DNA of 64,000 nucleotides from Mycolicibacterium neworleansense (lineage in GTDB: Bacteria; Actinomycetota; Actinomycetes; Mycobacteriales; Mycobacteriaceae): positions 62,001 to 126,000 of the forward strand of contig NZ_CWKH01000001.1 of NCBI RefSeq assembly GCF_001245615.1, given 5' to 3'. The notes under the pieces were generated by a model that saw only the letters and a list, made by a program, of their open reading frames with translations, did no database searches and was not told the origin of the DNA. This document shows positions 1 through 64,000 of the stretch, in pieces; position 1 is the stretch's first letter, and each line of letters starts with the position of its first letter. Made by a program: the position numbers and the translations under genes.

Positions 1-621
1 AGCGTCGCCGAAGCCGTCACCGAGCGGGCCGGGATCCGGTGGCTGACCGCCTACGGGACCACCGAACTACCGGTGATCGCGTGTAATCCGCTGGGCGCCA
101 CCCGCATCGACACGGTCGGCACCCCGGTGCGCGGGGTGGGCGTGCGCATCGGGGACGACGGCGAGATCCAGGTGCGATCGGACTCCGTGATGGCCGGCTA
201 TCTGCCGAAGGACGCCACCGCGGGCGCATTCTGCGACGGCTGGTACCGCACCGGGGACATCGGCTACCTCGATGACGACGGCTATCTGCACATCACCGAC
301 CGCTCCAAGGAGATGGTCAAGGTGCGCGGCTTCCAAGTGGCGCCGGCCGAGGTCGAGGCGGTACTGCACGGCCATCCCGCGGTCACCGACTGCGCGGTGT
401 TCGGTGTGGCCGATACGGCCGACGGCGAGTCCATCGTGGCCGCCGTGACGACACATTCTGCGGTGTCGGCCGAGGAACTCATCGACCTGGTCGGTGAGCG
501 GCTGGCCTCGTACAAGCGGCCCAGCCGCGTGGAGTTCGTAACCGAGATACCCCGGTTACCTTCCGGAAAGGTATTGCGACGAGTGCTGAAGGAGCGGCAT
601 GGACGTTCGTCTGACGTCTGA
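1..621 (+). CDS. Acyl-CoA synthetase (AMP-forming), C-terminal part, 5' end outside window
   Basis: The C-terminal 206 residues of an ANL-superfamily acid:CoA ligase are visible and the frame is open to base 1. The YGTTEL adenylation motif lies near visible residue 18, the YRTGDIG motif near 82, the DRSKEMVKVRG hinge near 100, and the catalytic lysine in LPSGKVLRR near 190. The enzyme would activate a carboxylic acid to its acyl-CoA. It overlaps the next gene by 23 bp, so it heads the operon that continues with two acyl-CoA dehydrogenases and a crotonase. The substrate cannot be told. Confidence 0.9.
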   Translation, partial: SVAEAVTERAGIRWLTAYGTTELPVIACNPLGATRIDTVGTPVRGVGVRIGDDGEIQVRSDSVMAGYLPKDATAGAFCDGWYRTGDIGYLDDDGYLHITDRSKEMVKVRGFQVAPAEVEAVLHGHPAVTDCAVFGVADTADGESIVAAVTTHSAVSAEELIDLVGERLASYKRPSRVEFVTEIPRLPSGKVLRRVLKERHGRSSDV

Positions 622-1498
622 ACAGCAGCAGCTGCGAGAGGCCGCAGCGAAACTGGCCGATGACCTCGGACCGGATGCGGTCGGAGAATTGTCGGATGAG
701 GGCCGGATCGCCCGGTTGGAAAGCACGGTCGCCGCAACCGAGTGGCGCACCCTGCGTTCCGACGGCGCCTCCGGCGTGGAAGTGGCGATCATCGCCGAGG
801 AGTTCGGACGCGGTCTGGTCGACGTGCCGTTCCTCGGACCGGTGCTCGCCGACGACCGCAGCTACACCGAGGAACACGAATGGGTGCTGATCGCTCCCGG
901 CGCTGCCCTGCCGGACACCCCGGTGCGCGTCGGCATCACCTCCGTCGCCGCCGCAGCACTCGCGGTCGGCGTCGACGAAGCCGCCACCGCCGGTGTGGAT
1001 CTCACCCGCAGCACGGTGGGTGTGGTGGAATCGCCCGCCGAGCTCGGTGAGCTGTCGAGCGAGGATGCCCTGCGATGGCAGGCTCTGGCGCTCACAGCCA
1101 CCAGCGCCGACCTGGTCGGCGCGGCCCGCGGCGTGCACGCGCTGGCTGTCGACTACGCGAAAGTCCGTGAACAGTACGGTTCGACGATCGGCTCCTACCA
1201 GGCCATCGCGCACCTGCTGGCCGAGGGGCTCGCCCTGATCGAGGGCTCGATCAGCGTGCTCCGCCACGCCGCATGGGCAGTCGACGAACTGCCCGCGGAA
1301 GAAGCCGTCCGGGCCGCCAAGATCGCCAAGGTCTACTGCGCCCGCGCCGCGCGCACCGTCTGCGAGACCGCGATCCAGGTGCACGGCGGTATCGGAAACA
1401 CCTGGGAATGCCTGGCGCATGTGTATCTGCGCAGGGTTCTGACATCCACCGAATTGTGGCCCGTCGCACTGGAGGACATCGATCTTGGACTTTCGTGA
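599..1498 (+). CDS. Acyl-CoA dehydrogenase, short subunit of a likely heteromeric pair
   Basis: This 299-aa protein begins MDVRLTSEQQQLREAAAKLA, a typical FadE N-terminus, and ends with the FAD-side motif QVHGGIGNTWE (about residue 259). It is some 80-90 residues shorter than a complete acyl-CoA dehydrogenase and lacks a recognisable mid-domain [13 protein letters not shown] motif. The next gene, overlapping by 14 bp, encodes a full-length partner. In mycobacterial steroid catabolism such adjacent pairs form alpha2beta2 enzymes in which each subunit supplies part of the FAD or active site; I infer the same here. AAGGAG precedes the ATG. Confidence 0.88.
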   Translation: MDVRLTSEQQQLREAAAKLADDLGPDAVGELSDEGRIARLESTVAATEWRTLRSDGASGVEVAIIAEEFGRGLVDVPFLGPVLADDRSYTEEHEWVLIAPGAALPDTPVRVGITSVAAAALAVGVDEAATAGVDLTRSTVGVVESPAELGELSSEDALRWQALALTATSADLVGAARGVHALAVDYAKVREQYGSTIGSYQAIAHLLAEGLALIEGSISVLRHAAWAVDELPAEEAVRAAKIAKVYCARAARTVCETAIQVHGGIGNTWECLAHVYLRRVLTSTELWPVALEDIDLGLS

Positions 1499-2582
1499 TT
1501 CACCTGAGGAAGCTGCCTTCCGGGACCGGCTGCGGACCTGGTTGGCCGACAACGCCGCGTCCTTCAAGGCGTCCGGCGACGATTACTGGGCCCGGATGGG
1601 GGAGTGGCATCAGGCCCTCTATGCCGCCGGGTTTTTCGGTACGTCCTGGCCCAAGGAGTTCGGTGGCCAGGACCTGGCTCCGGTCTACGACGTCATCGTC
1701 GATGAGGAGCTGGCCCGGGCCGGTGCACCGCCACGACCCAGCCTCGGCTACCTGGTGGTCGGGTTGGGCCATCACGGCAGCAAGGAACTGCAGCAGCGGT
1801 TCCTGCCGGGGATGATCAACGGCACCGAGCGCTGGTGCCAAGGCTTTTCGGAGCCCGGTGCCGGTTCGGACCTGGCTTCGTTGACCACGACGGCCACCCG
1901 CGACGGCGACAACTACATCATCAACGGACACAAGATCTGGACCAGTTACTCCGACGTGGCGGACTGGTGCCTGGTGCTGGCCCGCACCGACAAGGAAGTC
2001 GCCCGGCACAAAGGCATCTCGGCGTTCATCGTCTCGATGCACCAGGACGGCATCGAGCAGCGGCCGTTGCAGATGATCAACGGCGTCACCACGGAGTTCG
2101 GCCAGGTGGCGTTCGACGGTGCGGTGGTGCCGGCCTCGAACATGGTCGGTGAGCCGGGCGACGGTTGGCGCCTTGCCATGACCGTCGTCAGTCATGAACG
2201 TGAACCGTCGACCCTCGGTTATTCGGCGCGCTACGGAAAGCTGGTGCGCGAGATGGCCGCTCGGGTCGAGAGCGCGGGCGCCAAGGTGCCCGAGGATCTG
2301 GCCTGGGCCGGGGTGCAAGCCGAGATGCTGCGCCTGCATGTGCGCCGCCGGCTGTCCGAACAGCTCGACGGGCTCAAGCACGGCCCGGAGGGCTCGCTGG
2401 ACAAGCTGCTGATGACGTGGGTCGAGCAATCCGTCGGGCATGCCGCCCTGTCGGTGACCGGCACCAGCGATCCCGAACTGCTGAGCGCGTATCTCTACAG
2501 CCGCGCCCAGAGCGTCATGGGTGGCACGTCGCAGATCCAGAAGAACATCATCGCGTCACGAATCCTCGGGCTGGGAGTCTAG
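1485..2582 (+). CDS. Acyl-CoA dehydrogenase, full-length subunit of the pair
   Basis: This 365-aa FadE-type flavoprotein carries [17 protein letters not shown] near residue 118 (flavin and substrate contacts), KIWTSY near 148 and a C-terminal VMGGTSQIQKNIIASRILGLG. It would introduce an alpha,beta double bond into an acyl-CoA. The start is a TTG with GGAGG about 9 bp upstream, overlapping the short subunit. The carboxyl motif has GGTSQ where homomeric enzymes usually show a YEGTS-type sequence, as in paired mycobacterial enzymes. The downstream crotonase starts 4 bp later. Confidence 0.9.
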   Translation: MDFRDSPEEAAFRDRLRTWLADNAASFKASGDDYWARMGEWHQALYAAGFFGTSWPKEFGGQDLAPVYDVIVDEELARAGAPPRPSLGYLVVGLGHHGSKELQQRFLPGMINGTERWCQGFSEPGAGSDLASLTTTATRDGDNYIINGHKIWTSYSDVADWCLVLARTDKEVARHKGISAFIVSMHQDGIEQRPLQMINGVTTEFGQVAFDGAVVPASNMVGEPGDGWRLAMTVVSHEREPSTLGYSARYGKLVREMAARVESAGAKVPEDLAWAGVQAEMLRLHVRRRLSEQLDGLKHGPEGSLDKLLMTWVEQSVGHAALSVTGTSDPELLSAYLYSRAQSVMGGTSQIQKNIIASRILGLGV

Positions 2583-2586
2583 ATAC

Positions 2587-3351
2587 ATGTACGGAATGCC
2601 GGACGAAATCGATGTGCGGGCAGACGGTGCGCTGCGCATCATCACACTGAACCGCCCCGATGCGCTCAATGCGGTCAACGACAACTTGCACGTCGGGCTC
2701 GCGCGGCTGTGGGAGGCGCTCAACGAGGACGCCGACGCGCGCGCGGCGGTGATCACCGGTGCGGGACGGGCGTTTTCGGCGGGTGGCGACTTCAACTACC
2801 TCGACGAGTTGCGGCGCGACGAAGCCTTGCGGCAGAAGACGATCAAGCACGGACGTGATCTCGTCATCGGCATGGTGCGTTGCCGCATCCCGGTCGTCGC
2901 CGCGGTGAACGGACCGGCCGTCGGGCTCGGCTGCAGCCTGGCCGCGCTGTCCGACGTCGTCTACATGGCCGAGAACGCCCACTTCGCCGATCCGCACGTG
3001 CAGATCGGGCTGGTGGCCGCCGACGGTGGTCCGCTGGTGTGGGGCTCGCAGATCAGCCTGTTGCAGGCCAAGGAGTTTGCGCTCACCGGGGTCCGGATCA
3101 AGGCCCAGCGGGCAGTCGAACTGGGCCTGGCCAATCACGTGGTCGAGGACCCGCTGGCCGAGGCGATCGCATGCGCGAAGAAGCTCATCGATCTGCCCAA
3201 GCAAGCGGTCGAGGCCACCAAGCGATTGATGAACATCCAGCTGGAGCAGCAGGTGATGGCATCGCTGGATTACGCCAACCTCGCCGAGTACGTCTCGTTC
3301 GGAACGGCTGACTTCAACCGGATCGTGGACGGGCTGATCGCCAAGAACTGA
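2587..3351 (+). CDS. Enoyl-CoA hydratase/isomerase-family (crotonase) protein
   Basis: This 254-aa crotonase-fold protein shows the N-terminal LNRPDALNA segment, the first oxyanion-hole motif FSAGGDF (about residue 64) and the second in AAVNGPAVGLGCSLA (about residue 105). The two glutamates used by classical hydratases are replaced: Ser in GCSLA and His in FADPHVQIG. It may therefore be an isomerase, hydrolase or other crotonase rather than a simple hydratase. It is last in the + strand operon and is followed by a strong hairpin. The ATG at 2587 was chosen over an upstream ATG inside the dehydrogenase gene. Confidence 0.88.
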   Translation: MYGMPDEIDVRADGALRIITLNRPDALNAVNDNLHVGLARLWEALNEDADARAAVITGAGRAFSAGGDFNYLDELRRDEALRQKTIKHGRDLVIGMVRCRIPVVAAVNGPAVGLGCSLAALSDVVYMAENAHFADPHVQIGLVAADGGPLVWGSQISLLQAKEFALTGVRIKAQRAVELGLANHVVEDPLAEAIACAKKLIDLPKQAVEATKRLMNIQLEQQVMASLDYANLAEYVSFGTADFNRIVDGLIAKN

Positions 3352-3373
3352 ATCCTTCTGCACCGCTCACCCA

Positions 3374-3404
3374 GCACCGCGAGCGTGCAGTTAGCTCGCG
3401 GTGC
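3374..3404. terminator. Bidirectional hairpin between convergent genes
   Basis: An 11-bp perfect stem (GCACCGCGAGC paired with GCTCGCGGTGC) encloses a 9-nt loop. It sits 22 bp after the crotonase stop and 2 bp before the stop of the convergent SDR. There is no clear U tract, which is usual for mycobacterial terminators. The position between convergent stops supports termination in both directions. Confidence 0.75.
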
Positions 3405-3406
3405 AA

Positions 3407-4192
3407 CTAGAAGGTGAGGGCCTCAGAGCGCTGGACGGTGCCGGTGACCCCGCCGGCATCTTGACCGGCCAGGCGTACGGCTGCGAGTCCCATCGCCTCG
3501 GGCGGTTCGACCATCTCCGGCGGGATCTGCAGCCCGCTGCCCCCGGCTTGCCAACCCTCGGTCAGCACCACGCGGGACGGGCTCAGGCAGTTGACCGCGA
3601 TGTTGTCCTCGCGCAGATCAGCGGCAAGGCCAAGGTAGAGCCGTTCGGCGGCGGCCTTGGAAATCCAGTAGGCGTTGGCCCCGTGCTCGACCATGTCGAC
3701 GCCGGTGGTGGTGATCGCGATGAGTGACCCGCCGCCGCGTTTGCGGACCTGCGGGATGACGGCCTTGGTCACCAGGAACACTCCGGTGAGGTTGACGTCC
3801 AGGCACAACTGCCATCGTTTGAGTGGCGTGGTTTCCACCGGGCCGAGCCACAGCACACCGGCGTTGGCGACGAGGATGTCGATGCCGCCGAACTCCGAGA
3901 CCGCAGCGGCGACAGCCTTGTTCACCGATTGCTCGTCAGTGACGTCGCAGGAGACCGGCAGCGCCCGTCCGCCTGCCTCGTTGATGGCCGCGGCCACCGA
4001 GCCGATCGTGCCGGGCAGCTTGCCCGGTTGTTCGGAGCGGGCGGCCACGGCTACCGCGGCACCTTCGGCGGCCAGTGCGGCCGCGATCGTTGCGCCGATG
4101 CCGCGGCTCGCCCCGGCGATGAAGGCGACCTTTCCGCTCAGGTTGCCGGTCGTCCCGCCACGGTGGACCGGCGCGTCATGCACGTTGGTCAT
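3407..4192 (-). CDS. Short-chain dehydrogenase/reductase
   Basis: A classical SDR of 261 aa with the NAD(P) motif GASRGIG near residue 22, VANAG, and the catalytic YWISK tetrad. It presumably oxidises or reduces a hydroxyl or keto group on a CoA-bound or free intermediate. I start it at the ATG at 4192 (MTNVHD); an in-frame ATG at 4207 would add five residues. It lies 83 bp downstream of another SDR on the same strand and converges on the operon at 1-3351. Confidence 0.85.
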   Translation of the reverse strand: MTNVHDAPVHRGGTTGNLSGKVAFIAGASRGIGATIAAALAAEGAAVAVAARSEQPGKLPGTIGSVAAAINEAGGRALPVSCDVTDEQSVNKAVAAAVSEFGGIDILVANAGVLWLGPVETTPLKRWQLCLDVNLTGVFLVTKAVIPQVRKRGGGSLIAITTTGVDMVEHGANAYWISKAAAERLYLGLAADLREDNIAVNCLSPSRVVLTEGWQAGGSGLQIPPEMVEPPEAMGLAAVRLAGQDAGGVTGTVQRSEALTF

Positions 4193-4275
4193 GAACCGAG
4201 TGTGCATGAAATGTTGGGCAGTACCGGCGTTTCCACCAACAGACGCGCACGCTCGCGGGGCAGGGCGGAAGTCAT

Positions 4276-5040
4276 CTACTTGGGCGGGAAGCGCAATGCC
4301 CCATCGAGACGGATGATTTCGCCGTTGAGGTAATCATTTTCGATGATGCTCTGCGCCAGTTGGGCGTACTCGACCGAGCGGCCCATCCGCTTGGGGAACG
4401 GTACCTGCGGCCCCCAGTACTGCTCGAGCTGATCGGCGGCCTTGCCGTAGGCGGGGGTGTTGATGGTGCCGGGGGCGATGGTGCAGACCCGGATGCCCAG
4501 CGGTGACAGGTCACGCGCGGCGACGAGCGTCATGCCCAGCACGCCACCCTTGGCAGCCGAGTAGGGGAGCTGCCCGATCTGGCCTTCATATCCAGCGATC
4601 GAGGCGGTGTTGACGATGACGCCGCGGCCGCCTTCCTCCAGCGGTTCGGTCTTGGCGATCGCCGCGGCGGACAGTCGCATCACGTTGAACACGGCGGTGA
4701 GGTAGAACTCGATGGTCTTCTTGAAGCCGTCGAGATCCAGCGGGGAGCCGTCCTTGCCGACCAGGCGCCCGCCGGCGGCAGGGCCGCCATGGGTGTCCAC
4801 CGAGATGCGGAGAGGGGCGAGGGCTTCGGCCTCTGCGATGGCGGCGAGCACCGATTCCTCGGAGGTGGCGTCGGTAGGCACGTAGCGCACGCCCAGCTCT
4901 TCCTCGAGCTTGGCGCCCTTCTCATCGGCCAGGTCCGCGACGACCACCTTGGCGCCCGCTGCCTGCAGCCGGCGGACGGTCGCCTCACCCAGACCACCCG
5001 CGCCGCCGACGACGATCGCGGAACTACCGGCGATTTGCAT
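4276..5040 (-). CDS. SDR, 3-hydroxyacyl-CoA dehydrogenase type II-like (HSD10-like)
   Basis: A 254-aa SDR beginning [20 protein letters not shown], with the dinucleotide motif near residue 12 and catalytic YSAAK near 155. The NNAG motif is replaced by a [10 protein letters not shown] segment. The region [13 protein letters not shown] and overall length resemble HSD10-type 3-hydroxyacyl-CoA dehydrogenases, which act in beta-oxidation and on steroids. AAGGGG lies just upstream of the ATG at 5040; a longer frame to 5259 would overlap the divergent thiolase. It is transcribed divergently from the thiolase across a palindromic operator. Confidence 0.85.
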
Positions 5041-5119
5041 ACGGTTCCCCTTCTTGCAACTGAGACTCTCTGGCTGAGAGAATAACATTCTCTTACCGGG
5101 TAAACCAGGGAGCAGATCA
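5041..5119. promoter_or_regulatory. Divergent promoter with palindromic operator AGAGAAT-AAC-ATTCTCT
   Basis: Bases 5077-5093 form a perfect 7-bp inverted repeat with a 3-bp centre between the HSD10-like SDR (-) and the thiolase (+). The same arrangement, GAGAAY-N3-RTTCTC, recurs at 9621-9637, 32582-32596, 32828-32842, 33619-33637 and 41940-41954. It is the size and symmetry expected for a TetR-family repressor and could control both genes. Confidence 0.75.
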
Positions 5120-6280
5120 ATGCCTGAAGCCGTCATCGTGTCCGCATTGCGTACCCCCATCGGCACGGCCAAGAAGGGCACGCTGCGCGACACCGACGCG
5201 TACGCGCTGGCTGACCACGTGGTGCGTGCTGCGGTCGAGGACCTCGCCGGGCACGGCACCGTCGGAGTCGACGACGTGATCCTGGGCGAAGGGCTCTATG
5301 GCGGCGGGGTCATCGCGCGCCATGCGGCCATCACCGCCGGCCTCACCACCGTCCCGGGGGCGGCCGTCAATCGGCACTGCGCCGCCGGCCAGGCCGCCGT
5401 GCAGAGCGCCGCGGCCAGCATCCGCGCCGGGATGGACCGGTTGGTTCTGGCCGGCGGGGTCAACTCGGCCTCCACCTCACCGCGGTTCATCCGCGCGGCC
5501 AGCAGCGCCAAAGATGCCGAGTGGGTGAACTGGTTCCCGCCCACCCATCCCGACCGACCGGACGCTCCGAACATGGACATGTCGATCACGGTCGGATGGA
5601 ACGCGGCCGTCAAGGCCGGGGTGAGCCGCGAGGAGATGGACCAGTGGGCGTTGGGCTCGCATCTCAAGGCCATCGCCGCGATCGACGAGGGCCGGTTCAA
5701 AGAGGAGATCGTTCCGATCCAGACACCGCACGGGCTGTTCGACACGGACGAGCATCCCCGCCGCGACACCACGCTGGAAAAGCTGGCCGCGCTGAAACCG
5801 CTGCATCCCGAGATCGAGGGATTCTCCATCACCGCAGGCAATGCCTGCGGTGCCAACGACGCCGCCGCACTGCTGACCATCGCCAGTGACGAGCTCGGCC
5901 TGCCGGCCCTGGCCACCATCAAGTCCTGGGCGTCAGTGGGGGTGGATCCGGCCTCGACCGGGCTGGCCCCGGTCGAGTCGATCACCAAAGCCCTTGACCG
6001 GGCCGGGCTTTCGCTGTCGGACGTGGACCTGTTCGAGATCAACGAGGCCTTCGCGTCGATGTGTGTGGCCACCATCAAGCTTCTCGACATCGACCCCGAG
6101 ATCGTGAACGTCAGCGGCAGCGGGTGCTCATTGGGGCATCCGGTGGCTGCCACCGGGGCACGCATGCTGGCCACCATGGTCCATGAGTTGCGCCGGCGCG
6201 GCGGCGGCATCGGCGTGGCCGCGATGTGCGCGGGCGGTGGGATGGGCTCGGCGACGGTCATCGAGGTGCCCGCACCGTAG
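5120..6280 (+). CDS. Acetyl-CoA C-acyltransferase (thiolase)
   Basis: A 386-aa thiolase with the nucleophilic cysteine at about residue 87 (NRHCAAGQAAVQ), the conserved NEAF loop, the GHPVAATGAR histidine motif and the C-terminal CAGGGMG cysteine motif. It would cleave a 3-ketoacyl-CoA with CoA, or run in reverse. It begins the + strand unit shared with the downstream GTPase and faces the HSD10-like SDR across the operator at 5077-5093. A hydroxyacyl dehydrogenase and a thiolase under one operator form a compact beta-oxidation pair. Confidence 0.92.
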   Translation: MPEAVIVSALRTPIGTAKKGTLRDTDAYALADHVVRAAVEDLAGHGTVGVDDVILGEGLYGGGVIARHAAITAGLTTVPGAAVNRHCAAGQAAVQSAAASIRAGMDRLVLAGGVNSASTSPRFIRAASSAKDAEWVNWFPPTHPDRPDAPNMDMSITVGWNAAVKAGVSREEMDQWALGSHLKAIAAIDEGRFKEEIVPIQTPHGLFDTDEHPRRDTTLEKLAALKPLHPEIEGFSITAGNACGANDAAALLTIASDELGLPALATIKSWASVGVDPASTGLAPVESITKALDRAGLSLSDVDLFEINEAFASMCVATIKLLDIDPEIVNVSGSGCSLGHPVAATGARMLATMVHELRRRGGGIGVAAMCAGGGMGSATVIEVPAP

Positions 6281-6291
6281 TGTCATCGCTG

Positions 6292-7164
6292 ATGCCAGAT
6301 ATCGAAGAACTCATCACCGCAGCCCGCGGCGGATCCCAGCGCGCCGTCGGCCGGTTGTTGAGCATGGTCGAAAGTGACCGTCGGGACGAGGTTCTCGCGG
6401 TGCTCGGCCCGGCCTCGCCGCGCGTCATCGGGATCACCGGGCCGCCCGGAGCCGGAAAGTCGACGACGGTGGGTGCTCTCGTCGGTGCCTACCGGGAGCG
6501 TGGCCTGCGGGTCGCGGTGCTCGCGGTGGATCCGTCGTCCCCGTACAGTGGCGGCGCGCTGCTGGGTGACCGGATCCGGATGGCCGCCCACATCAACGAT
6601 CCTGACGTACTGATCCGCTCGGTGGCCACCCGTGGTCATCTCGGTGGACTGGCTGCCGCTGTGCCTGCGGCGATTCGGCTGCTGGCCGCACTGTCGTATG
6701 ACCTGATCGTGCTGGAGACGGTCGGCGTGGGGCAATCCGAGATCGAGATCGCCGCGATCGCCGATCCGACCGTGGTGATCCTCAATCCCGGTGCGGGGGA
6801 CGCCGTCCAGGCGGCCAAGGCCGGGCTGCTGGAGGTCGCCGACCTGGTGGTGGTGAACAAGGCCGACCGAGAGGGTGCGGATCAGACTGCCCGTGACCTG
6901 CGGGCCGAGGCCAGTGTTCCCGTGCTGAAACTTGTTGCGGCCCAAGGGGAGGGACTGGCCGAGCTGGTCGAGGCCATTGACGCCCACCACCGGTCCGACA
7001 CATCGGAGCGCCGCAGCGCCCGGGCCAGGACGCAGATCCTGTCGCTGGCCCAGACCCTGCTGCGCAATCACGCCGAGTTGGACGGGCTGGCCGCCGCGGT
7101 GGCCGACGGCACCACGGACCCGTACAGCGCCGCGGCGCAATTGATCGCGGGCTCAGCCGGGTAG
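6292..7164 (+). CDS. MeaB/ArgK-family P-loop GTPase
   Basis: The 290-aa protein has a Walker A motif GPPGAGKST at residues 50-58, an ETVGVGQSE switch segment and NKAD as the guanine-specificity motif. These define the MeaB/ArgK family of GTPase chaperones that load and protect cobalamin-dependent acyl-CoA mutases. No mutase gene lies in this window, and the protein is about 40 residues shorter than typical MeaB. A GTG at 6280, overlapping the thiolase stop, is an alternative start. The partner may be elsewhere in the genome. Confidence 0.88.
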   Translation: MPDIEELITAARGGSQRAVGRLLSMVESDRRDEVLAVLGPASPRVIGITGPPGAGKSTTVGALVGAYRERGLRVAVLAVDPSSPYSGGALLGDRIRMAAHINDPDVLIRSVATRGHLGGLAAAVPAAIRLLAALSYDLIVLETVGVGQSEIEIAAIADPTVVILNPGAGDAVQAAKAGLLEVADLVVVNKADREGADQTARDLRAEASVPVLKLVAAQGEGLAELVEAIDAHHRSDTSERRSARARTQILSLAQTLLRNHAELDGLAAAVADGTTDPYSAAAQLIAGSAG

Positions 7165-7173
7165 CTCCAGCCT

Positions 7174-8787
7174 CTAACTCACCGACTTACCCGTGGCTGC
7201 GGCGTATCCACTGCGGTAGCCGAACACCATTGCCGGGCCGAGTGTTCCGCCGGCTCCGCCATAGGCCTTTCCGGTCACGCCGGCCATGGCGTTGCCCGCG
7301 GCGTACAGCCCGGGAATCGGGGTGCCGCTGACGTGCAGGACCCGGCCGTCGCGGTCGGTGCGGGGGCCGCCCTTGGTGCCCATCGCGCCGATCTTGACCG
7401 GCACCGCGTAGAACGGCGCGGTGTCGAGCGGGCCGAGGGTCTGAAGTGCCGGCGTCGCCGCCGAGTTGTCGCCCCAGTACCCGTCGTATGCGCTGGATCC
7501 GCGTCCGAAGTCGGGATCGACCTGGTCCGAGACGTTGTGATTCCAGAGGTTCAAGGTCTCGGCCAGACCTTCGGGGTCGATACCCGTCTTGGCCGCCAGC
7601 TCGGTGAGGGTGGCCGATTCGCAGAACCAGTCCGGCACCGCGTCGCCCGGTTCGACGCCGAGGAAGCCGTAGCGCTGCAGGTGCACGGAGTCGAACACGA
7701 TCCAGGCCGGGTCGTTGGCGTAGCCGATCTTGGGGTCGAGGTACTGGAAGGCGCCGGCCATGGAGTTGTATTCGCCTGCCTCGTTGAGGAATCGTCTGCC
7801 GGCCCGGTTGACGATGACGCTGCGCGGACGGGTGCGCTCCAGCCGGACGCTGCGGCTGCGTGGATGTCCGTCGATGGTGTCGCCGGGGATCTGCACGATC
7901 GGAACCCACCACGCCTCACCCATGTTGGCCAGATCCGCGCCGTGTGCCATGGCCATCCGGAGTCCGTCACCGGTGTTGTTCGGCGGTGACACCGCGCCGC
8001 GCATCGGCCCGCGCAGGTAGGCCTCGACCAGCTTTGCGTCCCACTCGAATCCACCGGTCGCCAGCACCACGCCGCTGCGGGCCCGCACGCTGACGTCGGC
8101 GCCGTCGACGCTCAGCCGCACTCCGGTGATGCCGGTGGCGTCCCCGATCAACTCGACCGCGCGGGCCTCGGTGACCGGCTGGATGCCGCGATCGAGCAGG
8201 CCGCGTAGCAGCCCCGCGATGAGCGCCGTGCCCGCCACGCACAGGTCGGCATCGGGATCGTCGTAGACGGCGTGAATGCGAGCACGCGTTTCCGCGTCGA
8301 TGCCGACGTTGCTGAAATCCGCCGGGAACGAGGTGATCCGGTCCCGCCACACGCCGAGCTTGCCCTGATCAACCGGGCCGGCGCTCAGCGAGCGGCCACC
8401 ACCCGGGCGCCCGCCCGGCAGTTCGGGCTTGTAGTCGGGGAATCCTTCGGCGACGGCGAACCGCAGCTCACTGTGTTCTTCGACGAAATCGAGCATGGCC
8501 GGACCGGTCCGCACGAATGTGTCCACCAGATCGGCGTCCATGTAGCCGAGGGACTGGGCCTGCAGATAGTCGATGGCGTCGGAGACCGGAAGCGGTCCGT
8601 CGGCGCTGCGGTCGTGGGCCGGGATCCACACGATGCCACCGGAGACGGCGGTGGTGCCGCCGACGGTGGGCGCCTTCTCGTAGATCGCCACCGAGGCGCC
8701 GCTGACCGAAGCGGTCAGTGCAGCGGTGAGCCCGGCGCCACCACTGCCCAGTACGACGACGTCGACCGAGTCATCCCAATCAGTCAC
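7174..8787 (-). CDS. FAD-dependent dehydrogenase (fumarate reductase / 3-ketosteroid dehydrogenase-like)
   Basis: A 537-aa flavoprotein with the FAD dinucleotide motif GSGGAGLTAA near residue 14 and GGTTAVSGG near 43. The C-terminal FAD segment is GLYAAGNAMAGVTGKAYGGAGGTLGPAMVFGYRSG-like. These features place it with KstD-like and fumarate-reductase-like flavoproteins that dehydrogenate ring ketones next to a carbonyl. It is more divergent from steroid KstD than the protein at 13119. It lies 14 bp downstream of the IclR regulator gene, so the two probably form one transcript. It ends 9 bp from the convergent GTPase. Confidence 0.85.
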   Translation of the reverse strand: MTDWDDSVDVVVLGSGGAGLTAALTASVSGASVAIYEKAPTVGGTTAVSGGIVWIPAHDRSADGPLPVSDAIDYLQAQSLGYMDADLVDTFVRTGPAMLDFVEEHSELRFAVAEGFPDYKPELPGGRPGGGRSLSAGPVDQGKLGVWRDRITSFPADFSNVGIDAETRARIHAVYDDPDADLCVAGTALIAGLLRGLLDRGIQPVTEARAVELIGDATGITGVRLSVDGADVSVRARSGVVLATGGFEWDAKLVEAYLRGPMRGAVSPPNNTGDGLRMAMAHGADLANMGEAWWVPIVQIPGDTIDGHPRSRSVRLERTRPRSVIVNRAGRRFLNEAGEYNSMAGAFQYLDPKIGYANDPAWIVFDSVHLQRYGFLGVEPGDAVPDWFCESATLTELAAKTGIDPEGLAETLNLWNHNVSDQVDPDFGRGSSAYDGYWGDNSAATPALQTLGPLDTAPFYAVPVKIGAMGTKGGPRTDRDGRVLHVSGTPIPGLYAAGNAMAGVTGKAYGGAGGTLGPAMVFGYRSGYAAATGKSVS

Positions 8788-8801
8788 TGGTCCAAAACCT
8801 T

Positions 8802-9527
8802 TCAGTACAGGATCGCCGATAGTTCGTTTGCCGCTCGCACCACGGCGTCCTTGCCGCCCAGTACGACGTCTTCGCGGTGCGAGATGAGATTGATGCAGGT
8901 GGGTGGGGACGGCAGGCGCCGACGGACGGGCACGGCCAGGCCGTAGGTGTCCGGTTCGATCTCGCCATGGGTGATCACCCAGCCCTGTTCGCGGGTCCGG
9001 CGGACCAGTTCGCGTTCACCGGGACGTGGCGGCATGCTCGCCAGCAGCGCCACCCCGGCCGCACCACGGTCCAGCGGGTGGCGGCTGCCTTCGTGGAACG
9101 ACAGTTGATAGAAGACCTGCGTCGGGACGATCACCGCGACCGCCACCTGTTGATCGCCCTCGGCCACCAGCAGCGACACCGTGCTGCCGAGTTCGTCGGC
9201 GAGCGCGCGCAGGGTCGGGACGCTGAGCGCACGCATGTTGTTGTCGAAGGACGCACCGAGCGCGGCCAGCCCGGCGCCGGGCCGGTAGCGGCCGTCCTCA
9301 CCCTTTGTCACATAACGGAACTGGCTCAGGGTGGCCAGCAACCGGTAGGCGATCGTGCGATGGGCCCCGACATGGTCGGCGACCTGCTGCACCGTCAGCC
9401 CGGTCGGTGCCGCGGCAATGGCTGCGAGCGCGCTCAAACCGCGCGCCAGCGTCTGTGAACCGGGCGCTCCGGTAGGAGTGCCGTCGGTCTTCGATTGTGG
9501 CTGCGGCTGGGTTGCTTTGGCCGGCAT
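8802..9527 (-). CDS. IclR-family transcriptional regulator
   Basis: A 241-aa protein with an N-terminal winged helix-turn-helix (LTVQQVADHVGAHRTIAYRLL, about residues 43-63) and a C-terminal ligand-binding domain with an HPLDRGAAG segment, as in IclR regulators. IclR proteins commonly control aromatic catabolism, including mhp genes in enterobacteria (MhpR). It is divergent from mhpC, so it is a candidate regulator of the mhp operon. AAGGAGGGG precedes the ATG at 9527; the longer frame to 9704 would run into mhpC. Confidence 0.88.
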   Translation of the reverse strand: MPAKATQPQPQSKTDGTPTGAPGSQTLARGLSALAAIAAAPTGLTVQQVADHVGAHRTIAYRLLATLSQFRYVTKGEDGRYRPGAGLAALGASFDNNMRALSVPTLRALADELGSTVSLLVAEGDQQVAVAVIVPTQVFYQLSFHEGSRHPLDRGAAGVALLASMPPRPGERELVRRTREQGWVITHGEIEPDTYGLAVPVRRRLPSPPTCINLISHREDVVLGGKDAVVRAANELSAILY

Positions 9528-9657
9528 CGCGCCCCTCCTTGACAGATAGAACCGCGAGAGTGATGCTCTGATAATAATGCACGCGGATGTGCGATATGTG
9601 AGCAAAGTGCTTACAAATTTGGAGAACAACGTTCTCCCTACCTCCGGAGAGGGGAAC
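9528..9657. promoter_or_regulatory. Divergent IclR/mhpC promoter with two palindromes
   Basis: Two operator-like palindromes lie side by side. The first, at 9598-9614, is GTGAGCA-AAG-TGCTTAC (6 of 7 pairs) and is a candidate IclR site. The second, at 9621-9637, is GGAGAAC-AAC-GTTCTCC, a perfect 7-bp inverted repeat of the GAGAAY-N3-RTTCTC class found elsewhere in the window. The second ends 20 bp before the mhpC start, a position suited to repression. Two regulators may therefore act on this promoter. Confidence 0.7.
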
Positions 9658-10566
9658 ATGACAAGCACTGCCGCCGGGCCGGCATCCGGTTCCGTTTCGG
9701 CCACCGAGCACGAGAGTGTCTGGGCTGACCTGCAGGGTGTCGCGTTCTCGCAGGGTTACCTCGACGTCGGCGGTGTCCGCACCCGCTACCTGCAGGCCGG
9801 CGACCCGAGCCTGCCGACGCTGGTCCTGCTGCACGGGTCGGGCGGACATGCCGAGGCCTATGTGCGCAATCTGGAATCTCATGCCCGGCATTTCTCGACG
9901 TGGTCGATCGACATGCTCGGCCACGGTTACACCGACAAGCCCGGGCACCCGCTGGAAGTCGCCCATTACGTCGATCACCTGATCGGTTTCCTGGACGCGA
10001 TCGGCGCGCAGCGCGCCCACATCTCGGGTGAGTCACTGGGCGGCTGGGTGGCCGCTCGGGCCGCCGCCGATCACCCGGACCGCATCGACCGTTTGGTGCT
10101 CAACACCGCCGGCGGCTCACAAGCCGACCCCGAGGTGATGAAGCGGATCATCACGCTGTCCATGGAGGCCGCGGAGAACCCGAGCTGGGAAACCGTGCGG
10201 GCGCGGATCAAATGGTTGATGGCCGACAAATCGAAGGATTACGACGACATCGTCGCCAGCCGGCAGGCGGTATACCGGCAGCCCGGATTCGTCGCCGCGA
10301 TGAGCGACATCATGGCACTGCAGGATCCAGAGATCCGCGCACGGAATCTGCTGGGGGAGAAGGAATACGGCTCGATCACCGCACCGACGCTGGTGTTGTG
10401 GACCAGCGACGACCCGACGGCCGACGTCAGTGAGGGCCGGCGTATCGCGTCGATGATCCCAGGCGCCCGGTTCGAGGTGATGCCCGACTGCGGGCACTGG
10501 CCGCAGTACGAAGACCCCGAGACGTTCAACCGGTTGCATCTGGACTTCCTGCTGGATGCGCAGTGA
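9658..10566 (+). CDS. mhpC: Meta-cleavage product hydrolase, MhpC-like (alpha/beta hydrolase)
   Basis: A 302-aa alpha/beta hydrolase with the nucleophile elbow GESLGG (Ser about residue 126), an acid in [10 protein letters not shown] and the catalytic histidine in DCGHWPQYE. The family hydrolyses the C-C bond of ring-fission products such as 2-hydroxy-6-oxononadienedioate. The functional call rests on its tight linkage to mhpA (4-bp GTGA overlap) and mhpB. HsaD of steroid degradation belongs to the same family. GAGAGGGG lies upstream of the ATG. Confidence 0.85.
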
Positions 10567-12242
10567 GCGAGCAAGAGGTCGACGTCCTCATCGTCGGGGC
10601 CGGGCCGGTGGGCCTGACCCTGGCGAATGCCCTTGGTATCAAGGGCGTCGCGACCCTTGTCGTGGAGGAACGTGACACCCTCATCGACTACCCGCGCGGG
10701 GTGGGGCTGGACGACGAATCGCTGCGCACCTTCCAGTCCATCGGACTGGTCGAGCCGATCCTGCCGCACACCGTACCCAACCAGATTCTGCGGTTCTACG
10801 ACGGCAACCGCCGGCTCCTGGCCGAAATGGCGCCTCCTGACGCACGGTTCGGCTGGCCCAAGCGCAACGGGTTCGTCCAGCCACTGGTCGATGCGCAACT
10901 GCTGGCCGGGCTGGACCGGTTCGAGCATGTTCAGGTGGCCTGGGGCCGCCGCATGGAGTCAGCGGTCGAGACCGCCGACGGTGTGACGGTCGAGTTCGGC
11001 CCGGACGTGCCCGCGGTGCGGGCGCGCTACGTGGTGGGGTGTGACGGCGGGCGCAGCGCCACCCGCCATCTCATGGGGGTGTCGTTCGACGGCACCACCT
11101 CGGCGACCCGATGGGTGGTGGTCGACCTGGCCAATGATCCACTGGGACACCCGAACAGCGAGGTCGGCGCCGACCCGGACCGGCCGTACGCCTCGATCTC
11201 GATCGCGCACGGCATCCGCCGGTTCGAGTTCATGATCCACGCCGACGAAACCGACGAGCAGGCCGAGGATCCCGAGTTCGTGGCGCGGCTGCTCGCTCCG
11301 TTCGTGCCGCATCCGGACAAGGTCGACGTGATCCGCCGCCGGGTCTACACCCACCACTCGCGCATCGCCGGGAACTTCCGCAAGGGCCGGTTCCTGTTGG
11401 CCGGCGACGCCGCGCATCTGATGCCGGTGTGGCAGGGCCAGGGCTACAACAGCGGGATCCGGGATGCGGCCAACTTGGGCTGGAAGCTGGCCGCGGTGGT
11501 CAAGGGGCAGGCCGGCGACGGACTGCTGGACAGCTACGACACCGAGCGCCGCAAGCATGCGCGCGCCATGATCGACCTGTCCACGTTGGTGGGGCGGGTC
11601 ATCTCGCCCACCAACCGCAAGGTCGCGGTGTTGCGGGACAAGTTGATTCGCGGTGCCTCGGTCGTTCCGGCACTCAAGCGCTATGTGCTGGAGATGCGGT
11701 TCAAGCCGATGCCGCGCTACGACCAGGGGGCGGTTTACCACCCGAAGCCGCCCACGCCGGAGTCGCCCACCGGCACGCTGTTCATCCAGCCGCGGGTGGA
11801 CACCCGCGAGCAGCCGAACGTCCTGCTCGACGATGTCATCGGGCTCAACTTCGCGGTGCTGTGCTGGAACAACAATCCGCGCGCACTGCTCGGCGAGCCG
11901 GCGTATGCGCGCTGGAAGGCCCTGGGCGCGAAGTTCATCGCCGCCCGGCCGCAGACGCAGTTGTTCTGGACCGGACACGATGCCGACCACGATGACGCCG
12001 TGGTCATCGTCGGGGACCGCACCGGGGCGCTCAAATCCTGGTTCGACGTACACGCCGAATCGGTGCTGGTCCTGCGGCCCGACCGGTGCATCGCCGGGGC
12101 CGACATCGCCCAGCGCGCCCCCGAACTGAGCAACGCCGTGTTCGACGTGCTGCACGTGCTGGAGGAAGGAGTGAACGGTGCCAGTAGCCCTGTGCTGTAT
12201 GTCCCACAGCCCACTGCTGAATCTTCCGGGACCGTCGGCTGA
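10563..12242 (+). CDS. mhpA: FAD-dependent aromatic hydroxylase, MhpA-like
   Basis: A 559-aa class A flavoprotein monooxygenase, near the length of E. coli MhpA. It has GAGPVG near residue 12, a [10 protein letters not shown] motif near 160 and [18 protein letters not shown] near 280, the last typical of the 3-(3-hydroxyphenyl)propionate hydroxylase group. It would hydroxylate a phenol ortho to its OH, giving a catechol for MhpB. Its GTG overlaps the mhpC stop. Its 3' end overlaps mhpB by 65 bp, unusually long for this operon. Confidence 0.88.
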
Positions 12243-13122
12243 ACTCCTCGACGAGATCAGAGCGGCGGTCGCGAGTGCTCGCCAGTTTGTCGCCGACTAC
12301 GACCCCGAGCTGGTCGTCACGTTCTCTCCCGACCACTACAACGGCTTCTTCTACCGGCTGATGCCTCCGTTCTGCATCGGCACCGCCGCATCCGGAGTGG
12401 GGGACTACGGGACGTACGAGGGTGCGCTCGACGTCGCCGGCGACATCGCTCAGGAGTGCGCACAGGCGGTGTGGGAGTCCGGGGTGGACATCGCGATATC
12501 GACGAGCATGGACGTCGACCACGGCACCGTGCAGCCGCTGCAGGAGTTGTTCGGCGAGGCAACCGCACGGCCCATCGTGCCGATCTTCATCAACTCGGTC
12601 GCCACCCCGCTGGGCCCGCTGTCGCGGTCCCGCGCTTTGGGGGCAGCCGTCGGCGCCTACCTGGCCACCCTCGACAAACGGGTACTGGTTCTGGGTTCCG
12701 GTGGGCTGTCGCACGATCCGCCGGTTCCGACACTGGCCACCGCGCCGCCGGCCGCGCTGGACCGGATCGTGCACGGGGCCCCGATGACCGCGGAACAGCG
12801 CATGGCCCGGCAGAGCGCGGTCAGTCAGGCCGCGCAGGATTTCGCCCACGGTGACAGTGCGTTGAGGCCGTTGAATCCCGCGTGGGACCACGGTCTGCTG
12901 GAGATCTTCGACGAGGGCCGGCTCACTGATCTGGACGGCTGGTCCAACACCTTCATCGCCATCGAAGGGGGCAATTCGGCACACGAGATCCGTACCTGGG
13001 TGGCCGCCTTCGCGGCGCTGGCAGCCAACGGGCCGTACCGGACCGGGAACCACTTCTACCGGGCGGCACCGGAATTGATCGCAGGATTCGCAATCAGGAC
13101 GGCAGTAGGAATCGCAGTATGA
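12178..13122 (+). CDS. mhpB: Extradiol ring-cleavage dioxygenase, MhpB-like (LigB fold)
   Basis: The protein is 314 aa, the same length as E. coli MhpB, and keeps the two key histidines: His115 in MDVDHG and His179 in GGLSHDPP. The N-terminal MSHSPLLN metal motif and the ASGVGDYG loop also match the class III extradiol family. It would cleave a catechol beside the diol using Fe(II). The GTG start at 12178 follows GGAGGAAGGA inside the mhpA 3' end. The ATG of the next gene overlaps its stop by 4 bp. Confidence 0.92.
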
Positions 13123-14915
13123 CCTCAGACACCAAGACGTTTGACGAAACGGTGGACGTGCTCATCGTCGGATCCGGCGGTGGTGGCATGACGGCGGCGC
13201 TGGCCGCCGATGCGGCCGGGCTCGACACCCTGGTGGTCGAAAAGTCCTCACATTTCGGCGGTTCCACCGCGCTCTCCGGCGGCGGCATCTGGGTGCCCGG
13301 CGCGCCCTCGCAACGCCGTGCCGGGTACGTGCCGTCGCCGGACGGGGTATTCGAGTACCTCAAGCAGATCACCGAAGGCACCGTCAGCGATGCCCGACTG
13401 CGCAAGTACGTCGAAGCCGCGCCGGAGATGATGGACTTCCTCGAGCACAACAGCGAGTGGTTCGAGTTCGTCTGGAAACCCGGCTACGCCGACTACTACC
13501 CGGAGCTGCCCGGCGGCTCCGCCCAGGGCAGCACCATCAACGTCCCGGCCATCGACCTGCGCAAGCTCGGCGAGCACGAGCAGGAACTGCTTGCCCCGCT
13601 GGCGTTGGCGCCCAAGGGAATCTGGTTCGCGCCCAAGGACCTTCGGCTCTTCTACCAGGTCCGGCAGAACTGGCGCGGCAAGGCCGTGTTGCTGAAGCTG
13701 ATCTGGCGGATGGTGCGGGCCCGGCTATTCGGGGACCGCATGGCCGCCATCGGCCAGTCACTGGCTGCCCGGATGCGCCTGGCGCTCAAACAGCACGACA
13801 TCCCGCTGTGGCTGGACGCGCCGATGACCTCGCTGATCACCGATGCCGACGGGACAGTGCTGGGCGCCGTCGTCGAGCGCGATGGCAAGCCGCAGCGGAT
13901 CCGGGCCACCGGGGGCGTGATCCTGGCCTCAGGGGGATTCGATCACGACATGGCGTGGCGCAAGGAGCACCTACCGGTCCTCGAGAAGGACTGGAGCTTC
14001 GGCAATCCGGCGGCCACTGGCGACGGTATCCGGGCGGGCGAGAAAGCCGGCGGCGCCACCGAATTGCTGGACGAGGCATGGTGGTTCCCGGCCATCTGCT
14101 GGCCTGACGGCCGACTGCAGTTCATGCTCAACGAGCGCATGATGCCGTCACAATTCGTGGTCAACGGCGACGGCAAGCGGTTCATCAACGAAGCCGCGCC
14201 CTACATGGACTTCGCCCACGCCATGATCAACGGGCAAGAATCCGGAGTCGCCCACATCCCGTGCTGGCTGGTAACCGACATCGACTCGTTCCACCGGTAC
14301 GTGGTCGCCGGGCATCTGCCCATCCCGAAGATTCCGTTCGCGCCGGTGCCGACCGGGCGAAAAGTACCCCGGGCCTGGCTGGATTCAGGTGTCGTGGTCG
14401 AAGCGCACAGCTGGGAGGAACTGGCCGGCAAGATCGGTGTGCCCGCGGAGAATCTGCGCGCCACCGCCGAGCGGTTCAACCAGTTGGCGCACGGCGGGCA
14501 CGACGACGACTTCAACCGCGGTGACAGCGCATACGACAACTACTACGGGGACCCCACCCTGCCGAATCCTAATCTGCGCCCGCTCGGCAAGCCGCCGTAC
14601 TACGCGTTCCAGATCATCCTCGGCGACCTGGGCACCTCCGGCGGTCTGCGTACCGACGAACACGCCCGGGTCCTGCGCGCCGACGAGTCCGTCGTCGAGG
14701 GGCTCTACGCGGTCGGCAATGTCTCGGCAGCCGTCATGGGGCGCAGCTACGCCGGTGCGGGCGCGACCATCGGGCCCGCGATGACCTTCGGGTATGTAGC
14801 GGCCCGGCACATCGCCGATCTGTCCGCAGAAAACCGTGCCGTGCAACCAGTCTCGCAAGGTGCCAACCAATCAGTCCAGGACACCGTCAGCAACCCCTCA
14901 GGAGGAGACCGATGA
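13119..14915 (+). CDS. 3-Ketosteroid delta1-dehydrogenase-like flavoprotein
   Basis: A 598-aa FAD protein closely patterned on Kst[11 protein letters not shown] near residue 18, [16 protein letters not shown] near 46, [12 protein letters not shown] near 126, and [20 protein letters not shown] near 546. The tyrosines in the DYYPE and SYAGAG segments fit KstD catalytic positions. KstD desaturates ring A of 3-ketosteroids. Here it is embedded between mhpB and a luciferase-like gene, so it may instead desaturate another cyclic ketone toward a phenol. The last 30 residues are a polar tail. Confidence 0.88.
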
Positions 14916-16219
14916 AGATTTCGCTGTTCTACGAGTTCCCACTGCCCCGGCCGTGGTCGGAGGATGACGAACATCAGCTGTTCCAGCACGGCCTGACCGA
15001 GGTGGAGGCCGCCGACAAGGCCGGCTTCTCCACCGTCTGGCTCACCGAGCATCACTTCCTCGAGGAGTACTGCCATTCCACCGCGCCGGAGATGTTCCTG
15101 GCCGCCGCCAGCCAGCGCACCAAGGACATCCGGCTGGGGTTCGGTGTCATGCACCTGCCGCCACCGATCAATCACCCGGCCCGCATCGCCGAACGCGTCG
15201 CCACCCTGGATCACCTGTCCAACGGGCGCGTGGAGTTCGGCACCGGTGAGGGTTCCTCGGTCGCCGAGCTCGGTGGGTTCGACATCGACCCGGCCGACAA
15301 GCGCACGATGTGGGAAGAGGCCCTTGAGGTTTCGATCCGCTGTATGACCGAGGCGCCGTTCACCGGTTTCAAGGGTGAGCATGTCGAGATGCCCGCCCGC
15401 AACGTGATCCCCAAGCCGCTGCAGAAGCCGCACCCGCCGGTCTGGGTGGCCTGCACCCGCCCGTCCTCGGTGCAGATGGCGGCGCAGAAGGCCATCGGTG
15501 CGCTGAGCTTCGCCTACACCGGCCCCGAGGCGCTCAAGGAGCGGGTCGACGGGTACTACAAGGAATTCGAAGAGCAGGGTGCGCCCATCACCCCGGCGAT
15601 CAACCCCAACATCCTGGCCATCGGCGGTGACCTGTCGATGATGGTGGCCCGCTCCGATGACGAGGCACTCAAGCGCCTCGGTATCGGTGGTGGCTTCTTC
15701 TCGTTCGGGATCATGCACTACTACCTGACCGGCATGCACACGCCCGGCCGCACCAAGGTGTGGGAGCGATACGAAGAGGCGGTCAAGGAAGATCCGACGC
15801 TGGCCTACGGACCCGGCCGCGGCGCCATCGGTTCACCCGACACCGTGCGGGAATTCCTGCGCAGCTACGAGGCCAGCGGTGTCGACGAGATCATCTTGCT
15901 GCTCAACCCGCGCAGCCACGAGGGCACCATGGAGTCCATCGAGATCATGGGTAAGGAGATTCTGCCCGAGTTCATCGAGCGAGATGCGAAGGCGGTGGCG
16001 GACAAGGCCAAACGTCTGGAACCGGTGATCGAGAAGGTCGAGTCGCGCCGCCGGCCTTCGGAGGCGCCGCTGTTCGACGAGACCTACGCCTTCGGCGGCC
16101 TGCCCACCGGCCGCGACAAGTTCACCGCCGGCGAGATCCCCGAGGCGATGGCCGAGATCAACGAGGGCCGCGTCAAGGCCGCCGCGGCTGAGAAGGCAGC
16201 TCGCGAAGCAGCCGGCTGA
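14912..16219 (+). CDS. Luciferase-like flavin-dependent oxidoreductase
   Basis: A 435-aa LLM-family TIM-barrel protein with FYEFPLPRPW at the N-terminus, WLTEHHFLEEY near residue 44 and GTGEGSSVAELGGF near 111. It probably works as a two-component monooxygenase using reduced FMN, and the FMN reductase gene at 18063 in the same operon could supply it. F420-dependent activity is the alternative. The C-terminal 70 residues are a charged extension rich in Lys, Glu and Ala. It starts in an ATGA overlap with the KstD-like gene, preceded by AGGAGGA. Confidence 0.85.
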   Translation: MKISLFYEFPLPRPWSEDDEHQLFQHGLTEVEAADKAGFSTVWLTEHHFLEEYCHSTAPEMFLAAASQRTKDIRLGFGVMHLPPPINHPARIAERVATLDHLSNGRVEFGTGEGSSVAELGGFDIDPADKRTMWEEALEVSIRCMTEAPFTGFKGEHVEMPARNVIPKPLQKPHPPVWVACTRPSSVQMAAQKAIGALSFAYTGPEALKERVDGYYKEFEEQGAPITPAINPNILAIGGDLSMMVARSDDEALKRLGIGGGFFSFGIMHYYLTGMHTPGRTKVWERYEEAVKEDPTLAYGPGRGAIGSPDTVREFLRSYEASGVDEIILLLNPRSHEGTMESIEIMGKEILPEFIERDAKAVADKAKRLEPVIEKVESRRRPSEAPLFDETYAFGGLPTGRDKFTAGEIPEAMAEINEGRVKAAAAEKAAREAAG

Positions 16220-16221
16220 CC

Positions 16222-17055
16222 GTGACCGCACTGGACGAGTTGGTGCGCTACGACGGCAAACACGTCGTGGTCACCGGCTGCGGGTCGGGCATCGGCGCCG
16301 AGGTGACCCGCGCGCTGGGCGAGCTCGGAGCCCGGGTGACCGGGCTCGACATCCGGCCACCCGATCGCCTGCCCGAGCAGTTCATCGAACTGGACCTGGC
16401 GGACCCGGAATCCGTCGACCGTGCTGCAGGTGCGGTCGATGGACCGGTGGACGCGCTGTTCAATGTGGCCGGGGTGTCGTCCGGGATCGGCAATCCGTTG
16501 CTGGTGGTGCGGATCAACTTCCTGGGCACGCGGCAGTTCACCGAGGCGGTGCAGGACCGCATCACCGCAGGAGGATCGATCACCTCGGTCTCCTCTCTGG
16601 CGGCTTCGGGCTACCGCGAAAACCTCAACACCACAGCGGGGTTGGTCAACACGCGATCGGTCGGCGAGGGCTTGCAGTGGTGTGCCGATCACCCCGAGGC
16701 GCTGGCCGACGGCGGCTACCGGCTGTCCAAGGAGGCGATGATTCTCTACGGCATGCGCCGTGTCGGCGAGCTCGGCGCCCGCGGGATCCGGATCAACTGC
16801 ACCGCGCCGGGGGTGACCGAAACACCCATTCTCGACCAGTTGCGCTCGGCCTACGGGCAGCAGTATCTCGATTCGTTCACCACTCCGCTGGGCCGCAAAT
16901 CCGAGGCTGCCGAGCAGGCTGCGCTGCTGGCTTTCCTGGGAAGTCCGGCTGCCAGTTACGTGACCGGGCAGGTTATCTGGGCCGATGGCGGCATTCTCGC
17001 CCAGCGGGAGGCATCGCTGGTCGATGCTGTAGTCGACCCTGAGCAGAGGAGCTGA
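16222..17055 (+). CDS. SDR, 3-alpha-hydroxysteroid dehydrogenase/coniferyl-alcohol dehydrogenase-like
   Basis: A 277-aa SDR with TGCGSGIG near residue 17, FNVAG in place of NNAG, and the catalytic YRLSK near 168. The short Rossmann half and the insertion between the catalytic Ser and Tyr (SVSSLAASGYREN to the tyrosine) match the 3-alpha-HSD/carbonyl reductase subgroup. It would oxidise a ring or side-chain alcohol. Its GTG start lies 2 bp after the previous stop, within the long mhp operon. Confidence 0.85.
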   Translation: MTALDELVRYDGKHVVVTGCGSGIGAEVTRALGELGARVTGLDIRPPDRLPEQFIELDLADPESVDRAAGAVDGPVDALFNVAGVSSGIGNPLLVVRINFLGTRQFTEAVQDRITAGGSITSVSSLAASGYRENLNTTAGLVNTRSVGEGLQWCADHPEALADGGYRLSKEAMILYGMRRVGELGARGIRINCTAPGVTETPILDQLRSAYGQQYLDSFTTPLGRKSEAAEQAALLAFLGSPAASYVTGQVIWADGGILAQREASLVDAVVDPEQRS

Positions 17056-17057
17056 GC

Positions 17058-18056
17058 TTGGCCGGAACGATGACCGAGTTTCGCAAGGTCGCCGACGATG
17101 TGCGCAACTGGGGCCGGTGGGGTTCGGGTGATGAGCTCGGGACGCTGAACCTGATCACCCCCGGCAAGGTGGCCGAGGGTGCCTCACTGGTCAACCACGG
17201 CAAGGTGTTCGCGCTCGGCGGCGATTTCTCGGCGGCCGGCCCACAAGGGGCGTTCCAGTTCCGGCAGAACCCCACGCATGTGATGACCGTCGACGGCGGG
17301 GACGCGAACACGCTGGCGCAGTACGGGCCGCAGTGGCTGCGCAACTCGGTGGCCCACCAGGTCAGTGAGTTCTTCGTGGACAACCCGTTCCGCTTCAACG
17401 ACGACATGATCGTCATGCCGCTGCAGGCCGCCACACAGTGGGACGCGCTGTCGCACGTCTACTACGAGGACAAGCTCTACAACGGATTCCCGGCCGATTC
17501 GGTCACCAGCTTCGGCGCCTTCCACTGCGGCATCGACAAGGTGGACGGCAAGGGCATCACGTCTCGCGGGGTGCTACTGGATGTGGTCCGTCACCGTGGC
17601 GCCGAGCAGTTCCTCGAACCGGGCAATCCGATCACCCCCGCCGAACTCGACGATGTGGCCAGGGCGCAAAAGGTGGTCATCACATCCGGTGACATCATCG
17701 TGGTGCACACCGGTTGGTGGACACGGTTCCTGGCCAATGGTGACGGGGCCGAGCCCGGCTCCGGCCTGGACTGGCACTGCGCCTCATGGCTGCACGATCA
17801 TCAGGTCGCCGCGGTGGCCGCCGACAATCTGATGGTCGAAGATCCCGACCCGGCCAACGGCGTCGAGGGCACGTTCCTGCCCATGCACATGCTGTGCTTG
17901 CGCGATATGGGCCTGATGCTCGGGGAGTACTGGGATCTGGGGGCACTGGCCGCAGACTGTGCGGCCGACGGCGTCTACGAGTTCCAGCTCATCGCCCCGC
18001 CGCTGCGGGTGACGGGGGCCGTCGGGTCTCCGGTGAATCCCATTGCGATCAAGTGA
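17058..18056 (+). CDS. Cyclase-family (kynurenine formamidase-like) hydrolase
   Basis: A 332-aa member of the metal-dependent cyclase family. The family HxGTHxDxxxH metal site appears as ATQWDALSHV near residue 122, the form common in actinobacterial members, and later HTGWW and PMHMLCLRDMG segments complete the fold. Such enzymes hydrolyse amides, lactones or cyclic diketones. Here it could open a lactone or ring product of the upstream oxidations. A TTG at 17058 with AGAGGAG upstream is preferred over ATG 17070. Confidence 0.8.
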   Translation: MAGTMTEFRKVADDVRNWGRWGSGDELGTLNLITPGKVAEGASLVNHGKVFALGGDFSAAGPQGAFQFRQNPTHVMTVDGGDANTLAQYGPQWLRNSVAHQVSEFFVDNPFRFNDDMIVMPLQAATQWDALSHVYYEDKLYNGFPADSVTSFGAFHCGIDKVDGKGITSRGVLLDVVRHRGAEQFLEPGNPITPAELDDVARAQKVVITSGDIIVVHTGWWTRFLANGDGAEPGSGLDWHCASWLHDHQVAAVAADNLMVEDPDPANGVEGTFLPMHMLCLRDMGLMLGEYWDLGALAADCAADGVYEFQLIAPPLRVTGAVGSPVNPIAIK

Positions 18057-18062
18057 GGAATC

Positions 18063-18644
18063 ATGACGTCAACTGAGAAGGTGCCCTTCGTGGTGGGGCT
18101 CGGTGGCACCCTGCGCGCCGATTCCTCGACCGAGCGGGCCGTGCGTTACTGCCTGGAATCGGTAGAGCGGCAAGGGGGCCGGACCCGGATGTTCGCCGGG
18201 CCGGATCTGGAGCTGCCGATGTATGCGCCGCATTCCCTGGAGCGCACGCCCGCAGCTCTGGAGTTCGTCTCCGCGCTGCGTGACGCCGACGCGGTGGTGG
18301 TCGGCTCACCCGGCTATCACGGTGCGATCTCCGGTCTGGTCAAGAACGCCTTGGACTACATCGAGGATCTGCGAGAGGACCCTCGGGTCTACCTGGACAA
18401 CACCCCATGGGGCTGCATCAGCTGCGCCTACGGCTGGCAGGCCGCGGTCGGAACCCTGGGGCAGCTGCGTTCGATCGGTCACGCACTGCGCGCCTGGCCG
18501 ACCCCGCTGGGGGTGGCCATCAACTCCGCGGACAAGATCTGGGCTGAGACAGGCGAATTGGCCGACGGCACGGTGCGCGGCCAACTCGAGATGCTGGCCA
18601 CTCAGCTGCTCACCTTCGGCCGGTCGAACGGAGCTGCGCAGTGA
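18063..18644 (+). CDS. NAD(P)H-dependent FMN reductase
   Basis: A 193-aa flavodoxin-fold protein with GGTLRADSSTERAV near residue 14 (FMN phosphate site) and GSPGYHGAISGLVKNALDYI near 81. It would reduce free FMN or a quinone. The likely partner is the luciferase-like enzyme at 14912 in the same operon. Its stop overlaps the next gene's GTG by 4 bp. Confidence 0.87.
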   Translation: MTSTEKVPFVVGLGGTLRADSSTERAVRYCLESVERQGGRTRMFAGPDLELPMYAPHSLERTPAALEFVSALRDADAVVVGSPGYHGAISGLVKNALDYIEDLREDPRVYLDNTPWGCISCAYGWQAAVGTLGQLRSIGHALRAWPTPLGVAINSADKIWAETGELADGTVRGQLEMLATQLLTFGRSNGAAQ

Positions 18645-19474
18645 CGGCGCAGCGCACCTTCGCACGCAAGGCCATCGATGTCGACGGCCTGACGACCGGC
18701 TACCTCGAAGCCGGGGCGGGTGACTCCGTCGTCCTGCTGCACGGCGGTGAGTTCGGCGCCGGCGCCGAATTGGGTTGGGAGCGCGTCATCGACACGCTCG
18801 CCGAGCACTACCGGGTATTGGCACCGGACATGCTCGGTTTCGGTGAGAGCGCCAAGGTCATCGACTTCAACGACGGCAGGGGCATGCGGATACGCCACAT
18901 CGCCCGGTTCTGCGCCGAACTCGGTCTCGCCGATCCGCATTTCGTGGGTAACTCGATGGGGGCAGTCAACCTCCTGGTCGACGCCACCTCCGATGTTCCG
19001 CGGCTCCCGGCGCGTTCGCTCACCGCGATCTGTGGGGGAGGGGAGATCCAGCGCAATGAGCATTCGGCGGCGTTGTACGACTACGACGCCACCCTGGACG
19101 GGATGCGACGCATCGTCACCGCACTGTTCGCCGATCCGGGATATCCGGCCGACGAGGCGTACGTGCAGCGGCGGTACGAGTCGAGCATCGCGCCGGGGGC
19201 CTGGGAATCCCTGGCCGCGGCCAGGTTTCGGCGGCCCGGCCTCGAACCGCCGGCGATGCCGTCGTCGCAGCGGGCATATGACCGCATCGGTGTGCCGACC
19301 ATGCTCATCGAGGGGGATCGTGACAAGCTGCTGCCGCCCGGTTGGGCCGCCGAAATCTCCGGCCAGATCGCGGGCGGCCGCAGTGCGGTGATTCCCGATG
19401 CCGGGCACTGCCCGCAGATCGAACAGCCTGCCGCGCTGACCGCGGTGCTGCTGGAATTCCTGAAAGAGGTGTAA
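18641..19474 (+). CDS. Alpha/beta hydrolase
   Basis: A 277-aa alpha/beta hydrolase with LLHGGEFGAGAE (oxyanion region, residue 32), nucleophile elbow GNSMGA (Ser105), acid in EGDRDKLLPPG and catalytic His in DAGHCPQIE. The family includes C-C hydrolases of meta-cleavage products, so this is a second candidate for that step besides MhpC. It could also be an esterase or lactonase. It starts at a GTG in a GTGA overlap and ends in a TAATG overlap with the SDR. Confidence 0.87.
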   Translation: MTAQRTFARKAIDVDGLTTGYLEAGAGDSVVLLHGGEFGAGAELGWERVIDTLAEHYRVLAPDMLGFGESAKVIDFNDGRGMRIRHIARFCAELGLADPHFVGNSMGAVNLLVDATSDVPRLPARSLTAICGGGEIQRNEHSAALYDYDATLDGMRRIVTALFADPGYPADEAYVQRRYESSIAPGAWESLAAARFRRPGLEPPAMPSSQRAYDRIGVPTMLIEGDRDKLLPPGWAAEISGQIAGGRSAVIPDAGHCPQIEQPAALTAVLLEFLKEV

Positions 19475-20280
19475 TGAATAACGAGCTGGCCGGAAAGGTC
19501 GCGGTCGTCACCGGCGGCGCGTCGGGTCTCGGTGAGGGATTGGTGCGCAGGTTCGCCGCCGAAGGCGCCCAGGTGATGATCGGCGACATCGATGAGGAGC
19601 GCGGCAAAGCGCTGGCCGACGAACTGGGGGACAACGCCCGGTTCCTGTACACCGACGTGGGCGACGTCGAGCAGGTCGGGCGGCTGGTGTCGGCCGCGGT
19701 GGACACTTTCGGCGGCCTGGACGTCATGGTGAACAACGCCGGTGTCTCGGGCCGTATGCACCGTCGCTTCCTCGAGGACGATCTCGCTGATTTCGACACC
19801 GTGATGCGGGTCAACGTCCGGGCTGTCATGGCCGGAACCCGTGATGCCGCGCGGTACATGTCCGAGCACGGCGGCGGTTCGATCCTCAACCTGACTTCCA
19901 TCGGCGGAATCCAGGCCGGTGGCGGGGTGATGACGTATCGCGCATCCAAGGCCGCGGTCATCCAGTTCACCAAGTCCGCGGCGATCGAGCTGGCCCACTA
20001 CGAGATCCGGGTGAACGCCATCGCGCCCGGCAACATCCGGACGGCGATCGTGGCGAAGTCGGCCTCGCCTGAGGAGCGCGAGCGCATCGAAGAGTTCGAG
20101 GCCGGGATCCGCGCTCAGATGCGCAACGACCGCCCGCTCAAGCGGGAGGGCACGGTGGAGGACGTGGCCGAGGCGGCGGTGTATTTCGCGACGGACCGCT
20201 CCCGCTACGTGACCGGCACGGTTCTGCCGATCGACGGCGGCACCGTCGCGGGCAAGGTCATCGTGAGAAAGCCCAAGTAG
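19474..20280 (+). CDS. Short-chain dehydrogenase/reductase
   Basis: A 268-aa classical SDR with GGASGLG near residue 13, NNAG near 87 and catalytic YRASK near 155. The C-terminal YVTGTVLPIDGG is typical of FabG-like enzymes. It is the last gene of the long operon that begins with mhpC. A palindromic operator and a TetR gene follow within 90 bp. Confidence 0.87.
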   Translation: MNNELAGKVAVVTGGASGLGEGLVRRFAAEGAQVMIGDIDEERGKALADELGDNARFLYTDVGDVEQVGRLVSAAVDTFGGLDVMVNNAGVSGRMHRRFLEDDLADFDTVMRVNVRAVMAGTRDAARYMSEHGGGSILNLTSIGGIQAGGGVMTYRASKAAVIQFTKSAAIELAHYEIRVNAIAPGNIRTAIVAKSASPEERERIEEFEAGIRAQMRNDRPLKREGTVEDVAEAAVYFATDRSRYVTGTVLPIDGGTVAGKVIVRKPK

Positions 20281-20329
20281 GCGCCTCAGAGCGCTCGGTT
20301 GCCAAGCACGTTCAGGTTGCGGGGAGAGA

Positions 20330-20351
20330 TTAAATCAAGTGCTTGACTTAA
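20330..20351. promoter_or_regulatory. 22-bp palindromic operator upstream of TetR gene
   Basis: The left half TTAAATCAAGT and right half GCTTGACTTAA pair at 9 of 11 positions. The core TCAAG-TG-CTTGA resembles the KstR2-type motif (CAAG-N2-CTTG) known from mycobacterial steroid-ring catabolism. It lies 15 bp before the proposed TTG start of the TetR gene, where a repressor would block its own transcription and that of the downstream ferredoxin-P450 operon. Confidence 0.75.
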
Positions 20352-20365
20352 TTACAGGAGGGGCG

Positions 20366-21043
20366 TTGACTGTAACGGTGACAGCAGCCAACCGGACCGC
20401 CCGCGCCGACCGGGCGAGCAGTACTCAGGAGGCGATCCTCAAGGCAGCCGAGCGTCTCTACGCCGAGCATGGCGTGTTCGCGGTGTCCAACCGTCAGGTG
20501 AGCGAGGCGGCCGGCCAGGGCAACAATGCCGCGGTCGGCTACCACTTCGGCACCAAGACGGATCTGGTCCGCGCGATCGAGCACAAGCACCGCGGCCCGA
20601 TCGAGTGCCTGCGCGAGCAGATGGTCGCCGACACCGGAGCTTCGGCCGAACTGCGGGACTGGGTCGCCTGCCTGGTTCAACCGCTCACCGATCACCTTGC
20701 CGCGCTGGGAAACCCGACCTGGTATGCGCGGTTCGCCGCCCAGGTGATGACCGATCCGGCTTACCACAACATCGTGGTCCGCGACGCCCTGAGTTCCGCG
20801 TCGCTCGTGCAGGTCATCGAGGGGATGAAGAACTGCCTGCCGGACCTGCCTCCCGAGGTCGTCGCTGAACGCAACATCATGGCGCGCAACCTGTTGATGC
20901 ACAGCTGCGCCGACCGCGAACGTGCGATGGCCCAGGGCGGCAACGTGCCCCGGGCGTCCTGGCAGGGAGCGGCGGCGGGATTGATCGACGCGATCGTCGG
21001 CCTGTGGATGGCGCCGGTTACTCAAGAAAGCGACGTCATATGA
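20366..21043 (+). CDS. TetR-family transcriptional regulator
   Basis: A 225-aa regulator with an N-terminal helix-turn-helix (ILKAAERLYAEHG, then VSNRQVSEAAGQGNNAAVGYHF) and an all-helical ligand domain. It heads an operon with a ferredoxin, a P450, an amidohydrolase and others, and an operator lies just upstream, so autoregulation is likely. The start is uncertain: TTG at 20366 has AGGAG 5 bp upstream; GTG at 20378 is an alternative. Its stop overlaps the ferredoxin ATG. Confidence 0.87.
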   Translation: MTVTVTAANRTARADRASSTQEAILKAAERLYAEHGVFAVSNRQVSEAAGQGNNAAVGYHFGTKTDLVRAIEHKHRGPIECLREQMVADTGASAELRDWVACLVQPLTDHLAALGNPTWYARFAAQVMTDPAYHNIVVRDALSSASLVQVIEGMKNCLPDLPPEVVAERNIMARNLLMHSCADRERAMAQGGNVPRASWQGAAAGLIDAIVGLWMAPVTQESDVI

Positions 21044-21234
21044 AAGTCACTGTCGACCAGGACAAGTGCGTCTCGTCTGGGCAGTGCGTACTCAACGCCA
21101 GCGAGGTGTTCGACCAGCGCGACGAAGACGGTGTCGTCGTCCTGCTCGAACCCGAACCCGGTGCGGACCAGACCGACAACGCCCGCCGCGCGGCGGCGGC
21201 CTGCCCAGCCCTAGCCATCCAAATCGAGGAATGA
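21040..21234 (+). CDS. Ferredoxin, 3Fe-4S type, P450-associated
   Basis: A 64-aa ferredoxin with Cys10, Cys16 and Cys55 (CVSSGQC then ACPAL). The C-x2-[Ser]-x2-C spacing lacks the second cysteine of a 4Fe-4S site. This is the mycobacterial C-x2-X-x2-C...CP class that donates electrons to P450s. The P450 gene follows after 10 bp and is the obvious partner. The variable position is Ser here, His in the ferredoxin at 58152 and Asn in that at 60391. Confidence 0.92.
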   Translation: MKVTVDQDKCVSSGQCVLNASEVFDQRDEDGVVVLLEPEPGADQTDNARRAAAACPALAIQIEE

Positions 21235-21244
21235 CACCGAACCC

Positions 21245-22471
21245 ATGTCTGAAACCCTTGCCGATTCCGTGAGCACCGACATCCCCGAATATCCGATGGA
21301 GCGCGACGCGCGGTGCCCGTTCGCGCCGCCGCCGCCCATGCTGGGCCACGCCAAAGGTCTGTTCCGCGTGAAGATCTGGAACGGCAGCACCCCGTGGCTG
21401 ATCACCGGTCACGAGGAAGCGCGGGCCCTGTTCGCAGACTCCCGGATCAGTGTGGACGACCGGATCGACGGCTTCCCGCATTGGAACGAACACATGCTGT
21501 CCACCGTCGACAAGCGGCCCCGCTCGGTGTTCACCTCCGATGCCGAGGAGCACACCCGGTTCCGCCGGATGCTGTCCAAGCCGTTCACCTTCCGCCGTGT
21601 CGAGGGATTGCGCGCGGCCATCCAGAAGATCACCGACGAGTGCATCGACGAGATCCTGGCCGGCCCGCAGCCCGCCGACCTCGTGGCCAAGCTGGCTTTG
21701 CCGGTGCCGACCGTGGTGATCAGCGAGATGCTCGGCGTCCCTTACGAAGACCACGAGTTCTTCCAGGAGCATGCCAACGCAGGCCTGGCCCGCTACGCCG
21801 CGGCCGACGCCATGCAGAAGGGCGCGATGAGCCTGCACCAGTACCTGATCAATCTGGTCGAGGAGAAGCAGGCGAATCCGTCCGAGGATGCGGTGTCCGA
21901 TCTGGCCGAGCGGGTGACCGCCGGGGAGATCAGCGTCAAGGAGGCCGCGCAGCTGGGCACCGGGCTGTTGATCGCCGGGCACGAGACCACTGCCAACATG
22001 ATCGGTATCGGCATCCTGGCGCTCCTGGAGAATCCTGAGCAGGCCGACTTCCTCCGCAATGCCGAGGATCCCAAGGTCATCGCGAACGCGGTCGAGGAAC
22101 TGATGCGCTACCTGTCCATCATCCAGACCGGCCAGCGACGGGTGGCACTGGAGGACATCGAGATCGGCGGCGAGACCATCCGCGCCGGTGACGGAGTCAT
22201 CATCGATCTGTCCCCGGCCAACTGGGACGCAAAGGCCTACCCGGAGCCCGACAAGCTCGACCTGCGCCGCGACGCCGGCCAGCAGCTCGGCTTCGGGTAC
22301 GGCAGACACCAGTGCGTCGGCCAGCAGCTCGCGCGCGCCGAACTGCAGATCGTCTTCCACACCCTGCTGCGCCGGATCCCGACCCTGCGCTTGGCCATTC
22401 CGCTCGACGAGGTGCCGTTCAAGCACGATCGCCTCGCCTACGGCGTCTACGAACTCCCCGTTACGTGGTAA
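21245..22471 (+). CDS. Cytochrome P450
   Basis: A 408-aa bacterial P450 with the I-helix oxygen motif AGHETTAN near residue 242, an ExxR in EELMRYL and the heme motif FGYGRHQCVGQ with the ligand Cys at residue 357. The N-terminal PEYPMERDARCPFAPPP resembles the CYP105 group. It would hydroxylate the substrate of this operon using the adjacent ferredoxin. Family assignment needs an identity comparison. Confidence 0.92.
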   Translation: MSETLADSVSTDIPEYPMERDARCPFAPPPPMLGHAKGLFRVKIWNGSTPWLITGHEEARALFADSRISVDDRIDGFPHWNEHMLSTVDKRPRSVFTSDAEEHTRFRRMLSKPFTFRRVEGLRAAIQKITDECIDEILAGPQPADLVAKLALPVPTVVISEMLGVPYEDHEFFQEHANAGLARYAAADAMQKGAMSLHQYLINLVEEKQANPSEDAVSDLAERVTAGEISVKEAAQLGTGLLIAGHETTANMIGIGILALLENPEQADFLRNAEDPKVIANAVEELMRYLSIIQTGQRRVALEDIEIGGETIRAGDGVIIDLSPANWDAKAYPEPDKLDLRRDAGQQLGFGYGRHQCVGQQLARAELQIVFHTLLRRIPTLRLAIPLDEVPFKHDRLAYGVYELPVTW

Positions 22472-22521
22472 CTGCCGGCACGCCGGCCTTCAGCCCCTAC
22501 AGCCCGATTGGAGTACCACAG

Positions 22522-23685
22522 ATGACTGCTTCGACGACCCTCTATCCGCCGGAAGGCTTCGGTGCCCCCAAGAACCGGAAAGGCCATGCCACCGGCGATC
22601 TCGGATTGCCTGCGGGCACCGAGATCTTCTCGGCCGACAACCACATCTCGGTGGCCGACGACATCTTCTACGAGCGCTTCCCCGAGGAGCTCAAGGGCGC
22701 CGCGCCGCGCATCTGGTACGAGGACGGCGCCTACATGGTCGGCATGAAGGGCAAAGCCTGGACGGGAGGCGATTTCGGACGCGTGCTGATGCAGTACGAC
22801 GACCTCGCCGGTGCGGCGTCGAACAACATCGCGGCGCGCATCCGCGAGCTCAAAGAGGACGGTATCGACAAGGAGCTGGCCTTCCCCAACGCGGTGCTGG
22901 CCCTGTTCCATTACCCGGACAAGGGGCTGCGCGAGCGGGTGTTCCGGATCTACAACGAGCACATCGCCGCCCTCCAGGAGCAGTCGAACGGACACTTCTA
23001 CGGTGTCGGACTGATCAACTGGTGGGACCCCAAGGGTGCGCGCAGCACCCTGGAGGAACTGAAGTCGTTGGGCCTCAAGACATTTCTGCTGCCGCTGAAT
23101 CCGGGCAAGGACGACGAGGGCAACATATACGACTACGGCAGCACCGCGATGGATGCGGTCTGGGACGAGATCGAGGCGTCCGGCATCCCGGTCAGCCACC
23201 ACATCGGGGAGACCCCGCCCAAGACACCGTGCGAGAACAACAGCGTGGTGGTCGGCATGATGGTCAACGTCGACTCCTTCCGTGAGCAGTTCGCCAAGTA
23301 CGTCTTCTCCGGCATCCTCGATCGGCATCCCACACTCAAGATCGGTTGGTTCGAGGGTGGAATCGCCTGGGTGCCCACCGCACTGCAGGATGCCGAGCAC
23401 ATGTTGGCCTCCTACCGGCACATGTTCAACCACGAGCTGCAGCACGATGTCCGGCACTATTGGGACAAGCACATGGCCGCGTCGTTCATGGTCGATCCGC
23501 TGGGGCTGCGGTTGATCGACGAGATCGGCATCGACAACGTCATGTGGTCCAGCGACTACCCACACAACGAGAGCACCTTCGGGTACTCGGAGAAGTCCCT
23601 TGCCACCGTTGTCGAGGCGGTCGGTCCGGAGAATGCGACCAAGATCGTGTCGACCAACATCCAGAAGTTCCTGGGGCTCCTATGA
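22522..23685 (+). CDS. Amidohydrolase-2 family metal-dependent hydrolase/decarboxylase
   Basis: A 387-aa TIM-barrel protein starting at ATG 22522. The first metal motif is SADNHIS near residue 38 rather than HxH, followed by VSHHIGETPP near 230 and MWSSDYPHNEST near 341. This is the amidohydrolase-2 (ACMSD/LigW-like) group, which includes decarboxylases, hydrolases and hydratases of aromatic or ring-opened acids. It shares an operon with a P450 and two M24 proteins. A related protein lies at 42132. Confidence 0.85.
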   Translation: MTASTTLYPPEGFGAPKNRKGHATGDLGLPAGTEIFSADNHISVADDIFYERFPEELKGAAPRIWYEDGAYMVGMKGKAWTGGDFGRVLMQYDDLAGAASNNIAARIRELKEDGIDKELAFPNAVLALFHYPDKGLRERVFRIYNEHIAALQEQSNGHFYGVGLINWWDPKGARSTLEELKSLGLKTFLLPLNPGKDDEGNIYDYGSTAMDAVWDEIEASGIPVSHHIGETPPKTPCENNSVVVGMMVNVDSFREQFAKYVFSGILDRHPTLKIGWFEGGIAWVPTALQDAEHMLASYRHMFNHELQHDVRHYWDKHMAASFMVDPLGLRLIDEIGIDNVMWSSDYPHNESTFGYSEKSLATVVEAVGPENATKIVSTNIQKFLGLL

Positions 23686-24950
23686 GCGCTGCCACACTGT
23701 CCGGGGTCACGCAGATCGCCCACACCGGCTTCACCCCGCTCGATATTCCGGATGAGCCCGACCTCGCCCGGATGCGCCGAGAGGTCGGTGCGCGCCTGCA
23801 TACGGCGATGGCCGAGCAGGGGGTGGACGCGCTCGTGCTGCTCGGCAACAGCAACGTCATGTACGCCACCGGCATCGCCTGGCCGTTGGCCGACGCGGGC
23901 CTGTCGCATGTCGAGCGGCCGGTCGCGGTCGTGCTGGCCGACGACGAACACCCGCACCTGTTCCTGCCGTTCCGTGAGGGCGCGGCCATGGAGACGGGGC
24001 TGCCCGAGGACCATCTGCACGGGCCGGTCTATCTCGAATTCGACGAGGGTGTAGCCGAATTCGCCCAGATCCTGGCCGGATTGCTGCCAGCCGGTGCGAC
24101 GATCGCAACCGACGAGCTGACCGGGGCGATGCGGCTGGCGGGCAGCGCACTGTTCCCCAGTGCACCGGTGGATGCCGCGGCGGCGATCGGTGCGGCCAAG
24201 ATCGTCAAGACGATCGACCAGATCGCCTGCATCCGCCGGGCCTGCCAGATCACCGAAGAGGCAGTCGGCGAGATCCACAAGTCGCTGGCGCCCGGTGTGC
24301 GCCAGATCGACCTGTCCGCCGAATTCGTGCGCCGCACTTTCGAACTGGGCGCCACAACCAACATGTTCGACTCGATCTGGCAGGTCATGCCGGCCTCGAA
24401 GGCAGAGGGCACCTGGACCACCACGGGCGATCTCGCCCTACCACTGCTCACCACCGAGCGCGAGTTGCAGCAAGGCGATGTGCTGTGGACGGATGTGTCG
24501 ATCGCGTACCACGGCTACTGCTCCGACCATGGGCGCACCTGGATCGTCGGTCAGGACCCGACGCCGGTTCAACAGAAGCAGTTCGACGCGTGGAGCCGCA
24601 TCGTCGACGCTGTCCTCTCGGTGACCAAGGCCGGTGCCACCTGCGGTGATCTGGGCCGCGCGGCGACCGCGGCCGGCGGCGGCCAGAAGCCGTGGCTGCC
24701 GCACTTCTACCTGGGGCACGGCATCGGTACCAGCGCCGCCGAAATGCCCATGATCGGTACGGATCTCGGCCAGGAATGGGACGACAACTTCGTCTTCCCG
24801 GAAGGCATGTTGCTGGTGTTCGAGCCGGTGGTCTGGGAGGACGGCACCGGCGGCTACCGCGGCGAGGAGATCGTGGTGGTGACCGAGAACGGCTGGATGC
24901 CGCTGACCGCGTATCCGTACGACCCGTATGAGGTGTCCCGTGGGAACTGA
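23682..24950 (+). CDS. M24-family (Xaa-Pro peptidase/creatinase-like) metalloenzyme
   Basis: A 422-aa protein with an N-terminal creatinase-like domain (VDALVLLGNSNVMYATGIAW) and a C-terminal pita-bread domain. Metal-site segments are WTDVSIAYHGYCSDHGRTW, HFYLGHGIGTSAAEMP and EGMLLVFEPVVWED. The first pair of Asp ligands appears as TDV...SDH. The operon is catabolic, so it may hydrolyse a C-N or other bond in a small molecule rather than a peptide. It overlaps the amidohydrolase by 4 bp. Confidence 0.82.
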   Translation: MSAATLSGVTQIAHTGFTPLDIPDEPDLARMRREVGARLHTAMAEQGVDALVLLGNSNVMYATGIAWPLADAGLSHVERPVAVVLADDEHPHLFLPFREGAAMETGLPEDHLHGPVYLEFDEGVAEFAQILAGLLPAGATIATDELTGAMRLAGSALFPSAPVDAAAAIGAAKIVKTIDQIACIRRACQITEEAVGEIHKSLAPGVRQIDLSAEFVRRTFELGATTNMFDSIWQVMPASKAEGTWTTTGDLALPLLTTERELQQGDVLWTDVSIAYHGYCSDHGRTWIVGQDPTPVQQKQFDAWSRIVDAVLSVTKAGATCGDLGRAATAAGGGQKPWLPHFYLGHGIGTSAAEMPMIGTDLGQEWDDNFVFPEGMLLVFEPVVWEDGTGGYRGEEIVVVTENGWMPLTAYPYDPYEVSRGN

Positions 24951-26073
24951 AATCGAGGCCGACGGCCTGGCACTGCGCGCCAGCCGGCGGGAGCGCGCCA
25001 TTGCACAGATGGAAGCCCATGACCTCGACGCGCTGGTGCTCGGCAGGCAGGCCAATGTTCGGTACATCTCCGGCGCACCGCAGTTGTGGGTGGTGGGCAC
25101 CCGGCCCTTCGGACCGATCTGTACGTTCGTGCGCGCCACGGGTGAGATCCACCTGAACAGCACCTGGGATGAGGGCATCCCAGAGGAGATCCCGCACGAA
25201 AATCTGTACGGCTTCGCCTGGAACCCGATGACTCTGGTTGGTGTGTTGCAGAGCATCAAGGGTGCCGACTCGGCGTGGCGCATCGGAACGGATGCTCTGA
25301 CGCCCACCTTCGCAAAGCTGCTGCCGATGGCCTTCCCGAACGCGGAGTTGGTGGACGGTGAGCAGGCCATGCGCGCCGCACGCCGGGTGAAGACCCCCGA
25401 GGAGATCGTGGCACTGCGCCGCGCGCTGGCCGTCGCCGAGGAGGGACTGGCGAAAGGCATTGCCGAGCTGGTTCAGGGAACCACCGAGAAGCGCCTCGCC
25501 GGTGCGATATTGGAGGCCGAGGCGGCCGGCGGGGTGAGCACCCCCGCCACCCAGGACGCTGCGTGGGTCACCTCGAAAGACCATCCGTGGCGCCGCGCCG
25601 AAGTCGACGGGCGCGTGAGCGAGGGTGACCTGGTGGCTCTGTCGGCGGGCGTGCTCGCGGACGGTTATGTCGCAGAGGTCGCGCGGACGGTTTACGTGGG
25701 CGAACCGACAGATGCGGTTCGATCGCTGTACCGACGCCGGGATGACCTGTGGGACAGGCTGGTTGATGCTTGCCGCGCCGGAGAACCGACGAGCGCGTTA
25801 CTCGATGCGTACGAACAGGCCGGCGAACCGCTGCCGGCGATGCCGGTGGCGCACGGGCTCGGGCTGGGATTCGACCCGCCGGTGGTGTCGCCGAACCTGC
25901 GGGCGACCGCCGAGGCCGACATTCTCGAGGAGGGCATGGTCCTGGCCGTCACGGCCTACGTCTGGGAGCAGGGCGTCGGTGCGGTGTTCACCCGCGATGC
26001 CGTTGTCGTGGGGGCCGACGGTCCTGAGGTGCTGACCCAGGCCCCGACCGACAGCGAGGTGGCACATGTCTGA
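24940..26073 (+). CDS. Second M24-family (creatinase-like) protein
   Basis: A 377-aa paralogue of the previous gene. The N-terminal domain (LDALVLGRQANVRYISGAPQLW) is intact. In the pita-bread domain the metal ligands are poorly kept: the equivalent segments read VALSAGVLADGYVAEVAR, PVAHGLGLGFDPP and EGMVLAVTAYVWEQG. The Asp pair and final Glu usual in M24 peptidases are not obvious. It may be a catalytically altered partner of the upstream protein. Start GTG 24940 has GAGG 6 bp upstream; ATG 24928 is possible. Confidence 0.8.
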   Translation: MGTEIEADGLALRASRRERAIAQMEAHDLDALVLGRQANVRYISGAPQLWVVGTRPFGPICTFVRATGEIHLNSTWDEGIPEEIPHENLYGFAWNPMTLVGVLQSIKGADSAWRIGTDALTPTFAKLLPMAFPNAELVDGEQAMRAARRVKTPEEIVALRRALAVAEEGLAKGIAELVQGTTEKRLAGAILEAEAAGGVSTPATQDAAWVTSKDHPWRRAEVDGRVSEGDLVALSAGVLADGYVAEVARTVYVGEPTDAVRSLYRRRDDLWDRLVDACRAGEPTSALLDAYEQAGEPLPAMPVAHGLGLGFDPPVVSPNLRATAEADILEEGMVLAVTAYVWEQGVGAVFTRDAVVVGADGPEVLTQAPTDSEVAHV

Positions 26074-27025
26074 GCGGCCCACACCGGAGGAGATCATCCT
26101 CTACGACAAGGACCCCAAGACCAAGATCGCCACCATCACCTTCAACCGGCCGGACTTCCTCAACGCGCCGACGTCGATGGCCCGGCTGCGGTACGCCGAC
26201 GTGCTGCGGGCGGCCAACGCCGACAACGACGTCAAGGTCGTGATCATCCGCGGCGTGGGGGACAACCTGGGCAGCGGGGCTGACCTGCCGGAGTTCATGG
26301 AGGGCAACGACAATCCGGCGGTACGGCTGGCGGAGCTGCGGCTGGAGGATGACGGAGTGGGGGAGGTGACGTACCCGCCCAAGGGCACCTTCCGCAACGG
26401 CGCCACCATCAGCTCGTGGTACGCCAACTCCCAGGCCGGCAACCGTGCGTTGCAGGATTTCAAGAAGATCAGCATCGTCGAGGCCAAGGGTTACTGCTAC
26501 GGCTGGCACTTCTACCAGTGCGCCGATGCCGATCTGGTCATCTCCTCTGACGATGCCCTCTTCGGGCATCCGTCGTTCCGATACCACGGCTGGGGGCCGC
26601 GGATGTGGACGTGGGTCCAGATGATGGGCCTGCGCAAGTTCCAGGAGATGGTCTTCACCGGGCGGCCGTTCACGGCCGCGGAGATGTACGACTGCAACTT
26701 CCTGAACAAGGTGGTGCCTCGCGATCAGCTGGAAGCCGAAGTGCAGAAGTACGCGCTCGCCTGTACCCGGAACCGACCGGTGGACACCGTCTTTCAGCAG
26801 AAGATGTTCTTCGAGATCTTCAAACAACAGCAGGGCGAGTACATGGGCAGCCTGCTGTCGGCGTTCTTCGAGTCGATGGGCAACGGGGTCGCCAACGACA
26901 GTGAGGACGACCTGGACATGTTCGAGTCGATCGATTCCGGACTGTCGGCTGCGGTGAACGACAACGACAGCAAGTTCCCACCTGAGTTCCGGCTGTCCAA
27001 GAAGAACCGGGCGAAACCCGAATAG
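26066..27025 (+). CDS. Crotonase-fold protein lacking hydratase glutamates
   Basis: A 319-aa crotonase, longer than the usual 250-265. It has FNRPDFLNAPTS, the first oxyanion motif NLGSGADLPEF near residue 71, an insert before the second helix and KGYCYGWHFYQCADADL near 139. The two catalytic glutamates of enoyl-CoA hydratase align with Tyr and Ser (FGHPS). It is therefore not expected to be a standard hydratase; a ring-cleaving hydrolase or isomerase role would fit. The C-terminus is charged. Confidence 0.85.
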   Translation: MSERPTPEEIILYDKDPKTKIATITFNRPDFLNAPTSMARLRYADVLRAANADNDVKVVIIRGVGDNLGSGADLPEFMEGNDNPAVRLAELRLEDDGVGEVTYPPKGTFRNGATISSWYANSQAGNRALQDFKKISIVEAKGYCYGWHFYQCADADLVISSDDALFGHPSFRYHGWGPRMWTWVQMMGLRKFQEMVFTGRPFTAAEMYDCNFLNKVVPRDQLEAEVQKYALACTRNRPVDTVFQQKMFFEIFKQQQGEYMGSLLSAFFESMGNGVANDSEDDLDMFESIDSGLSAAVNDNDSKFPPEFRLSKKNRAKPE

Positions 27026-27029
27026 GCAC

Positions 27030-29447
27030 ATGAGCTCACCACTTGACGGGTACACCGTCGTCGATCTGTCGTCGGGAATCGCCGGGGCGTACGCCACGAA
27101 GATCCTCGCCGACGGCGGCGCCGACGTGATCAAAGTCGAAGCCCCCGAAGGTGACCCGTTGCGCCGCTGGTCGGCGTCGAGGGCACACATCCCTCCGGAC
27201 GAGGACGGCGCGCTGTTCGCCTTCCTGTCCGGCGGCAAACGCAGCGTGGTCGTCGACCCCGGTGACCTCGCCCTGCTCGACCGGCTGGTGGCGGCGGCCG
27301 ATGCCGTGATCTGGTCTCCGGAATCGGCTGTCGCCCAGTCGGTCGCACCGGAGGATCTGTTCCGGCGGTATCCGCATCTGATCGTCACCACGATTACGCC
27401 GTTCGGGCTGGACGGGCCATGGAGCGACCGCGCCGCCACCGAGTTCACGCTGCAGGCGTGGTCGGGCGGTGCCATCGGTATCGGTCGCGGCGTGCAGGAC
27501 CGGGCGCCGGTGTCGATCGGCGGTCAAGTGGGCGACTGGCTGGCCGGTGCGTACGCGGCGGCGATGACGCTGGCATTCCGGGTACGCGCGCTCCGTGACG
27601 GCCATGGCGAGCTCGTCGATCTCTCCAAGCTCGAGGCGCAGATCCTGGGCCTCACGTACTACCCGGTCACCTACTTCGAGATGCTGGGCCGCCCGTGGCG
27701 CAGCGAGCGCAGGCCCACGGTTCCCGGCGTCGCGGAGGCGGCAGACGGATTGGTGGCACTCGGATGCGGTACCGCCCAGCAATGGTGGGACCTGTGTGCG
27801 ATGTCGGGTCACGACGAGTGGATAGACGAGACCTCGGAGCTCACCATCACCGAACAGGCGAACCTGCATGCCGAGGAGTTGTACGACTGGCTGCGCGACC
27901 AGAAGGTGGACGACGTCCGTGACCTGGCGTCCGCGTTCCGGATCCCCAACTCGCCGGTGGGTAACGGTGAGAACGTCACCGCCATGGATCATTTCGTGCA
28001 ACGGCAGGCTTTCGTCCGTAACCCCCAATATGGGTTCACCCAGCCGGCTGCACCGTACCGGCTGACCGGTGTGGCATTGCGCGAGCCGGCGCCGGCTCCA
28101 CTCCTCGGTGAGCACACCGAGGAGATCCGGGCCGCCGAGCTGACCCCGCGCAAAGCACCGGACGGTGAGCCGGGCCGGGACCGGCTGCCGTTCAGCGGAT
28201 TGCGCGTGCTCGACATGACCACGTTCTGGGCCGGGCCGTCATGTACCCACCCGCTCGGCTTGCTCGGCGCCGAGGTGATCCATCTCGAGTCGACCCCGCG
28301 CCCGGACGGCACCCGGCTGATCGCCGGCATCCCGGCCTCGGTGGAGCAGTGGTGGGAGCGTTCGCCGATCTTCAGTGCGCTCAACACCAACAAGAAGAGC
28401 CTCACCCTCGACTTCCAGACCGAGCAGGGCCTGGATCTGTTGCGCCGGCTGATCGCCACCTGCGATGTCGTTGTGGAGAACTTCACGCCGAGGGTGATCG
28501 ACCAGATCGGGCTCGATTTCGACTCGGTGCGCGCACTGCGCGAGGACATCGTCATGCTGCGGATGCCCGGGTTCGGGCTCGACGGCCCGTGGCGCGACAA
28601 CCCGGCATTCGCCTACATCATCGAGGATGCCACCGGGCTGAGCTGGCTCACCGGCTATCCGGATCGCACTCCGTTCGAACCGTATTCGATCGGTGACCCC
28701 AATGCCGGCGTGCATGCGCTGTCGGCGCTCATGCTGGCCCTGGAGCACCGTCGCCGCACAGGGGAGGCGGTGCTGGTTGAGGCGGCGATGGCCGACGCGG
28801 CGCTCAACATCGCCGCCGAACAGGTCATCGAGCACTCGGCCTACGGTGTGCTGCTGCAGCGCGACGGCAACCGCGGTCCGGCGGCCGCGCCACAGAACAT
28901 CTATCAGAGCGACGGGATCGACGAATTCGGCCGCGATGACAGCTGGGTGGCGATCGCGATCAGCACCGACGCGCAGTGGGCCGCGTTGCGCGCGGCGCTG
29001 GGTGAGCCGGACTGGGCCACGGATCCGGGATTGGATTCCGTCGACGGGCGCCGAGCGCAGCACGACCTGATCGATGAGCAGCTGGCCTCGTGGTGCCGGT
29101 CGCGCAGTGGCGATGAGATCGTCGAAACCTTGTGGCCGATGGGAGTTCCCGTGGCCAAGGTGATGCAGCCGCACCGGCAGCTGGAGCTGGACCAGGTGCG
29201 GTTCCGGCGGTTCTTCGAACATGTCGGCCACCCGGTGAACAACGCCGCCCCGCACAGCACATTGCCGGTCGCGTTGGCCAATGGGCCGCGGGCGCTGCAT
29301 CGGCAGGCCGCACCCCTGCTCGGCGAGCACAATCACGAGCTGCTGGCCGAACTGGGACTGTCCGACCACGAGATCACCGCACTGGCCACCGACGGCGTGA
29401 TCGGTACTCAACCCGGCGCCGGCGGACGCCGCAAGGCCGCTCGCTGA
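27030..29447 (+). CDS. Double-length class III (CaiB/BaiF) CoA-transferase
   Basis: An 805-aa protein made of two CaiB-like domains, about residues 1-375 and 385-800. Each begins with a CaiB start: GYTVVDLSSGIAGAYATKIL and GLRVLDMTTFWAGPSCTHPL. Each holds an aspartate at the expected catalytic place: GDWLAG (about 168) and GDPNAG (about 555). Standard enzymes are about 400 aa and dimerise as interlocked rings, so this fusion may be an internal heterodimer. It would move CoA onto a carboxylic acid and ends the operon. Confidence 0.88.
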   Translation: MSSPLDGYTVVDLSSGIAGAYATKILADGGADVIKVEAPEGDPLRRWSASRAHIPPDEDGALFAFLSGGKRSVVVDPGDLALLDRLVAAADAVIWSPESAVAQSVAPEDLFRRYPHLIVTTITPFGLDGPWSDRAATEFTLQAWSGGAIGIGRGVQDRAPVSIGGQVGDWLAGAYAAAMTLAFRVRALRDGHGELVDLSKLEAQILGLTYYPVTYFEMLGRPWRSERRPTVPGVAEAADGLVALGCGTAQQWWDLCAMSGHDEWIDETSELTITEQANLHAEELYDWLRDQKVDDVRDLASAFRIPNSPVGNGENVTAMDHFVQRQAFVRNPQYGFTQPAAPYRLTGVALREPAPAPLLGEHTEEIRAAELTPRKAPDGEPGRDRLPFSGLRVLDMTTFWAGPSCTHPLGLLGAEVIHLESTPRPDGTRLIAGIPASVEQWWERSPIFSALNTNKKSLTLDFQTEQGLDLLRRLIATCDVVVENFTPRVIDQIGLDFDSVRALREDIVMLRMPGFGLDGPWRDNPAFAYIIEDATGLSWLTGYPDRTPFEPYSIGDPNAGVHALSALMLALEHRRRTGEAVLVEAAMADAALNIAAEQVIEHSAYGVLLQRDGNRGPAAAPQNIYQSDGIDEFGRDDSWVAIAISTDAQWAALRAALGEPDWATDPGLDSVDGRRAQHDLIDEQLASWCRSRSGDEIVETLWPMGVPVAKVMQPHRQLELDQVRFRRFFEHVGHPVNNAAPHSTLPVALANGPRALHRQAAPLLGEHNHELLAELGLSDHEITALATDGVIGTQPGAGGRRKAAR

Positions 29448-29465
29448 GCGGGCCGTGAGCCGATC

Positions 29466-30743
29466 TCAGCGACGCTCGAATTCGTCGAGCAAGGCGCCGA
29501 AATCCTGTGTTTCCCAAAGGCGGAGGAAGTTGCTGAGCATCAGCAGCTGGGCCCGCACCGACTCGTTGTCGGCGATTCGGGCGTCGAAGCGATCGATGTT
29601 CTGATCGGGCAGCGCGGCCTCGAGGTGGGCAGGAGCGTCGAGAAGCCAGGCAACCCCCATCACCGCGGCGTAGAGCACGAGTTGGGTGCGCAGCCGCGCG
29701 GTGTCGAGTGCGGGGCCGCCGGCGGCGTGAAACTCGGCCGCGAAGTGTTCCAGCAGCCCATCGAGATGCTGTTCCCAGATCTCTGTCTCGGCGCTGCACA
29801 GCGAACCCCATAGGGCCATGGCGACATTCATCACGCTGACGCAGCCCCAGTCCATCAAACCGCACTTCAACGTCCCATCCGGCTCGGACCAGAACCAGGC
29901 GTTGTCGACGTTGGCGTTCCAGTGGCAGAGCGCCACCTGGTCCACGGTGGTGTGCAGCCAGCTCATGATGGCGTCCTCGGCACCGGCGATCCGGCCCACG
30001 TCGGCGAGCATGCGGTCGGTGAACTCCGGGTGGCCGACGGTCGTGGGCAGCAGTGCCGGGTAGCGGTCTGCGAATGCGGTGAGGCGCCGGACCTGCCCGG
30101 CGAGCTCGTCGGGCGAGCGGTCTGTCCGGGCGCCGACCGTCACTTTGGCGGCGTCGTAACGGAACTGACCGGTCACGTTGTCAGGAAGGCGGCCGGATCG
30201 GTGCGCGCCGGCCAGTCGCGCGACCGAGGTCAGTAGGGCCCGGTAGTGCCCGAGCGCATCGGGCATCCGGTAGTCGAGACATTTGTCGTAGTGCCGTTCA
30301 ACCGCAGAGGTGCCGAACGCGATCCGCTCGGTCAACAACATCCCGGTGCACGAAGCCGCGTGGTAGTCCGCGAACAGGCATACCGGCACCGTGACCGGCA
30401 GCTCGGCGCCGGCCGACAACGCCCCGAATGCCACCTCGAGCTCCATCTGCGACTTGCCCCGGTCCCGGCGGGAGTTGTCGAAATCGCGGGAGAACTTGAC
30501 GAACAGTTCGCTGGGCAGGAGATCGGCCGGATCCGCGTAACGCACATCCAGCAGCGCTTTGCGGCCGGTGCTGCCCCCGGCGCATTCCTGGAAGCGGGTG
30601 ATCTCCGTGATGCGATTTCCCTGCGGGAGAGCGCCGAAAGTGTGCAGCGCTGAGGTCAAGAAGTCCGGTCCGGCCGAACGGAGGGTGTCCGGATCAGCGG
30701 GAAATTCGAGCCCGGTGCCGTCTCCGATCACCCAGCGCTGCAT
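29466..30743 (-). CDS. Aminoglycoside phosphotransferase-like protein with altered catalytic loop
   Basis: A 425-aa kinase-fold protein. Lys83 (LFVKFSRD) fits the ATP lysine and Asp298 (LMDWG) fits the metal aspartate. The catalytic loop reads H274-x-N276-x4-N281 where the family has H-x-D-x4-N, so the presumed base is Asn. Related phosphotransferases occur next to acyl-CoA dehydrogenases in mycobacteria, as at 53500 in this window. It may be a weak kinase or a pseudokinase. It is divergent from the SDR at 30777 across only 33 bp. Confidence 0.72.
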   Translation of the reverse strand: MQRWVIGDGTGLEFPADPDTLRSAGPDFLTSALHTFGALPQGNRITEITRFQECAGGSTGRKALLDVRYADPADLLPSELFVKFSRDFDNSRRDRGKSQMELEVAFGALSAGAELPVTVPVCLFADYHAASCTGMLLTERIAFGTSAVERHYDKCLDYRMPDALGHYRALLTSVARLAGAHRSGRLPDNVTGQFRYDAAKVTVGARTDRSPDELAGQVRRLTAFADRYPALLPTTVGHPEFTDRMLADVGRIAGAEDAIMSWLHTTVDQVALCHWNANVDNAWFWSEPDGTLKCGLMDWGCVSVMNVAMALWGSLCSAETEIWEQHLDGLLEHFAAEFHAAGGPALDTARLRTQLVLYAAVMGVAWLLDAPAHLEAALPDQNIDRFDARIADNESVRAQLLMLSNFLRLWETQDFGALLDEFERR

Positions 30744-30776
30744 CTAGCCTCATCGCACGTCACACCATTAGCCTCA

Positions 30777-31589
30777 ATGACCATGGCTATCAATCCTTCT
30801 GACATTCTGCTCACCGGACAGGTGGCGGTTGTCACCGGCGGCGGCACCGGTATCGGCCGGGGCATCGCTGCCGGTCTGGCGGCATTCGGCGCCTCGGTGG
30901 CGATCTGGGAGCGCAACGAGCAGAGCTGTGCAGAATCCGCCGAGTCGATCGGTGCATTGGGCATCGTCACCGATGTGCGCGACTCCGAACAGGTGGATGC
31001 AGCGTTGGCGCAGACGGCCGCAGAGCTGGGCCCAGTGCGCGTCCTGGTCAACAACGCCGGGGGTGTGTTCTCGTCACCGCTGCTGGAAACGAGCGAGAAC
31101 GGTTGGGACGCACTGTACAAGAGCAATCTGCGCCACGTGTTGCTGTGCACCCAGCGGGTGGCGCGCCGGCTGGTCGCCGACGAATTGCCGGGCAGCATCA
31201 TCAATCTCACCTCGATCGAGGGCGTGCGCGCCGCACCCGGCTACGCCGCGTATGCCGCGGCCAAGGCCGGCGTCATCAACTACACCCAGACCGCGTCGTT
31301 CGAACTTGCGCCGCACAACATCAGGGTCAATGCGATCGCGCCCGATCTCACCATCACCGAGGGCCTTCTGGCCCTGTCGCCGGACGGCCCGCCCTCGGGC
31401 ATCGCCGACGGCATCCCGATGGGGCGGGCCGGTCACGTCGACGAAATCGCCGGGGCAGCAGTATTTCTGGCTTCGGGGATGTCGGGCTACATCACCGGGC
31501 AGACGTTCCACATCGACGGTGGCACGCGGGCTGCGGGCGGCTGGTACCGCCACCCGCAGACCGGTGCCGCAACCCTCGGTCCGGGCTAG
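30777..31589 (+). CDS. Short-chain dehydrogenase/reductase
   Basis: A 270-aa SDR with GGGTGIGRG near residue 21, NNAGG near 91 and catalytic YAAAK near 159. The C-terminal segment is YITGQTFHIDGG. An ATG 6 bp downstream (30783) is an alternative start. No ribosome site is evident, so the mRNA may be leaderless or nearly so. It converges on the mycofactocin-coupled SDR, with 10 bp between the stops. Confidence 0.85.
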   Translation: MTMAINPSDILLTGQVAVVTGGGTGIGRGIAAGLAAFGASVAIWERNEQSCAESAESIGALGIVTDVRDSEQVDAALAQTAAELGPVRVLVNNAGGVFSSPLLETSENGWDALYKSNLRHVLLCTQRVARRLVADELPGSIINLTSIEGVRAAPGYAAYAAAKAGVINYTQTASFELAPHNIRVNAIAPDLTITEGLLALSPDGPPSGIADGIPMGRAGHVDEIAGAAVFLASGMSGYITGQTFHIDGGTRAAGGWYRHPQTGAATLGPG

Positions 31590-31599
31590 GGATCCGGAC

Positions 31600-32445
31600 C
31601 TACTTGAGGCAGCTTCCCGCGTCGACCGGCAGCGTCACACCGGTGACGTAGCGGGCCTCGTCGGAGGCCAGGAACAGCACGGCGTTACTGATGTCCACGG
31701 CCTCGACCCACGGGATGGGCAGAGTGTGGAACAGCTGGCAGATCGGCGCCATGTCGTCGGGGCCTGGGTTCTCTAGGTCGGGCCGGAACATCTTGAACGT
31801 GCCGTCGTTGTGCAGCATCGGGGTCGCCACGTGCGTGGGATGCACACTGTTGCAGCGGATGTTGTGCTGGCCCAGCTCCACGGCGAATCCGCGCATCAAC
31901 CCGACGACACCGTGCTTCGCGGCGACGTAGTTGCCGCAGTGCGGGTAGGCCTTGAGTCCGCCGACCGAGCTCGTCAGGATGATCGAGCCGCCGCGACCGC
32001 CCGCGATAAGGTGCGGCACACCGGCTTTGACCGACTTCCAGACGCCGGAGAGATTGATGTCGATCATCTCGTCCCAGTCGAGCTGGCTGGTCTCGTGCAG
32101 CACGCCCCCGCCGTTGCCGATGCCGGCGTTGGCCACGATGATGTCGAGGCGGCCGAGCTGCTCGACACCACTGTCGACGGCGGCCTTGATCGCCTCGGCG
32201 TCGCGCACGTCGACCTCGGCGGTGACGACGCGGCGGTTGAGTCCCTTGATGAGGTTCGCGGTCTCGGCCAGGTCGTCGGAGGTGGAGGCCGGGATGGCGG
32301 TCTCCACGCCGGGCCGGATCGGTCCACAGATGTCGATCGCGATGATGTCGGCACCCTCTTGCGCCAGCCGTACCGCGTGACTACGTCCCTGGCCACGGGC
32401 CGCGCCGGTGACGAACGCGACCTTGCCTTCCACCCGTCCAGTCAT
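31600..32445 (-). CDS. Mycofactocin-coupled SDR
   Basis: A 281-aa SDR with GAARGQGRSHA near residue 14 and an insert in the NAD site (IDICGPIRPGVE) of the kind seen in SDRs that hold their nicotinamide cofactor and pass electrons to mycofactocin. Catalytic YVAAK lies near 172. This supports an actinobacterium with the mft system. It probably oxidises an alcohol intermediate. A palindrome at 32492-32513 lies 47 bp upstream of its ATG. Confidence 0.85.
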   Translation of the reverse strand: MTGRVEGKVAFVTGAARGQGRSHAVRLAQEGADIIAIDICGPIRPGVETAIPASTSDDLAETANLIKGLNRRVVTAEVDVRDAEAIKAAVDSGVEQLGRLDIIVANAGIGNGGGVLHETSQLDWDEMIDINLSGVWKSVKAGVPHLIAGGRGGSIILTSSVGGLKAYPHCGNYVAAKHGVVGLMRGFAVELGQHNIRCNSVHPTHVATPMLHNDGTFKMFRPDLENPGPDDMAPICQLFHTLPIPWVEAVDISNAVLFLASDEARYVTGVTLPVDAGSCLK

Positions 32446-32844
32446 TGATTACCCCAGTTCTGTTTGCGATGTCTGCCGCGTGCTCTGCGTATTTCTGAGC
32501 ACCTGCTCAGCAACTGTGTCACCGGGCAGCCCACCGTGTCAACGACAGATACGTTTCAGGCAATTTGTACTCTCCGCTTAGAAGAACGAAGTTCTCGGCC
32601 GACCGCCGGGCGACGATTTGCGGCAGGAGATACCGCCGTCATCCGGTCGAGCGGGATCGCCATGCGGGCGCCGGAGACGTGAACAGCGCTGAGTTCGGGC
32701 TGTGGATGCTCGATGAGTGAGCACAGCGAGCGGGTTCGGATGGTGGCGGTCGCCCGTTGTGCAACGCGATAGCGGTGAGTCCGGAGATCGGGTACACGCC
32801 AGAGGGTGAGGAGAATTCTTTCGCTAAGAGAACGAAATTCTCAG
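32446..32844. promoter_or_regulatory. 399-bp intergenic region with three palindromes
   Basis: I find no convincing gene here. At 32492-32513 halves TTTCTGAGCA and TGCTCAGCAA flank CC (9 of 10 pairs), probably the operator of the mycofactocin-coupled SDR. At 32582-32596 lies AAGAAC-GAA-GTTCTC and at 32828-32842 lies GAGAAC-GAA-ATTCTC, both near matches to the recurrent GAGAAY-N3-RTTCTC operator. The last also lies in a larger imperfect hairpin (32811-32842) just after the TetR stop, which could act as a terminator. Confidence 0.65.
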
Positions 32845-33564
32845 CTAGCTGGCGGCGAATCCGTTGGCGACGAAGTCCCATACTTCGTCGGCGGTGATCG
32901 GGTGCACCGACGCCTCGTCGGCGCCGCCGCTCGACTGTGCGACGAACATCACGGTCTGCATCGTCATCGCCGCCATCCGCCGGGGGTTGATCCCGGGGCG
33001 CAGCTGGCCGGCCTCAGAGGCCTCTTCCATCAGCTCGGTGAGCAGCGCCAGCAGCGGCGCGTGGGCGACCTTCACCTCGGATGGGTGCGATACCAGCAAC
33101 CGGGGCGCGAAGTCGGTGAACAGCGGGCGCTTGGCGGCCGGATCGGGCCGAGATGACTCGAAGAGCAATTGAATTGCGATCTTGAGCCGCTCGATCGGCT
33201 CGCCCTTTGTCGAGGTGGCCGCCCGGATCTGATCGGCCGAACGGCTCAAGGCATCCTCGAACAGCGCGAGCAGGAGCTCGTGCTTACCGTCGAACTGCAG
33301 GTAGAAGCTTCGCAGCGACTGGCGCGAGCGGTCCACGACCTCTTGCACGGTGAAGTCGGTGCTGCCCTTTTCGATGATGATCGCCTGGGCCGCGTCCAGG
33401 AACCGTTGCACGCGCTGGGCGGCGCGCAACTTTGCGGTTTTGATCGACCGCTCGACAGCTCGTTGCTTCCACGCGGGTTCTTCGCCAGCAGTAGTCACTG
33501 GCTGCTCCGACGCTTGTCGAGTGGGGAGAACATGAACTGACTGTACCGGAGAACGCCTTGCCAT
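32845..33564 (-). CDS. TetR-family regulator, candidate master repressor of the region
   Basis: A 239-aa regulator with a helix-turn-helix at about residues 50-90 (FLDAAQAIIIEKG, then FTVQEVVDRSRQSLRSFYLQF) and a long helical ligand domain. Its promoter contains the best palindrome of the window, GTGAGAAT-AGT-ATTCTCAC at 33619-33637, and further near-matches lie downstream of it. This makes it the leading candidate for the protein that binds the recurrent operator. The N-terminal 40 residues before the helix-turn-helix are basic. Start ATG 33564; TTG 33591 is possible. Confidence 0.85.
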   Translation of the reverse strand: MARRSPVQSVHVLPTRQASEQPVTTAGEEPAWKQRAVERSIKTAKLRAAQRVQRFLDAAQAIIIEKGSTDFTVQEVVDRSRQSLRSFYLQFDGKHELLLALFEDALSRSADQIRAATSTKGEPIERLKIAIQLLFESSRPDPAAKRPLFTDFAPRLLVSHPSEVKVAHAPLLALLTELMEEASEAGQLRPGINPRRMAAMTMQTVMFVAQSSGGADEASVHPITADEVWDFVANGFAAS

Positions 33565-33770
33565 TGTGGTGCCAGACCCCCTCGCGGCCAACGTGTCGGA
33601 GATTGTAACTTTCGTACTGTGAGAATAGTATTCTCACGAGGGGAATTATAGAAGTCCTTTGAGAAGAAGGGTTTCGCATCAAATTTGGCGCCGCCGGGGC
33701 GCTGTTTGCGGGTGGCTGCCGCGGTCGCGAAGGCGGCTGTCGTGTGGCAGCTGTGAACAGAAGGATTTAC
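33565..33770. promoter_or_regulatory. Divergent TetR/crotonase promoter with 19-bp perfect palindrome
   Basis: Bases 33619-33637 read GTGAGAAT-AGT-ATTCTCAC, a perfect 8-bp inverted repeat with 3-bp centre. It is the longest member of the GAGAAY-N3-RTTCTC family here, as expected for an autoregulatory site. It lies 55 bp from the TetR start and 134 bp from the crotonase start. Confidence 0.8.
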
Positions 33771-34553
33771 GTGTACATCGACTACGACGTCGCCGATTCG
33801 GTCGCCACGATCACGCTGAACCGGCCGGAAGCGGCCAACGCGCAGAACCCTGAGCTGCTCGATGAGCTCGATGCGGCCTGGACGAGGGCTGCCGAGGACC
33901 GCGAGGTGAAGGTGATCGTGCTGCGGGCCAACGGCAAGCATTTCTCCGCGGGGCATGACCTGCGCGGCGGGGGCCCGGTGCCCGACAAGATCACACTGGA
34001 ATTCCTCATCGAGCACGAGTCGCGGCGCTACCTGGAGTACACGCTGCGGTGGCGCAACGTGCCCAAGCCGTCGATCGCGGCGGTGCAGGGGCGCTGCATC
34101 TCCGGTGGTCTGCTGCTCTGCTGGCCGTGCGACCTGATCCTGGCCGCCGACGATGCGTTGTTCTCCGATCCGGTGGCGCTGATGGGGATCGGTGGCGTCG
34201 AGTACCACGGCCACACCTGGGAACTCGGGGCCCGCAAGGCCAAGGAGATCCTGTTCACCGGGCGGGCCTTGACCGCGGAGGAGGCCGAGCGCACCGGCAT
34301 GGTCAATCGGGTGGTGCCGCGTGCCGAACTCGATACCCAGACCGCCGAGCTGGCCGCGCAGATCGCCCAGATGCCGGCGTTCGCGCTCCGTCAGGCCAAG
34401 CGAGCCGTCAATCAGACCCTCGACGTACAGGGTTTCTATGCCGCGATCCAATCCGTGTTCGACATTCACCAGACCGGGCACGGCAATGCGCTTAGCGTCA
34501 GCGGATGGCCGGTGCTGATGGATATCGACGGAATGAAGCAGAACATCAAGTAG
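33771..34553 (+). CDS. Crotonase-fold enoyl-CoA hydratase/isomerase-family protein
   Basis: A 260-aa crotonase with LNRPEAANAQN, FSAGHDLRG near residue 61 and VQGRCISGGLLLCWPCDL near 107. The hydratase glutamates are replaced by Leu and by Val (FSDPVALMG). The start was set at GTG 33771 because AGAAGGA lies 5 bp upstream; earlier GTGs at 33744 and 33753 lack one. It shares its promoter region with the divergent TetR gene. The cyclase gene follows after 16 bp. Confidence 0.85.
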   Translation: MYIDYDVADSVATITLNRPEAANAQNPELLDELDAAWTRAAEDREVKVIVLRANGKHFSAGHDLRGGGPVPDKITLEFLIEHESRRYLEYTLRWRNVPKPSIAAVQGRCISGGLLLCWPCDLILAADDALFSDPVALMGIGGVEYHGHTWELGARKAKEILFTGRALTAEEAERTGMVNRVVPRAELDTQTAELAAQIAQMPAFALRQAKRAVNQTLDVQGFYAAIQSVFDIHQTGHGNALSVSGWPVLMDIDGMKQNIK

Positions 34554-34569
34554 GCCCGGGCCTCTGAAG

Positions 34570-36051
34570 ATGGGGGCGATCCGGCTCAGCGTGAGTTACG
34601 CGGCCCGGCAAATCTACGCGCAGACCACTGCGGCGGCGGCCGTGACGCTCGTCGTGCTGGCGCTGAGCCGTAACACGGTCGGCGACGCGCGTCAGCTCAT
34701 GACGCAGGCGAACCTCGTCGCGCTGATCGCGCTGATGGTCGCGGCGGCGATCGTCGATACCATCGTGGGTTGGATGAACGTCCATCCGACGTTCAAATGG
34801 TTTGCCGCGGGGGAGAAGCCGACACCGCAACAGCAGCGCGCCGCGATGCGCATCGCGCCGCGTCAGACCATCATCCAGTTCGCCACCTGGGCGGTGAGCG
34901 CGCTCGTCTACACGCTGCTGAATCTCGATGCCGGCGGCGGCGTGGCCTACGTGATGGGTGGTGCGATCCTGTTCGGCGGCGTGGCCGCGGCCTGCATGGG
35001 ATTCCTGGTGACCCAACGGATGTTGCGGCCGATCGTCGCGGCGTCGCTGACCGCCTCCTCGTCCACGATCGTGCGGATGCCCGGCGTGCTGGCCCGGTTG
35101 GTGACCATCTGGACCCTGTTCAGCGGGCTGCCCCTGGCCGGCATCGCATTGATCGTCCTGGCCCGGTCCAACGGCTGGTTCGTGCAGAAGACGGCGCCGG
35201 TCGAGGCAGCGGTGCTGGTGCTGGCCGTCGTGTCACTGGTCTTCGGGCTGCGGTCGATGGTGCTGGTGGCGCGTTCGGTGTCCGACCCGATCGGGGAAGT
35301 CGTGCTGGCCATGAAAGCAGTCGAGCGTGGATGGTCCGGGGTCTCGGTCAAGGTGTACGAGTCGTCCGAGATCGGCCGGCTCCAATACGGATTCAACCGG
35401 ATGCTGGCCGGGCTGGCCGAGCGAAACCGGTTGCGCGACCTGTTCGGTCGCTACGTCGGAGTCGACGTAGCTCGTCACGCCCTGCAGCAGGGCGGGACCG
35501 TCAGCGGTGATGTCCGTGAGGCCGCTGTTCTGTACGTCGATCTGGTCGGCTCGACAGCACTGGGTGCATCACGTCCGCCGCAAGAGGTGGCCCAGCTGCT
35601 CAATGGATTCTTCAAGATCGTGGTGGACACGGTCGAGCGGCATCACGGGCTGATCAACAAGTTCGAGGGTGATGCTGTGCTGGCCGTCTTCGGTGCACCG
35701 CTGCGGCTGGACAATCCGGCCTCGTCGGCGCTGGCCACCGCTCGGGCTCTGGTGCCACGGCTGCACAAACTGCCGGATGTCGAGTTCGGCGTTGGTATTT
35801 CGTGCGGTTCGGTCTTCGCGGGCAACATCGGCGCCGAGAACCGGTACGAGTACACCGTGATCGGCGACGCGGTGAACGAGGCGGCGCGCCTGGCCGACCA
35901 TGCCAAGGATCGCGAGTCGACAGTGTTGTGTTCGGGAAGCGCGTTGGCTCACGCCGATGCAGACGAAGGGCAGTACTGGGTGGTGCGTGGTTCGACGGTG
36001 TTGCGCGGCCGCTCGACGGCCACGGTCTTCGCCGAGCCGATCACGCCCTAG
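34570..36051 (+). CDS. Membrane class III adenylate/guanylate cyclase with HAMP domain
   Basis: A 493-aa protein with about six hydrophobic helices in residues 15-232, a HAMP linker (about 230-285) and a cyclase domain (about 315-480). Catalytic features are present: metal Asp324 (YVDLVGS) and Asp368 (FEGDAVLAVFG), Lys364 and Asp433 as purine-recognition residues, and Asn436 with Arg440 (IGDAVNEAAR). The architecture matches the mycobacterial Rv1318c/Rv1319c/Rv3645 group. It would make cAMP. It is placed after a catabolic crotonase and ends at a strong hairpin. Confidence 0.92.
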   Translation: MGAIRLSVSYAARQIYAQTTAAAAVTLVVLALSRNTVGDARQLMTQANLVALIALMVAAAIVDTIVGWMNVHPTFKWFAAGEKPTPQQQRAAMRIAPRQTIIQFATWAVSALVYTLLNLDAGGGVAYVMGGAILFGGVAAACMGFLVTQRMLRPIVAASLTASSSTIVRMPGVLARLVTIWTLFSGLPLAGIALIVLARSNGWFVQKTAPVEAAVLVLAVVSLVFGLRSMVLVARSVSDPIGEVVLAMKAVERGWSGVSVKVYESSEIGRLQYGFNRMLAGLAERNRLRDLFGRYVGVDVARHALQQGGTVSGDVREAAVLYVDLVGSTALGASRPPQEVAQLLNGFFKIVVDTVERHHGLINKFEGDAVLAVFGAPLRLDNPASSALATARALVPRLHKLPDVEFGVGISCGSVFAGNIGAENRYEYTVIGDAVNEAARLADHAKDRESTVLCSGSALAHADADEGQYWVVRGSTVLRGRSTATVFAEPITP

Positions 36052-36053
36052 CG

Positions 36054-36083
36054 CGAACAGTCCCCCGCTTGGGGGACTGTTCG
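36054..36083. terminator. Strong hairpin terminator between convergent operons
   Basis: A 13-bp perfect stem (CGAACAGTCCCCC with GGGGGACTGTTCG) closes a 4-nt GCTT loop. It begins 3 bp after the cyclase stop and ends 12 bp before the stop of the convergent acyl-CoA dehydrogenase, so it can end transcription from both sides. No U tract is present. Confidence 0.85.
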
Positions 36084-36094
36084 GCGCGAAAGCG

Positions 36095-36901
36095 CTACAG
36101 CTGGGCCAGGCGGGGCACCGTGCCACGGGCCCGAAGCCCGGCGCCGGCCTTGCGGGTGAGTTCCCTTGAACTGCCCAGTAATCCGTCGAGCACCAGGACC
36201 CGCTTCACATGGTGATGCAGCTCGTGTTCTTCGGTGAAACCGATCCCGCCGAGCACCTGCTGGCAGTGCTTTGCCGCGGTCAGCGCGGCCTTGCCCGCGG
36301 CGGCCTTGGCCAGCAGCGAGTTCAGGTCGACGTTGTCGGCACCGGGCAGGCTCAGCGTCGCCTCGGCGCCTTCGATGGCCACCAGTGTCTCGGCGAGTCG
36401 GTGCCGTACGGCCTGGAAGGACGAGATCGGCTTGCCGAACTGCACGCGGTCCAGGGCATGCTGCCGGGCCAGTGCCAGCATCGCGCGGGCCGAGCCGACC
36501 AGCCACCAGCCCAGGGCACGCCGTGCCTCCGAGATCCGGAGCAGCTGTCCGTCGGGCACCTCGCGCAGCGGCAGGCCGCCCATGGTCTGATTGGCGCCGG
36601 CCGGAGAATCCTCGCGTTCCCACACCACCCAGATGCCGCCGGCGTAGGGCATCGGCGGGGTACCGCCGGGCAGCCCGCCGATGGTCTCAAGCAGCACGTC
36701 GTTGAGAATCGAGGCGTGCGCGCCTGTTTCGCCCAGCAGCCGGAACACCAGCGGCATGGCGACCTCTGGCATATCGGACAGCATCTCGGCCCAGCCGAGT
36801 TCGGCCAGCGCGGCGTCCAGCTTGGCGCCCGAGGCCGACAGCATGGTCTTGCGGAGGGTGTCTTCGAGCAGTCCGAGTGATTCGGTATCCAGATCTGTCA
36901 C
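36095..36901 (-). CDS. Acyl-CoA dehydrogenase, short subunit of a second heteromeric pair
   Basis: A 268-aa partial-length acyl-CoA dehydrogenase. It has the C-terminal FAD-side motif QQVLGGIGFTEEHELHHHVKR near residue 218 and RVQFGKPISSFQAVRH near 152, but the N-terminal and middle domains are shortened. It follows a full-length dehydrogenase by 3 bp, which suggests an alpha2beta2 enzyme like the pair at 599-2582. The GTG start is at 36901. It is the last gene of the Rieske operon. Confidence 0.87.
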   Translation of the reverse strand: MTDLDTESLGLLEDTLRKTMLSASGAKLDAALAELGWAEMLSDMPEVAMPLVFRLLGETGAHASILNDVLLETIGGLPGGTPPMPYAGGIWVVWEREDSPAGANQTMGGLPLREVPDGQLLRISEARRALGWWLVGSARAMLALARQHALDRVQFGKPISSFQAVRHRLAETLVAIEGAEATLSLPGADNVDLNSLLAKAAAGKAALTAAKHCQQVLGGIGFTEEHELHHHVKRVLVLDGLLGSSRELTRKAGAGLRARGTVPRLAQL

Positions 36902-36904
36902 GCC

Positions 36905-38026
36905 TCACTCCTTCCCGAGGTCGAGCAGCCGGCGCGCGATGATGTTGCGCTGAACTTCGGCCGTGCCGCCGTAGATGGTCGACGCCCGCGAATACAGGTA
37001 TTCGGTGCGCCATTCGGAGTCCTCGAGCTCGATGACACCGGGCATCAGGTTGCGGGCGGTGTCGTAGAGCAGCTGTTCGGCACTGGCCAGCAGTACCTTG
37101 TCGATCGAGGTGTCCGGCCCCAGCTTGTGGCCCTCGGCCAGCCGGTGCTGGGTTGCCGCCGAACGGCAGCGCAGCGTGTGCAGGGCCAGGTAGACCTCAC
37201 CCAAGTCCGGATCCACCGCCTGCCCTTGCCTTTTCACCGCGTCGACCAGTGCGTCGAACCGTGAGTACAGGTAGGCGATGCGCTGCCAGAAGCAGGTCGA
37301 GCGCTCGTAGGGCAGCAGGTCCATCGCCAGCTGCCAGCCGTCGCCGGGCTTGCCCAGCATCCGGCTCGCGTCGACCTCGACGTCGTCGAAGTACACCTCG
37401 CAGAACTCGTCGACATCGTGCATGGTGCGCAACGGCCGCACGGTGATGCCGGGAGAGTTGGTGTCGACAAAGAACGCGGTGATCGCCTGGTGGTTGGGGG
37501 TGTCGGCGTCGCCGGTGCGGGTCAGCAGGATGCACCGATGTGAGAACTGCGCGAAGCTGGTCCAGACCTTCTGGCCGTTGATGACCCATTTGTCGCCGCG
37601 CTGGACGGCGCGGGTGGTCAGCGAAGCCAGGTCGCTGCCGGAGCCGGGTTCGGAGAATCCCTGGCACCACTGCTCTTCGCCGGACAGCAGCTTGGGCACC
37701 ATCTCGGCCGCAAGTTCCTTGGGTGCGTAGTCGATCATCGTGGGCGCGAGCACTTCGAGCATCGAATACGGACCGGGCTCGGCCAGCCTGCGGCCCACGA
37801 CCTCCTCGCCGACGATGGCGCGCAGCATCTCGGGTCCACCCAGTCCACCGGCGTGCTCGGGCCAGCCGTACCGGCTCCAGCCACCCTCGTACAGCGCCTT
37901 CTGCACCCGGGCGAACTGGCGCATGTGACCTGAAAGCGAGTGGTCATCGGGTGGCGTCAGATCATTCTCGGCGAGCCAATTCCGCAGCGCCGTGCGGAAA
38001 GTCGCGGGTTCAAAGAGGTCGCTCAT
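36905..38026 (-). CDS. Acyl-CoA dehydrogenase, full-length subunit of the second pair
   Basis: A 373-aa FadE-type flavoprotein with [20 protein letters not shown] near residue 118, [12 protein letters not shown] near 150 and C-terminal [20 protein letters not shown]. It would desaturate a CoA thioester, with the short partner downstream. The ATG overlaps the stop of the NTF2-like gene by 4 bp. The strong similarity in layout to 1485-2582 suggests that the two pairs act on related substrates. Confidence 0.9.
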
Positions 38027-38469
38027 CCGGCCTCCGGCCTGCCGATCGCGTGCGGCCGGCCGTGGTCGTGGTCGCCACTGCGCCGGATGAAGGTCATCGC
38101 CCGGGTCTTCAGCCGCCAGCCTTCGGCGGTCCGCACGTAGGTGTCGCGGTAGTAGCCGATGCGCATGTCGTGCTTGGAGTGCTCGATGAAGCAGAGCGGC
38201 TGGGTGCCCGAGGCTGTATCGGCGCCTTCGTCCAGGTCGATCAGGGCGGTTCCGGTCATGAACAGGCCTTTGGGGGCGGCGTCCACCAGCACCGGGAAGC
38301 GGTTGAGCGTGTAGGTCTCGCCAAACGCGCTGTAGGTGCCATCGGGGGTAAAAACGCTGATCAGACCGTCGATGTCGCCCTGGGTGATGGTCACCGCGTA
38401 CTTGGCGAGCACCTGCTGGATCTCGATCAGATCCTCGGTCCGTGTCGGGGAATCAGTTGATGTGCTCAT
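38023..38469 (-). CDS. NTF2-like / SnoaL-like protein
   Basis: A 148-aa protein with the cone-fold pattern of the NTF2 superfamily (IQQVLAKYAVTITQGDIDGLISVFTPDG-like start; DTYVRTAEGWRLKTRAMTF end). Members include ketosteroid isomerases, dehydratases and small subunits of ring-hydroxylating oxygenases. As it shares an operon with a Rieske oxygenase, an oxygenase-associated or isomerase role is possible. It overlaps its neighbours by 17 bp and 4 bp. Confidence 0.75.
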   Translation of the reverse strand: MSTSTDSPTRTEDLIEIQQVLAKYAVTITQGDIDGLISVFTPDGTYSAFGETYTLNRFPVLVDAAPKGLFMTGTALIDLDEGADTASGTQPLCFIEHSKHDMRIGYYRDTYVRTAEGWRLKTRAMTFIRRSGDHDHGRPHAIGRPEAG

Positions 38470-39679
38470 TGCGGAAGACCTTACCGCCTTTCATTACAAA
38501 ATCCACATGTTGTGTAACGTTGATGTCCTCGAGTGGGTTGCCCGGCACCGCGATGATGTCGGCGAGCAGGCCCTCGGCCAGCCGCCCCCGGTCGGTGACG
38601 TTGATCAGGTCGGCGGCGATCGTGGTGGCCGAGCGCAGCACCGCGGCCGGGGGCATGCCCCACTCCACCAGGGTGACGAGCTCGTCGGCGTTCTTGCCAT
38701 GCGGGATGGCGGGGGCGTCGGTGCCGACGGCGATCTTCACCCCGGCCTCGTATGCGGCCTTGATCGACGTCTCGGCCTTCGGGAACATCTCGGCAGCCTT
38801 GTCCTGCAGCACCTTCGGTGCTTTCGACACGTCCATGGCCTGCGCCAGGCGGCGGGTGGTAACCAGGAACCGGTCGTTGTCGACGAGCATCTGGATGGCC
38901 TCGTCGTCCATGAGGAAGCCGTGCTCGATGCAGTCGATTCCGCAGTCGACGGCGTGCTTGACGGCTTCGGCGCCGTGGGTGTGGGCGGCGACCCGCAATC
39001 CGCGCCGGTGTGCCTCATCGACGATGACGCGCAGTTCCTCATCCGAATAGTGTTGCGCCCCAGCCTCACCGGTCAGTGACATGACACCGCCCGAACAACA
39101 CACCTTGATCAGCTGCGCGCCGTGCTTGATCTGGTAGCGCACCGCCTTGCGGATCTCGTCGACCCCGTTGGCGATGCCCTCTTCGATCGTCAGCTCCAGC
39201 ACGCCCGGCATGAACGCCGCGAACATCGTGGGATCCAGGTGTCCGCCGGTGGGGGTGATGGCGTGGCCGGCCGGGACGATGCGCGGACCATCGATCCAGC
39301 CCGCGTCGATCGCCTTGCCGAGGGCGACGTCGAGCAGGTAGCCGCCCGTCTTGACGAACAATCCGAGGTTGCGCACGGTGGTGAACCCGGCGCGCAGGGT
39401 GCGCCGCGCATTGCCCACCGCGCGCAGCACGCGGGTCGGGGGATCGTCCTGCACCTGGGACAGGCCCGGGTTCTCACCCCGGCCACCCATCAGCAGGTTG
39501 ACTTCCATGTCCATCAGGCCGGGCAGCAGAATCGAGTCACCGAGATCGATGACCTCTGAACCCTCTGGGATTTCGCCACCTACACCGATTATCCGGTCAC
39601 CGTCGACACGGACAATGCCGGGACGAATGATCGTCCCGGCATCGACGTCGACAAGACCCGCAGCTTTGAGGGTCAGCAC
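38453..39679 (-). CDS. Amidohydrolase-superfamily protein missing the HxH metal motif
   Basis: A 408-aa imidazolonepropionase/prolidase-like TIM-barrel protein. The bridging lysine (Lys192 in LIKVCCSGG), His233 and His235 (AAHTHG), His253 (IEHGF) and Asp321 (VGTDAPA) look intact. The first metal motif, normally D-x-H-x-H after LPGL, reads DMEVN: Glu59 and Asn61 replace both histidines. It may bind one metal or have changed chemistry. It starts at a GTG, 2 bp after the stop of the 109-aa gene. Confidence 0.82.
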   Translation of the reverse strand: MLTLKAAGLVDVDAGTIIRPGIVRVDGDRIIGVGGEIPEGSEVIDLGDSILLPGLMDMEVNLLMGGRGENPGLSQVQDDPPTRVLRAVGNARRTLRAGFTTVRNLGLFVKTGGYLLDVALGKAIDAGWIDGPRIVPAGHAITPTGGHLDPTMFAAFMPGVLELTIEEGIANGVDEIRKAVRYQIKHGAQLIKVCCSGGVMSLTGEAGAQHYSDEELRVIVDEAHRRGLRVAAHTHGAEAVKHAVDCGIDCIEHGFLMDDEAIQMLVDNDRFLVTTRRLAQAMDVSKAPKVLQDKAAEMFPKAETSIKAAYEAGVKIAVGTDAPAIPHGKNADELVTLVEWGMPPAAVLRSATTIAADLINVTDRGRLAEGLLADIIAVPGNPLEDINVTQHVDFVMKGGKVFRNEHIN

Positions 39680-39681
39680 GA

Positions 39682-40011
39682 CTAAACCACCGGCTCCTTG
39701 ATGAGATTGATATAGGCAGCACCGCTGTCGAGCACCCGAGGCTGCTTCCAGACCTCGACCGGGAAGCTGACCTGAACGATCGACTGCCCCAGGTGTACAA
39801 GGGCTTTGGCGTCGTCGGGCATGCCGGCCAGCGGGAAGCGAGCATCGACGTAGACCATGATGTCCTCAAGCCGCGCCATGCCGGCGTCGTAGAGCTCCTG
39901 CATCTCGTCCATCGTCGAGTTCAGGCGCTTCTGATAGCGCTCCTCCTCGGTGGGCAAGCACCAATCGCTGAATCGCTCCAGATCGGCGAATTCCTCGGGC
40001 AGCTTAGACAT
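39682..40011 (-). CDS. Uncharacterised 109-aa protein of the Rieske operon
   Basis: I do not recognise this family. It is a small soluble protein with an acidic N-terminal helix (LPEEFADLERF), a conserved-looking segment YQKRLNSTMDEMQELYDAGMAR and an ending of AAYINLIKEPVV. There are no cysteines suited to a cluster; the one Cys is at residue 19. The start at 40011 has AAGGA 8 bp upstream and overlaps the Rieske gene's stop. Its position suggests a subunit or accessory factor of the oxygenase. Confidence 0.72.
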   Translation of the reverse strand: MSKLPEEFADLERFSDWCLPTEEERYQKRLNSTMDEMQELYDAGMARLEDIMVYVDARFPLAGMPDDAKALVHLGQSIVQVSFPVEVWKQPRVLDSGAAYINLIKEPVV

Positions 40012-41344
40012 TGACTTCATCCTTCTTGTCGGCACCGGCGTGCTTGCCATTGGTCGATCCATTTCCGTTGGCCTTGGCCTCTTGGTACCGGTCCACGTAC
40101 TTGTGGGCGGTGTGGTGCAGGTGGCGCAGCAGAATTTCCTGGTCGCACAGCGGGAAGTCGAGCACGGCGCGGGTGCCGATCTGAGTCTGCGTGGCTTCCA
40201 GGGTGTTGGCGTCCTGGAACGCGTACTCCTTGAACGTCACCGCGGCCAGCTCCTGAGACAGCCGCTCGCGCAGGTTCTTCGGCGGCACGAAGTACAGGTC
40301 GGCCTCGAAGATGTGGCTGTCCACACCGGTGGGCCAGTAGTTGTAGGTCAGGTACCAGCCCGGGGCCCAGAAGAGCAGGGTGAAGTTCGGGAAGAACTCG
40401 AAAGAGTCCTGGCCCCAGGTGGAGTGCCGGCCGGGATTGATCGCGGGCGGCAGCTCGTCGGGGAGGATGCCCTTGATGTCGGGACGATCCCACGGCCCGA
40501 ACAGGCCGCTGTGCAGGATGCGCTCGATGGGCTTGACCATCTTGAGGTCCTTCGGCGGGCTCATGCCACCCCAGGACGAGATCATCGAGTGATCGCCCTT
40601 GATGTCGTAATGCAGCGCCTCGAAGCCGAACTTGGCCAGCTTCTCGGCCTCCTCCTTCTCCGCCTGCTTCATGTGCAGGATCGGCGCGTGGTAGAACTCG
40701 ACGAACGCGTCGATGAACAGCTTCCAGTTGGCCTTGACCTCCGAACGGTAGCTGTAGTGCTCGGTCATCTCGTGGAAGGGATAACCCTTGAGGCCCTGGC
40801 CGAACTCACCCAGGTATTCCTCCAGCGAGACTGCGTCGTCGTCGAAGTTGACGAAGATGAAGCCCTCCCAGACCTCGCAGCGCACCGGCTTGAGCGGATA
40901 GTCGGCCTTGTCGACGTCGAAGAACTCCTGCTCCTGCTGGATGAAGGTCAGGTCGCCCTTGAGGTTGTAGCGCCAGGCGTGGTACTTGCAGACGAATTGG
41001 CGGCAGCTGCCGGACACCTCCTCGCCGGGGTAGTCGTTCCACACCAGCTTGTTGCCGCGGTGGCGGCACAAATTGTAGAAGGCGCGGATCTCGTCACCGT
41101 CGTTGACGATGACGATCGACGTGCCCGGGCCGACCGACGGCAGCTCACGGGTGATGTAGCTGCCTTTCTTGGGGATCAGCTCCACGCGGCCCATCTGCAG
41201 CCAGGTCTTGCGGAAGATGGCCTGCTGCTCCAGTTTCCAGTGCTCGGGGTCGATCGAATCCTCGTAGTTGACCGGGGCGGTGCCCAGTTCGGGCCAGTTC
41301 TCGGTCCAGCTGCCCGCAGCCGGCTTCGGGAAGAACGCCATCAT
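40004..41344 (-). CDS. Rieske non-heme iron oxygenase, alpha subunit
   Basis: A 446-aa ring-hydroxylating oxygenase subunit. The Rieske cluster ligands are Cys93-x-His95 and Cys119-x2-His122; the spacing between the two pairs is 23 residues, longer than the usual 15-17. The mononuclear iron site shows His219 and His224 in EFYHAPILH. No ferredoxin or reductase gene lies in the operon, so electrons must come from elsewhere. It would hydroxylate a ring or methyl group. ATGATG at 41344/41341 gives two possible starts. Confidence 0.9.
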   Translation of the reverse strand: MMAFFPKPAAGSWTENWPELGTAPVNYEDSIDPEHWKLEQQAIFRKTWLQMGRVELIPKKGSYITRELPSVGPGTSIVIVNDGDEIRAFYNLCRHRGNKLVWNDYPGEEVSGSCRQFVCKYHAWRYNLKGDLTFIQQEQEFFDVDKADYPLKPVRCEVWEGFIFVNFDDDAVSLEEYLGEFGQGLKGYPFHEMTEHYSYRSEVKANWKLFIDAFVEFYHAPILHMKQAEKEEAEKLAKFGFEALHYDIKGDHSMISSWGGMSPPKDLKMVKPIERILHSGLFGPWDRPDIKGILPDELPPAINPGRHSTWGQDSFEFFPNFTLLFWAPGWYLTYNYWPTGVDSHIFEADLYFVPPKNLRERLSQELAAVTFKEYAFQDANTLEATQTQIGTRAVLDFPLCDQEILLRHLHHTAHKYVDRYQEAKANGNGSTNGKHAGADKKDEVNV

Positions 41345-41364
41345 CTACCTACTTTCTTCTTGAG

Positions 41365-41925
41365 TTAGTGGCCGGATTCCGGCGCAATTCCAAAGGTGTT
41401 GTAGGCCATGGCCATCAGGCCATAGCCGCCGATCGTGAAGACCAGGTCCATGCGCTGGCGTTCGTCGAGGTGCTCGCTCAGCGCCGCCCAGGTGCTGTCG
41501 GAGATTTCCGCCTGTCCGTCGAGTTCATCGACGGAGTCGAGCACCAGCTGGTCGAGGGGAGTAGAGCCTTCGCCGCTCGTGCTGCTGGCGATCTGCTCAT
41601 CGGTGAGTCCCTCGGACTTGCCGATGAATGCGTGGTGCGCCCACTCGTATTCACACTTCTTGCGGTGGGCGATGCGCAGGATGGCCAGCTCACGCATCTG
41701 CGGGTCCAGCGTCGAGCGGAACAGCAGATGATTGCTGAACCGCAGGAACGCCTTGGTCAACGCGGGGTGGCGGGCCAGCGTCGACAGCGCGGTGCCCGCT
41801 CCCTCGGGATTGAGCCGCTCCTCCGGAAGCATGACCGACAGTGCTCGCCGCACGTTGTCGTCCCACTCCTCGGCGGGCAAGGGGGCCAAGCGCACGGGGC
41901 GGTTCTCCTCTCGATGACCCGTCAC
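41365..41925 (-). CDS. Carboxymuconolactone decarboxylase / AhpD-like protein
   Basis: A 186-aa CMD-family protein: RELAILRIAHRKKCEYEWAHH near residue 78 is the family signature. The usual AhpD C-x2-C pair is not present; only the first Cys, in CEYEW, remains. It might be a decarboxylase, a lactonase-type enzyme or a redox helper. It is the first gene of the Rieske operon, starting at GTG 41925, with the GAGAAT-CAG-GTTCTC palindrome only 14 bp upstream. Confidence 0.8.
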   Translation of the reverse strand: MTGHREENRPVRLAPLPAEEWDDNVRRALSVMLPEERLNPEGAGTALSTLARHPALTKAFLRFSNHLLFRSTLDPQMRELAILRIAHRKKCEYEWAHHAFIGKSEGLTDEQIASSTSGEGSTPLDQLVLDSVDELDGQAEISDSTWAALSEHLDERQRMDLVFTIGGYGLMAMAYNTFGIAPESGH

Positions 41926-42131
41926 TGACTCTCGGTTGCGAGAATCAGGTTCTCATTTCCGACTAAGAGGTTTCCACCTTTTGCCGCGATGGTCAACAAG
42001 AACGCGCCAGATTCTGCGGTGACCTGGCTAAATCTGCTCGTCAGCGCCATCAGACATTGATTCTCGCTAGATGAGAAGCTAGTTTTCTCTCATAGAGAAC
42101 CAATGTGACGGCCTATGGACGGAGCGAGGCA
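41926..42131. promoter_or_regulatory. Divergent promoter of the Rieske and beta-oxidation operons
   Basis: At 41940-41954 lies GAGAAT-CAG-GTTCTC (5 of 6 pairs), close to the CMD start. At 42061-42099 lies a dense group of TTCTC and GAGAA half-sites in alternating directions, including TTCTCT-CAT-AGAGAA at 42085-42099, just before the amidohydrolase start. One TetR-type regulator could thus control both operons. Confidence 0.72.
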
Positions 42132-43427
42132 GTGAACAAAGACGACATGATCTTGATCAGCGTCGACGACCACATCATCGAACCGCCGAACATGTTCAAG
42201 AACCATCTTCCGGAGAAGTACCGCGACGAGGCGCCGCGTCTGGTGCACAACCCGGACGGCAGCGACACCTGGCAGTTCCGCGACACGGTGATCCCGAATG
42301 TGGCGCTCAACGCGGTGGCCGGCCGGCCCAAGGAGGAGTACGGCCTGGAACCCCAGGGGCTCGATGAGATCCGCAAGGGCTGCTACGACCCGGACGAGCG
42401 GGTCAAGGACATGAACGCCGGCGGCGTGCTGGCGACCATGAACTTTCCGTCGTTTCCGGGCTTCGCGGCCCGGTTGTTCGCCACCGACGACGACGAGTTC
42501 TCGTTGGCACTGGTCCAGGCTTACAACGACTGGCACATCGACGAGTGGTGCGGGTCGAATCCGGGCCGATTCATCCCGATGGCCATCCCGGCGATCTGGA
42601 ACCCGCAACTGTGCGCCGACGAGGTTCGTCGCGTGTCGAAGAAGGGTGTGCACTCGCTGACCTTCACCGAGAACCCGTCGACGCTGGGCTACCCGTCCTT
42701 CCACGACCTGGAGTACTGGAAGCCGTTGTGGGAGGCCCTGGTCGACACCGACACGGTGATGAACGTGCACATCGGATCGTCGGGCAAGCTGGCGATCACC
42801 GCCCCGGACGCCCCGATGGACGTGATGATCACGCTGCAGCCGATGAACATCGTGCAGGCCGCGGCCGACCTGTTGTGGTCGGCGCCGATCAAGGCCTACC
42901 CGGGCCTCAAGATCGCGCTGTCCGAGGGCGGCACCGGGTGGATTCCGTACTTCCTGGACCGCGTCGACCGCACCTATGACATGCACTCGACGTGGACGCA
43001 CCAGGATTTCGGTGGCAAGTTGCCCAGCGAGGTGTTCCGTGAGCACTTCATGACCTGCTTCATCTCCGACCCGGTCGGGGTGAAGAACCGCCACGAGATC
43101 GGCGTGGACAACATCTGCTGGGAGATGGACTATCCGCACAGTGACTCGATGTGGCCGGGTGCCCCCGAGGAGTTGAGCGCGGTGTTCGACACCTACGACG
43201 TGCCCGACGACGAGATCAACAAGATCACTCACGAGAACGCCATGCGGCTGTACCACTTCGACCCGTTCGCCCACGTGCCGAAGGAGCAGGCGACCGTCGG
43301 TGCACTGCGTAAGCAGGCCGAAGGGCATGACGTGTCGATCCGTGCCCTGAGCCACAAGGAGAAGACCGGCACCACCTTCGCCGACTTCCAGGCCAACGCC
43401 AAAGCCGTTGCCGGCGCGCGAGACTGA
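42132..43427 (+). CDS. Amidohydrolase-2 family protein
   Basis: A 431-aa TIM-barrel metalloenzyme. It has ISVDDHIIEPP near residue 8 (D-x-H variant of the first metal motif), FPGFAARLF, a histidine in NVHIGSSGK and the C-terminal metal aspartate in CWEMDYPHSDSMWP near 337. The family includes decarboxylases and hydrolases of aromatic or ring-opened acids. It heads the right-hand beta-oxidation operon. GTG 42132 with GGAG 7 bp upstream is preferred to GTG 42105. Confidence 0.85.
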   Translation: MNKDDMILISVDDHIIEPPNMFKNHLPEKYRDEAPRLVHNPDGSDTWQFRDTVIPNVALNAVAGRPKEEYGLEPQGLDEIRKGCYDPDERVKDMNAGGVLATMNFPSFPGFAARLFATDDDEFSLALVQAYNDWHIDEWCGSNPGRFIPMAIPAIWNPQLCADEVRRVSKKGVHSLTFTENPSTLGYPSFHDLEYWKPLWEALVDTDTVMNVHIGSSGKLAITAPDAPMDVMITLQPMNIVQAAADLLWSAPIKAYPGLKIALSEGGTGWIPYFLDRVDRTYDMHSTWTHQDFGGKLPSEVFREHFMTCFISDPVGVKNRHEIGVDNICWEMDYPHSDSMWPGAPEELSAVFDTYDVPDDEINKITHENAMRLYHFDPFAHVPKEQATVGALRKQAEGHDVSIRALSHKEKTGTTFADFQANAKAVAGARD

Positions 43428-43467
43428 ACGCCGAGACGAACGGCCCAGAAAAATAGGAGAGCACACA

Positions 43468-44658
43468 GTGTCGGGCGGTATGAACTTCGAGCTGACCGAG
43501 GACCAGCAGCTGATCCGCAAATCAGTGGCGGAGCTGGCGGGCAAGTTCGACGATCACTATTGGATGACCAAGGACCAGGCCCACGAGTTCCCGCAGGAGT
43601 TCTACGACGCCATCGCGGGCGGGGGCTGGCTCGGGATGACCATCCCCGAGGAGTACGGCGGGCACGGCCTGGGCATCACCGAGGCCACCATCCTGGCCGA
43701 GGAGGTGGCCCGGTCCGGCGGGGCCATGAACGCCGCCAGCGCAATCCACATGTCGATCTTCGGGATGCAGCCGGTGGTGGTGTTCGGCTCCGAGGAGATG
43801 AAGAAGGCGACGCTGCCGCGCATCGTCAACGGGGACCTGCATGTGTGTTTCGGTGTCACCGAGCCCGGTGCGGGACTGGACACCTCGCGCATCACCACCT
43901 TCGCCAAGAAGGACGGCGACAGTTATGTGGTCAACGGCCGCAAGGTATGGATCTCCAAAGCGCTTGAGTCGGAGAAGATCCTGCTGCTCACCCGTACCGA
44001 GTCACGCGAGGACGTGGAGAAACGCGGCGGCAAGCCGACCGAAGGTCTCACACTGTTCCTGACCGACCTCGACCGAGACCACGTGGAGATCCGGCCCATC
44101 AACAAGATGGGCCGGAACGCGGTGAGTTCCAATGAGTTGTTCATCGATGACCTGCGGGTACCCGCCGAGCACCGCATCGGCGACGAGGGCAGTGGCTTCA
44201 AGTACATCCTGCACGGGCTCAACCCCGAGCGGATGCTGATCGCGGCCGAGGCCCTCGGCATCGGCCGGGTGGCGCTGGACCGGGCGGTCAAGTACGCCAA
44301 TGAGCGGGTGGTGTTCGACCGGCCGATCGGCATGAACCAGGGCATCCAGTTCCCGCTGGCCGACTCACTGGCCCGCCTGGACGCCGCCGAGCTGATCCTG
44401 CGCAAGGCCACCTGGCTGTACGACAACGGCAAGCCGTGCGGACGGGAGGCCAACATGGCCAAGTACTTGTGCGCCGATGCCGGTTTCGGTGCGGCCGACC
44501 GCGCGCTGCAGACCCATGGCGGGATGGGCTATTCCGAGGAGTACAACATCTCCCGGTTCTTCCGGGAGTCACGGCTGATGAAGATCGCACCGGTGAGCCA
44601 GGAGATGATCCTGAACTTCCTGAGCGCCAACGTTCTCGGCCTGCCCAAGAGTTACTGA
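43468..44658 (+). CDS. Acyl-CoA dehydrogenase
   Basis: A complete 396-aa enzyme: MNFELTEDQQLIRKSVAEL at the N-terminus, CFGVTEPGAGLDTSR near residue 127, VWISKA near 158 and C-terminal QTHGGMGYSEEYNISRFFRESR. It would oxidise an acyl-CoA to its enoyl-CoA. The GTG start at 43468 follows AGGAGA by 7 bp; ATG 43480 is also possible. It lies 40 bp after the amidohydrolase and 16 bp before the SDR. Confidence 0.92.
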   Translation: MSGGMNFELTEDQQLIRKSVAELAGKFDDHYWMTKDQAHEFPQEFYDAIAGGGWLGMTIPEEYGGHGLGITEATILAEEVARSGGAMNAASAIHMSIFGMQPVVVFGSEEMKKATLPRIVNGDLHVCFGVTEPGAGLDTSRITTFAKKDGDSYVVNGRKVWISKALESEKILLLTRTESREDVEKRGGKPTEGLTLFLTDLDRDHVEIRPINKMGRNAVSSNELFIDDLRVPAEHRIGDEGSGFKYILHGLNPERMLIAAEALGIGRVALDRAVKYANERVVFDRPIGMNQGIQFPLADSLARLDAAELILRKATWLYDNGKPCGREANMAKYLCADAGFGAADRALQTHGGMGYSEEYNISRFFRESRLMKIAPVSQEMILNFLSANVLGLPKSY

Positions 44659-44674
44659 GGAGATATCCAGTTCA

Positions 44675-45433
44675 ATGAGGACCTATTTCGACCTGACCGG
44701 ACGGTCGGCGCTGGTGACCGGCGCCGGTGCCGGGATCGGCGCGGCGGTATCCGAGGCGCTGGCCGCTGCCGGCGCCGCGGTGCTCGTCACCGACATCAGT
44801 GGTGAGGCGGCTGCGAAGGTCGCCGAGCGCATCAACACCGCAGGCGGCAAGGCTGACAGCGCCGCGCTTGACGTCAGCGACCGTGACGCGGCCGAGGCCG
44901 CCGCGGCGCAGGCTGCCGCACTCGGCGAGGGCAACCTGCACATCGTGGTCAACAACGCCGGGGTGACCTCGCCGGCGATGTTCCCGAAACTCACCGACGA
45001 GACGTTCCGGCTCACCTTCGACATCCACGTCATGGGCACCTTCCATGTCACGCAGTCCGCGCTGCCGCACATGCCCACCGACGGCACCGGTCGCATCATC
45101 AACGTCACCTCATCGGCCGGAATCACCGGGACGCTCGGCCAGGTCAACTATTCGGCGGCCAAGGCCGGACTGATCGGCATCACCAAATCGCTGGCCCGTG
45201 AGCTGGCGACCAAGAACATCATGGTGAACGCGCTGGCGCCGCTGGCCGCGACGCCGATGACCGAAACCATCCGCACCAACGAGAAGTTCGCGGCCAACAT
45301 GATGAACCGCATCCCGCTCAAGCGCTGGGCCGAGGCCGACGAGGTCGCGGGTGCGTTCGTGTTCATGGCCTCCGACGCCGCGTCGTACATCACCGGGCAG
45401 GTATTGCCGGTCGATGGCGGCATGGTTATGTGA
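44675..45433 (+). CDS. SDR, FabG-like 3-hydroxyacyl dehydrogenase/reductase
   Basis: A 252-aa SDR with TGAGAGIG near residue 15, NNAG near 93 and catalytic YSAAK near 158, ending in YITGQVLPVDGGMVM. Between an acyl-CoA dehydrogenase and a thiolase, it most likely performs the 3-hydroxyacyl-CoA oxidation of the same spiral. Its stop lies 4 bp before the start of the CoA transferase. Confidence 0.87.
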   Translation: MRTYFDLTGRSALVTGAGAGIGAAVSEALAAAGAAVLVTDISGEAAAKVAERINTAGGKADSAALDVSDRDAAEAAAAQAAALGEGNLHIVVNNAGVTSPAMFPKLTDETFRLTFDIHVMGTFHVTQSALPHMPTDGTGRIINVTSSAGITGTLGQVNYSAAKAGLIGITKSLARELATKNIMVNALAPLAATPMTETIRTNEKFAANMMNRIPLKRWAEADEVAGAFVFMASDAASYITGQVLPVDGGMVM

Positions 45434-45437
45434 CGTT

Positions 45438-46688
45438 GTGAGCGAGTTTACGAGCGAACCATCGAGCACAGCGGCTGAATCCTCTTTGCCGCTGGCCGGC
45501 ATCACCGTCATAGCGATGGAACAAGCGGTCTCCGCACCGATGTGCACCCGGGTGCTCGCCGACTTCGGCGCCAGGGTGATCAAGATCGAGAACCCCAAGG
45601 GCGGGGACTTCGCCCGGGACTATGACGATGTCGTGCTGGGGCAGGCGGCCCATTTCGTCTGGGCCAACCGGGGCAAGGAATCGGTCACGCTCAACCTCAA
45701 GTCACCGGAGGGGATGGAGGTGCTGCACCGGTTGCTCGACGGTGCCGACGCCTTTGTGTCCAACCTGGCCCCCGGCGCCACCGCGCGTCTGGGGCTCGGG
45801 CCCGACGACCTCAAGGTGCGCCACCCGCAGGTGATCCCGGTGGAGATCGACGGCTATGGCCCGGGCGGGCCGCTGTCGCACAAGCGTGCCTATGACCTGC
45901 TGGTGCAGGCCGAGTCCGGATCGTGTGCGTCAACCGGTTACGCCGGTATGCCGGCCAAACCCGGTGCGGCCGTTGCGGATATCGCCACCGGATTGTATTC
46001 GGCGCTGTCGATCATGGCGCTGCTGGTGGGCCGGGCCCGCAACGGTGAGGCCGGTGCCGCGCCGGCCGTCGCGGTCAGCCTGTTCGACACCATGACCGAC
46101 ATCATGGGATACCAGCTGGCCTATACCCAGCATTCCGGAATCGACCAGATCCCACTGGGGATGAGCTCACCGGCGGTGGCACCCTACGGCGCGTTCGACA
46201 CCCGCGACGGGCAGACCGTGGTGCTGGGCACCACCAATGACCGGGAATGGCAGCGGTTGGCCCGCGAGATCATCGAGCGGCCCGACCTCGCCGACGACCC
46301 GCGCTTCGCCACCAACTCCGACCGCTGCGCGCATCGCGACGAGCTCAACAAGGCCATCGAATCCTGGTGTGCCCAGCACGATCTCGCCGATGTTCAACGG
46401 ACCGCCGATGAGGCCGGGATCGGCAATTCGCGGTACAACCTGCCGAGTGAGGTCATCACCCACCCGCACCTGCAGGCGCGGGACCGGTGGCGTCAGGTCG
46501 GCACCCCCAACGGAGAGATCTCGGCCCTGCTGCCGCCGCCGGTGATCACCGGCATGGAGTTGGGCATGGGTGCGGTGCCGGGTCTCGGCGAGCACACCGA
46601 TGCAGTCCTGAGCGGGATCGGCGTGAGCGCCGAGCAGATCGCCGCCCTGCGTGAGCAGGGCGCTATCGGCCCGGCCTACCAGTCTTGA
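45438..46688 (+). CDS. Class III (CaiB/BaiF) CoA-transferase
   Basis: A 416-aa single-domain CoA transferase: GITVIAMEQAVSAPMCTRVLADFGA near residue 17 and the expected catalytic aspartate in AVADIATGLYSAL near 178. It would activate a carboxylic acid with CoA from another thioester, which may explain the lack of a ligase in this operon. The GTG at 45438 is chosen; the first 15 residues are polar and variable, so a later start is possible. Confidence 0.88.
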   Translation: MSEFTSEPSSTAAESSLPLAGITVIAMEQAVSAPMCTRVLADFGARVIKIENPKGGDFARDYDDVVLGQAAHFVWANRGKESVTLNLKSPEGMEVLHRLLDGADAFVSNLAPGATARLGLGPDDLKVRHPQVIPVEIDGYGPGGPLSHKRAYDLLVQAESGSCASTGYAGMPAKPGAAVADIATGLYSALSIMALLVGRARNGEAGAAPAVAVSLFDTMTDIMGYQLAYTQHSGIDQIPLGMSSPAVAPYGAFDTRDGQTVVLGTTNDREWQRLAREIIERPDLADDPRFATNSDRCAHRDELNKAIESWCAQHDLADVQRTADEAGIGNSRYNLPSEVITHPHLQARDRWRQVGTPNGEISALLPPPVITGMELGMGAVPGLGEHTDAVLSGIGVSAEQIAALREQGAIGPAYQS

Positions 46689-46706
46689 GTTCTAGAGGAG
46701 AATCCC

Positions 46707-47864
46707 ATGCGCGAAACCGTCATCGTTGAGGCCGTCCGCACCCCGGTCGGCAAGCGTAACGGCGGCCTGTCCGGTTTTCACGCCGCCGACCTGTCGGCAC
46801 TGGTGCTCAATGCGCTCGTGGAGCGGGCGGGCATCAGCCCCGAAATCGTCGACGACGTGGTCTGGGGCTGCGTCTCTCAGGTCGGTGATCAATCCAGCAA
46901 CATCGGCCGGTACTCGGTACTGGCAGCAGGCTGGCCCGAACACATTCCGGGAACCACGGTCAACCGGGCCTGCGGATCCAGCCAACAGGCGCTGGATTTC
47001 GCGGTCCAGGCCGTGATGTCCGGCCAGCAGGACGTGGTCGTCGCTGGTGGGGTGGAGGTGATGAGCCGGGTCCCGCTGGGTGCGGCGCGGGCCACCGGCA
47101 CTCCGTACGGCCCGAAAGTGTTCGAGCGGTACAAGGACTTCGGGTTCAACCAGGGCATCTCGGCCGAGATGATCGCGCAGAAGTGGGGTTTCAGCCGGAC
47201 CCGGCTCGATGAATACTCCGTGGCCTCACACGAGCGGGCCGCGGCCGCCCAGGATCGCGGCGCCTTCGAGAACCAGATGATCACGGTGTTCCCCGACCCG
47301 GCTGACCAGCTGGACCCGGTCGTCGCCGACGAGGGTGTCCGGCGCGGCACCACGGTGGAGAAACTGGCCGGCCTCAAGCCGGCGTTCGCCGAGGACGGGG
47401 TGATCCATGCCGGCAACTCCTCGCAGATCTCCGACGGTGCCGCGGCCCTGCTGGTGATGACCGCCGAAAGCGCTGTGACGATGGGCCTTTCGCCGATCGC
47501 GCGGTACCGGGCGGGCGCGGTGACGGGCGCCGATCCGGTGCTGATGCTGACCGGGCCGATCCCGGCTACCGAGAAGGTGCTGCACAAGGCCGGCGTGCGA
47601 CTCGATGAGATCGGCGTGTTCGAGGTGAACGAGGCGTTCGCCCCGGTGCCCCTGGCCTGGTTGGCCGAGACGGGCGCCGACGAAGCCAAACTGAACCCGC
47701 TCGGCGGCGCCATCGCGCTGGGGCATCCGCTCGGCGCATCGGGCGCGGTGCTGATGACCCGGATGATCAATCACATGCGCGACAACGGAATTCGTTACGG
47801 CTTGCAGACCATGTGTGAGGGCGGCGGTACCGCCAACGCCACGCTGGTCGAGCTCATCGACTGA
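46707..47864 (+). CDS. Acetyl-CoA C-acyltransferase (thiolase), FadA5-like pattern
   Basis: A 385-aa thiolase with nucleophile Cys89 (NRACGSSQQAL), GHPLGASGAVLM and CEGGGTANA. The N-terminal RTPVGKRNGGLSGFHAADL and WGCVSQVGDQSSNIGR segments resemble the group that includes mycobacterial FadA5, a steroid side-chain thiolase. It would release acetyl- or propionyl-CoA. TAGAGGAGA lies ahead of its ATG, and the acyl-CoA dehydrogenase follows after 15 bp. Confidence 0.92.
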   Translation: MRETVIVEAVRTPVGKRNGGLSGFHAADLSALVLNALVERAGISPEIVDDVVWGCVSQVGDQSSNIGRYSVLAAGWPEHIPGTTVNRACGSSQQALDFAVQAVMSGQQDVVVAGGVEVMSRVPLGAARATGTPYGPKVFERYKDFGFNQGISAEMIAQKWGFSRTRLDEYSVASHERAAAAQDRGAFENQMITVFPDPADQLDPVVADEGVRRGTTVEKLAGLKPAFAEDGVIHAGNSSQISDGAAALLVMTAESAVTMGLSPIARYRAGAVTGADPVLMLTGPIPATEKVLHKAGVRLDEIGVFEVNEAFAPVPLAWLAETGADEAKLNPLGGAIALGHPLGASGAVLMTRMINHMRDNGIRYGLQTMCEGGGTANATLVELID

Positions 47865-47879
47865 CGCTAGGGAGAAGTA

Positions 47880-49040
47880 GTGCAACGCAATCTGTTCACC
47901 GAGGACCACGAGGCGTTTCGCGCGCTGGCGCGCGATTTCATCGAAAAGGAAGTCGTCCCTGCCTATCCCGAGTGGGAAAAGGGCGGCCGGATGCCCCGTG
48001 ACGTCTTCAAGCAGATGGGTGAACTCGGCATGCTGGGGATGGCGATCCCCGAGGAGTACGGCGGCGCGGGCATCGACGACTACCGCTACAACGTGGTGCT
48101 GCAGGAGGAGGCCGCGCGGGCGCTGGTGACGTTGTCGACGGTGCGCACGCAGCTCGAGGTGATCCTGCCGTACTTCCTGCACTACGCGAACGAAGAGCAG
48201 CGGCAGCGGTGGTTCCCGGGTCTGGCCGCGGGGACGCTGCTGACCGCGGTCGCGATGACCGAGCCGGGGACCGGCTCTGATCTGGCCGGCATGCGCACCA
48301 CCGCGGTGCGCTCGACTGATTCGCAAGGCGACCACTACGTGCTCAACGGGGCCAAGACGTTCATCACCGGCGGTATCCAGGCTGATCTGGTGGTCGTGGT
48401 GGCGCGGACGTCCACCGACCCGGAGAACCGCCGTAAAGGTTTGACGCTGCTGGTCGTCGAGGACGGCATGGCCGGCTTCGAGCGGGGCCGCGAGCTGGAG
48501 AAGATGGGCTGCAAGGTGCAGGACACCGCGGAGCTGTCGTTCACCGATGTGCGGGTTCCCGTGACCAACGTGCTGGGGGAGGAGGGCGAGGCCTTCAGCT
48601 ACCTCGGCCACAACCTCGCCCAGGAGCGGCTCACCGTGGCGGTGGGTTCGGTGGCCCAGGCCCGCTCGGCGATCGCCGCGGCGATCGGCTACACCAAGGA
48701 CCGCAAGGCATTCGGCCTGCCGGTGGCGTCGTTTCAAAACACCAAGTTCGAACTCGCGGCGTGCTCGACGGAGGTCGAAGCGGCCCAGGCGATGCTGGAC
48801 CGGGCGGTGGCGCTGCACGTCGACGGTGAGTTGTCCGGTGCCGACGCGGCCCGGGTGAAGTTGTTCTGCACCGAGATGCAGGCGCGGGTGATCGATCGTT
48901 GCCTGCAGCTCTTCGGTGGGTACGGCTACATGATGGAGTACCCCATCGCGCGGCTCTACACGGACGCGCGGGTGGCACGCATCTATGCCGGCACCAGCGA
49001 GGTGATGAAGGTGATCATCGCCAAGTCTCTGGGCCTCTGA
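47880..49040 (+). CDS. Acyl-CoA dehydrogenase
   Basis: A complete 386-aa enzyme beginning QRNLFTEDHEAFRALARDF, with AMTEPGTGSDLAGMRTT near residue 126, KTFITGG near 160 and C-terminal RIYAGTSEVMKVIIAKSLGL. The C-terminal position used as base by short- and medium-chain enzymes is Ala (YAGTSE), as in many mycobacterial FadEs that carry the base on another helix. It ends the right-hand operon. The GTG start is preceded by GGAGAAG. Confidence 0.9.
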   Translation: MQRNLFTEDHEAFRALARDFIEKEVVPAYPEWEKGGRMPRDVFKQMGELGMLGMAIPEEYGGAGIDDYRYNVVLQEEAARALVTLSTVRTQLEVILPYFLHYANEEQRQRWFPGLAAGTLLTAVAMTEPGTGSDLAGMRTTAVRSTDSQGDHYVLNGAKTFITGGIQADLVVVVARTSTDPENRRKGLTLLVVEDGMAGFERGRELEKMGCKVQDTAELSFTDVRVPVTNVLGEEGEAFSYLGHNLAQERLTVAVGSVAQARSAIAAAIGYTKDRKAFGLPVASFQNTKFELAACSTEVEAAQAMLDRAVALHVDGELSGADAARVKLFCTEMQARVIDRCLQLFGGYGYMMEYPIARLYTDARVARIYAGTSEVMKVIIAKSLGL

Positions 49041-49109
49041 CCGGGCGAGCCCGGCGGTTGTGACGGCCGTCGGGAAATACTTTTCCTGAGACGCTTGTCA
49101 CAGCGGTCA

Positions 49110-49141
49110 AACCAACTTACTGTGTGTTCACTAGGTTGGTT
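49110..49141. promoter_or_regulatory. 32-bp palindromic operator of the TetR gene
   Basis: The outer arms AACCAAC and GTTGGTT pair perfectly, and inner TTA/TAG and TG/CA pairs bring the match to 11 of 16. The element ends 15 bp before the TetR GTG start, as expected for autorepression. Its sequence is unrelated to the GAGAAY-N3-RTTCTC set. Confidence 0.72.
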
Positions 49142-49156
49142 CGACGAAGGAGTCGT

Positions 49157-49834
49157 GTGGCTTCGGTTTCTGGTTTACAGGCGCAGTCCGAGGGCGTGCG
49201 GCCCTACGAGACGCTCCTGGCCAAAGGGGAAGACCGCAGGCAGCGGATACTTTCCGTGGCTGAGAAGCTGCTGGCGCGCAATGGGTGGCGTAACACCTCG
49301 CTGGCGCAGATCGCCAGGGAGGTCGGGGTCACGCCGGCCGGTCTACTCCACCATTTCGAGTCCAAGGAGCAACTGCTGAACGCGGTGCTCGATGCGCGCG
49401 ATCACGACGACGACACCCACGCCGACCGGTCCGGTGATCTCGCCGAGGAGATCAAGCGGGTGGCCGAGCGGTTCGTCCGCGCGCCCGAGCTGGTCGGCAC
49501 CTTCACCGTGCTGCTGGTCGAGAACATCCAACCGGACGCTCCGTTGCACGATCGTTTGCTGAAACGACAGCAGGCGGCGCGCGACATCGTCGCGGACATC
49601 ATCACCCGTGGCCAGCTCAGCGGCCGCTATCGCACCGACTTCGACGCGGCCACCAAGGCCGTGGAAATCCTGGCATTCATCAATGGAATGGAGACCTCAT
49701 GGCTACTCGATCCCTCGCTCCCGTTGACGGACGTGTTCAACAGCTACGCGGAGATGCTGGGGAGGGACTTGGGGCAGGGCCTCGGGGAGGGCACAGAGCA
49801 GCCGGCCGGCCGCAACGGGGCGGCCGTCCAGTGA
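49157..49834 (+). CDS. TetR-family transcriptional regulator
   Basis: A 225-aa regulator with a helix-turn-helix at about residues 28-72 (ILSVAEKLLARNGW, then LAQIAREVGVTPAGLLHHFESKEQLL) and a TetR C-terminal domain. GTG 49157 follows AAGGAG; an upstream frame to 49124 would cover the operator. The operator at 49110-49141 suggests autoregulation. The gene is followed after 14 bp by a 167-aa unknown gene. Confidence 0.88.
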   Translation: MASVSGLQAQSEGVRPYETLLAKGEDRRQRILSVAEKLLARNGWRNTSLAQIAREVGVTPAGLLHHFESKEQLLNAVLDARDHDDDTHADRSGDLAEEIKRVAERFVRAPELVGTFTVLLVENIQPDAPLHDRLLKRQQAARDIVADIITRGQLSGRYRTDFDAATKAVEILAFINGMETSWLLDPSLPLTDVFNSYAEMLGRDLGQGLGEGTEQPAGRNGAAVQ

Positions 49835-49848
49835 GATTGGAGGACGAC

Positions 49849-50352
49849 ATGCGGTATCGGCTTGATGTGGTGGCCCCCTGTGTGGTCGACGCGGTCCGGT
49901 TCGCCGGTGGCTGGTTGGTCGACCGGGTGATGGCAGGGTGGGATGTCACTGTGCTGATCGGTGCCGACGAGGATGTCCGTCCGTTGGCGATCCTCGGGGT
50001 CGAGACGATGCCGCTGGAATCCGTGTTGGAGTCATGGGAGGACCGCCCGCATCCGCAGACCGTTGCGGTGGCCGCTGATCTGTTCAACAGCGACGAGCGC
50101 GTCCGGCGCGGTGTGCTGGGGGCATTGGAGCAGGGGCACACCGAGGTGACCCTGTGGGGCGACGAGTGTCCGGCCGACCTGAGCGTCGATCCGGTACGTC
50201 ACGAATTGTCAGCTGCCGCACGCGCTTTCAAGGCGCAGGCGTTGGCCGCGGTCAACGATCCCGATGCTGAGATTGTCGGAAGCAGTGAGGCCTTCCGGTG
50301 CGGCACGATGGTCAGCCGCTCGGTGCCCGCGGATCTGATTCCGGCGAGCTGA
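49849..50352 (+). CDS. Uncharacterised 167-aa protein
   Basis: I do not recognise a family. The protein is soluble and acidic, with the N-terminal MRYRLDVVAPCVVDAVRFAG, a Rossmann-like strand-helix rhythm (WDVTVLIGADEDVRPLAILG) and no obvious catalytic motif. ATG 49849 has GGAGG 6 bp upstream; a GTG at 49831 overlaps the TetR stop. It is probably co-transcribed with the TetR gene. Confidence 0.75.
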   Translation: MRYRLDVVAPCVVDAVRFAGGWLVDRVMAGWDVTVLIGADEDVRPLAILGVETMPLESVLESWEDRPHPQTVAVAADLFNSDERVRRGVLGALEQGHTEVTLWGDECPADLSVDPVRHELSAAARAFKAQALAAVNDPDAEIVGSSEAFRCGTMVSRSVPADLIPAS

Positions 50353-50520
50353 GGGAGCGTTTCTGCCAACCGCAGACCAATTCCTGCCACCGGAATTAAC
50401 CCTCTGACCTCGATGTTTGATCTGTCAGATCGGCGAAAGCGCAACACCAGACCGCCGACCTGTGGAGCCGTAGCGCGACGCTCGACGCCACCGGAGAGCA
50501 CATCGGAAGAGGGCACCAAA
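50353..50520. promoter_or_regulatory. Intergenic region with short palindrome
   Basis: The region before the small secreted protein gene holds a perfect GATCTG-T-CAGATC palindrome at 50419-50431, possibly an operator. Nothing else stands out. Confidence 0.4.
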
Positions 50521-50691
50521 ATGAAGAGTTTCGGCTTCGCCACCCTGATCGCCAGTGGACTGATCGCGGCGGTGTTCGGCTGGGCCGCACCGGCTCAGGC
50601 CGAGCCGGTCACCCCGGTCGGGCCGCACTACAGCGTCGACAATCACGACGAGGTCTACACCACGAACGGATTCGTGGATCTTCCGTTCTGA
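50521..50691 (+). CDS. Small secreted protein, 56 aa
   Basis: The protein starts MKSFGFATLIASGLIAAVFG and has a clear Sec signal peptide with likely cleavage after AQA (about residue 28). A mature peptide of about 28 residues remains, EPVTPVGPHYSVDNHDEVYT continuing to DLPF, with no cysteine. GAAGAGGG precedes the ATG. I know no function; short exported proteins of this type are common in mycobacteria. Confidence 0.72.
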   Translation: MKSFGFATLIASGLIAAVFGWAAPAQAEPVTPVGPHYSVDNHDEVYTTNGFVDLPF

Positions 50692-50711
50692 TCCGCCAAT
50701 TGGGTTGATCC

Positions 50712-50793
50712 ATCGAGCCTGCGTACAGCGCGTCGAGCCTGCGTACAGATCGCGAAAAACTCCCAAATTCGCGCTCTGTACGCAGGCTCGACG
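50712..50793. repeat. Repeat with two direct copies and a long inverted copy; hairpin between convergent genes
   Basis: TCGAGCCTGCGTACAG occurs at 50713-50728 and 50733-50748. Its inverse, CTGTACGCAGGCTCGACG, lies at 50776-50793. Together with CGCGAA (50751-50756) and TTCGCG (50768-50773) this forms an 18-bp plus 6-bp stem with an 11-nt loop. It directly abuts the stop of the convergent P450 and probably terminates both transcripts. The extra direct copy suggests a dispersed intergenic repeat. Confidence 0.8.
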
Positions 50794-51972
50794 TCAAACA
50801 AGCGTCGGCATGGCCGCCCAGCCGCGCACCGCTGCGGTTTCCGACGGCTTGGCGGCTGCCCAGTCGACCTCCCACTCGGGGAAGCGTTTGAGTATTTCCT
50901 CCAGGGCGATGCGTCCTTCGAGGCGGGCCAGCGCGTTGCCCATGCAGAAGTGCGTACCCGCCCCGAAAGTCATGTGTGACTTCTGTTCCCGGTGGATGTC
51001 GAAGACGTCGCCGTCGGGGGCGAACCGGCGGTGGTCGCGGTTGGCCGCGCCCACGAGCATCAGCATCGCCGAGCCCTGCGGAACGGTTTGGCCGTAGTAC
51101 TCGACATCGCGGGTGACATAGCGAGCGATCTGCAGTGCCGGCGGCTCCCAGCGCAGGATCTCCTCGATCGCCTGGGGGATGAGCTCCGGGTTTTGAACCA
51201 GCTCGCGGCGTTGGTCCGGGACGTCGGCCAGGGTCTTGCCGGCCCAGCCGATCAGCCGCGTGGTGGTCTCGGAACCGGCTGTCGCGATGACCGTCAGGTA
51301 CAGCAGCAGCTCGTCGCGGCGCAGCTTGCGTACGGTCCCGGTCTCGTCGGTGAATTCGGCGTTGAGCAGATCGGTCATGATGTCGTCGGACGGGTGCTGG
51401 GTGCGCCAGTCGATGAACTCCGCGAACACCTCGCCGGTGGCCAGGGCGTCGACCGTCTGGCCTTGCAGCGTCTCCTCGCCGTGGTCGGTGATGGCGCGTT
51501 GCCGGTCCTCGGGGATGCCCAGCAGCATGCCGATGACGCGCATGGGCATCTGCTCGCCGAGGTCCTGGACGAAGTCGAAGCGGTCCGATCCCACCAGTGG
51601 ATCGAGGCAGCGTGCGGTGAACTCGCGGATCTGCGGTTCGAGCGCGAGCACCTTGCGGGGGGTGAACACCCGGGACAGCAGGTTGCGGTGGATGTTGTGG
51701 ATCGGCGGGTCCTCGAAGATCAGTGTTCCCGGCGGTATCTCCATGCCGGATTTGATGATCTCGAGCAGGGCTCCGCGCCCGGAGATGAACGTGTCATGGT
51801 CGATGACCGCCTTGTTGACGTCGTCGTAGCGGCTGAGCGCGTAGAAGTCGTGCTGTTCGTTGTAGTACAGCGGAGCCTCTTCCCGGATTCGGGCGAACAC
51901 CGAATAGGGGTCCATGTTGAGCTCGACGCTGTACGGGTCGTAGTACAGGTCAGCTTCGGTCGACGTGGGCAC
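50794..51972 (-). CDS. Cytochrome P450
   Basis: A 392-aa P450 with I-helix ATAGSETTTRLIG near residue 233, ExxR in EEILRWEPPAL and heme motif FGAGTHFCMGNALAR with the ligand Cys at 343. The start GTG 51972 has AGGAGA 6 bp upstream; a longer frame to 52008 adds 12 residues without a ribosome site. No ferredoxin gene adjoins it, unlike the other three P450s here, so it must borrow a partner. It is divergent from the LEH-like gene at 52189. Confidence 0.92.
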   Translation of the reverse strand: MPTSTEADLYYDPYSVELNMDPYSVFARIREEAPLYYNEQHDFYALSRYDDVNKAVIDHDTFISGRGALLEIIKSGMEIPPGTLIFEDPPIHNIHRNLLSRVFTPRKVLALEPQIREFTARCLDPLVGSDRFDFVQDLGEQMPMRVIGMLLGIPEDRQRAITDHGEETLQGQTVDALATGEVFAEFIDWRTQHPSDDIMTDLLNAEFTDETGTVRKLRRDELLLYLTVIATAGSETTTRLIGWAGKTLADVPDQRRELVQNPELIPQAIEEILRWEPPALQIARYVTRDVEYYGQTVPQGSAMLMLVGAANRDHRRFAPDGDVFDIHREQKSHMTFGAGTHFCMGNALARLEGRIALEEILKRFPEWEVDWAAAKPSETAAVRGWAAMPTLV

Positions 51973-52133
51973 GGCTGGTCTCCTGACCGTATTGGATGGG
52001 CTGTGCATCTGCTTAGCAGGCCGGAGGTGGCCCGGTCAAGGATTGGTTGCCGGTGCCCGGCGCCGGGGTGAATTCGATACGGGCTGTTGCGGATTGAAAT
52101 GCGGAGCGGGTCGGGAAGCGATGTCTATCGGAA

Positions 52134-52157
52134 TTACACTCCGGCGCGCTAGTGTAA
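52134..52157. promoter_or_regulatory. Palindrome TTACACT-N10-AGTGTAA in the P450/SnoaL divergent region
   Basis: A perfect 7-bp inverted repeat separated by 10 bp lies 31 bp before the gene at 52189 and 161 bp from the divergent P450 start. It is a candidate binding site for a dimeric repressor controlling one or both genes. Confidence 0.6.
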
Positions 52158-52188
52158 ATATCTTCCAACAACGGCCGACGGGGGACTG

Positions 52189-52545
52189 ATGACCGCTGAG
52201 GAGATCGTGCGCGCCGAGATCGCCGCGTGGGGGAGCAACGACGTCGAGGAGGTCATGAGCCACTTCGCCGACGACGCCACCTTCGACATCGGGCCCGACT
52301 GGCCGAAGCTGACCGGGCGCGACGCGATCCACGAGATGATGAAGGTGTTCTTCGCCGGCGGGAAATGCGTGGACCTCGAAATTCTGCATCTCGCCGTGGA
52401 CGGGGATGTCGTGTTGATGGAACGGCGCGATCACTGGATCGTGGACGGCAAGCAGATGAGCTGGCCGGTCATGGGCGCTTACGAGGTGCGGGACGCGAAG
52501 ATCACGGCGTGGCGGGAGTACTTCTACCCGCCGAAGGAGTCCTGA
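52189..52545 (+). CDS. Limonene-epoxide-hydrolase/SnoaL-like protein
   Basis: A 118-aa cone-fold protein. VLMERRDHW near residue 76 keeps the Arg-x-Asp pair of limonene-1,2-epoxide hydrolases (R-x-D), and ITAWREYFY matches the third acid region with Glu in place of Asp. It may hydrate an epoxide, perhaps one made by the divergent P450. It could also be a non-enzymatic NTF2-like protein. Its 3' end overlaps the convergent oxidoreductase by 44 bp. Confidence 0.75.
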   Translation: MTAEEIVRAEIAAWGSNDVEEVMSHFADDATFDIGPDWPKLTGRDAIHEMMKVFFAGGKCVDLEILHLAVDGDVVLMERRDHWIVDGKQMSWPVMGAYEVRDAKITAWREYFYPPKES

Positions 52546-53503
52546 GCTCGATCACCACCTTGCCCACGGCCTTCCCCGCCGCCACCTCCTGTAGCGCCGC
52601 GGCGGCTTGGTCCAGTGGATAGACCGCACCGATGTGTGGACGGACGGTGCCGGTCGCCAATAAGTCCCGCAGTTCGGCTTCGTTGCGGCTGAACTCGTCC
52701 GCGGCGACGTCCTGGAACTGAAAACCAAGGATCTGAATCCCCTTGACCAGAACCAGGTTCAGTGGGATGCGGGGGATGATGCCGGAGGCGTAGCCGATCG
52801 TCACGAACCGGCCGCCGCGGCGCAGTGTCCGCAATGCCGGCTCGGACAGGTCGCCGCCGACCGGATCGAGGACCGCATCCGCACCGTCGGGCAGGGCGTC
52901 GCGCAGCGCGGCGCGTAGGTCTGCGCGCGCGTGCTTGATGAGCGAGACCGCACCGTATTGCGCTGCAGTGGAGAGCTTTTCGTCCGACGAGGCCACCGCC
53001 GTGACCCGCGCGCCGAGGGCGGTTGCGAGCTGTACAGCAGCCAGACCCACGCCGCCGCCGGCGCCCAGCACGATCACGTCGTCGCCCGGTTGGATCCGGG
53101 CCACCGAGCGCAACGTGTGATACGCGGTGCGGTGAGCCACCCCGAAGGCCGCCGCGGCGCCGTCGTCCACACCGCCGGGAATCCGGGCCAGCCCGGTCGC
53201 CGGAACACACACCTGCTCGGCGAACGCACCGAACAATCCGGTGCCGGTCACCCGGTCGCCGACGGCGAAACCGTCAGTGTCAGCCGCGACCTCGGTGACC
53301 ACCCCGGCGAACTCACTACCCGGGATGAACGGCACCGGTACGTGGATCTGGTACTTGTCGGCGACCAGCAGCACATCGGGGAAGTTCACCGCGGCCGCGC
53401 CGACCTGGACCCGTACCTGGCCGGACTCCAGCGGGGGAGCGGGGACGTCTTCGAGGCGAACGACATCCGGAGGCCCGTGCTGCGGGCAGACCGCGGCCCT
53501 CAC
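52502..53503 (-). CDS. Quinone oxidoreductase-like MDR protein
   Basis: A 333-aa medium-chain reductase of the zinc-free NADPH:quinone oxidoreductase type. It has AAVNFPDVLLVADKYQ near residue 36, GSEFAGVV near 62 and the nucleotide motif GAGGGVGLAAVQLA near 148, and lacks zinc cysteines. It would reduce an enone or quinone. The GTG at 53503 overlaps the stop of the phosphotransferase (GTGA). It is third in an operon with the dehydrogenase at 54549. Confidence 0.87.
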   Translation of the reverse strand: MRAAVCPQHGPPDVVRLEDVPAPPLESGQVRVQVGAAAVNFPDVLLVADKYQIHVPVPFIPGSEFAGVVTEVAADTDGFAVGDRVTGTGLFGAFAEQVCVPATGLARIPGGVDDGAAAAFGVAHRTAYHTLRSVARIQPGDDVIVLGAGGGVGLAAVQLATALGARVTAVASSDEKLSTAAQYGAVSLIKHARADLRAALRDALPDGADAVLDPVGGDLSEPALRTLRRGGRFVTIGYASGIIPRIPLNLVLVKGIQILGFQFQDVAADEFSRNEAELRDLLATGTVRPHIGAVYPLDQAAAALQEVAAGKAVGKVVIELRTPSAGRSTPATP

Positions 53504-54552
53504 CGGTAGTCGGTGGATTCGGCGAGTTCGGCGGCAGAGCGCATCAGCTCGGTGACCACCGGTCCGAACGCCAGCAGCTTCTCGTCGTCGCCGGCCCGCT
53601 GAAAACCCTGCTCCAGGACGATCGCCAGCTTCCATTTCGCCAGCACCAGGTAGTAGTCCAGATCGTCGACCTGGCGTCCGGAGACCTTCGCGTAGTGCGC
53701 GACGACGTCGTCACGCGAAGGCATTCCGCGCATGTCGACATAACCCATCTCCGACGGCTCCGGGTTGTCGGGATCGGAGGGCCAACTCTGCACCATCCAG
53801 GCCAGGTCCAACTTCGGGTCGCCGACGGTCCCCATCTCCCAGTCCACGATGGCGGCCATCGTGGCCGGGGCGCCGTGGCGGTACATGACATTGGCGAACT
53901 GGTAGTCGCCGTGCATCAGGCCGGGGATGAAGTCGAGTGGCTTGTGCGCGCGCAGCCAGTCGGTGGCGACGTCGAGATCCGGCAGATCACGGTTCTTGAT
54001 CCGGTCGAGGAACCCGATCCAGCGGTCGACCTGGCGTTCGTGGAAACCGTCGGGCCGACCGAGATCGGCCAGCCCCTTGGCCTGCCAATCCACCTTCGAC
54101 AGCAGTGCAATACCCTCGGCCAGCTGATAACTCAGCGCCGGGCGGGTACTCATGTCGGTGTTGAAAGGCTCGGGCCAACGGCCGTGGGTGTCCATCGGAG
54201 ACCAGCCGTCGACGAAACCCATCAGATAGAAGGGCCGGCCCAGCACGTCCGGATCCGCGCACACTCCGATCGCCGCGGTGTGCGGGACATCGGTACCGTC
54301 GAGCGCCTCGATGATGCGCCACTCCCGCAGGATGCCCTTGTCCCGGTCCGGCGGCGCCCCGGCCGGAGGCATGCGCAGGACGCAGGTGTGGTCGCCACGG
54401 CGGATCTCGTAGATGACATTCTGGGTGCCCCCGGACAGGAAGCGGGCCTCCAGTGGTTCGCCCTTGCCGGGCAGGCCCGCGTTGTCCATCCAATCGGCAA
54501 GTCGCGCAGTGTCGAGACCGTGCATGCGAGGAGCAGAATCAGATTGCGTCAC
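53500..54552 (-). CDS. Acyl-CoA dehydrogenase-linked phosphotransferase (ACAD10/11-like kinase domain)
   Basis: A 350-aa kinase-fold protein with an intact catalytic loop MHGDYQFANVM near residue 223 and the metal motif IVDWEMGTVGDP near 245. In ACAD10/11 of animals this domain is fused to an acyl-CoA dehydrogenase and phosphorylates a hydroxyacyl-CoA on the way to dehydration. Here the dehydrogenase is the neighbouring gene, with a GTGA overlap. This supports catabolism of a 4-hydroxyacyl-type CoA ester. The longer frame to 55023 is noise. Confidence 0.87.
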   Translation of the reverse strand: MTQSDSAPRMHGLDTARLADWMDNAGLPGKGEPLEARFLSGGTQNVIYEIRRGDHTCVLRMPPAGAPPDRDKGILREWRIIEALDGTDVPHTAAIGVCADPDVLGRPFYLMGFVDGWSPMDTHGRWPEPFNTDMSTRPALSYQLAEGIALLSKVDWQAKGLADLGRPDGFHERQVDRWIGFLDRIKNRDLPDLDVATDWLRAHKPLDFIPGLMHGDYQFANVMYRHGAPATMAAIVDWEMGTVGDPKLDLAWMVQSWPSDPDNPEPSEMGYVDMRGMPSRDDVVAHYAKVSGRQVDDLDYYLVLAKWKLAIVLEQGFQRAGDDEKLLAFGPVVTELMRSAAELAESTDYR

Positions 54553-55850
54553 AGGTTGCCCACCTCGGCCTCCAGGAACTCGGCGAACTTCGCCTTGGCG
54601 GCTTCGCGTTTGCGGGGTATCCACTCGGTCGGCCAGGTGTCGGTGGTCGGCTGGTAATCGCGCAGCACCTGCCGGGCGACCGTGGTCTTGTGTACCTCGG
54701 TCGGGCCGTCGGCCAGCCCCATCACCGCGGCGCCGGTGACCATGCCCAAAAACGGCATCTCGTTGGTGACGCCGAGTGCGCCATGGACCTGCATTGCCCG
54801 CCAGGCGATGTCGTGCAGCACGGTGGGCATCGCCACCTTGACCGCGGCGATGTCCTTGCGGACCTTCTTGTAGTCGTTGTACTTGTCGATCTCCCACGCC
54901 GTGTAGAGCACCATCAACCGGAACTGCAGCAACTGGGCATACGAGTCGGCGATGTAGCCCTGGACGAACTGCTTGTCGGACAGCCTGCTGCCCTGGGTCT
55001 CGCGGCTCAGTGCGCGTTCGCACATCATGTCCAGTGCCTTCTGGGCCAGGCCGATCGTGCGCATCGCGTGGTGAATCCGTCCGCCGCCCAACCGGGTCTG
55101 GGCGATCACGAACGCCTGCCCCTCGCCGCCAAGCAGGGCCGCGGCGGGTACCCGGACATTGTCGTAGTGGATCAGCGCGTGGCTGCCGTGATTGTCCGCT
55201 TCGCCGTACAGGCCCACATTGCGGACGATCTTGACGCCGGGTGTGTCGGTGGGCACCAGGAACATCGACATGCCCTGATAGGCGCTGACCTCGGGGTTGG
55301 TGACCACCATGACGATCAGGAACGACGCGGTTGCGGCGTTGGAGGAGAAGAACTTCCAGCCGTTTATCACCCAGTCGTCCCCGTCGCGTACCGCGCTCGT
55401 GGTGAACAGCGTCGGGTCCGCTCCGGCGTGCGGCTCGGTCATCGAGTAGCAGGAGAACAGTTCACCCTCGAGCAGCGGATGCAGATATTGCTTCTTCTGC
55501 TCCTCGGTGCCGTAATGCGCGATGATCTCGGCGTTGCCGGTGTCGGGGGCCTGACACCCGAACACGATCGGAGCCCACTGTGAGCGCCCGAGGATCTCGT
55601 TGAGCAGCGCCAATTTGAGCTGACCGTAGCCCTGCCCGCCCAGTTCCGGACCGAGATGTGTGGCCCACAAACCTTTTTCGCGCACCTGCGCCTTGAGCGG
55701 GTCGATCGCTTCCCTGCGCTTGCCCTCCAGCTGGGTGAACTGCAGGTGGGGCCAGGCCAGGTCGAGCGGCTCGACCTGTTCGGTGACGAATTCGTCTGCC
55801 CAGTCCAGTAGTTCCTGATACTCGGGGTCAGTCTCGAAATCCCACGCCAT
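54549..55850 (-). CDS. Acyl-CoA dehydrogenase, ACAD10/11-like
   Basis: A 433-aa dehydrogenase with SMTEPHAGADPTLFTTSA near residue 136, WVINGWKFFSSNA near 160 and ALGVTNEMPFLGMV near 367. It ends with VHKTTVARQVLRDY and a basic tail. The EPHAGADP form and the WKFFSSNA motif are typical of the ACAD10/11 group rather than classic FadEs. Its partner kinase overlaps its 3' end. It is downstream of a TetR gene by 15 bp and likely belongs to its operon. Confidence 0.9.
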   Translation of the reverse strand: MAWDFETDPEYQELLDWADEFVTEQVEPLDLAWPHLQFTQLEGKRREAIDPLKAQVREKGLWATHLGPELGGQGYGQLKLALLNEILGRSQWAPIVFGCQAPDTGNAEIIAHYGTEEQKKQYLHPLLEGELFSCYSMTEPHAGADPTLFTTSAVRDGDDWVINGWKFFSSNAATASFLIVMVVTNPEVSAYQGMSMFLVPTDTPGVKIVRNVGLYGEADNHGSHALIHYDNVRVPAAALLGGEGQAFVIAQTRLGGGRIHHAMRTIGLAQKALDMMCERALSRETQGSRLSDKQFVQGYIADSYAQLLQFRLMVLYTAWEIDKYNDYKKVRKDIAAVKVAMPTVLHDIAWRAMQVHGALGVTNEMPFLGMVTGAAVMGLADGPTEVHKTTVARQVLRDYQPTTDTWPTEWIPRKREAAKAKFAEFLEAEVGNL

Positions 55851-55865
55851 CGGGGGCCCTCCGAT

Positions 55866-56522
55866 CTAGTTGTTGGGGTGGTTGAAGCCGGTGATCATCG
55901 CACCGATGTCGCGTGCGACGACGTCGGTGAACGAGCGGTCGCCGAAACTGCCGCCGGCCCAGTGCCGGACGCCTTCACTGACCAGGATCTGGGCCAGCCG
56001 GGAGAGGTGCTGCACGTCGACGTGGGAACCGAGCCGGCCGTCGGCCTTGGCGCGGGTGAACAACTCGCCGAACATGTCGGCGTCGTGCGCGTCCGGATCG
56101 ATCTCTCCGGCCAGGATCCGGTGCTCGTGCCGGTATCCCTCCAGGATCGTCTCGACGATCAGGTCGGGTGGGTTACGCGCCATGGACCGCTCGAGGCTGC
56201 GTAGCGCCTCGGTGATCACGGTCATCACGTCGTACTCGCCGACCAGTAACGATTTCACTCGCTTCTGCGCGAGTCGGGTAGAGGTCAGGCCCACTTCGAA
56301 CAGCACGTCTTCTTTGGCCGGGAAATAGAAGTAGAACAGGGCCCGGGATACCCCCGCAGCGCGGCAGATATCGGTGACCGTGGTCTTGGCGTAGCCGTTC
56401 GTACGCCAGAGGGCCATCGCGGCCTGAACCAGATCGCGCTTGGTCTGGTGCGAACGGGCACGCTGGAAGGACGCGCGGCGTTGACTGCCGTCAGCAGTGT
56501 CTGTCGCGGTTCCCTTGGCCAT
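55866..56522 (-). CDS. TetR-family transcriptional regulator
   Basis: A 218-aa regulator with a clear helix-turn-helix (LVQAAMALWRTNGY, then TVTDICRAAGVSRALFYFYF, about residues 31-68). It is the first gene of an operon with the ACAD10/11-like dehydrogenase, kinase and quinone oxidoreductase, so it probably represses that operon. ATG 56522 is used; GTG 56531 is an alternative, and no good ribosome site precedes either. An imperfect palindrome lies at 56558-56580. Confidence 0.85.
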   Translation of the reverse strand: MAKGTATDTADGSQRRASFQRARSHQTKRDLVQAAMALWRTNGYAKTTVTDICRAAGVSRALFYFYFPAKEDVLFEVGLTSTRLAQKRVKSLLVGEYDVMTVITEALRSLERSMARNPPDLIVETILEGYRHEHRILAGEIDPDAHDADMFGELFTRAKADGRLGSHVDVQHLSRLAQILVSEGVRHWAGGSFGDRSFTDVVARDIGAMITGFNHPNN

Positions 56523-56871
56523 CTTCCGCACTCTAACAACGGATACGGGTATTGAGAATAGTTGACGTTTGTCTAACTATCTCTGAATCGACACACCGCT
56601 GCGCGACCGCCGGTGAGCTGGTTGCCGAGCATTCCGGGCCAGGTCGTGGCCGATGAGATCGACTACCTCGCCGACGCCTGAAGGCCACGATCGGCCGAGA
56701 CCGTGATGGCCGACCGATGATGCTGGGCGGTTAAGCCCGAGAATCCTATTCTTGCTGCTTGTCGCAGATGAGTCGGGGTCCGACGTTGACGCACAACCGG
56801 GCCTGTGGAAATCTACTATTCATAGATGAGAGCCGCATTCTCATACCCTGCGGCTGGAACGGGAGCAGCTG
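56523..56871. promoter_or_regulatory. 349-bp divergent region between TetR and P450 genes
   Basis: At 56558-56580 ATAGTT-GAC-GTTT and GTCTAACTAT form an imperfect inverted repeat, probably the operator of the adjacent TetR. At 56826-56844 ATGAGA-N7-TCTCAT resembles the GAGAAY-N3-RTTCTC class in its right half and lies 27 bp before the P450 start. I see no gene in the middle; a 22-codon frame at 56613-56681 could be a coding remnant. Confidence 0.6.
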
Positions 56872-58152
56872 ATGGCGATCGACCCAACCGGTATCGATTT
56901 TTTCCGCGATGAACGATTGGTCGATGATCCGTACCCATTCTTCGAGGCGCTGCGGAACAAGTGCCCGGTGAGCCGCGAGGACCACTACAACGTCACGATG
57001 GTGACCGGCTGGGACGAAGCCGTGCAGGTCTACAACGATGAGGAGACCTTCTCGTCGTGCCTGTCGGTCACGGGTCCGTTCCCAGGGTTCCCGGTACCGC
57101 TGGAGGGGCGCAGCGCCGAAGAGGTCACCGCGCTCATCGACAAGCACCGCAATGAACTGCCGTTCAGCGATCAGCTGCCGACCCTGGATCCGCCCACCCA
57201 TACCGATCACCGCTCGTTGTTGATGCGGCTCATCACGCCCAAGCGCCTCAAGGAGAACGAGGACGCGATGTGGCAGTTGGCCGACGAGGTGCTCGACAGC
57301 TACCTGGCGTCCGGCGGGGGCGAGTTCATCAAGGGCTTCGCCGGGCCCTTCACGTTGCTGGTGATCGCTGATCTGCTGGGAATCCCGGCCGAGGACCGCG
57401 AGGCGTTCGTCAACGGCATCAAGCAGAACTCCGGTGGCGGCATCGGCAGCACCAGCAAGGAGGCGCTGTCCCACAGCCCGCTGGAGTTCCTCTACGGCCA
57501 GTTCTCCGACTACATCTCGGATCGTCGGGCCAACCCGCGCGACGACGTCCTCACCGGACTGGCCGAGGCCACCTTCCCCGACGGCAGCATCCCTGACGTC
57601 GGCGATGTCGCCCGGGTGGCGACCAATGTCTTCTCGGCCGGGCAGGAGACGACGGTACGTCTGCTCAGCACCGCATTGAAGGTCCTTGGTGAACAGCCGG
57701 AGATCCAGCAGCGCCTGCGTGCCGACCGCAGCCTGATCCCGAACTTCATCGAGGAGGCGCTGCGCATCGAGAGCCCGGTCAAGGGCGACTTCCGGCTGTC
57801 GCGCTGCCCGGTGACCATCGGTGACACCGAATTGGACGCCGGCACCACGGTGATGGTGCTCAACGGCGCGGCCAACCGCGATCCGCGGCGCTTCGAGGAT
57901 CCCGACACCTTCGACCCAGCCCGCAAGAACGCGCGTCAGCATCTGGCGTTCGGTCGCGGTATCCACAGCTGCCCGGGAGCTCCGTTGGCGCGGGCCGAGA
58001 CCCGGGTCGGTATCGAACGATTGCTCGACCGGACCACCGACATCCGCATCTCCGAGGCCAAGCACGGCTCCGACGGCGACCGGCGCTACAACTACATCCC
58101 CACCTTCATCCTGCGCGGCCTGACCGAGCTGCACCTGGAGTTCGACAGCTGA
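56872..58152 (+). CDS. Cytochrome P450
   Basis: A 426-aa P450 with I-helix FSAGQETTVRLL near residue 252, ExxR in EEALRIESPVK and heme motif FGRGIHSCPGAPLAR with the ligand Cys at 367. It starts an operon with a ferredoxin (1-bp TGATG overlap), a DUF1330 protein and a luciferase-like oxidoreductase. The sequence is as conserved as a standard catabolic CYP; substrate unknown. Confidence 0.92.
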   Translation: MAIDPTGIDFFRDERLVDDPYPFFEALRNKCPVSREDHYNVTMVTGWDEAVQVYNDEETFSSCLSVTGPFPGFPVPLEGRSAEEVTALIDKHRNELPFSDQLPTLDPPTHTDHRSLLMRLITPKRLKENEDAMWQLADEVLDSYLASGGGEFIKGFAGPFTLLVIADLLGIPAEDREAFVNGIKQNSGGGIGSTSKEALSHSPLEFLYGQFSDYISDRRANPRDDVLTGLAEATFPDGSIPDVGDVARVATNVFSAGQETTVRLLSTALKVLGEQPEIQQRLRADRSLIPNFIEEALRIESPVKGDFRLSRCPVTIGDTELDAGTTVMVLNGAANRDPRRFEDPDTFDPARKNARQHLAFGRGIHSCPGAPLARAETRVGIERLLDRTTDIRISEAKHGSDGDRRYNYIPTFILRGLTELHLEFDS

Positions 58153-58346
58153 TGCGGGTCAGGGTTGACGAAGACCGCTGTGCCGGACACGGCATGTGCC
58201 TGACGCTGTGCCCGGAGGTCTTCGAGATGTCGGACGACGGTTGGGCGGTGGCCGACCCCGAAGAGGTCCCGGAGGGCCTGGAGGACGCGGCCCGTGAGGC
58301 GATAGACAACTGCCCGGAACGGGCAATCAGCGAAATCAACGAGTAG
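58152..58346 (+). CDS. Ferredoxin, 3Fe-4S type with His at the variable position
   Basis: A 64-aa ferredoxin with Cys10, His13, Cys16, Cys20 and Cys54 (CAGHGMC and NCPERAI). The His in C-x2-H-x2-C marks the mycobacterial P450 redox-partner class. It overlaps the P450 stop and most likely reduces that enzyme. Its extra Cys20 is shared with many ferredoxins of this type. Confidence 0.92.
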   Translation: MRVRVDEDRCAGHGMCLTLCPEVFEMSDDGWAVADPEEVPEGLEDAAREAIDNCPERAISEINE

Positions 58347-58357
58347 AGAAGGGTTTT

Positions 58358-58660
58358 GTGGATATGGCATCTGCCAAGGGCTACGTGATCATCACCGAGG
58401 ACATCAAGGACCCGGCCGGCATGGGTGAGTACGCCAAGCTCGCGTCGAAAGCCATGGGCGGCGCCACCATCGTGGCCGTGGATCAGAAGCCCGAGGTGAT
58501 CGAGGGTGCCTGGCACGGCACGCAAACCGTGGTGCTCGAGTTCGAGTCGGTTGACGCCGCACGGGAGTGGTACTACTCCGATGCCTACCAGGCGGCCGCC
58601 AGGGTTCGCCAGGGCGCCGCGGAGTGCAACGGCGTCATCCTCTCCGGCTTCCCTTCCTGA
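58358..58660 (+). CDS. DUF1330 family protein, 100 aa
   Basis: A small ferredoxin-like-fold protein of the DUF1330 family: KGYVIITEDIKDPAGMGEYA near residue 7, VIEGAWHGTQTVVLEF near 47 and a WYYSDAYQAAARVRQGAA segment near 71. The family's function is unknown, though members appear in catabolic operons. The GTG at 58358 has AGAAGGG close upstream; ATG 58364 is possible. Confidence 0.85.
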   Translation: MDMASAKGYVIITEDIKDPAGMGEYAKLASKAMGGATIVAVDQKPEVIEGAWHGTQTVVLEFESVDAAREWYYSDAYQAAARVRQGAAECNGVILSGFPS

Positions 58661-58674
58661 TCGGGCCGGCCGCA

Positions 58675-59592
58675 GTGCGCTACAGCATCACGTATCCGAT
58701 GCATACTCACCCGTACCATCCGGATCTGGTGAGTGGCAGCGGAGTTGCCGCGATGGCCGCTGCGGCCGAGGCCGCGGGGTTCGACGGCTTCGGTTTCACC
58801 GATCACCCCGCACCGTCCCAGCGCTGGCTCGATGCCGGCGGACACGACGCCCTGGACCCGTTCGTGGCCATGGCCTTCGCCGCGGCGCACACCACGACCC
58901 TGCGTCTGGTGCCCAACATCGTGGTGCTGCCGTATCGAAACCCGTTCGTGGTGGCCAAATCCGGTGCCAGCCTGGACCTGCTGTCCGGTGGCCGGTTCAC
59001 GCTGGCGGTCGGGGTCGGTTATCTCAAGCGGGAATTCGCCGCGCTGGGAGTCTCCTTCGACGAGCGCGCCGCACTGTTCGACGAGGCACTCGAGGTGATC
59101 CGCGGCATCTGGACCACCGATGACTACACCTTCGAGGGCAAGAACTTCAGCGCACGCGGCATCACCGCCCACCCCCGGCCGGCGGCGCGGCCGCATCCAC
59201 CGATCTGGATCGGCGGCAACACCTCTGCCGCGCGGGCCAGGGTGGCCAAACATGGAGACGGTTGGTGCCCGTTCGCCGCGCCGGCCGGTCTGGCCAAGAC
59301 GGCGGGAACCGCGGCGATGGATTCACTGGACGCCTTGGCTGCCGGCATCGAGGATCTGCGGGCCCGGCTTTCCGCTGCCGGTCGAGTTCCGGACGGAATC
59401 GACATCGTCTTCAACAACTTTGAGGGTGGCAGCCCGGGCGATGACGACTTCGATGCCGACGCATATCTGGCTGGGGTGGAGAAGCTCGCCGCACTGGGGG
59501 TGACCTGGCTGCACGTCACCCTGCCCGGCGACAGCCTGGCCCATGCTCTGGAAGCCACCGAGAAGTTCGGGAAGACGGTGATCGCGGCGTAG
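58675..59592 (+). CDS. Luciferase-like (probably F420-dependent) oxidoreductase
   Basis: A 305-aa LLM-family protein beginning VRYSITYPMHTHPYH. It has FTDHPAPSQRWLDAGGHDALDP near residue 40 and GVGYLKREFAALG near 116. PPIWIGGNTSAARARVAKHGDGW near 176 is typical of mycobacterial F420-dependent members. It would transfer hydride to or from a substrate oxidised by the P450. The GTG start at 58675 lies 14 bp after the DUF1330 stop. Confidence 0.85.
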   Translation: MRYSITYPMHTHPYHPDLVSGSGVAAMAAAAEAAGFDGFGFTDHPAPSQRWLDAGGHDALDPFVAMAFAAAHTTTLRLVPNIVVLPYRNPFVVAKSGASLDLLSGGRFTLAVGVGYLKREFAALGVSFDERAALFDEALEVIRGIWTTDDYTFEGKNFSARGITAHPRPAARPHPPIWIGGNTSAARARVAKHGDGWCPFAAPAGLAKTAGTAAMDSLDALAAGIEDLRARLSAAGRVPDGIDIVFNNFEGGSPGDDDFDADAYLAGVEKLAALGVTWLHVTLPGDSLAHALEATEKFGKTVIAA

Positions 59593-59615
59593 CCGCTAGT
59601 TGACGATCTATGGAC

Positions 59616-60383
59616 CTACGCGGGTGTCAGCGCGGCAATCGGTGTCGTCGTGGTGGCGTGCACCAACAGTTCGGCCAACTCGCGCGGACGGCTCAAGAAC
59701 GGTGAATGCGACGCGTCGATGGTCAGCTGCTCGACCCCGAGGCGTTGGGTGACCGTGTCGGCCAGCCACCGTGGCATCGAGCGGTCCTGGGTGCAACGGA
59801 TGAAGCTGCGGGGCAGATCGGCCGCCCAGAACTGCGGCACCGACACCGGGGTGACGGTGGTGTCGCCGAACCGCTCGGGGCCCAGGCGCTCGAAAGCCCA
59901 ACGGGCCGTTGCCTCATCGCAGTCGTGATAGAAGTAGCGCCACGCACCGTCGAAGTCGGCGAACGTCATCGCGCCATCGTCGTCGAAGTGCAGGTAGCCG
60001 AGCATCTCGCCGACATCACCGTCGAACTCGCCGCCCAGCTGGTCATCGGCCGAACGCATGGCCATGGCTTCGGGATAGGTCCGGCCCTCTCTGGGCAGTG
60101 CCGCGGCCAGATATGCGATGTGGCCCACCAGTTCCGGGGCGGCATCCGCGGCCAGAGTGGCGTCGAACCCGCCCCCGGAATGCCCGACCAGCACGTCTCC
60201 GGCCTGCATCACCTCGACGATCGCGGTCCGCCGGTTGGCCAGGGTGGACTCCTCGGCTACCCGGGCACCGTGGCCGGGCAGGTCGACGGCGATGCCGTCG
60301 TGACCCAGTTCCCGCAACTCGTCGATGGTGCGCTCCCAGCACCAGCCCGCATGAAAACCACCGTGTACGAAGACGAACCGCAT
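59616..60383 (-). CDS. Alpha/beta hydrolase, hydroxynitrile-lyase/esterase-like
   Basis: A 255-aa hydrolase starting directly with the oxyanion segment MRFVFVHGGFHAGWCWE. The nucleophile is Ser in VGHSGGG near residue 69 and the histidine is in IDASHSPFLSRP near 226. The cap resembles plant esterase/hydroxynitrile-lyase-type proteins. It is third in the P450-ferredoxin operon, 7 bp after the ferredoxin. Confidence 0.85.
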   Translation of the reverse strand: MRFVFVHGGFHAGWCWERTIDELRELGHDGIAVDLPGHGARVAEESTLANRRTAIVEVMQAGDVLVGHSGGGFDATLAADAAPELVGHIAYLAAALPREGRTYPEAMAMRSADDQLGGEFDGDVGEMLGYLHFDDDGAMTFADFDGAWRYFYHDCDEATARWAFERLGPERFGDTTVTPVSVPQFWAADLPRSFIRCTQDRSMPRWLADTVTQRLGVEQLTIDASHSPFLSRPRELAELLVHATTTTPIAALTPA

Positions 60384-60390
60384 TCGCGGA

Positions 60391-60591
60391 CTACTCGTCG
60401 ACGATCGAGATGGCCTGACGCGGGCACTGCCGAACCGCTTCGCGGACCTGCGCCTCGTTCTCCGGCGTCACATCCTCCTGCAGGATGTGCAGGTAATCCT
60501 GATCATCGAGGTCGAACACTTCGGGGATGATCCCCATACAGACCGCGTTGCTCTCACAGATCTCGAAATCGACGTGAACCTTCTTGGTCAC
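60391..60591 (-). CDS. Ferredoxin, 3Fe-4S type with Asn at the variable position
   Basis: A 66-aa ferredoxin with Cys12, Asn15, Cys18 and Cys56 (CESNAVC and QCPRQAI). It overlaps the P450 stop (GTGA) and is presumably that P450's electron donor. The Asn replaces the His or Ser found in the other two ferredoxins of the window. Confidence 0.92.
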   Translation of the reverse strand: MTKKVHVDFEICESNAVCMGIIPEVFDLDDQDYLHILQEDVTPENEAQVREAVRQCPRQAISIVDE

Positions 60592-61790
60592 CGCAACACC
60601 CTCACCGGCACATGCGAGTACCCCGCCACGTTCTGCATGTGAACCCGTTGTAGCTCATCCCATTTCACCTCGTATCGAGGCATGAAGTCGAGCAGCTTCT
60701 CCAGGGCGACGGCGCTCTCCATGCGGGCCAGCGCAGCGCCCAAACAGCTGTGGATGCCGTAGCCCAGCCCCAGGTTCTGTGCCTCGGTGCGGTCACGCTC
60801 GATGTCGAAGGTGTCGGCATCGGTGAACGCATCGGGATCGCGGTTGGCCGCGGCGCTGATCAGGAAGACCGCCTTGCCCGCCGGAATGGTGCCGCTGGGC
60901 ACGTGGGCTTCCTTGAGGGTGTAGCGGACGTTGTACTGCACCGGGCCCTCGAAACGCAGCAACTCCTCGACGGCGGCAGGGATCTTCTCGCGGTCGTCGA
61001 GCAGCTTCTGCCATTGCTCGGGGTTGCGGGCGAACAGCACCATCGCGGTGCCGACGAGCTTGGTGACAGTCTCGGCACCGGCGCCGCCGAGCAGGGTGGC
61101 GAAGCCGGTGATCTCGATGTCGTCGAGGCGGCGCATCTGGCCGTCCTCGCCGGGGATCTCTGCCGCGATCAACCGGCTGATCATGTCGTCCTGGGGGTTC
61201 TCCCGGCGCTTCTGCACCAGCCCGTAGTAATAGATGCCGGTGTCGATGTTGGCCTGCATGCCGGCCTCGGAGTAGCCGATCTGCCCCGGCTCACGGGAGA
61301 GGCTGGTGTCGATCCAGTGCCGGACCTGCTGGCGGTATTCCGGGTCGACGCCGGCCATCCGGGTGATGACCTCGACGGGGAACGGACCCGAGAAGTCTTG
61401 GACCACATCGAATTCGTCGGAGTCGATCTTCGCGAGGAAGTGGTCGATCTGCTCGACGACGGTGTCGCGCTGGGACTGGATCATGCGCGGGGTGAACGCC
61501 TTGTTCAGCAGGCTGCGCATGTGCCGGTGATCGGGCGGGTCCATGAAGATGATCGACTTCTGTGGAGGCTCGTCGCTCTGGACCATGGCCAGATCGCAGC
61601 CACGCGACGAGGAGAACGCCTCGTGGTCCTTCAATGCTGCCGACACGTCCTCGTGCCGCGTCAGGGCATAGAAGTCGGAGTCCTCGTTGTAGTACAGCGG
61701 TGCGTCTTGGCGCATCCGGCGGTACATGTCGAACGGGTTGTTGAAGAACTCCTCGGAGAACGGATCGAAGATCACCTGGGCCTTGGTCAT
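60588..61790 (-). CDS. Cytochrome P450 with Leu at the first heme-motif position
   Basis: A 400-aa P450 with I-helix LLGGAGAETVTKLVG near residue 233, ExxR in EELLRFEGPVQ and a heme loop LGYGIHSCLGAALAR with ligand Cys349. The nearly invariant Phe of FxxGxxxCxG is Leu here, a change that can alter heme potential. ATG 61790 has AAGGAGGAG upstream; the longer frame to 61838 is less likely. It leads an operon with its ferredoxin and a hydrolase. Confidence 0.92.
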   Translation of the reverse strand: MTKAQVIFDPFSEEFFNNPFDMYRRMRQDAPLYYNEDSDFYALTRHEDVSAALKDHEAFSSSRGCDLAMVQSDEPPQKSIIFMDPPDHRHMRSLLNKAFTPRMIQSQRDTVVEQIDHFLAKIDSDEFDVVQDFSGPFPVEVITRMAGVDPEYRQQVRHWIDTSLSREPGQIGYSEAGMQANIDTGIYYYGLVQKRRENPQDDMISRLIAAEIPGEDGQMRRLDDIEITGFATLLGGAGAETVTKLVGTAMVLFARNPEQWQKLLDDREKIPAAVEELLRFEGPVQYNVRYTLKEAHVPSGTIPAGKAVFLISAAANRDPDAFTDADTFDIERDRTEAQNLGLGYGIHSCLGAALARMESAVALEKLLDFMPRYEVKWDELQRVHMQNVAGYSHVPVRVLR

Positions 61791-61938
61791 TGGCTGGCTC
61801 CTCCTTCGCGGCGGGCTGGGCCGGAAGTGCTGTGACACGTTACGGGAAACTGTTGAACTGTAACGCTAACAGTAATCCCTTTGGGAGTGTTTGAAAAGCG
61901 CAAAATGCGCGCTGATCAGGCCGTGACGGCAAGTCCGA
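61791..61938. promoter_or_regulatory. P450 promoter region with interleaved inverted repeats
   Basis: CGTTAC (61838-61843) pairs with GTAACG (61860-61865), and ACTGTT (61849-61854) pairs with AACAGT (61868-61873). The two 6-bp inverted repeats interleave within 36 bp. They may be operators for a regulator not in this window. They lie about 50-80 bp before the P450 start. Confidence 0.5.
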
Positions 61939-62727
61939 TCACTTGAGCGCGGCGTCGAGCAGGCCCTCGAGGAGACCGAGGTCGCTGTCCAGTTCAGACA
62001 CCGTTCCGCGCACCACCGCCACGTCCTTGCCGATGAATTCACCGACCCGCGCGATGAACGCATCCGCCGAGCCGGTGGCGGCGATACCGCCGAGCGCACG
62101 GCTGGCCGCGCTGCCGTGGGTGAGCGCGGTGAGCAGCGTCGTCTCGTCGATACCAAGCCGGTCGCCCAGCCGCACGCCCTCGGCGACGGCACCGATCTGC
62201 GCGGCGAACAACGCGTTGTTCACCAGCTTCACCCGCTGTCCGGCACCGACCGGGCCGACGTGCAGTACCGGATCGGCATAGGCGGTCAGCACCTCACGGG
62301 CCCGGGCCACCGCGTCGGCGTCACCACCGGCGAACACCGTGACGGTCCCGGCTGCGATGTCATGCGGTCCGCCGCTGACCGGAGCGTCGATGACGGCGAT
62401 GCCCCGTGCGGCCCCACGCTCGGCGAGGGCCTCGGCGGTGCGAGGGCTGCCGGTGGTGTGCAGCACGAGCACCGCACCTTCCGGCATCTCTTCGATCAGA
62501 TCCGGGCAGAGGGCGCGGACCTGTTCGTCGGTGAACACACAGACGATCGTCACGTCGGCATCGGCGACGGCGGCGCCCGGCGAATCCACCGGCTGGGCAC
62601 CCAGTTCGGCCACCGCGGCGCGCTTTTCCTCGTCACGGCCCAACGCCCGCACCTGATGTCCTGCTTCGGTCAGGCGGCGCACCATCGGAGCGCCCATCCG
62701 GCCGGCCCCGATGAAACCGACGCGCAT
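61939..62727 (-). CDS. 3-Hydroxyisobutyrate dehydrogenase-like NAD(P) oxidoreductase
   Basis: A 262-aa beta-hydroxyacid dehydrogenase: GFIGAGRMGAPMVRRL at residue 4 (Rossmann motif), DAPVSGGPHDIAAGTV near 113 (substrate loop) and the catalytic lysine in GAGQRVKLVNNALF near 162. It oxidises or reduces a 3-hydroxy acid or related beta-hydroxy compound. It is about 30 residues shorter than typical family members. Its ATG overlaps the stop of its paralogue (TGATG). Confidence 0.88.
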   Translation of the reverse strand: MRVGFIGAGRMGAPMVRRLTEAGHQVRALGRDEEKRAAVAELGAQPVDSPGAAVADADVTIVCVFTDEQVRALCPDLIEEMPEGAVLVLHTTGSPRTAEALAERGAARGIAVIDAPVSGGPHDIAAGTVTVFAGGDADAVARAREVLTAYADPVLHVGPVGAGQRVKLVNNALFAAQIGAVAEGVRLGDRLGIDETTLLTALTHGSAASRALGGIAATGSADAFIARVGEFIGKDVAVVRGTVSELDSDLGLLEGLLDAALK

Positions 62728-63545
62728 CAGCGGGGATGGTTCATGATGGCCAGCGCATTGTCCGCGGCGTCGAACACCGCCCCCTGCGGGGCCGAGGCGT
62801 CGTCGGCCAGGCTGGCGGCATGCCGGCAGTCCTTCTGCAGCAGCGCGCCGGCGATCGGCGCCAGGTTGTCCAGTGTCCCGCCGAACATGGCGATGCTGTT
62901 GAGCGCCTTGCTGGTGGCCGAACCGCGCGAGATGACCTCGCACAGCGCCTGACGTGGAACCCCCAGTGCCTCACCGAGTTCCAGGGCGCTCATGGCGGCA
63001 CCCAGGTTGGCGCTGAACAGCAGGTTGTTCAGGATCTTGGCCACCTGGCCCGCGCCGACACCGCCCAGGTGCACGATCGGATCGGCATAGGTGGCGAACA
63101 CCGGGCGCACCCGCTCGACGACCTCCTCGTCGCCGCCGACCATCACCAGCAGGGTGCCGGCCGAGGCGGCCGGCTCGCCGCCACTCACCGGGGCGTCGAT
63201 GACCGAAATACCCTGGGCGGCAGCCTTCTCCGCGATCTCACGACAGGTGTCGGGGTGCACCGTCGAGTGAATGGCGACTACGCCCCCCGGGGCCAGCCCG
63301 GCCAGCACACCGGTCTCGCCGTCGAGCACCTGGCGGACGTCGTCGTCACCGACCACGCACAGGCAGACCAGATCACTGGCAGCGGCCAGCTCGGCGGGGG
63401 AGCCCGCGGTCTTGGCTCCGGTATCGGCGAAGGGTTCCAGAGAGACCGGCCGCCGTGCCCACAGGGTGGTCTCGAAGCCACCCTCGACGATCCGCCGGGC
63501 CATCGGTGCCCCCTGGCTGCCCAGCCCGATAAATCCGACTCGCAT
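62727..63545 (-). CDS. 3-Hydroxyisobutyrate dehydrogenase-like NAD(P) oxidoreductase, paralogue
   Basis: A 272-aa paralogue of the next gene downstream, with GFIGLGSQGAPMARRI at residue 4, DAPVSGGEPAASAGTL near 119 and catalytic lysine in GAGQVAKILNNLLF near 168. Both keep the full active site. The tandem pair may form a heteromer or handle two related hydroxy acids. The ATG at 63545 overlaps the hydrolase stop; the TTG at 63548 is less likely. Confidence 0.88.
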   Translation of the reverse strand: MRVGFIGLGSQGAPMARRIVEGGFETTLWARRPVSLEPFADTGAKTAGSPAELAAASDLVCLCVVGDDDVRQVLDGETGVLAGLAPGGVVAIHSTVHPDTCREIAEKAAAQGISVIDAPVSGGEPAASAGTLLVMVGGDEEVVERVRPVFATYADPIVHLGGVGAGQVAKILNNLLFSANLGAAMSALELGEALGVPRQALCEVISRGSATSKALNSIAMFGGTLDNLAPIAGALLQKDCRHAASLADDASAPQGAVFDAADNALAIMNHPR

Positions 63546-64000
63546 CAACCTGCCTCCACTTCCACTTCGGTTTCCACAGCTGCGCGCGCGTGGTCAGCCA
63601 CGCACTCATCGGCGAACGACAACACCTGCCGGTGGTAGGTCGCGGCGGTCAGCCCCACGCTGAGGTTGTGCCCGCTGTCGGCGAGTTCACCGGTCCGCAC
63701 GCGCGGTGAGGCGGTGAACATCGCGCCGATCGCGGCCAGTGCCTCGGCATCGGATTCCCAGACGTTCTCGAACTCGCCGGCGAGGAATTGCACCGGCACT
63801 TTCGTCTGTGCCGCCAATGCCGGAAAGTCCTGCCGCGACCAGGTTTTGACGACGTCGCCCTCGTACGCCGTGCCACCGGCGGACAATCCGGCGCCGATCA
63901 CCTCCGGCGGGTACAGCCGGGCCGGCTCCCACAGCAGCTCACGCAGACCGCGCGGCCGGTTCACGGGGGAGGCGTCCTTGAGCAGCTGCTGTGCACCCGG
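63545..64000 (-). CDS. Alpha/beta hydrolase, C-terminal part, 5' end outside window
   Basis: The frame is open to the right edge. About 151 residues of the C-terminal half are visible, including VPVQFLAGEFENVWESDA (the acid-bearing loop) and ADSGHNLSVG, which holds the catalytic histidine. The nucleophile lies outside the window. It is followed without gap by the two hydroxyisobutyrate-dehydrogenase-like genes, in one operon. The substrate is unknown. Confidence 0.8.
   Translation of the reverse strand, partial: PGAQQLLKDASPVNRPRGLRELLWEPARLYPPEVIGAGLSAGGTAYEGDVVKTWSRQDFPALAAQTKVPVQFLAGEFENVWESDAEALAAIGAMFTASPRVRTGELADSGHNLSVGLTAATYHRQVLSFADECVADHARAAVETEVEVEAG

Follow-up and report, generated by a model that had tools for sequence, protein, structure and literature searches.

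The closest described systems are regulons of TetR-type repressors. KstR, in the available part of PMC1995591, is an autoregulated repressor conserved in mycobacteria that controls many dispersed lipid-catabolic genes; its operator, TnnAACnnGTTnnA, has an AGAAC half-site and a 2-bp centre and reportedly overlaps the -10 region of the kstR promoter. KstR2, as described in the accessible portion of PMC3068626, is also a TetR repressor, with three sites for a palindrome, AnCAAGnnCTTGnT, that occurs in divergent intergenic regions and lies 22-39 bp before most starts. Acyl-CoA-responsive TetR repressors of the FadR type are found in Bacillus and Thermus, and structure titles record deposited complexes of such proteins with acyl-CoA. 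The dit cluster of Pseudomonas, which serves catabolism of diterpene resin acids, contains a P450 and a ring-hydroxylating oxygenase (PMC13063091, available in part).

We analyzed a 64,000-nt stretch of DNA (the window) in which a different palindrome, GAGAAYNNNRTTCTC, recurs in front of catabolic genes. With a probability of roughly 0.88, we propose that it is the operator of an autoregulated TetR repressor, here called TetR1, predicted from sequence comparisons to govern about ten catabolic operons, spread over ~300 kb, as well as the tetR1 gene itself. The proposed system shares with the KstR regulon an autoregulated TetR-type repressor conserved in mycobacteria, the AGAAC half-site, operator overlap with a -10 box (suggested here at two promoter families), and many dispersed lipid-catabolic genes, and with KstR2 a palindrome in divergent intergenic regions, but it differs from KstR in its target genes and in having a 3-bp rather than a 2-bp centre, and from KstR2 in its motif (GAGAAYNNNRTTCTC versus AnCAAGnnCTTGnT) and in the number of its sites (ten versus three); sequence comparison sets its candidate regulator apart from both KstR and KstR2. 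The contrast with KstR had been drawn in the original prediction, and the available text of PMC1995591 agrees with it on both half-site and centre. A likeness to steroid-hormone response elements was dropped because the spacing is different.

Distribution of the Palindrome

The window contains five exact GAGAAYNNNRTTCTC matches (5078-5092, 9622-9636, 32828-32842, 33621-33635, and 41940-41954), compared with 0.01 expected, and none of 100 shuffled sequences reached five. Allowing one mismatch raises the count to eight, compared with 0.24 expected, by adding 32582-32596, 56828-56842, and 56739-56753, the last of which is beyond the sites listed originally. The site at 33619-33637 is a perfect palindrome of 9+9 bp around one base. 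At all sites the centre is 3 bp, as had been claimed, and comparison between sites shows constant arms around a variable centre. The recurrence of near-identical palindromes at the positions predicted is thus borne out, and so are the two regions described as related half-sites: 42061-42099 contains a two-mismatch palindrome (42073-42087), and 56826-56844 contains the one-mismatch site 56828-56842.

In the genome of 6,287,317 bases there are ten exact matches, all on contig C1 between 61,171 and 362,044 (within 301 kb), whereas a reversed control pattern matches exactly once. One-mismatch sites number a further 34, compared with four matches in all for the reversed control; 11 of the 34 fall in C1:29165-205253, a stretch picked after the sites had been seen (62 per Mb), and the other 23 elsewhere (3.8 per Mb). 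Of the ten exact sites, nine fall outside genes: eight of the nine placed on the gene map, together with C1:362030, which was assessed from a list of open reading frames. One of these eight, C1:61171, overlaps the predicted start of a ferredoxin gene by 11 bp. The 9622 site is intragenic only because the map begins that gene farther upstream; the palindrome is followed, at a distance of 22 bp, by an ATG (9658) with GGAGAGGGG in front of it. Among the ten one-mismatch sites covered by the gene map, seven are intergenic and three intragenic. Random density across the genome and inside genes had been named as grounds for abandoning the claim, and the genome-wide scan found instead clustered sites lying mostly between genes. 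The proposal of a single catabolic regulon gains support from other genomes, in which sites stand before the corresponding catabolic operons, identified as orthologous; the extent first listed for it was too small, with five of the ten exact sites lying beyond the window.

Genes and Operons behind the Sites

The operon that enters the window at its left edge (1..3351, plus strand) starts outside it, at C1:61251, behind the operator at C1:61171, and encodes an acyl-CoA ligase, a pair of acyl-CoA dehydrogenases, and an enoyl-CoA hydratase; an exact site stands in front of it in eight of nine compared genomes. The operator at 5078..5092, found in the same place in six of nine, separates a divergent SDR gene (4276..5040, minus strand) from genes for a thiolase and a MeaB-like protein (5120..7164, plus strand; Pfam). 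The SDR had been called HSD10-like; its listed NCBIfam matches are to SDR models, and no score among them exceeds the cut-off. The operator at 9622..9636 precedes a plus-strand operon (9658..20280; NCBIfam, Pfam) for an mhpC/hsaD-like hydrolase, MhpA, MhpB, a KstD-like flavoprotein, a luciferase-like protein, SDRs, a cyclase, an FMN reductase, and a hydrolase. MhpA and MhpB score above their NCBIfam cut-offs and the HsaD model below its own. This mhp operon carries a site in only two of nine genomes, the present one and, among the eight compared with it, G020.

Around tetR1 (32845..33591, minus strand) are three sites: an operator-like sequence with one mismatch (32582..32596, from the pattern scan) before another SDR gene (31600..32445, minus strand; Pfam), an exact site just past the tetR1 stop codon (32828..32842), and the exact site (33619..33637) between tetR1 and divergent genes for a crotonase and a HAMP/adenylate-guanylate cyclase (33744..36051, plus strand; Pfam). 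The operator at 41940..41954, in the same place in all nine compared genomes, lies between two operons. To its left, on the minus strand, 36095..41925 encodes a pair of acyl-CoA dehydrogenases, a SnoaL-like protein, an amidohydrolase-1 protein, a Rieske oxygenase, and a CMD protein (Pfam); the solved structures closest to the Rieske gene product are those of carnitine monooxygenase and ring-hydroxylating oxygenases. To its right, on the plus strand, 42105..49834 encodes a DitZ-like amidohydrolase, acyl-CoA dehydrogenases, an SDR, a CoA-transferase III, a thiolase, and a second regulator, TetR2 (Pfam). Two operator-like sites with one mismatch lie toward the right end of the window. One (56739..56753, pattern scan) is between the genes for TetR3 and a P450, and the other (56828..56842) precedes the P450 gene, with an exact site before the orthologous gene in five of eight other genomes. 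The minus-strand group 52502..56531 comprises TetR3, an acyl-CoA dehydrogenase, a phosphotransferase-like gene, and one further open reading frame, with Pfam assignments outside 52502-53503; the P450 (56872..58152, plus strand) is CYP150A6-like (6dcd, E 8.8e-150).

Nearly full-length similarity (residues 12-412 of 440, E 1e-108) links the product of 42105-43427 to 8uyr, which was deposited as DitZ; a place for DitZ in dit catabolism is suggested by its name, and the available part of PMC13063091 contains no mention of it. Compared by description, the dit cluster resembles the present one in having a P450 and a ring-hydroxylating oxygenase and differs in layout and regulator (PMC13063091, in part). 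A search of a large protein collection with the amidohydrolase gave generic names (amidohydrolase, TIM-barrel hydrolase) among the best 120 of 7,872 matches, and its structural model, built with no alignment, had a mean pLDDT of 36 and was therefore not used.

To follow the targets in other genomes, we placed 74 exact sites of eight other genomes, among them six of the nine in G082. Sixty-five are followed within 600 bp by a gene whose homologue, in some cases a paralogue, is in C1:40001-226000; four belong to a korA-like operon, and the other five are outside both groups. The same orthologues are fronted by sites in nine genomes. One CRP-type box occurs beside the korA operator. In the window the CRP-type pattern has two matches compared with 5.7 expected, and we therefore propose no general layer of CRP control.

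TetR1 as the Candidate Regulator

TetR1 comprises 248 amino acids from a TTG at 33591, with an in-frame ATG at 33564. Its N-terminal helix-turn-helix (HTH) scores 30.9 bits against PF00440 (cut-off 24), its model is all-helical (mean pLDDT 76) with TetR proteins as the best fold matches, and the HTH residues are nearly invariant in 17 aligned orthologues from several genera. The C-terminal domain falls below the cut-off of the SbtR-like PF21597 (23.7 bits versus 27). Fold neighbours include KstR2, although the sequence match to KstR2 has an E value of only 0.006, and acyl-CoA-binding FadR proteins. FadR-type repressors are among the best matches in both sequence and fold, but identity is about 20%, and TetR1 scores 27 bits against the FadR model, whose cut-off is 200.

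An exact site precedes tetR1 in 30 of 30 loci, in all 80 named loci (the best 80 of 378 relatives), in all nine compared genomes, and in nine of nine loci of other genera (L195-L203). The best palindrome had been placed in front of the TetR gene; this holds for 33621-33635, whereas 32828-32842 is beyond the stop codon, since tetR1 is on the minus strand. That second site also recurs: in 56 of the 80 named loci, an exact match follows the stop codon by at most 260 bp. The spacing of the two flanking operators shows weak helical phasing (mean resultant length about 0.39 in 56 loci), so looping is not claimed.

The number of sites follows the presence of TetR1, scored as E below 1e-80, through 98 related and hence non-independent genomes of the genus. 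The 80 with TetR1 have a median of nine sites, and 76 of them at least five; the 18 without it have 0-2 (median 0). In 186 genomes of other genera, the 32 with TetR1 have a median of 7.5 sites and the 154 without it a median of one. G070 was scored as lacking TetR1, its sole match being a 69-residue piece with 81% identity. Exceptions occur in both directions. Four TetR1-positive genomes of the genus carry 0-2 sites and eight of other genera 1-3; in six of these twelve the region upstream of tetR1 contains no site, even with one mismatch allowed, although the HTH is retained. Four TetR1-less genomes carry five sites. Co-occurrence, the site in its own promoter, and the conserved targets together support the original choice of this protein as the probable binder.

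Alternative Explanations

That the palindromes arose by chance, or are a structural repeat or terminator-like element served by no regulator, would agree with the 23 one-mismatch sites scattered elsewhere in the genome and with the roughly one site in each TetR1-less genome, but it is contradicted by the shuffled and reversed controls, the co-occurrence with TetR1, the conservation of place, and the variable centre within constant arms, and is very improbable. Equally improbable is assignment of the sites to the steroid regulators KstR or KstR2. The KstR palindrome at its own promoter, TAGAAC(N2)GTTCTA, does share the AGAAC half-site (PMC1995591, available part), but the window has a single match to the KstR pattern (0.2 expected), at 10525, which coincides with none of the sites; the KstR2 pattern has no match in the window, and TetR1 scores 18.8 bits against the NCBIfam KstR model, far below its cut-off of 280. 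TetR3 (55866-56531) adjoins two one-mismatch sites, and all 33 genus genomes that have it carry at least five sites, yet 65 of the 98 lack it and 43 of these also have at least five, which contradicts a general binding role and makes it a very poor candidate.

TetR2 (49124-49834), which is encoded in a controlled operon, could instead be the main binder, with TetR1 a passenger. It is present in 72 of the 98 genus genomes, every one with at least five sites, and its presence correlates with site number at r = 0.89, compared with 0.85 for TetR1, in these related genomes. Nevertheless, G057, G076, and G091 lack TetR2 and have seven, six, and nine sites; G041, scored as lacking it because of a contig-end piece only, has eight; TetR2 is never found without TetR1 in the 98; and in its own genome no site within one mismatch lies directly upstream of its gene, whereas every named tetR1 locus has one. 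We regard this alternative as improbable. A less remote one, though still unlikely, keeps TetR1 as the binder but has it activate rather than repress, or has the regulon serve ordinary fatty-acid or aromatic catabolism rather than that of polycyclic acids. The genes for crotonase, thiolase, and acyl-CoA dehydrogenase are of a general kind, an MhpA/MhpB operon stands behind a site in this genome, and the nearest folds of TetR1 include fatty-acid FadR proteins. Against it, operators that overlap a -10 box are ill-suited to activation, the mhp site is sparsely shared, and the conserved core (DitZ-like and 4dzi-like amidohydrolases, CYP150-like P450, Rieske oxygenase, paired acyl-CoA dehydrogenases) exceeds the needs of fatty-acid breakdown.

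Promoter Overlap and Proposed Mechanism

A TTG lies 17 bp before the hexamer TANNAT embedded in the palindrome at nine of nine amidohydrolase operators and at seven of nine tetR1-divergent operators. Most operators have no TTG at that distance, so overlap with a -10 box is claimed for these two promoter families only. In them the palindrome centre appears to double as the -10 box, which suggests repression by occlusion. Under our preferred reading, that TetR1 is an autoregulated repressor, a TetR1 dimer would occupy the palindrome when inducer is absent and block tetR1 itself along with some ten catabolic operons; where the palindrome encloses the -10 box, as it does in at least two promoter families, bound TetR1 would exclude RNA polymerase. 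A pathway intermediate would release it, most likely an acyl-CoA, an identity to which we give about an even chance.

Biological Meaning

We infer the class of substrate from the operons, which encode CoA ligases, acyl-CoA dehydrogenase pairs, crotonases, thiolases, SDRs, a Rieske oxygenase, ferredoxin, a CYP150-like P450, and DitZ-like and 4dzi-like amidohydrolases. Breakdown of polycyclic terpenoid- or steroid-like acids is thereby suggested, tentatively and at somewhat less than even odds. Autoregulated TetR catabolic repressors are already known, but the TetR1 regulon is apparently new: a search of the open-access literature with the motif, as 15-mers and patterns, and with the regulator found no paper describing either, a scope that makes its undescribed status likely rather than proven.

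It is possible, though a shade less probable than the substrate class, that TetR1 governs, in addition to those of KstR and KstR2, another and as yet unnamed master regulon for the catabolism of polycyclic lipids, one that is common in Mycobacterium and several related genera and directed at nonsterol substrates such as diterpene resin acids. It would link these substrates to central metabolism and signalling through a 2-oxoacid:ferredoxin oxidoreductase operon and a cAMP-type cyclase, both behind the shared operator, and TetR2 and TetR3 would act at a second tier of regulation. Scattered mycobacterial catabolic genes of unknown purpose can now be tested as a single unit for which an operator and a regulator are specified, and finding what frees TetR1 from DNA offers a route to the substrate. 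The repressor and its short operator could become a sensor for polycyclic natural products. Where the regulator is missing, the sites are missing too, and some genomes retain only remnants; the regulon may therefore serve to distinguish lineages that abandoned a diet drawn from the environment.

Genomic Distribution of the Palindrome

The window (positions 62001-126000 of contig C1) contains five mismatch-free copies of the 15-bp palindrome GAGAAYNNNRTTCTC, the expectation from shuffled sequence being 0.01; this bears out the recurrence described in the original prediction; with up to one mismatch there are 8 matches against 0.24 expected. Random density across the genome had been named as a refuting outcome, and the distribution is far from it: the 10 exact sites in the 6.29-Mb genome are confined to C1:61171-362044 (C1 marks contig coordinates), and the reversed control pattern has one match genome-wide. 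A scan allowing one mismatch gave 34 further sites, 11 of them within C1:29165-205253 (62 per Mb) and 23 in the rest of the genome (3.8 per Mb).

Predicted Operators and Their Conservation

We mapped 74 exact sites (putative operators) from eight other genomes onto the genes of this one, which is included in the fractions of nine below; sites given with the prefix C1 lie outside the window. An exact site precedes tetR1 (32845-33591, minus strand) in 9/9 genomes, and here that site, at 33621-33635, is common to tetR1 and a divergent crotonase gene. Sites are equally constant between the CMD/Rieske operon and the operon of the DitZ-like amidohydrolase (at 41940; 9/9) and before the amidohydrolase at C1:178684 (C1:178647; 9/9, centred 30-31 bp upstream of the start), which is followed by a ligase scoring above the FadD3-family cut-off. 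Those before an acyl-CoA ligase (C1:61171) and the acyl-CoA dehydrogenase pair at C1:134091 (C1:134043) recur in 8/9 genomes each. The site at 5078, which separates divergent genes for an SDR and a thiolase, has counterparts before one or the other in 6/9. A korA-like 2-oxoacid:ferredoxin oxidoreductase operon has a site some 240 bp ahead of it (C1:362030; 12030-12044 of locus L048), which is found in 5/9 (this genome, G034, G020, G082, and G090) and adjoins a CRP-like box. The P450 gene has an exact site in 5/8 other genomes and one-mismatch sites here. The site at 9622 precedes an mhpC/hsaD-like gene, in an operon that also encodes MhpA and MhpB (both above NCBIfam cut-offs); among the nine genomes it is shared only with G020. 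A further site (C1:205239) precedes an SDR gene. Exact sites thus precede the same catabolic orthologues across genomes, in up to 9/9, as expected of the single catabolic regulon originally proposed.

Four PF04909 amidohydrolases lie at or adjoining operators (42105-43427; C1:131528-133852; C1:178684-179874), one of them DitZ-like and another 4dzi-like. The gene at 53500-54525 (minus strand) encodes an APH/EcKL-type phosphotransferase, homologues of which (approximately 50% identity) stand behind an exact operator in genomes G086, G007, and G057.

A second exact site lies directly past the tetR1 stop codon (32828-32842). Among 80 loci, the best 80 of 378 TetR1 relatives, an exact site is found upstream of tetR1 in all 80 and within 260 bp past its stop in 56, the median distance between the two sites being 794 bp; in many of these 56 the second operator begins 2-4 bp past the stop. 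The closest TetR1 proteins in this set (97-98% identity) include those of Mycolicibacterium peregrinum, houstonense, setense, and senegalense, which suggests a member of the fortuitum group of Mycolicibacterium as the probable source of the window.

Probable Identity of the Binding Protein

The number of exact sites was compared with the presence of TetR1 and of two other regulators encoded in the window, TetR2 (49124-49834) and TetR3 (55866-56531), across the same 98 genomes of the genus. TetR1 is present in 80, with a median of 9 sites and at least five in 76; the 18 genomes lacking it have a median of 0 and a maximum of 2. Among 186 genomes from other genera of the family, 32 encode TetR1 (median 7.5 sites; at least five in 24), and the 154 without it have a median of 1, four of them having 5. 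This covariation, together with the site in the promoter of tetR1 itself, argues for TetR1 as the candidate binder, as had been suggested for the TetR gene at 32845-33564. TetR2 could be supposed to bind the palindrome instead, because its presence tracks site number slightly more closely than that of TetR1 does (correlation 0.89 vs 0.85) and all 72 genus genomes that encode it have at least five sites; yet three genomes without TetR2 (G057, G076, and G091) have 7, 6, and 9 sites, and TetR2 without TetR1 occurs in 0/98, making this alternative highly improbable. TetR3 was rejected as a general binder, since 65/98 genomes lack it and 43 of these still have five or more sites.

Certain results run against binding by TetR1. 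Four genus genomes that encode it have only 0-2 sites (G026, G056, G063, and G089), and eight from other genera have 1-3. The tetR1 neighbourhoods of all 12 were inspected, among 20 loci: upstream of tetR1, six carry a site with at most one mismatch, and G026, G063, G089, G170, G185, and G191 have none. The DNA-binding helices of TetR1 are nearly the same in these six, and two-mismatch remnants of the site occur in G026, G089, and G191; we infer erosion of the regulon. The HTH is intact at L204, L206, and L207, the tetR1 loci of G026, G063, and G089. G016 has two tetR1 copies, and one of these likewise has no upstream site. Four TetR1-lacking genomes carry five sites apiece, and 12 of these 20 site loci were inspected; 10 of them lack homologues of the C1:40001-226000 genes next to the site, and three sites fall inside long ORFs, a pattern expected of unrelated sites.

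Promoter Overlap and Possible Inducer

Of 83 distinct sites, 60 carry T and A as the inner two bases and 6 carry C and G; the other 17 are mixed. With T and A inside and an A next, the palindrome centre reads TANNAT, usable as a -10 box. A TTG 17 bp before TANNAT was seen in 17/59 such orientations, where 0.8 would be expected at any one position. Nearly all of these cases belong to two promoter families and so are not independent: the arrangement is found at 9/9 amidohydrolase operators and 7/9 tetR1-divergent operators. No TTG at 15-20 bp was found at the remaining operators of this genome. In those two families, TetR1 on the palindrome would occlude the -10 box, which, judged from the promoter sequences, would be the natural mechanism there. 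One report describes partial overlap of the KstR operator with the -10 region (PMC1995591).

Among described systems, KstR and KstR2 come closest in design; TetR1 would act in a similar way but is distinct from both. Its putative operator differs from that of KstR, a contrast already drawn in the original prediction, and its score against the KstR model is far below cut-off; the operator of KstR2 differs as well. No description of the TetR1 regulator was found in the open-access literature searched. In the structure model (mean pLDDT 76), TetR1 adopts the TetR fold and its first helix is long. Since both KstR2 and acyl-CoA-binding FadR proteins are among its neighbours by sequence and fold, an acyl-CoA is a plausible inducer. 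The N-terminus is unusual for a TetR protein: residues 36-60 form a basic stretch ahead of the usual HTH, almost invariant in 17 orthologues, that may contact DNA.

Predicted Substrate and Signals

One long acyl-CoA dehydrogenase subunit has 6wy9 (Tcur3483) and 4x28 as its nearest solved structures, across its first two thirds; two-gene acyl-CoA dehydrogenases of this kind act on steroid CoA esters. The amidohydrolase at 42105-43427 is related, over nearly its full length, to a protein deposited as DitZ, and a KstD-like flavoprotein scores above the cut-off for an FAD-binding subfamily model and below those for ketosteroid dehydrogenase models. The P450 is nearest to CYP150A6; oxidation of beta-ionone by a CYP150A5 is described in PMC6237146. 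These matches and the FadD3-family ligase point, tentatively, to polycyclic terpenoid- or steroid-like acids as the substrate of the regulon, resin acids in particular being less probable. A HAMP/adenylate-guanylate cyclase gene (34570-36051, plus strand) lies 3' of the crotonase gene divergent from tetR1, and the regulon may therefore include a cyclic-nucleotide signal.
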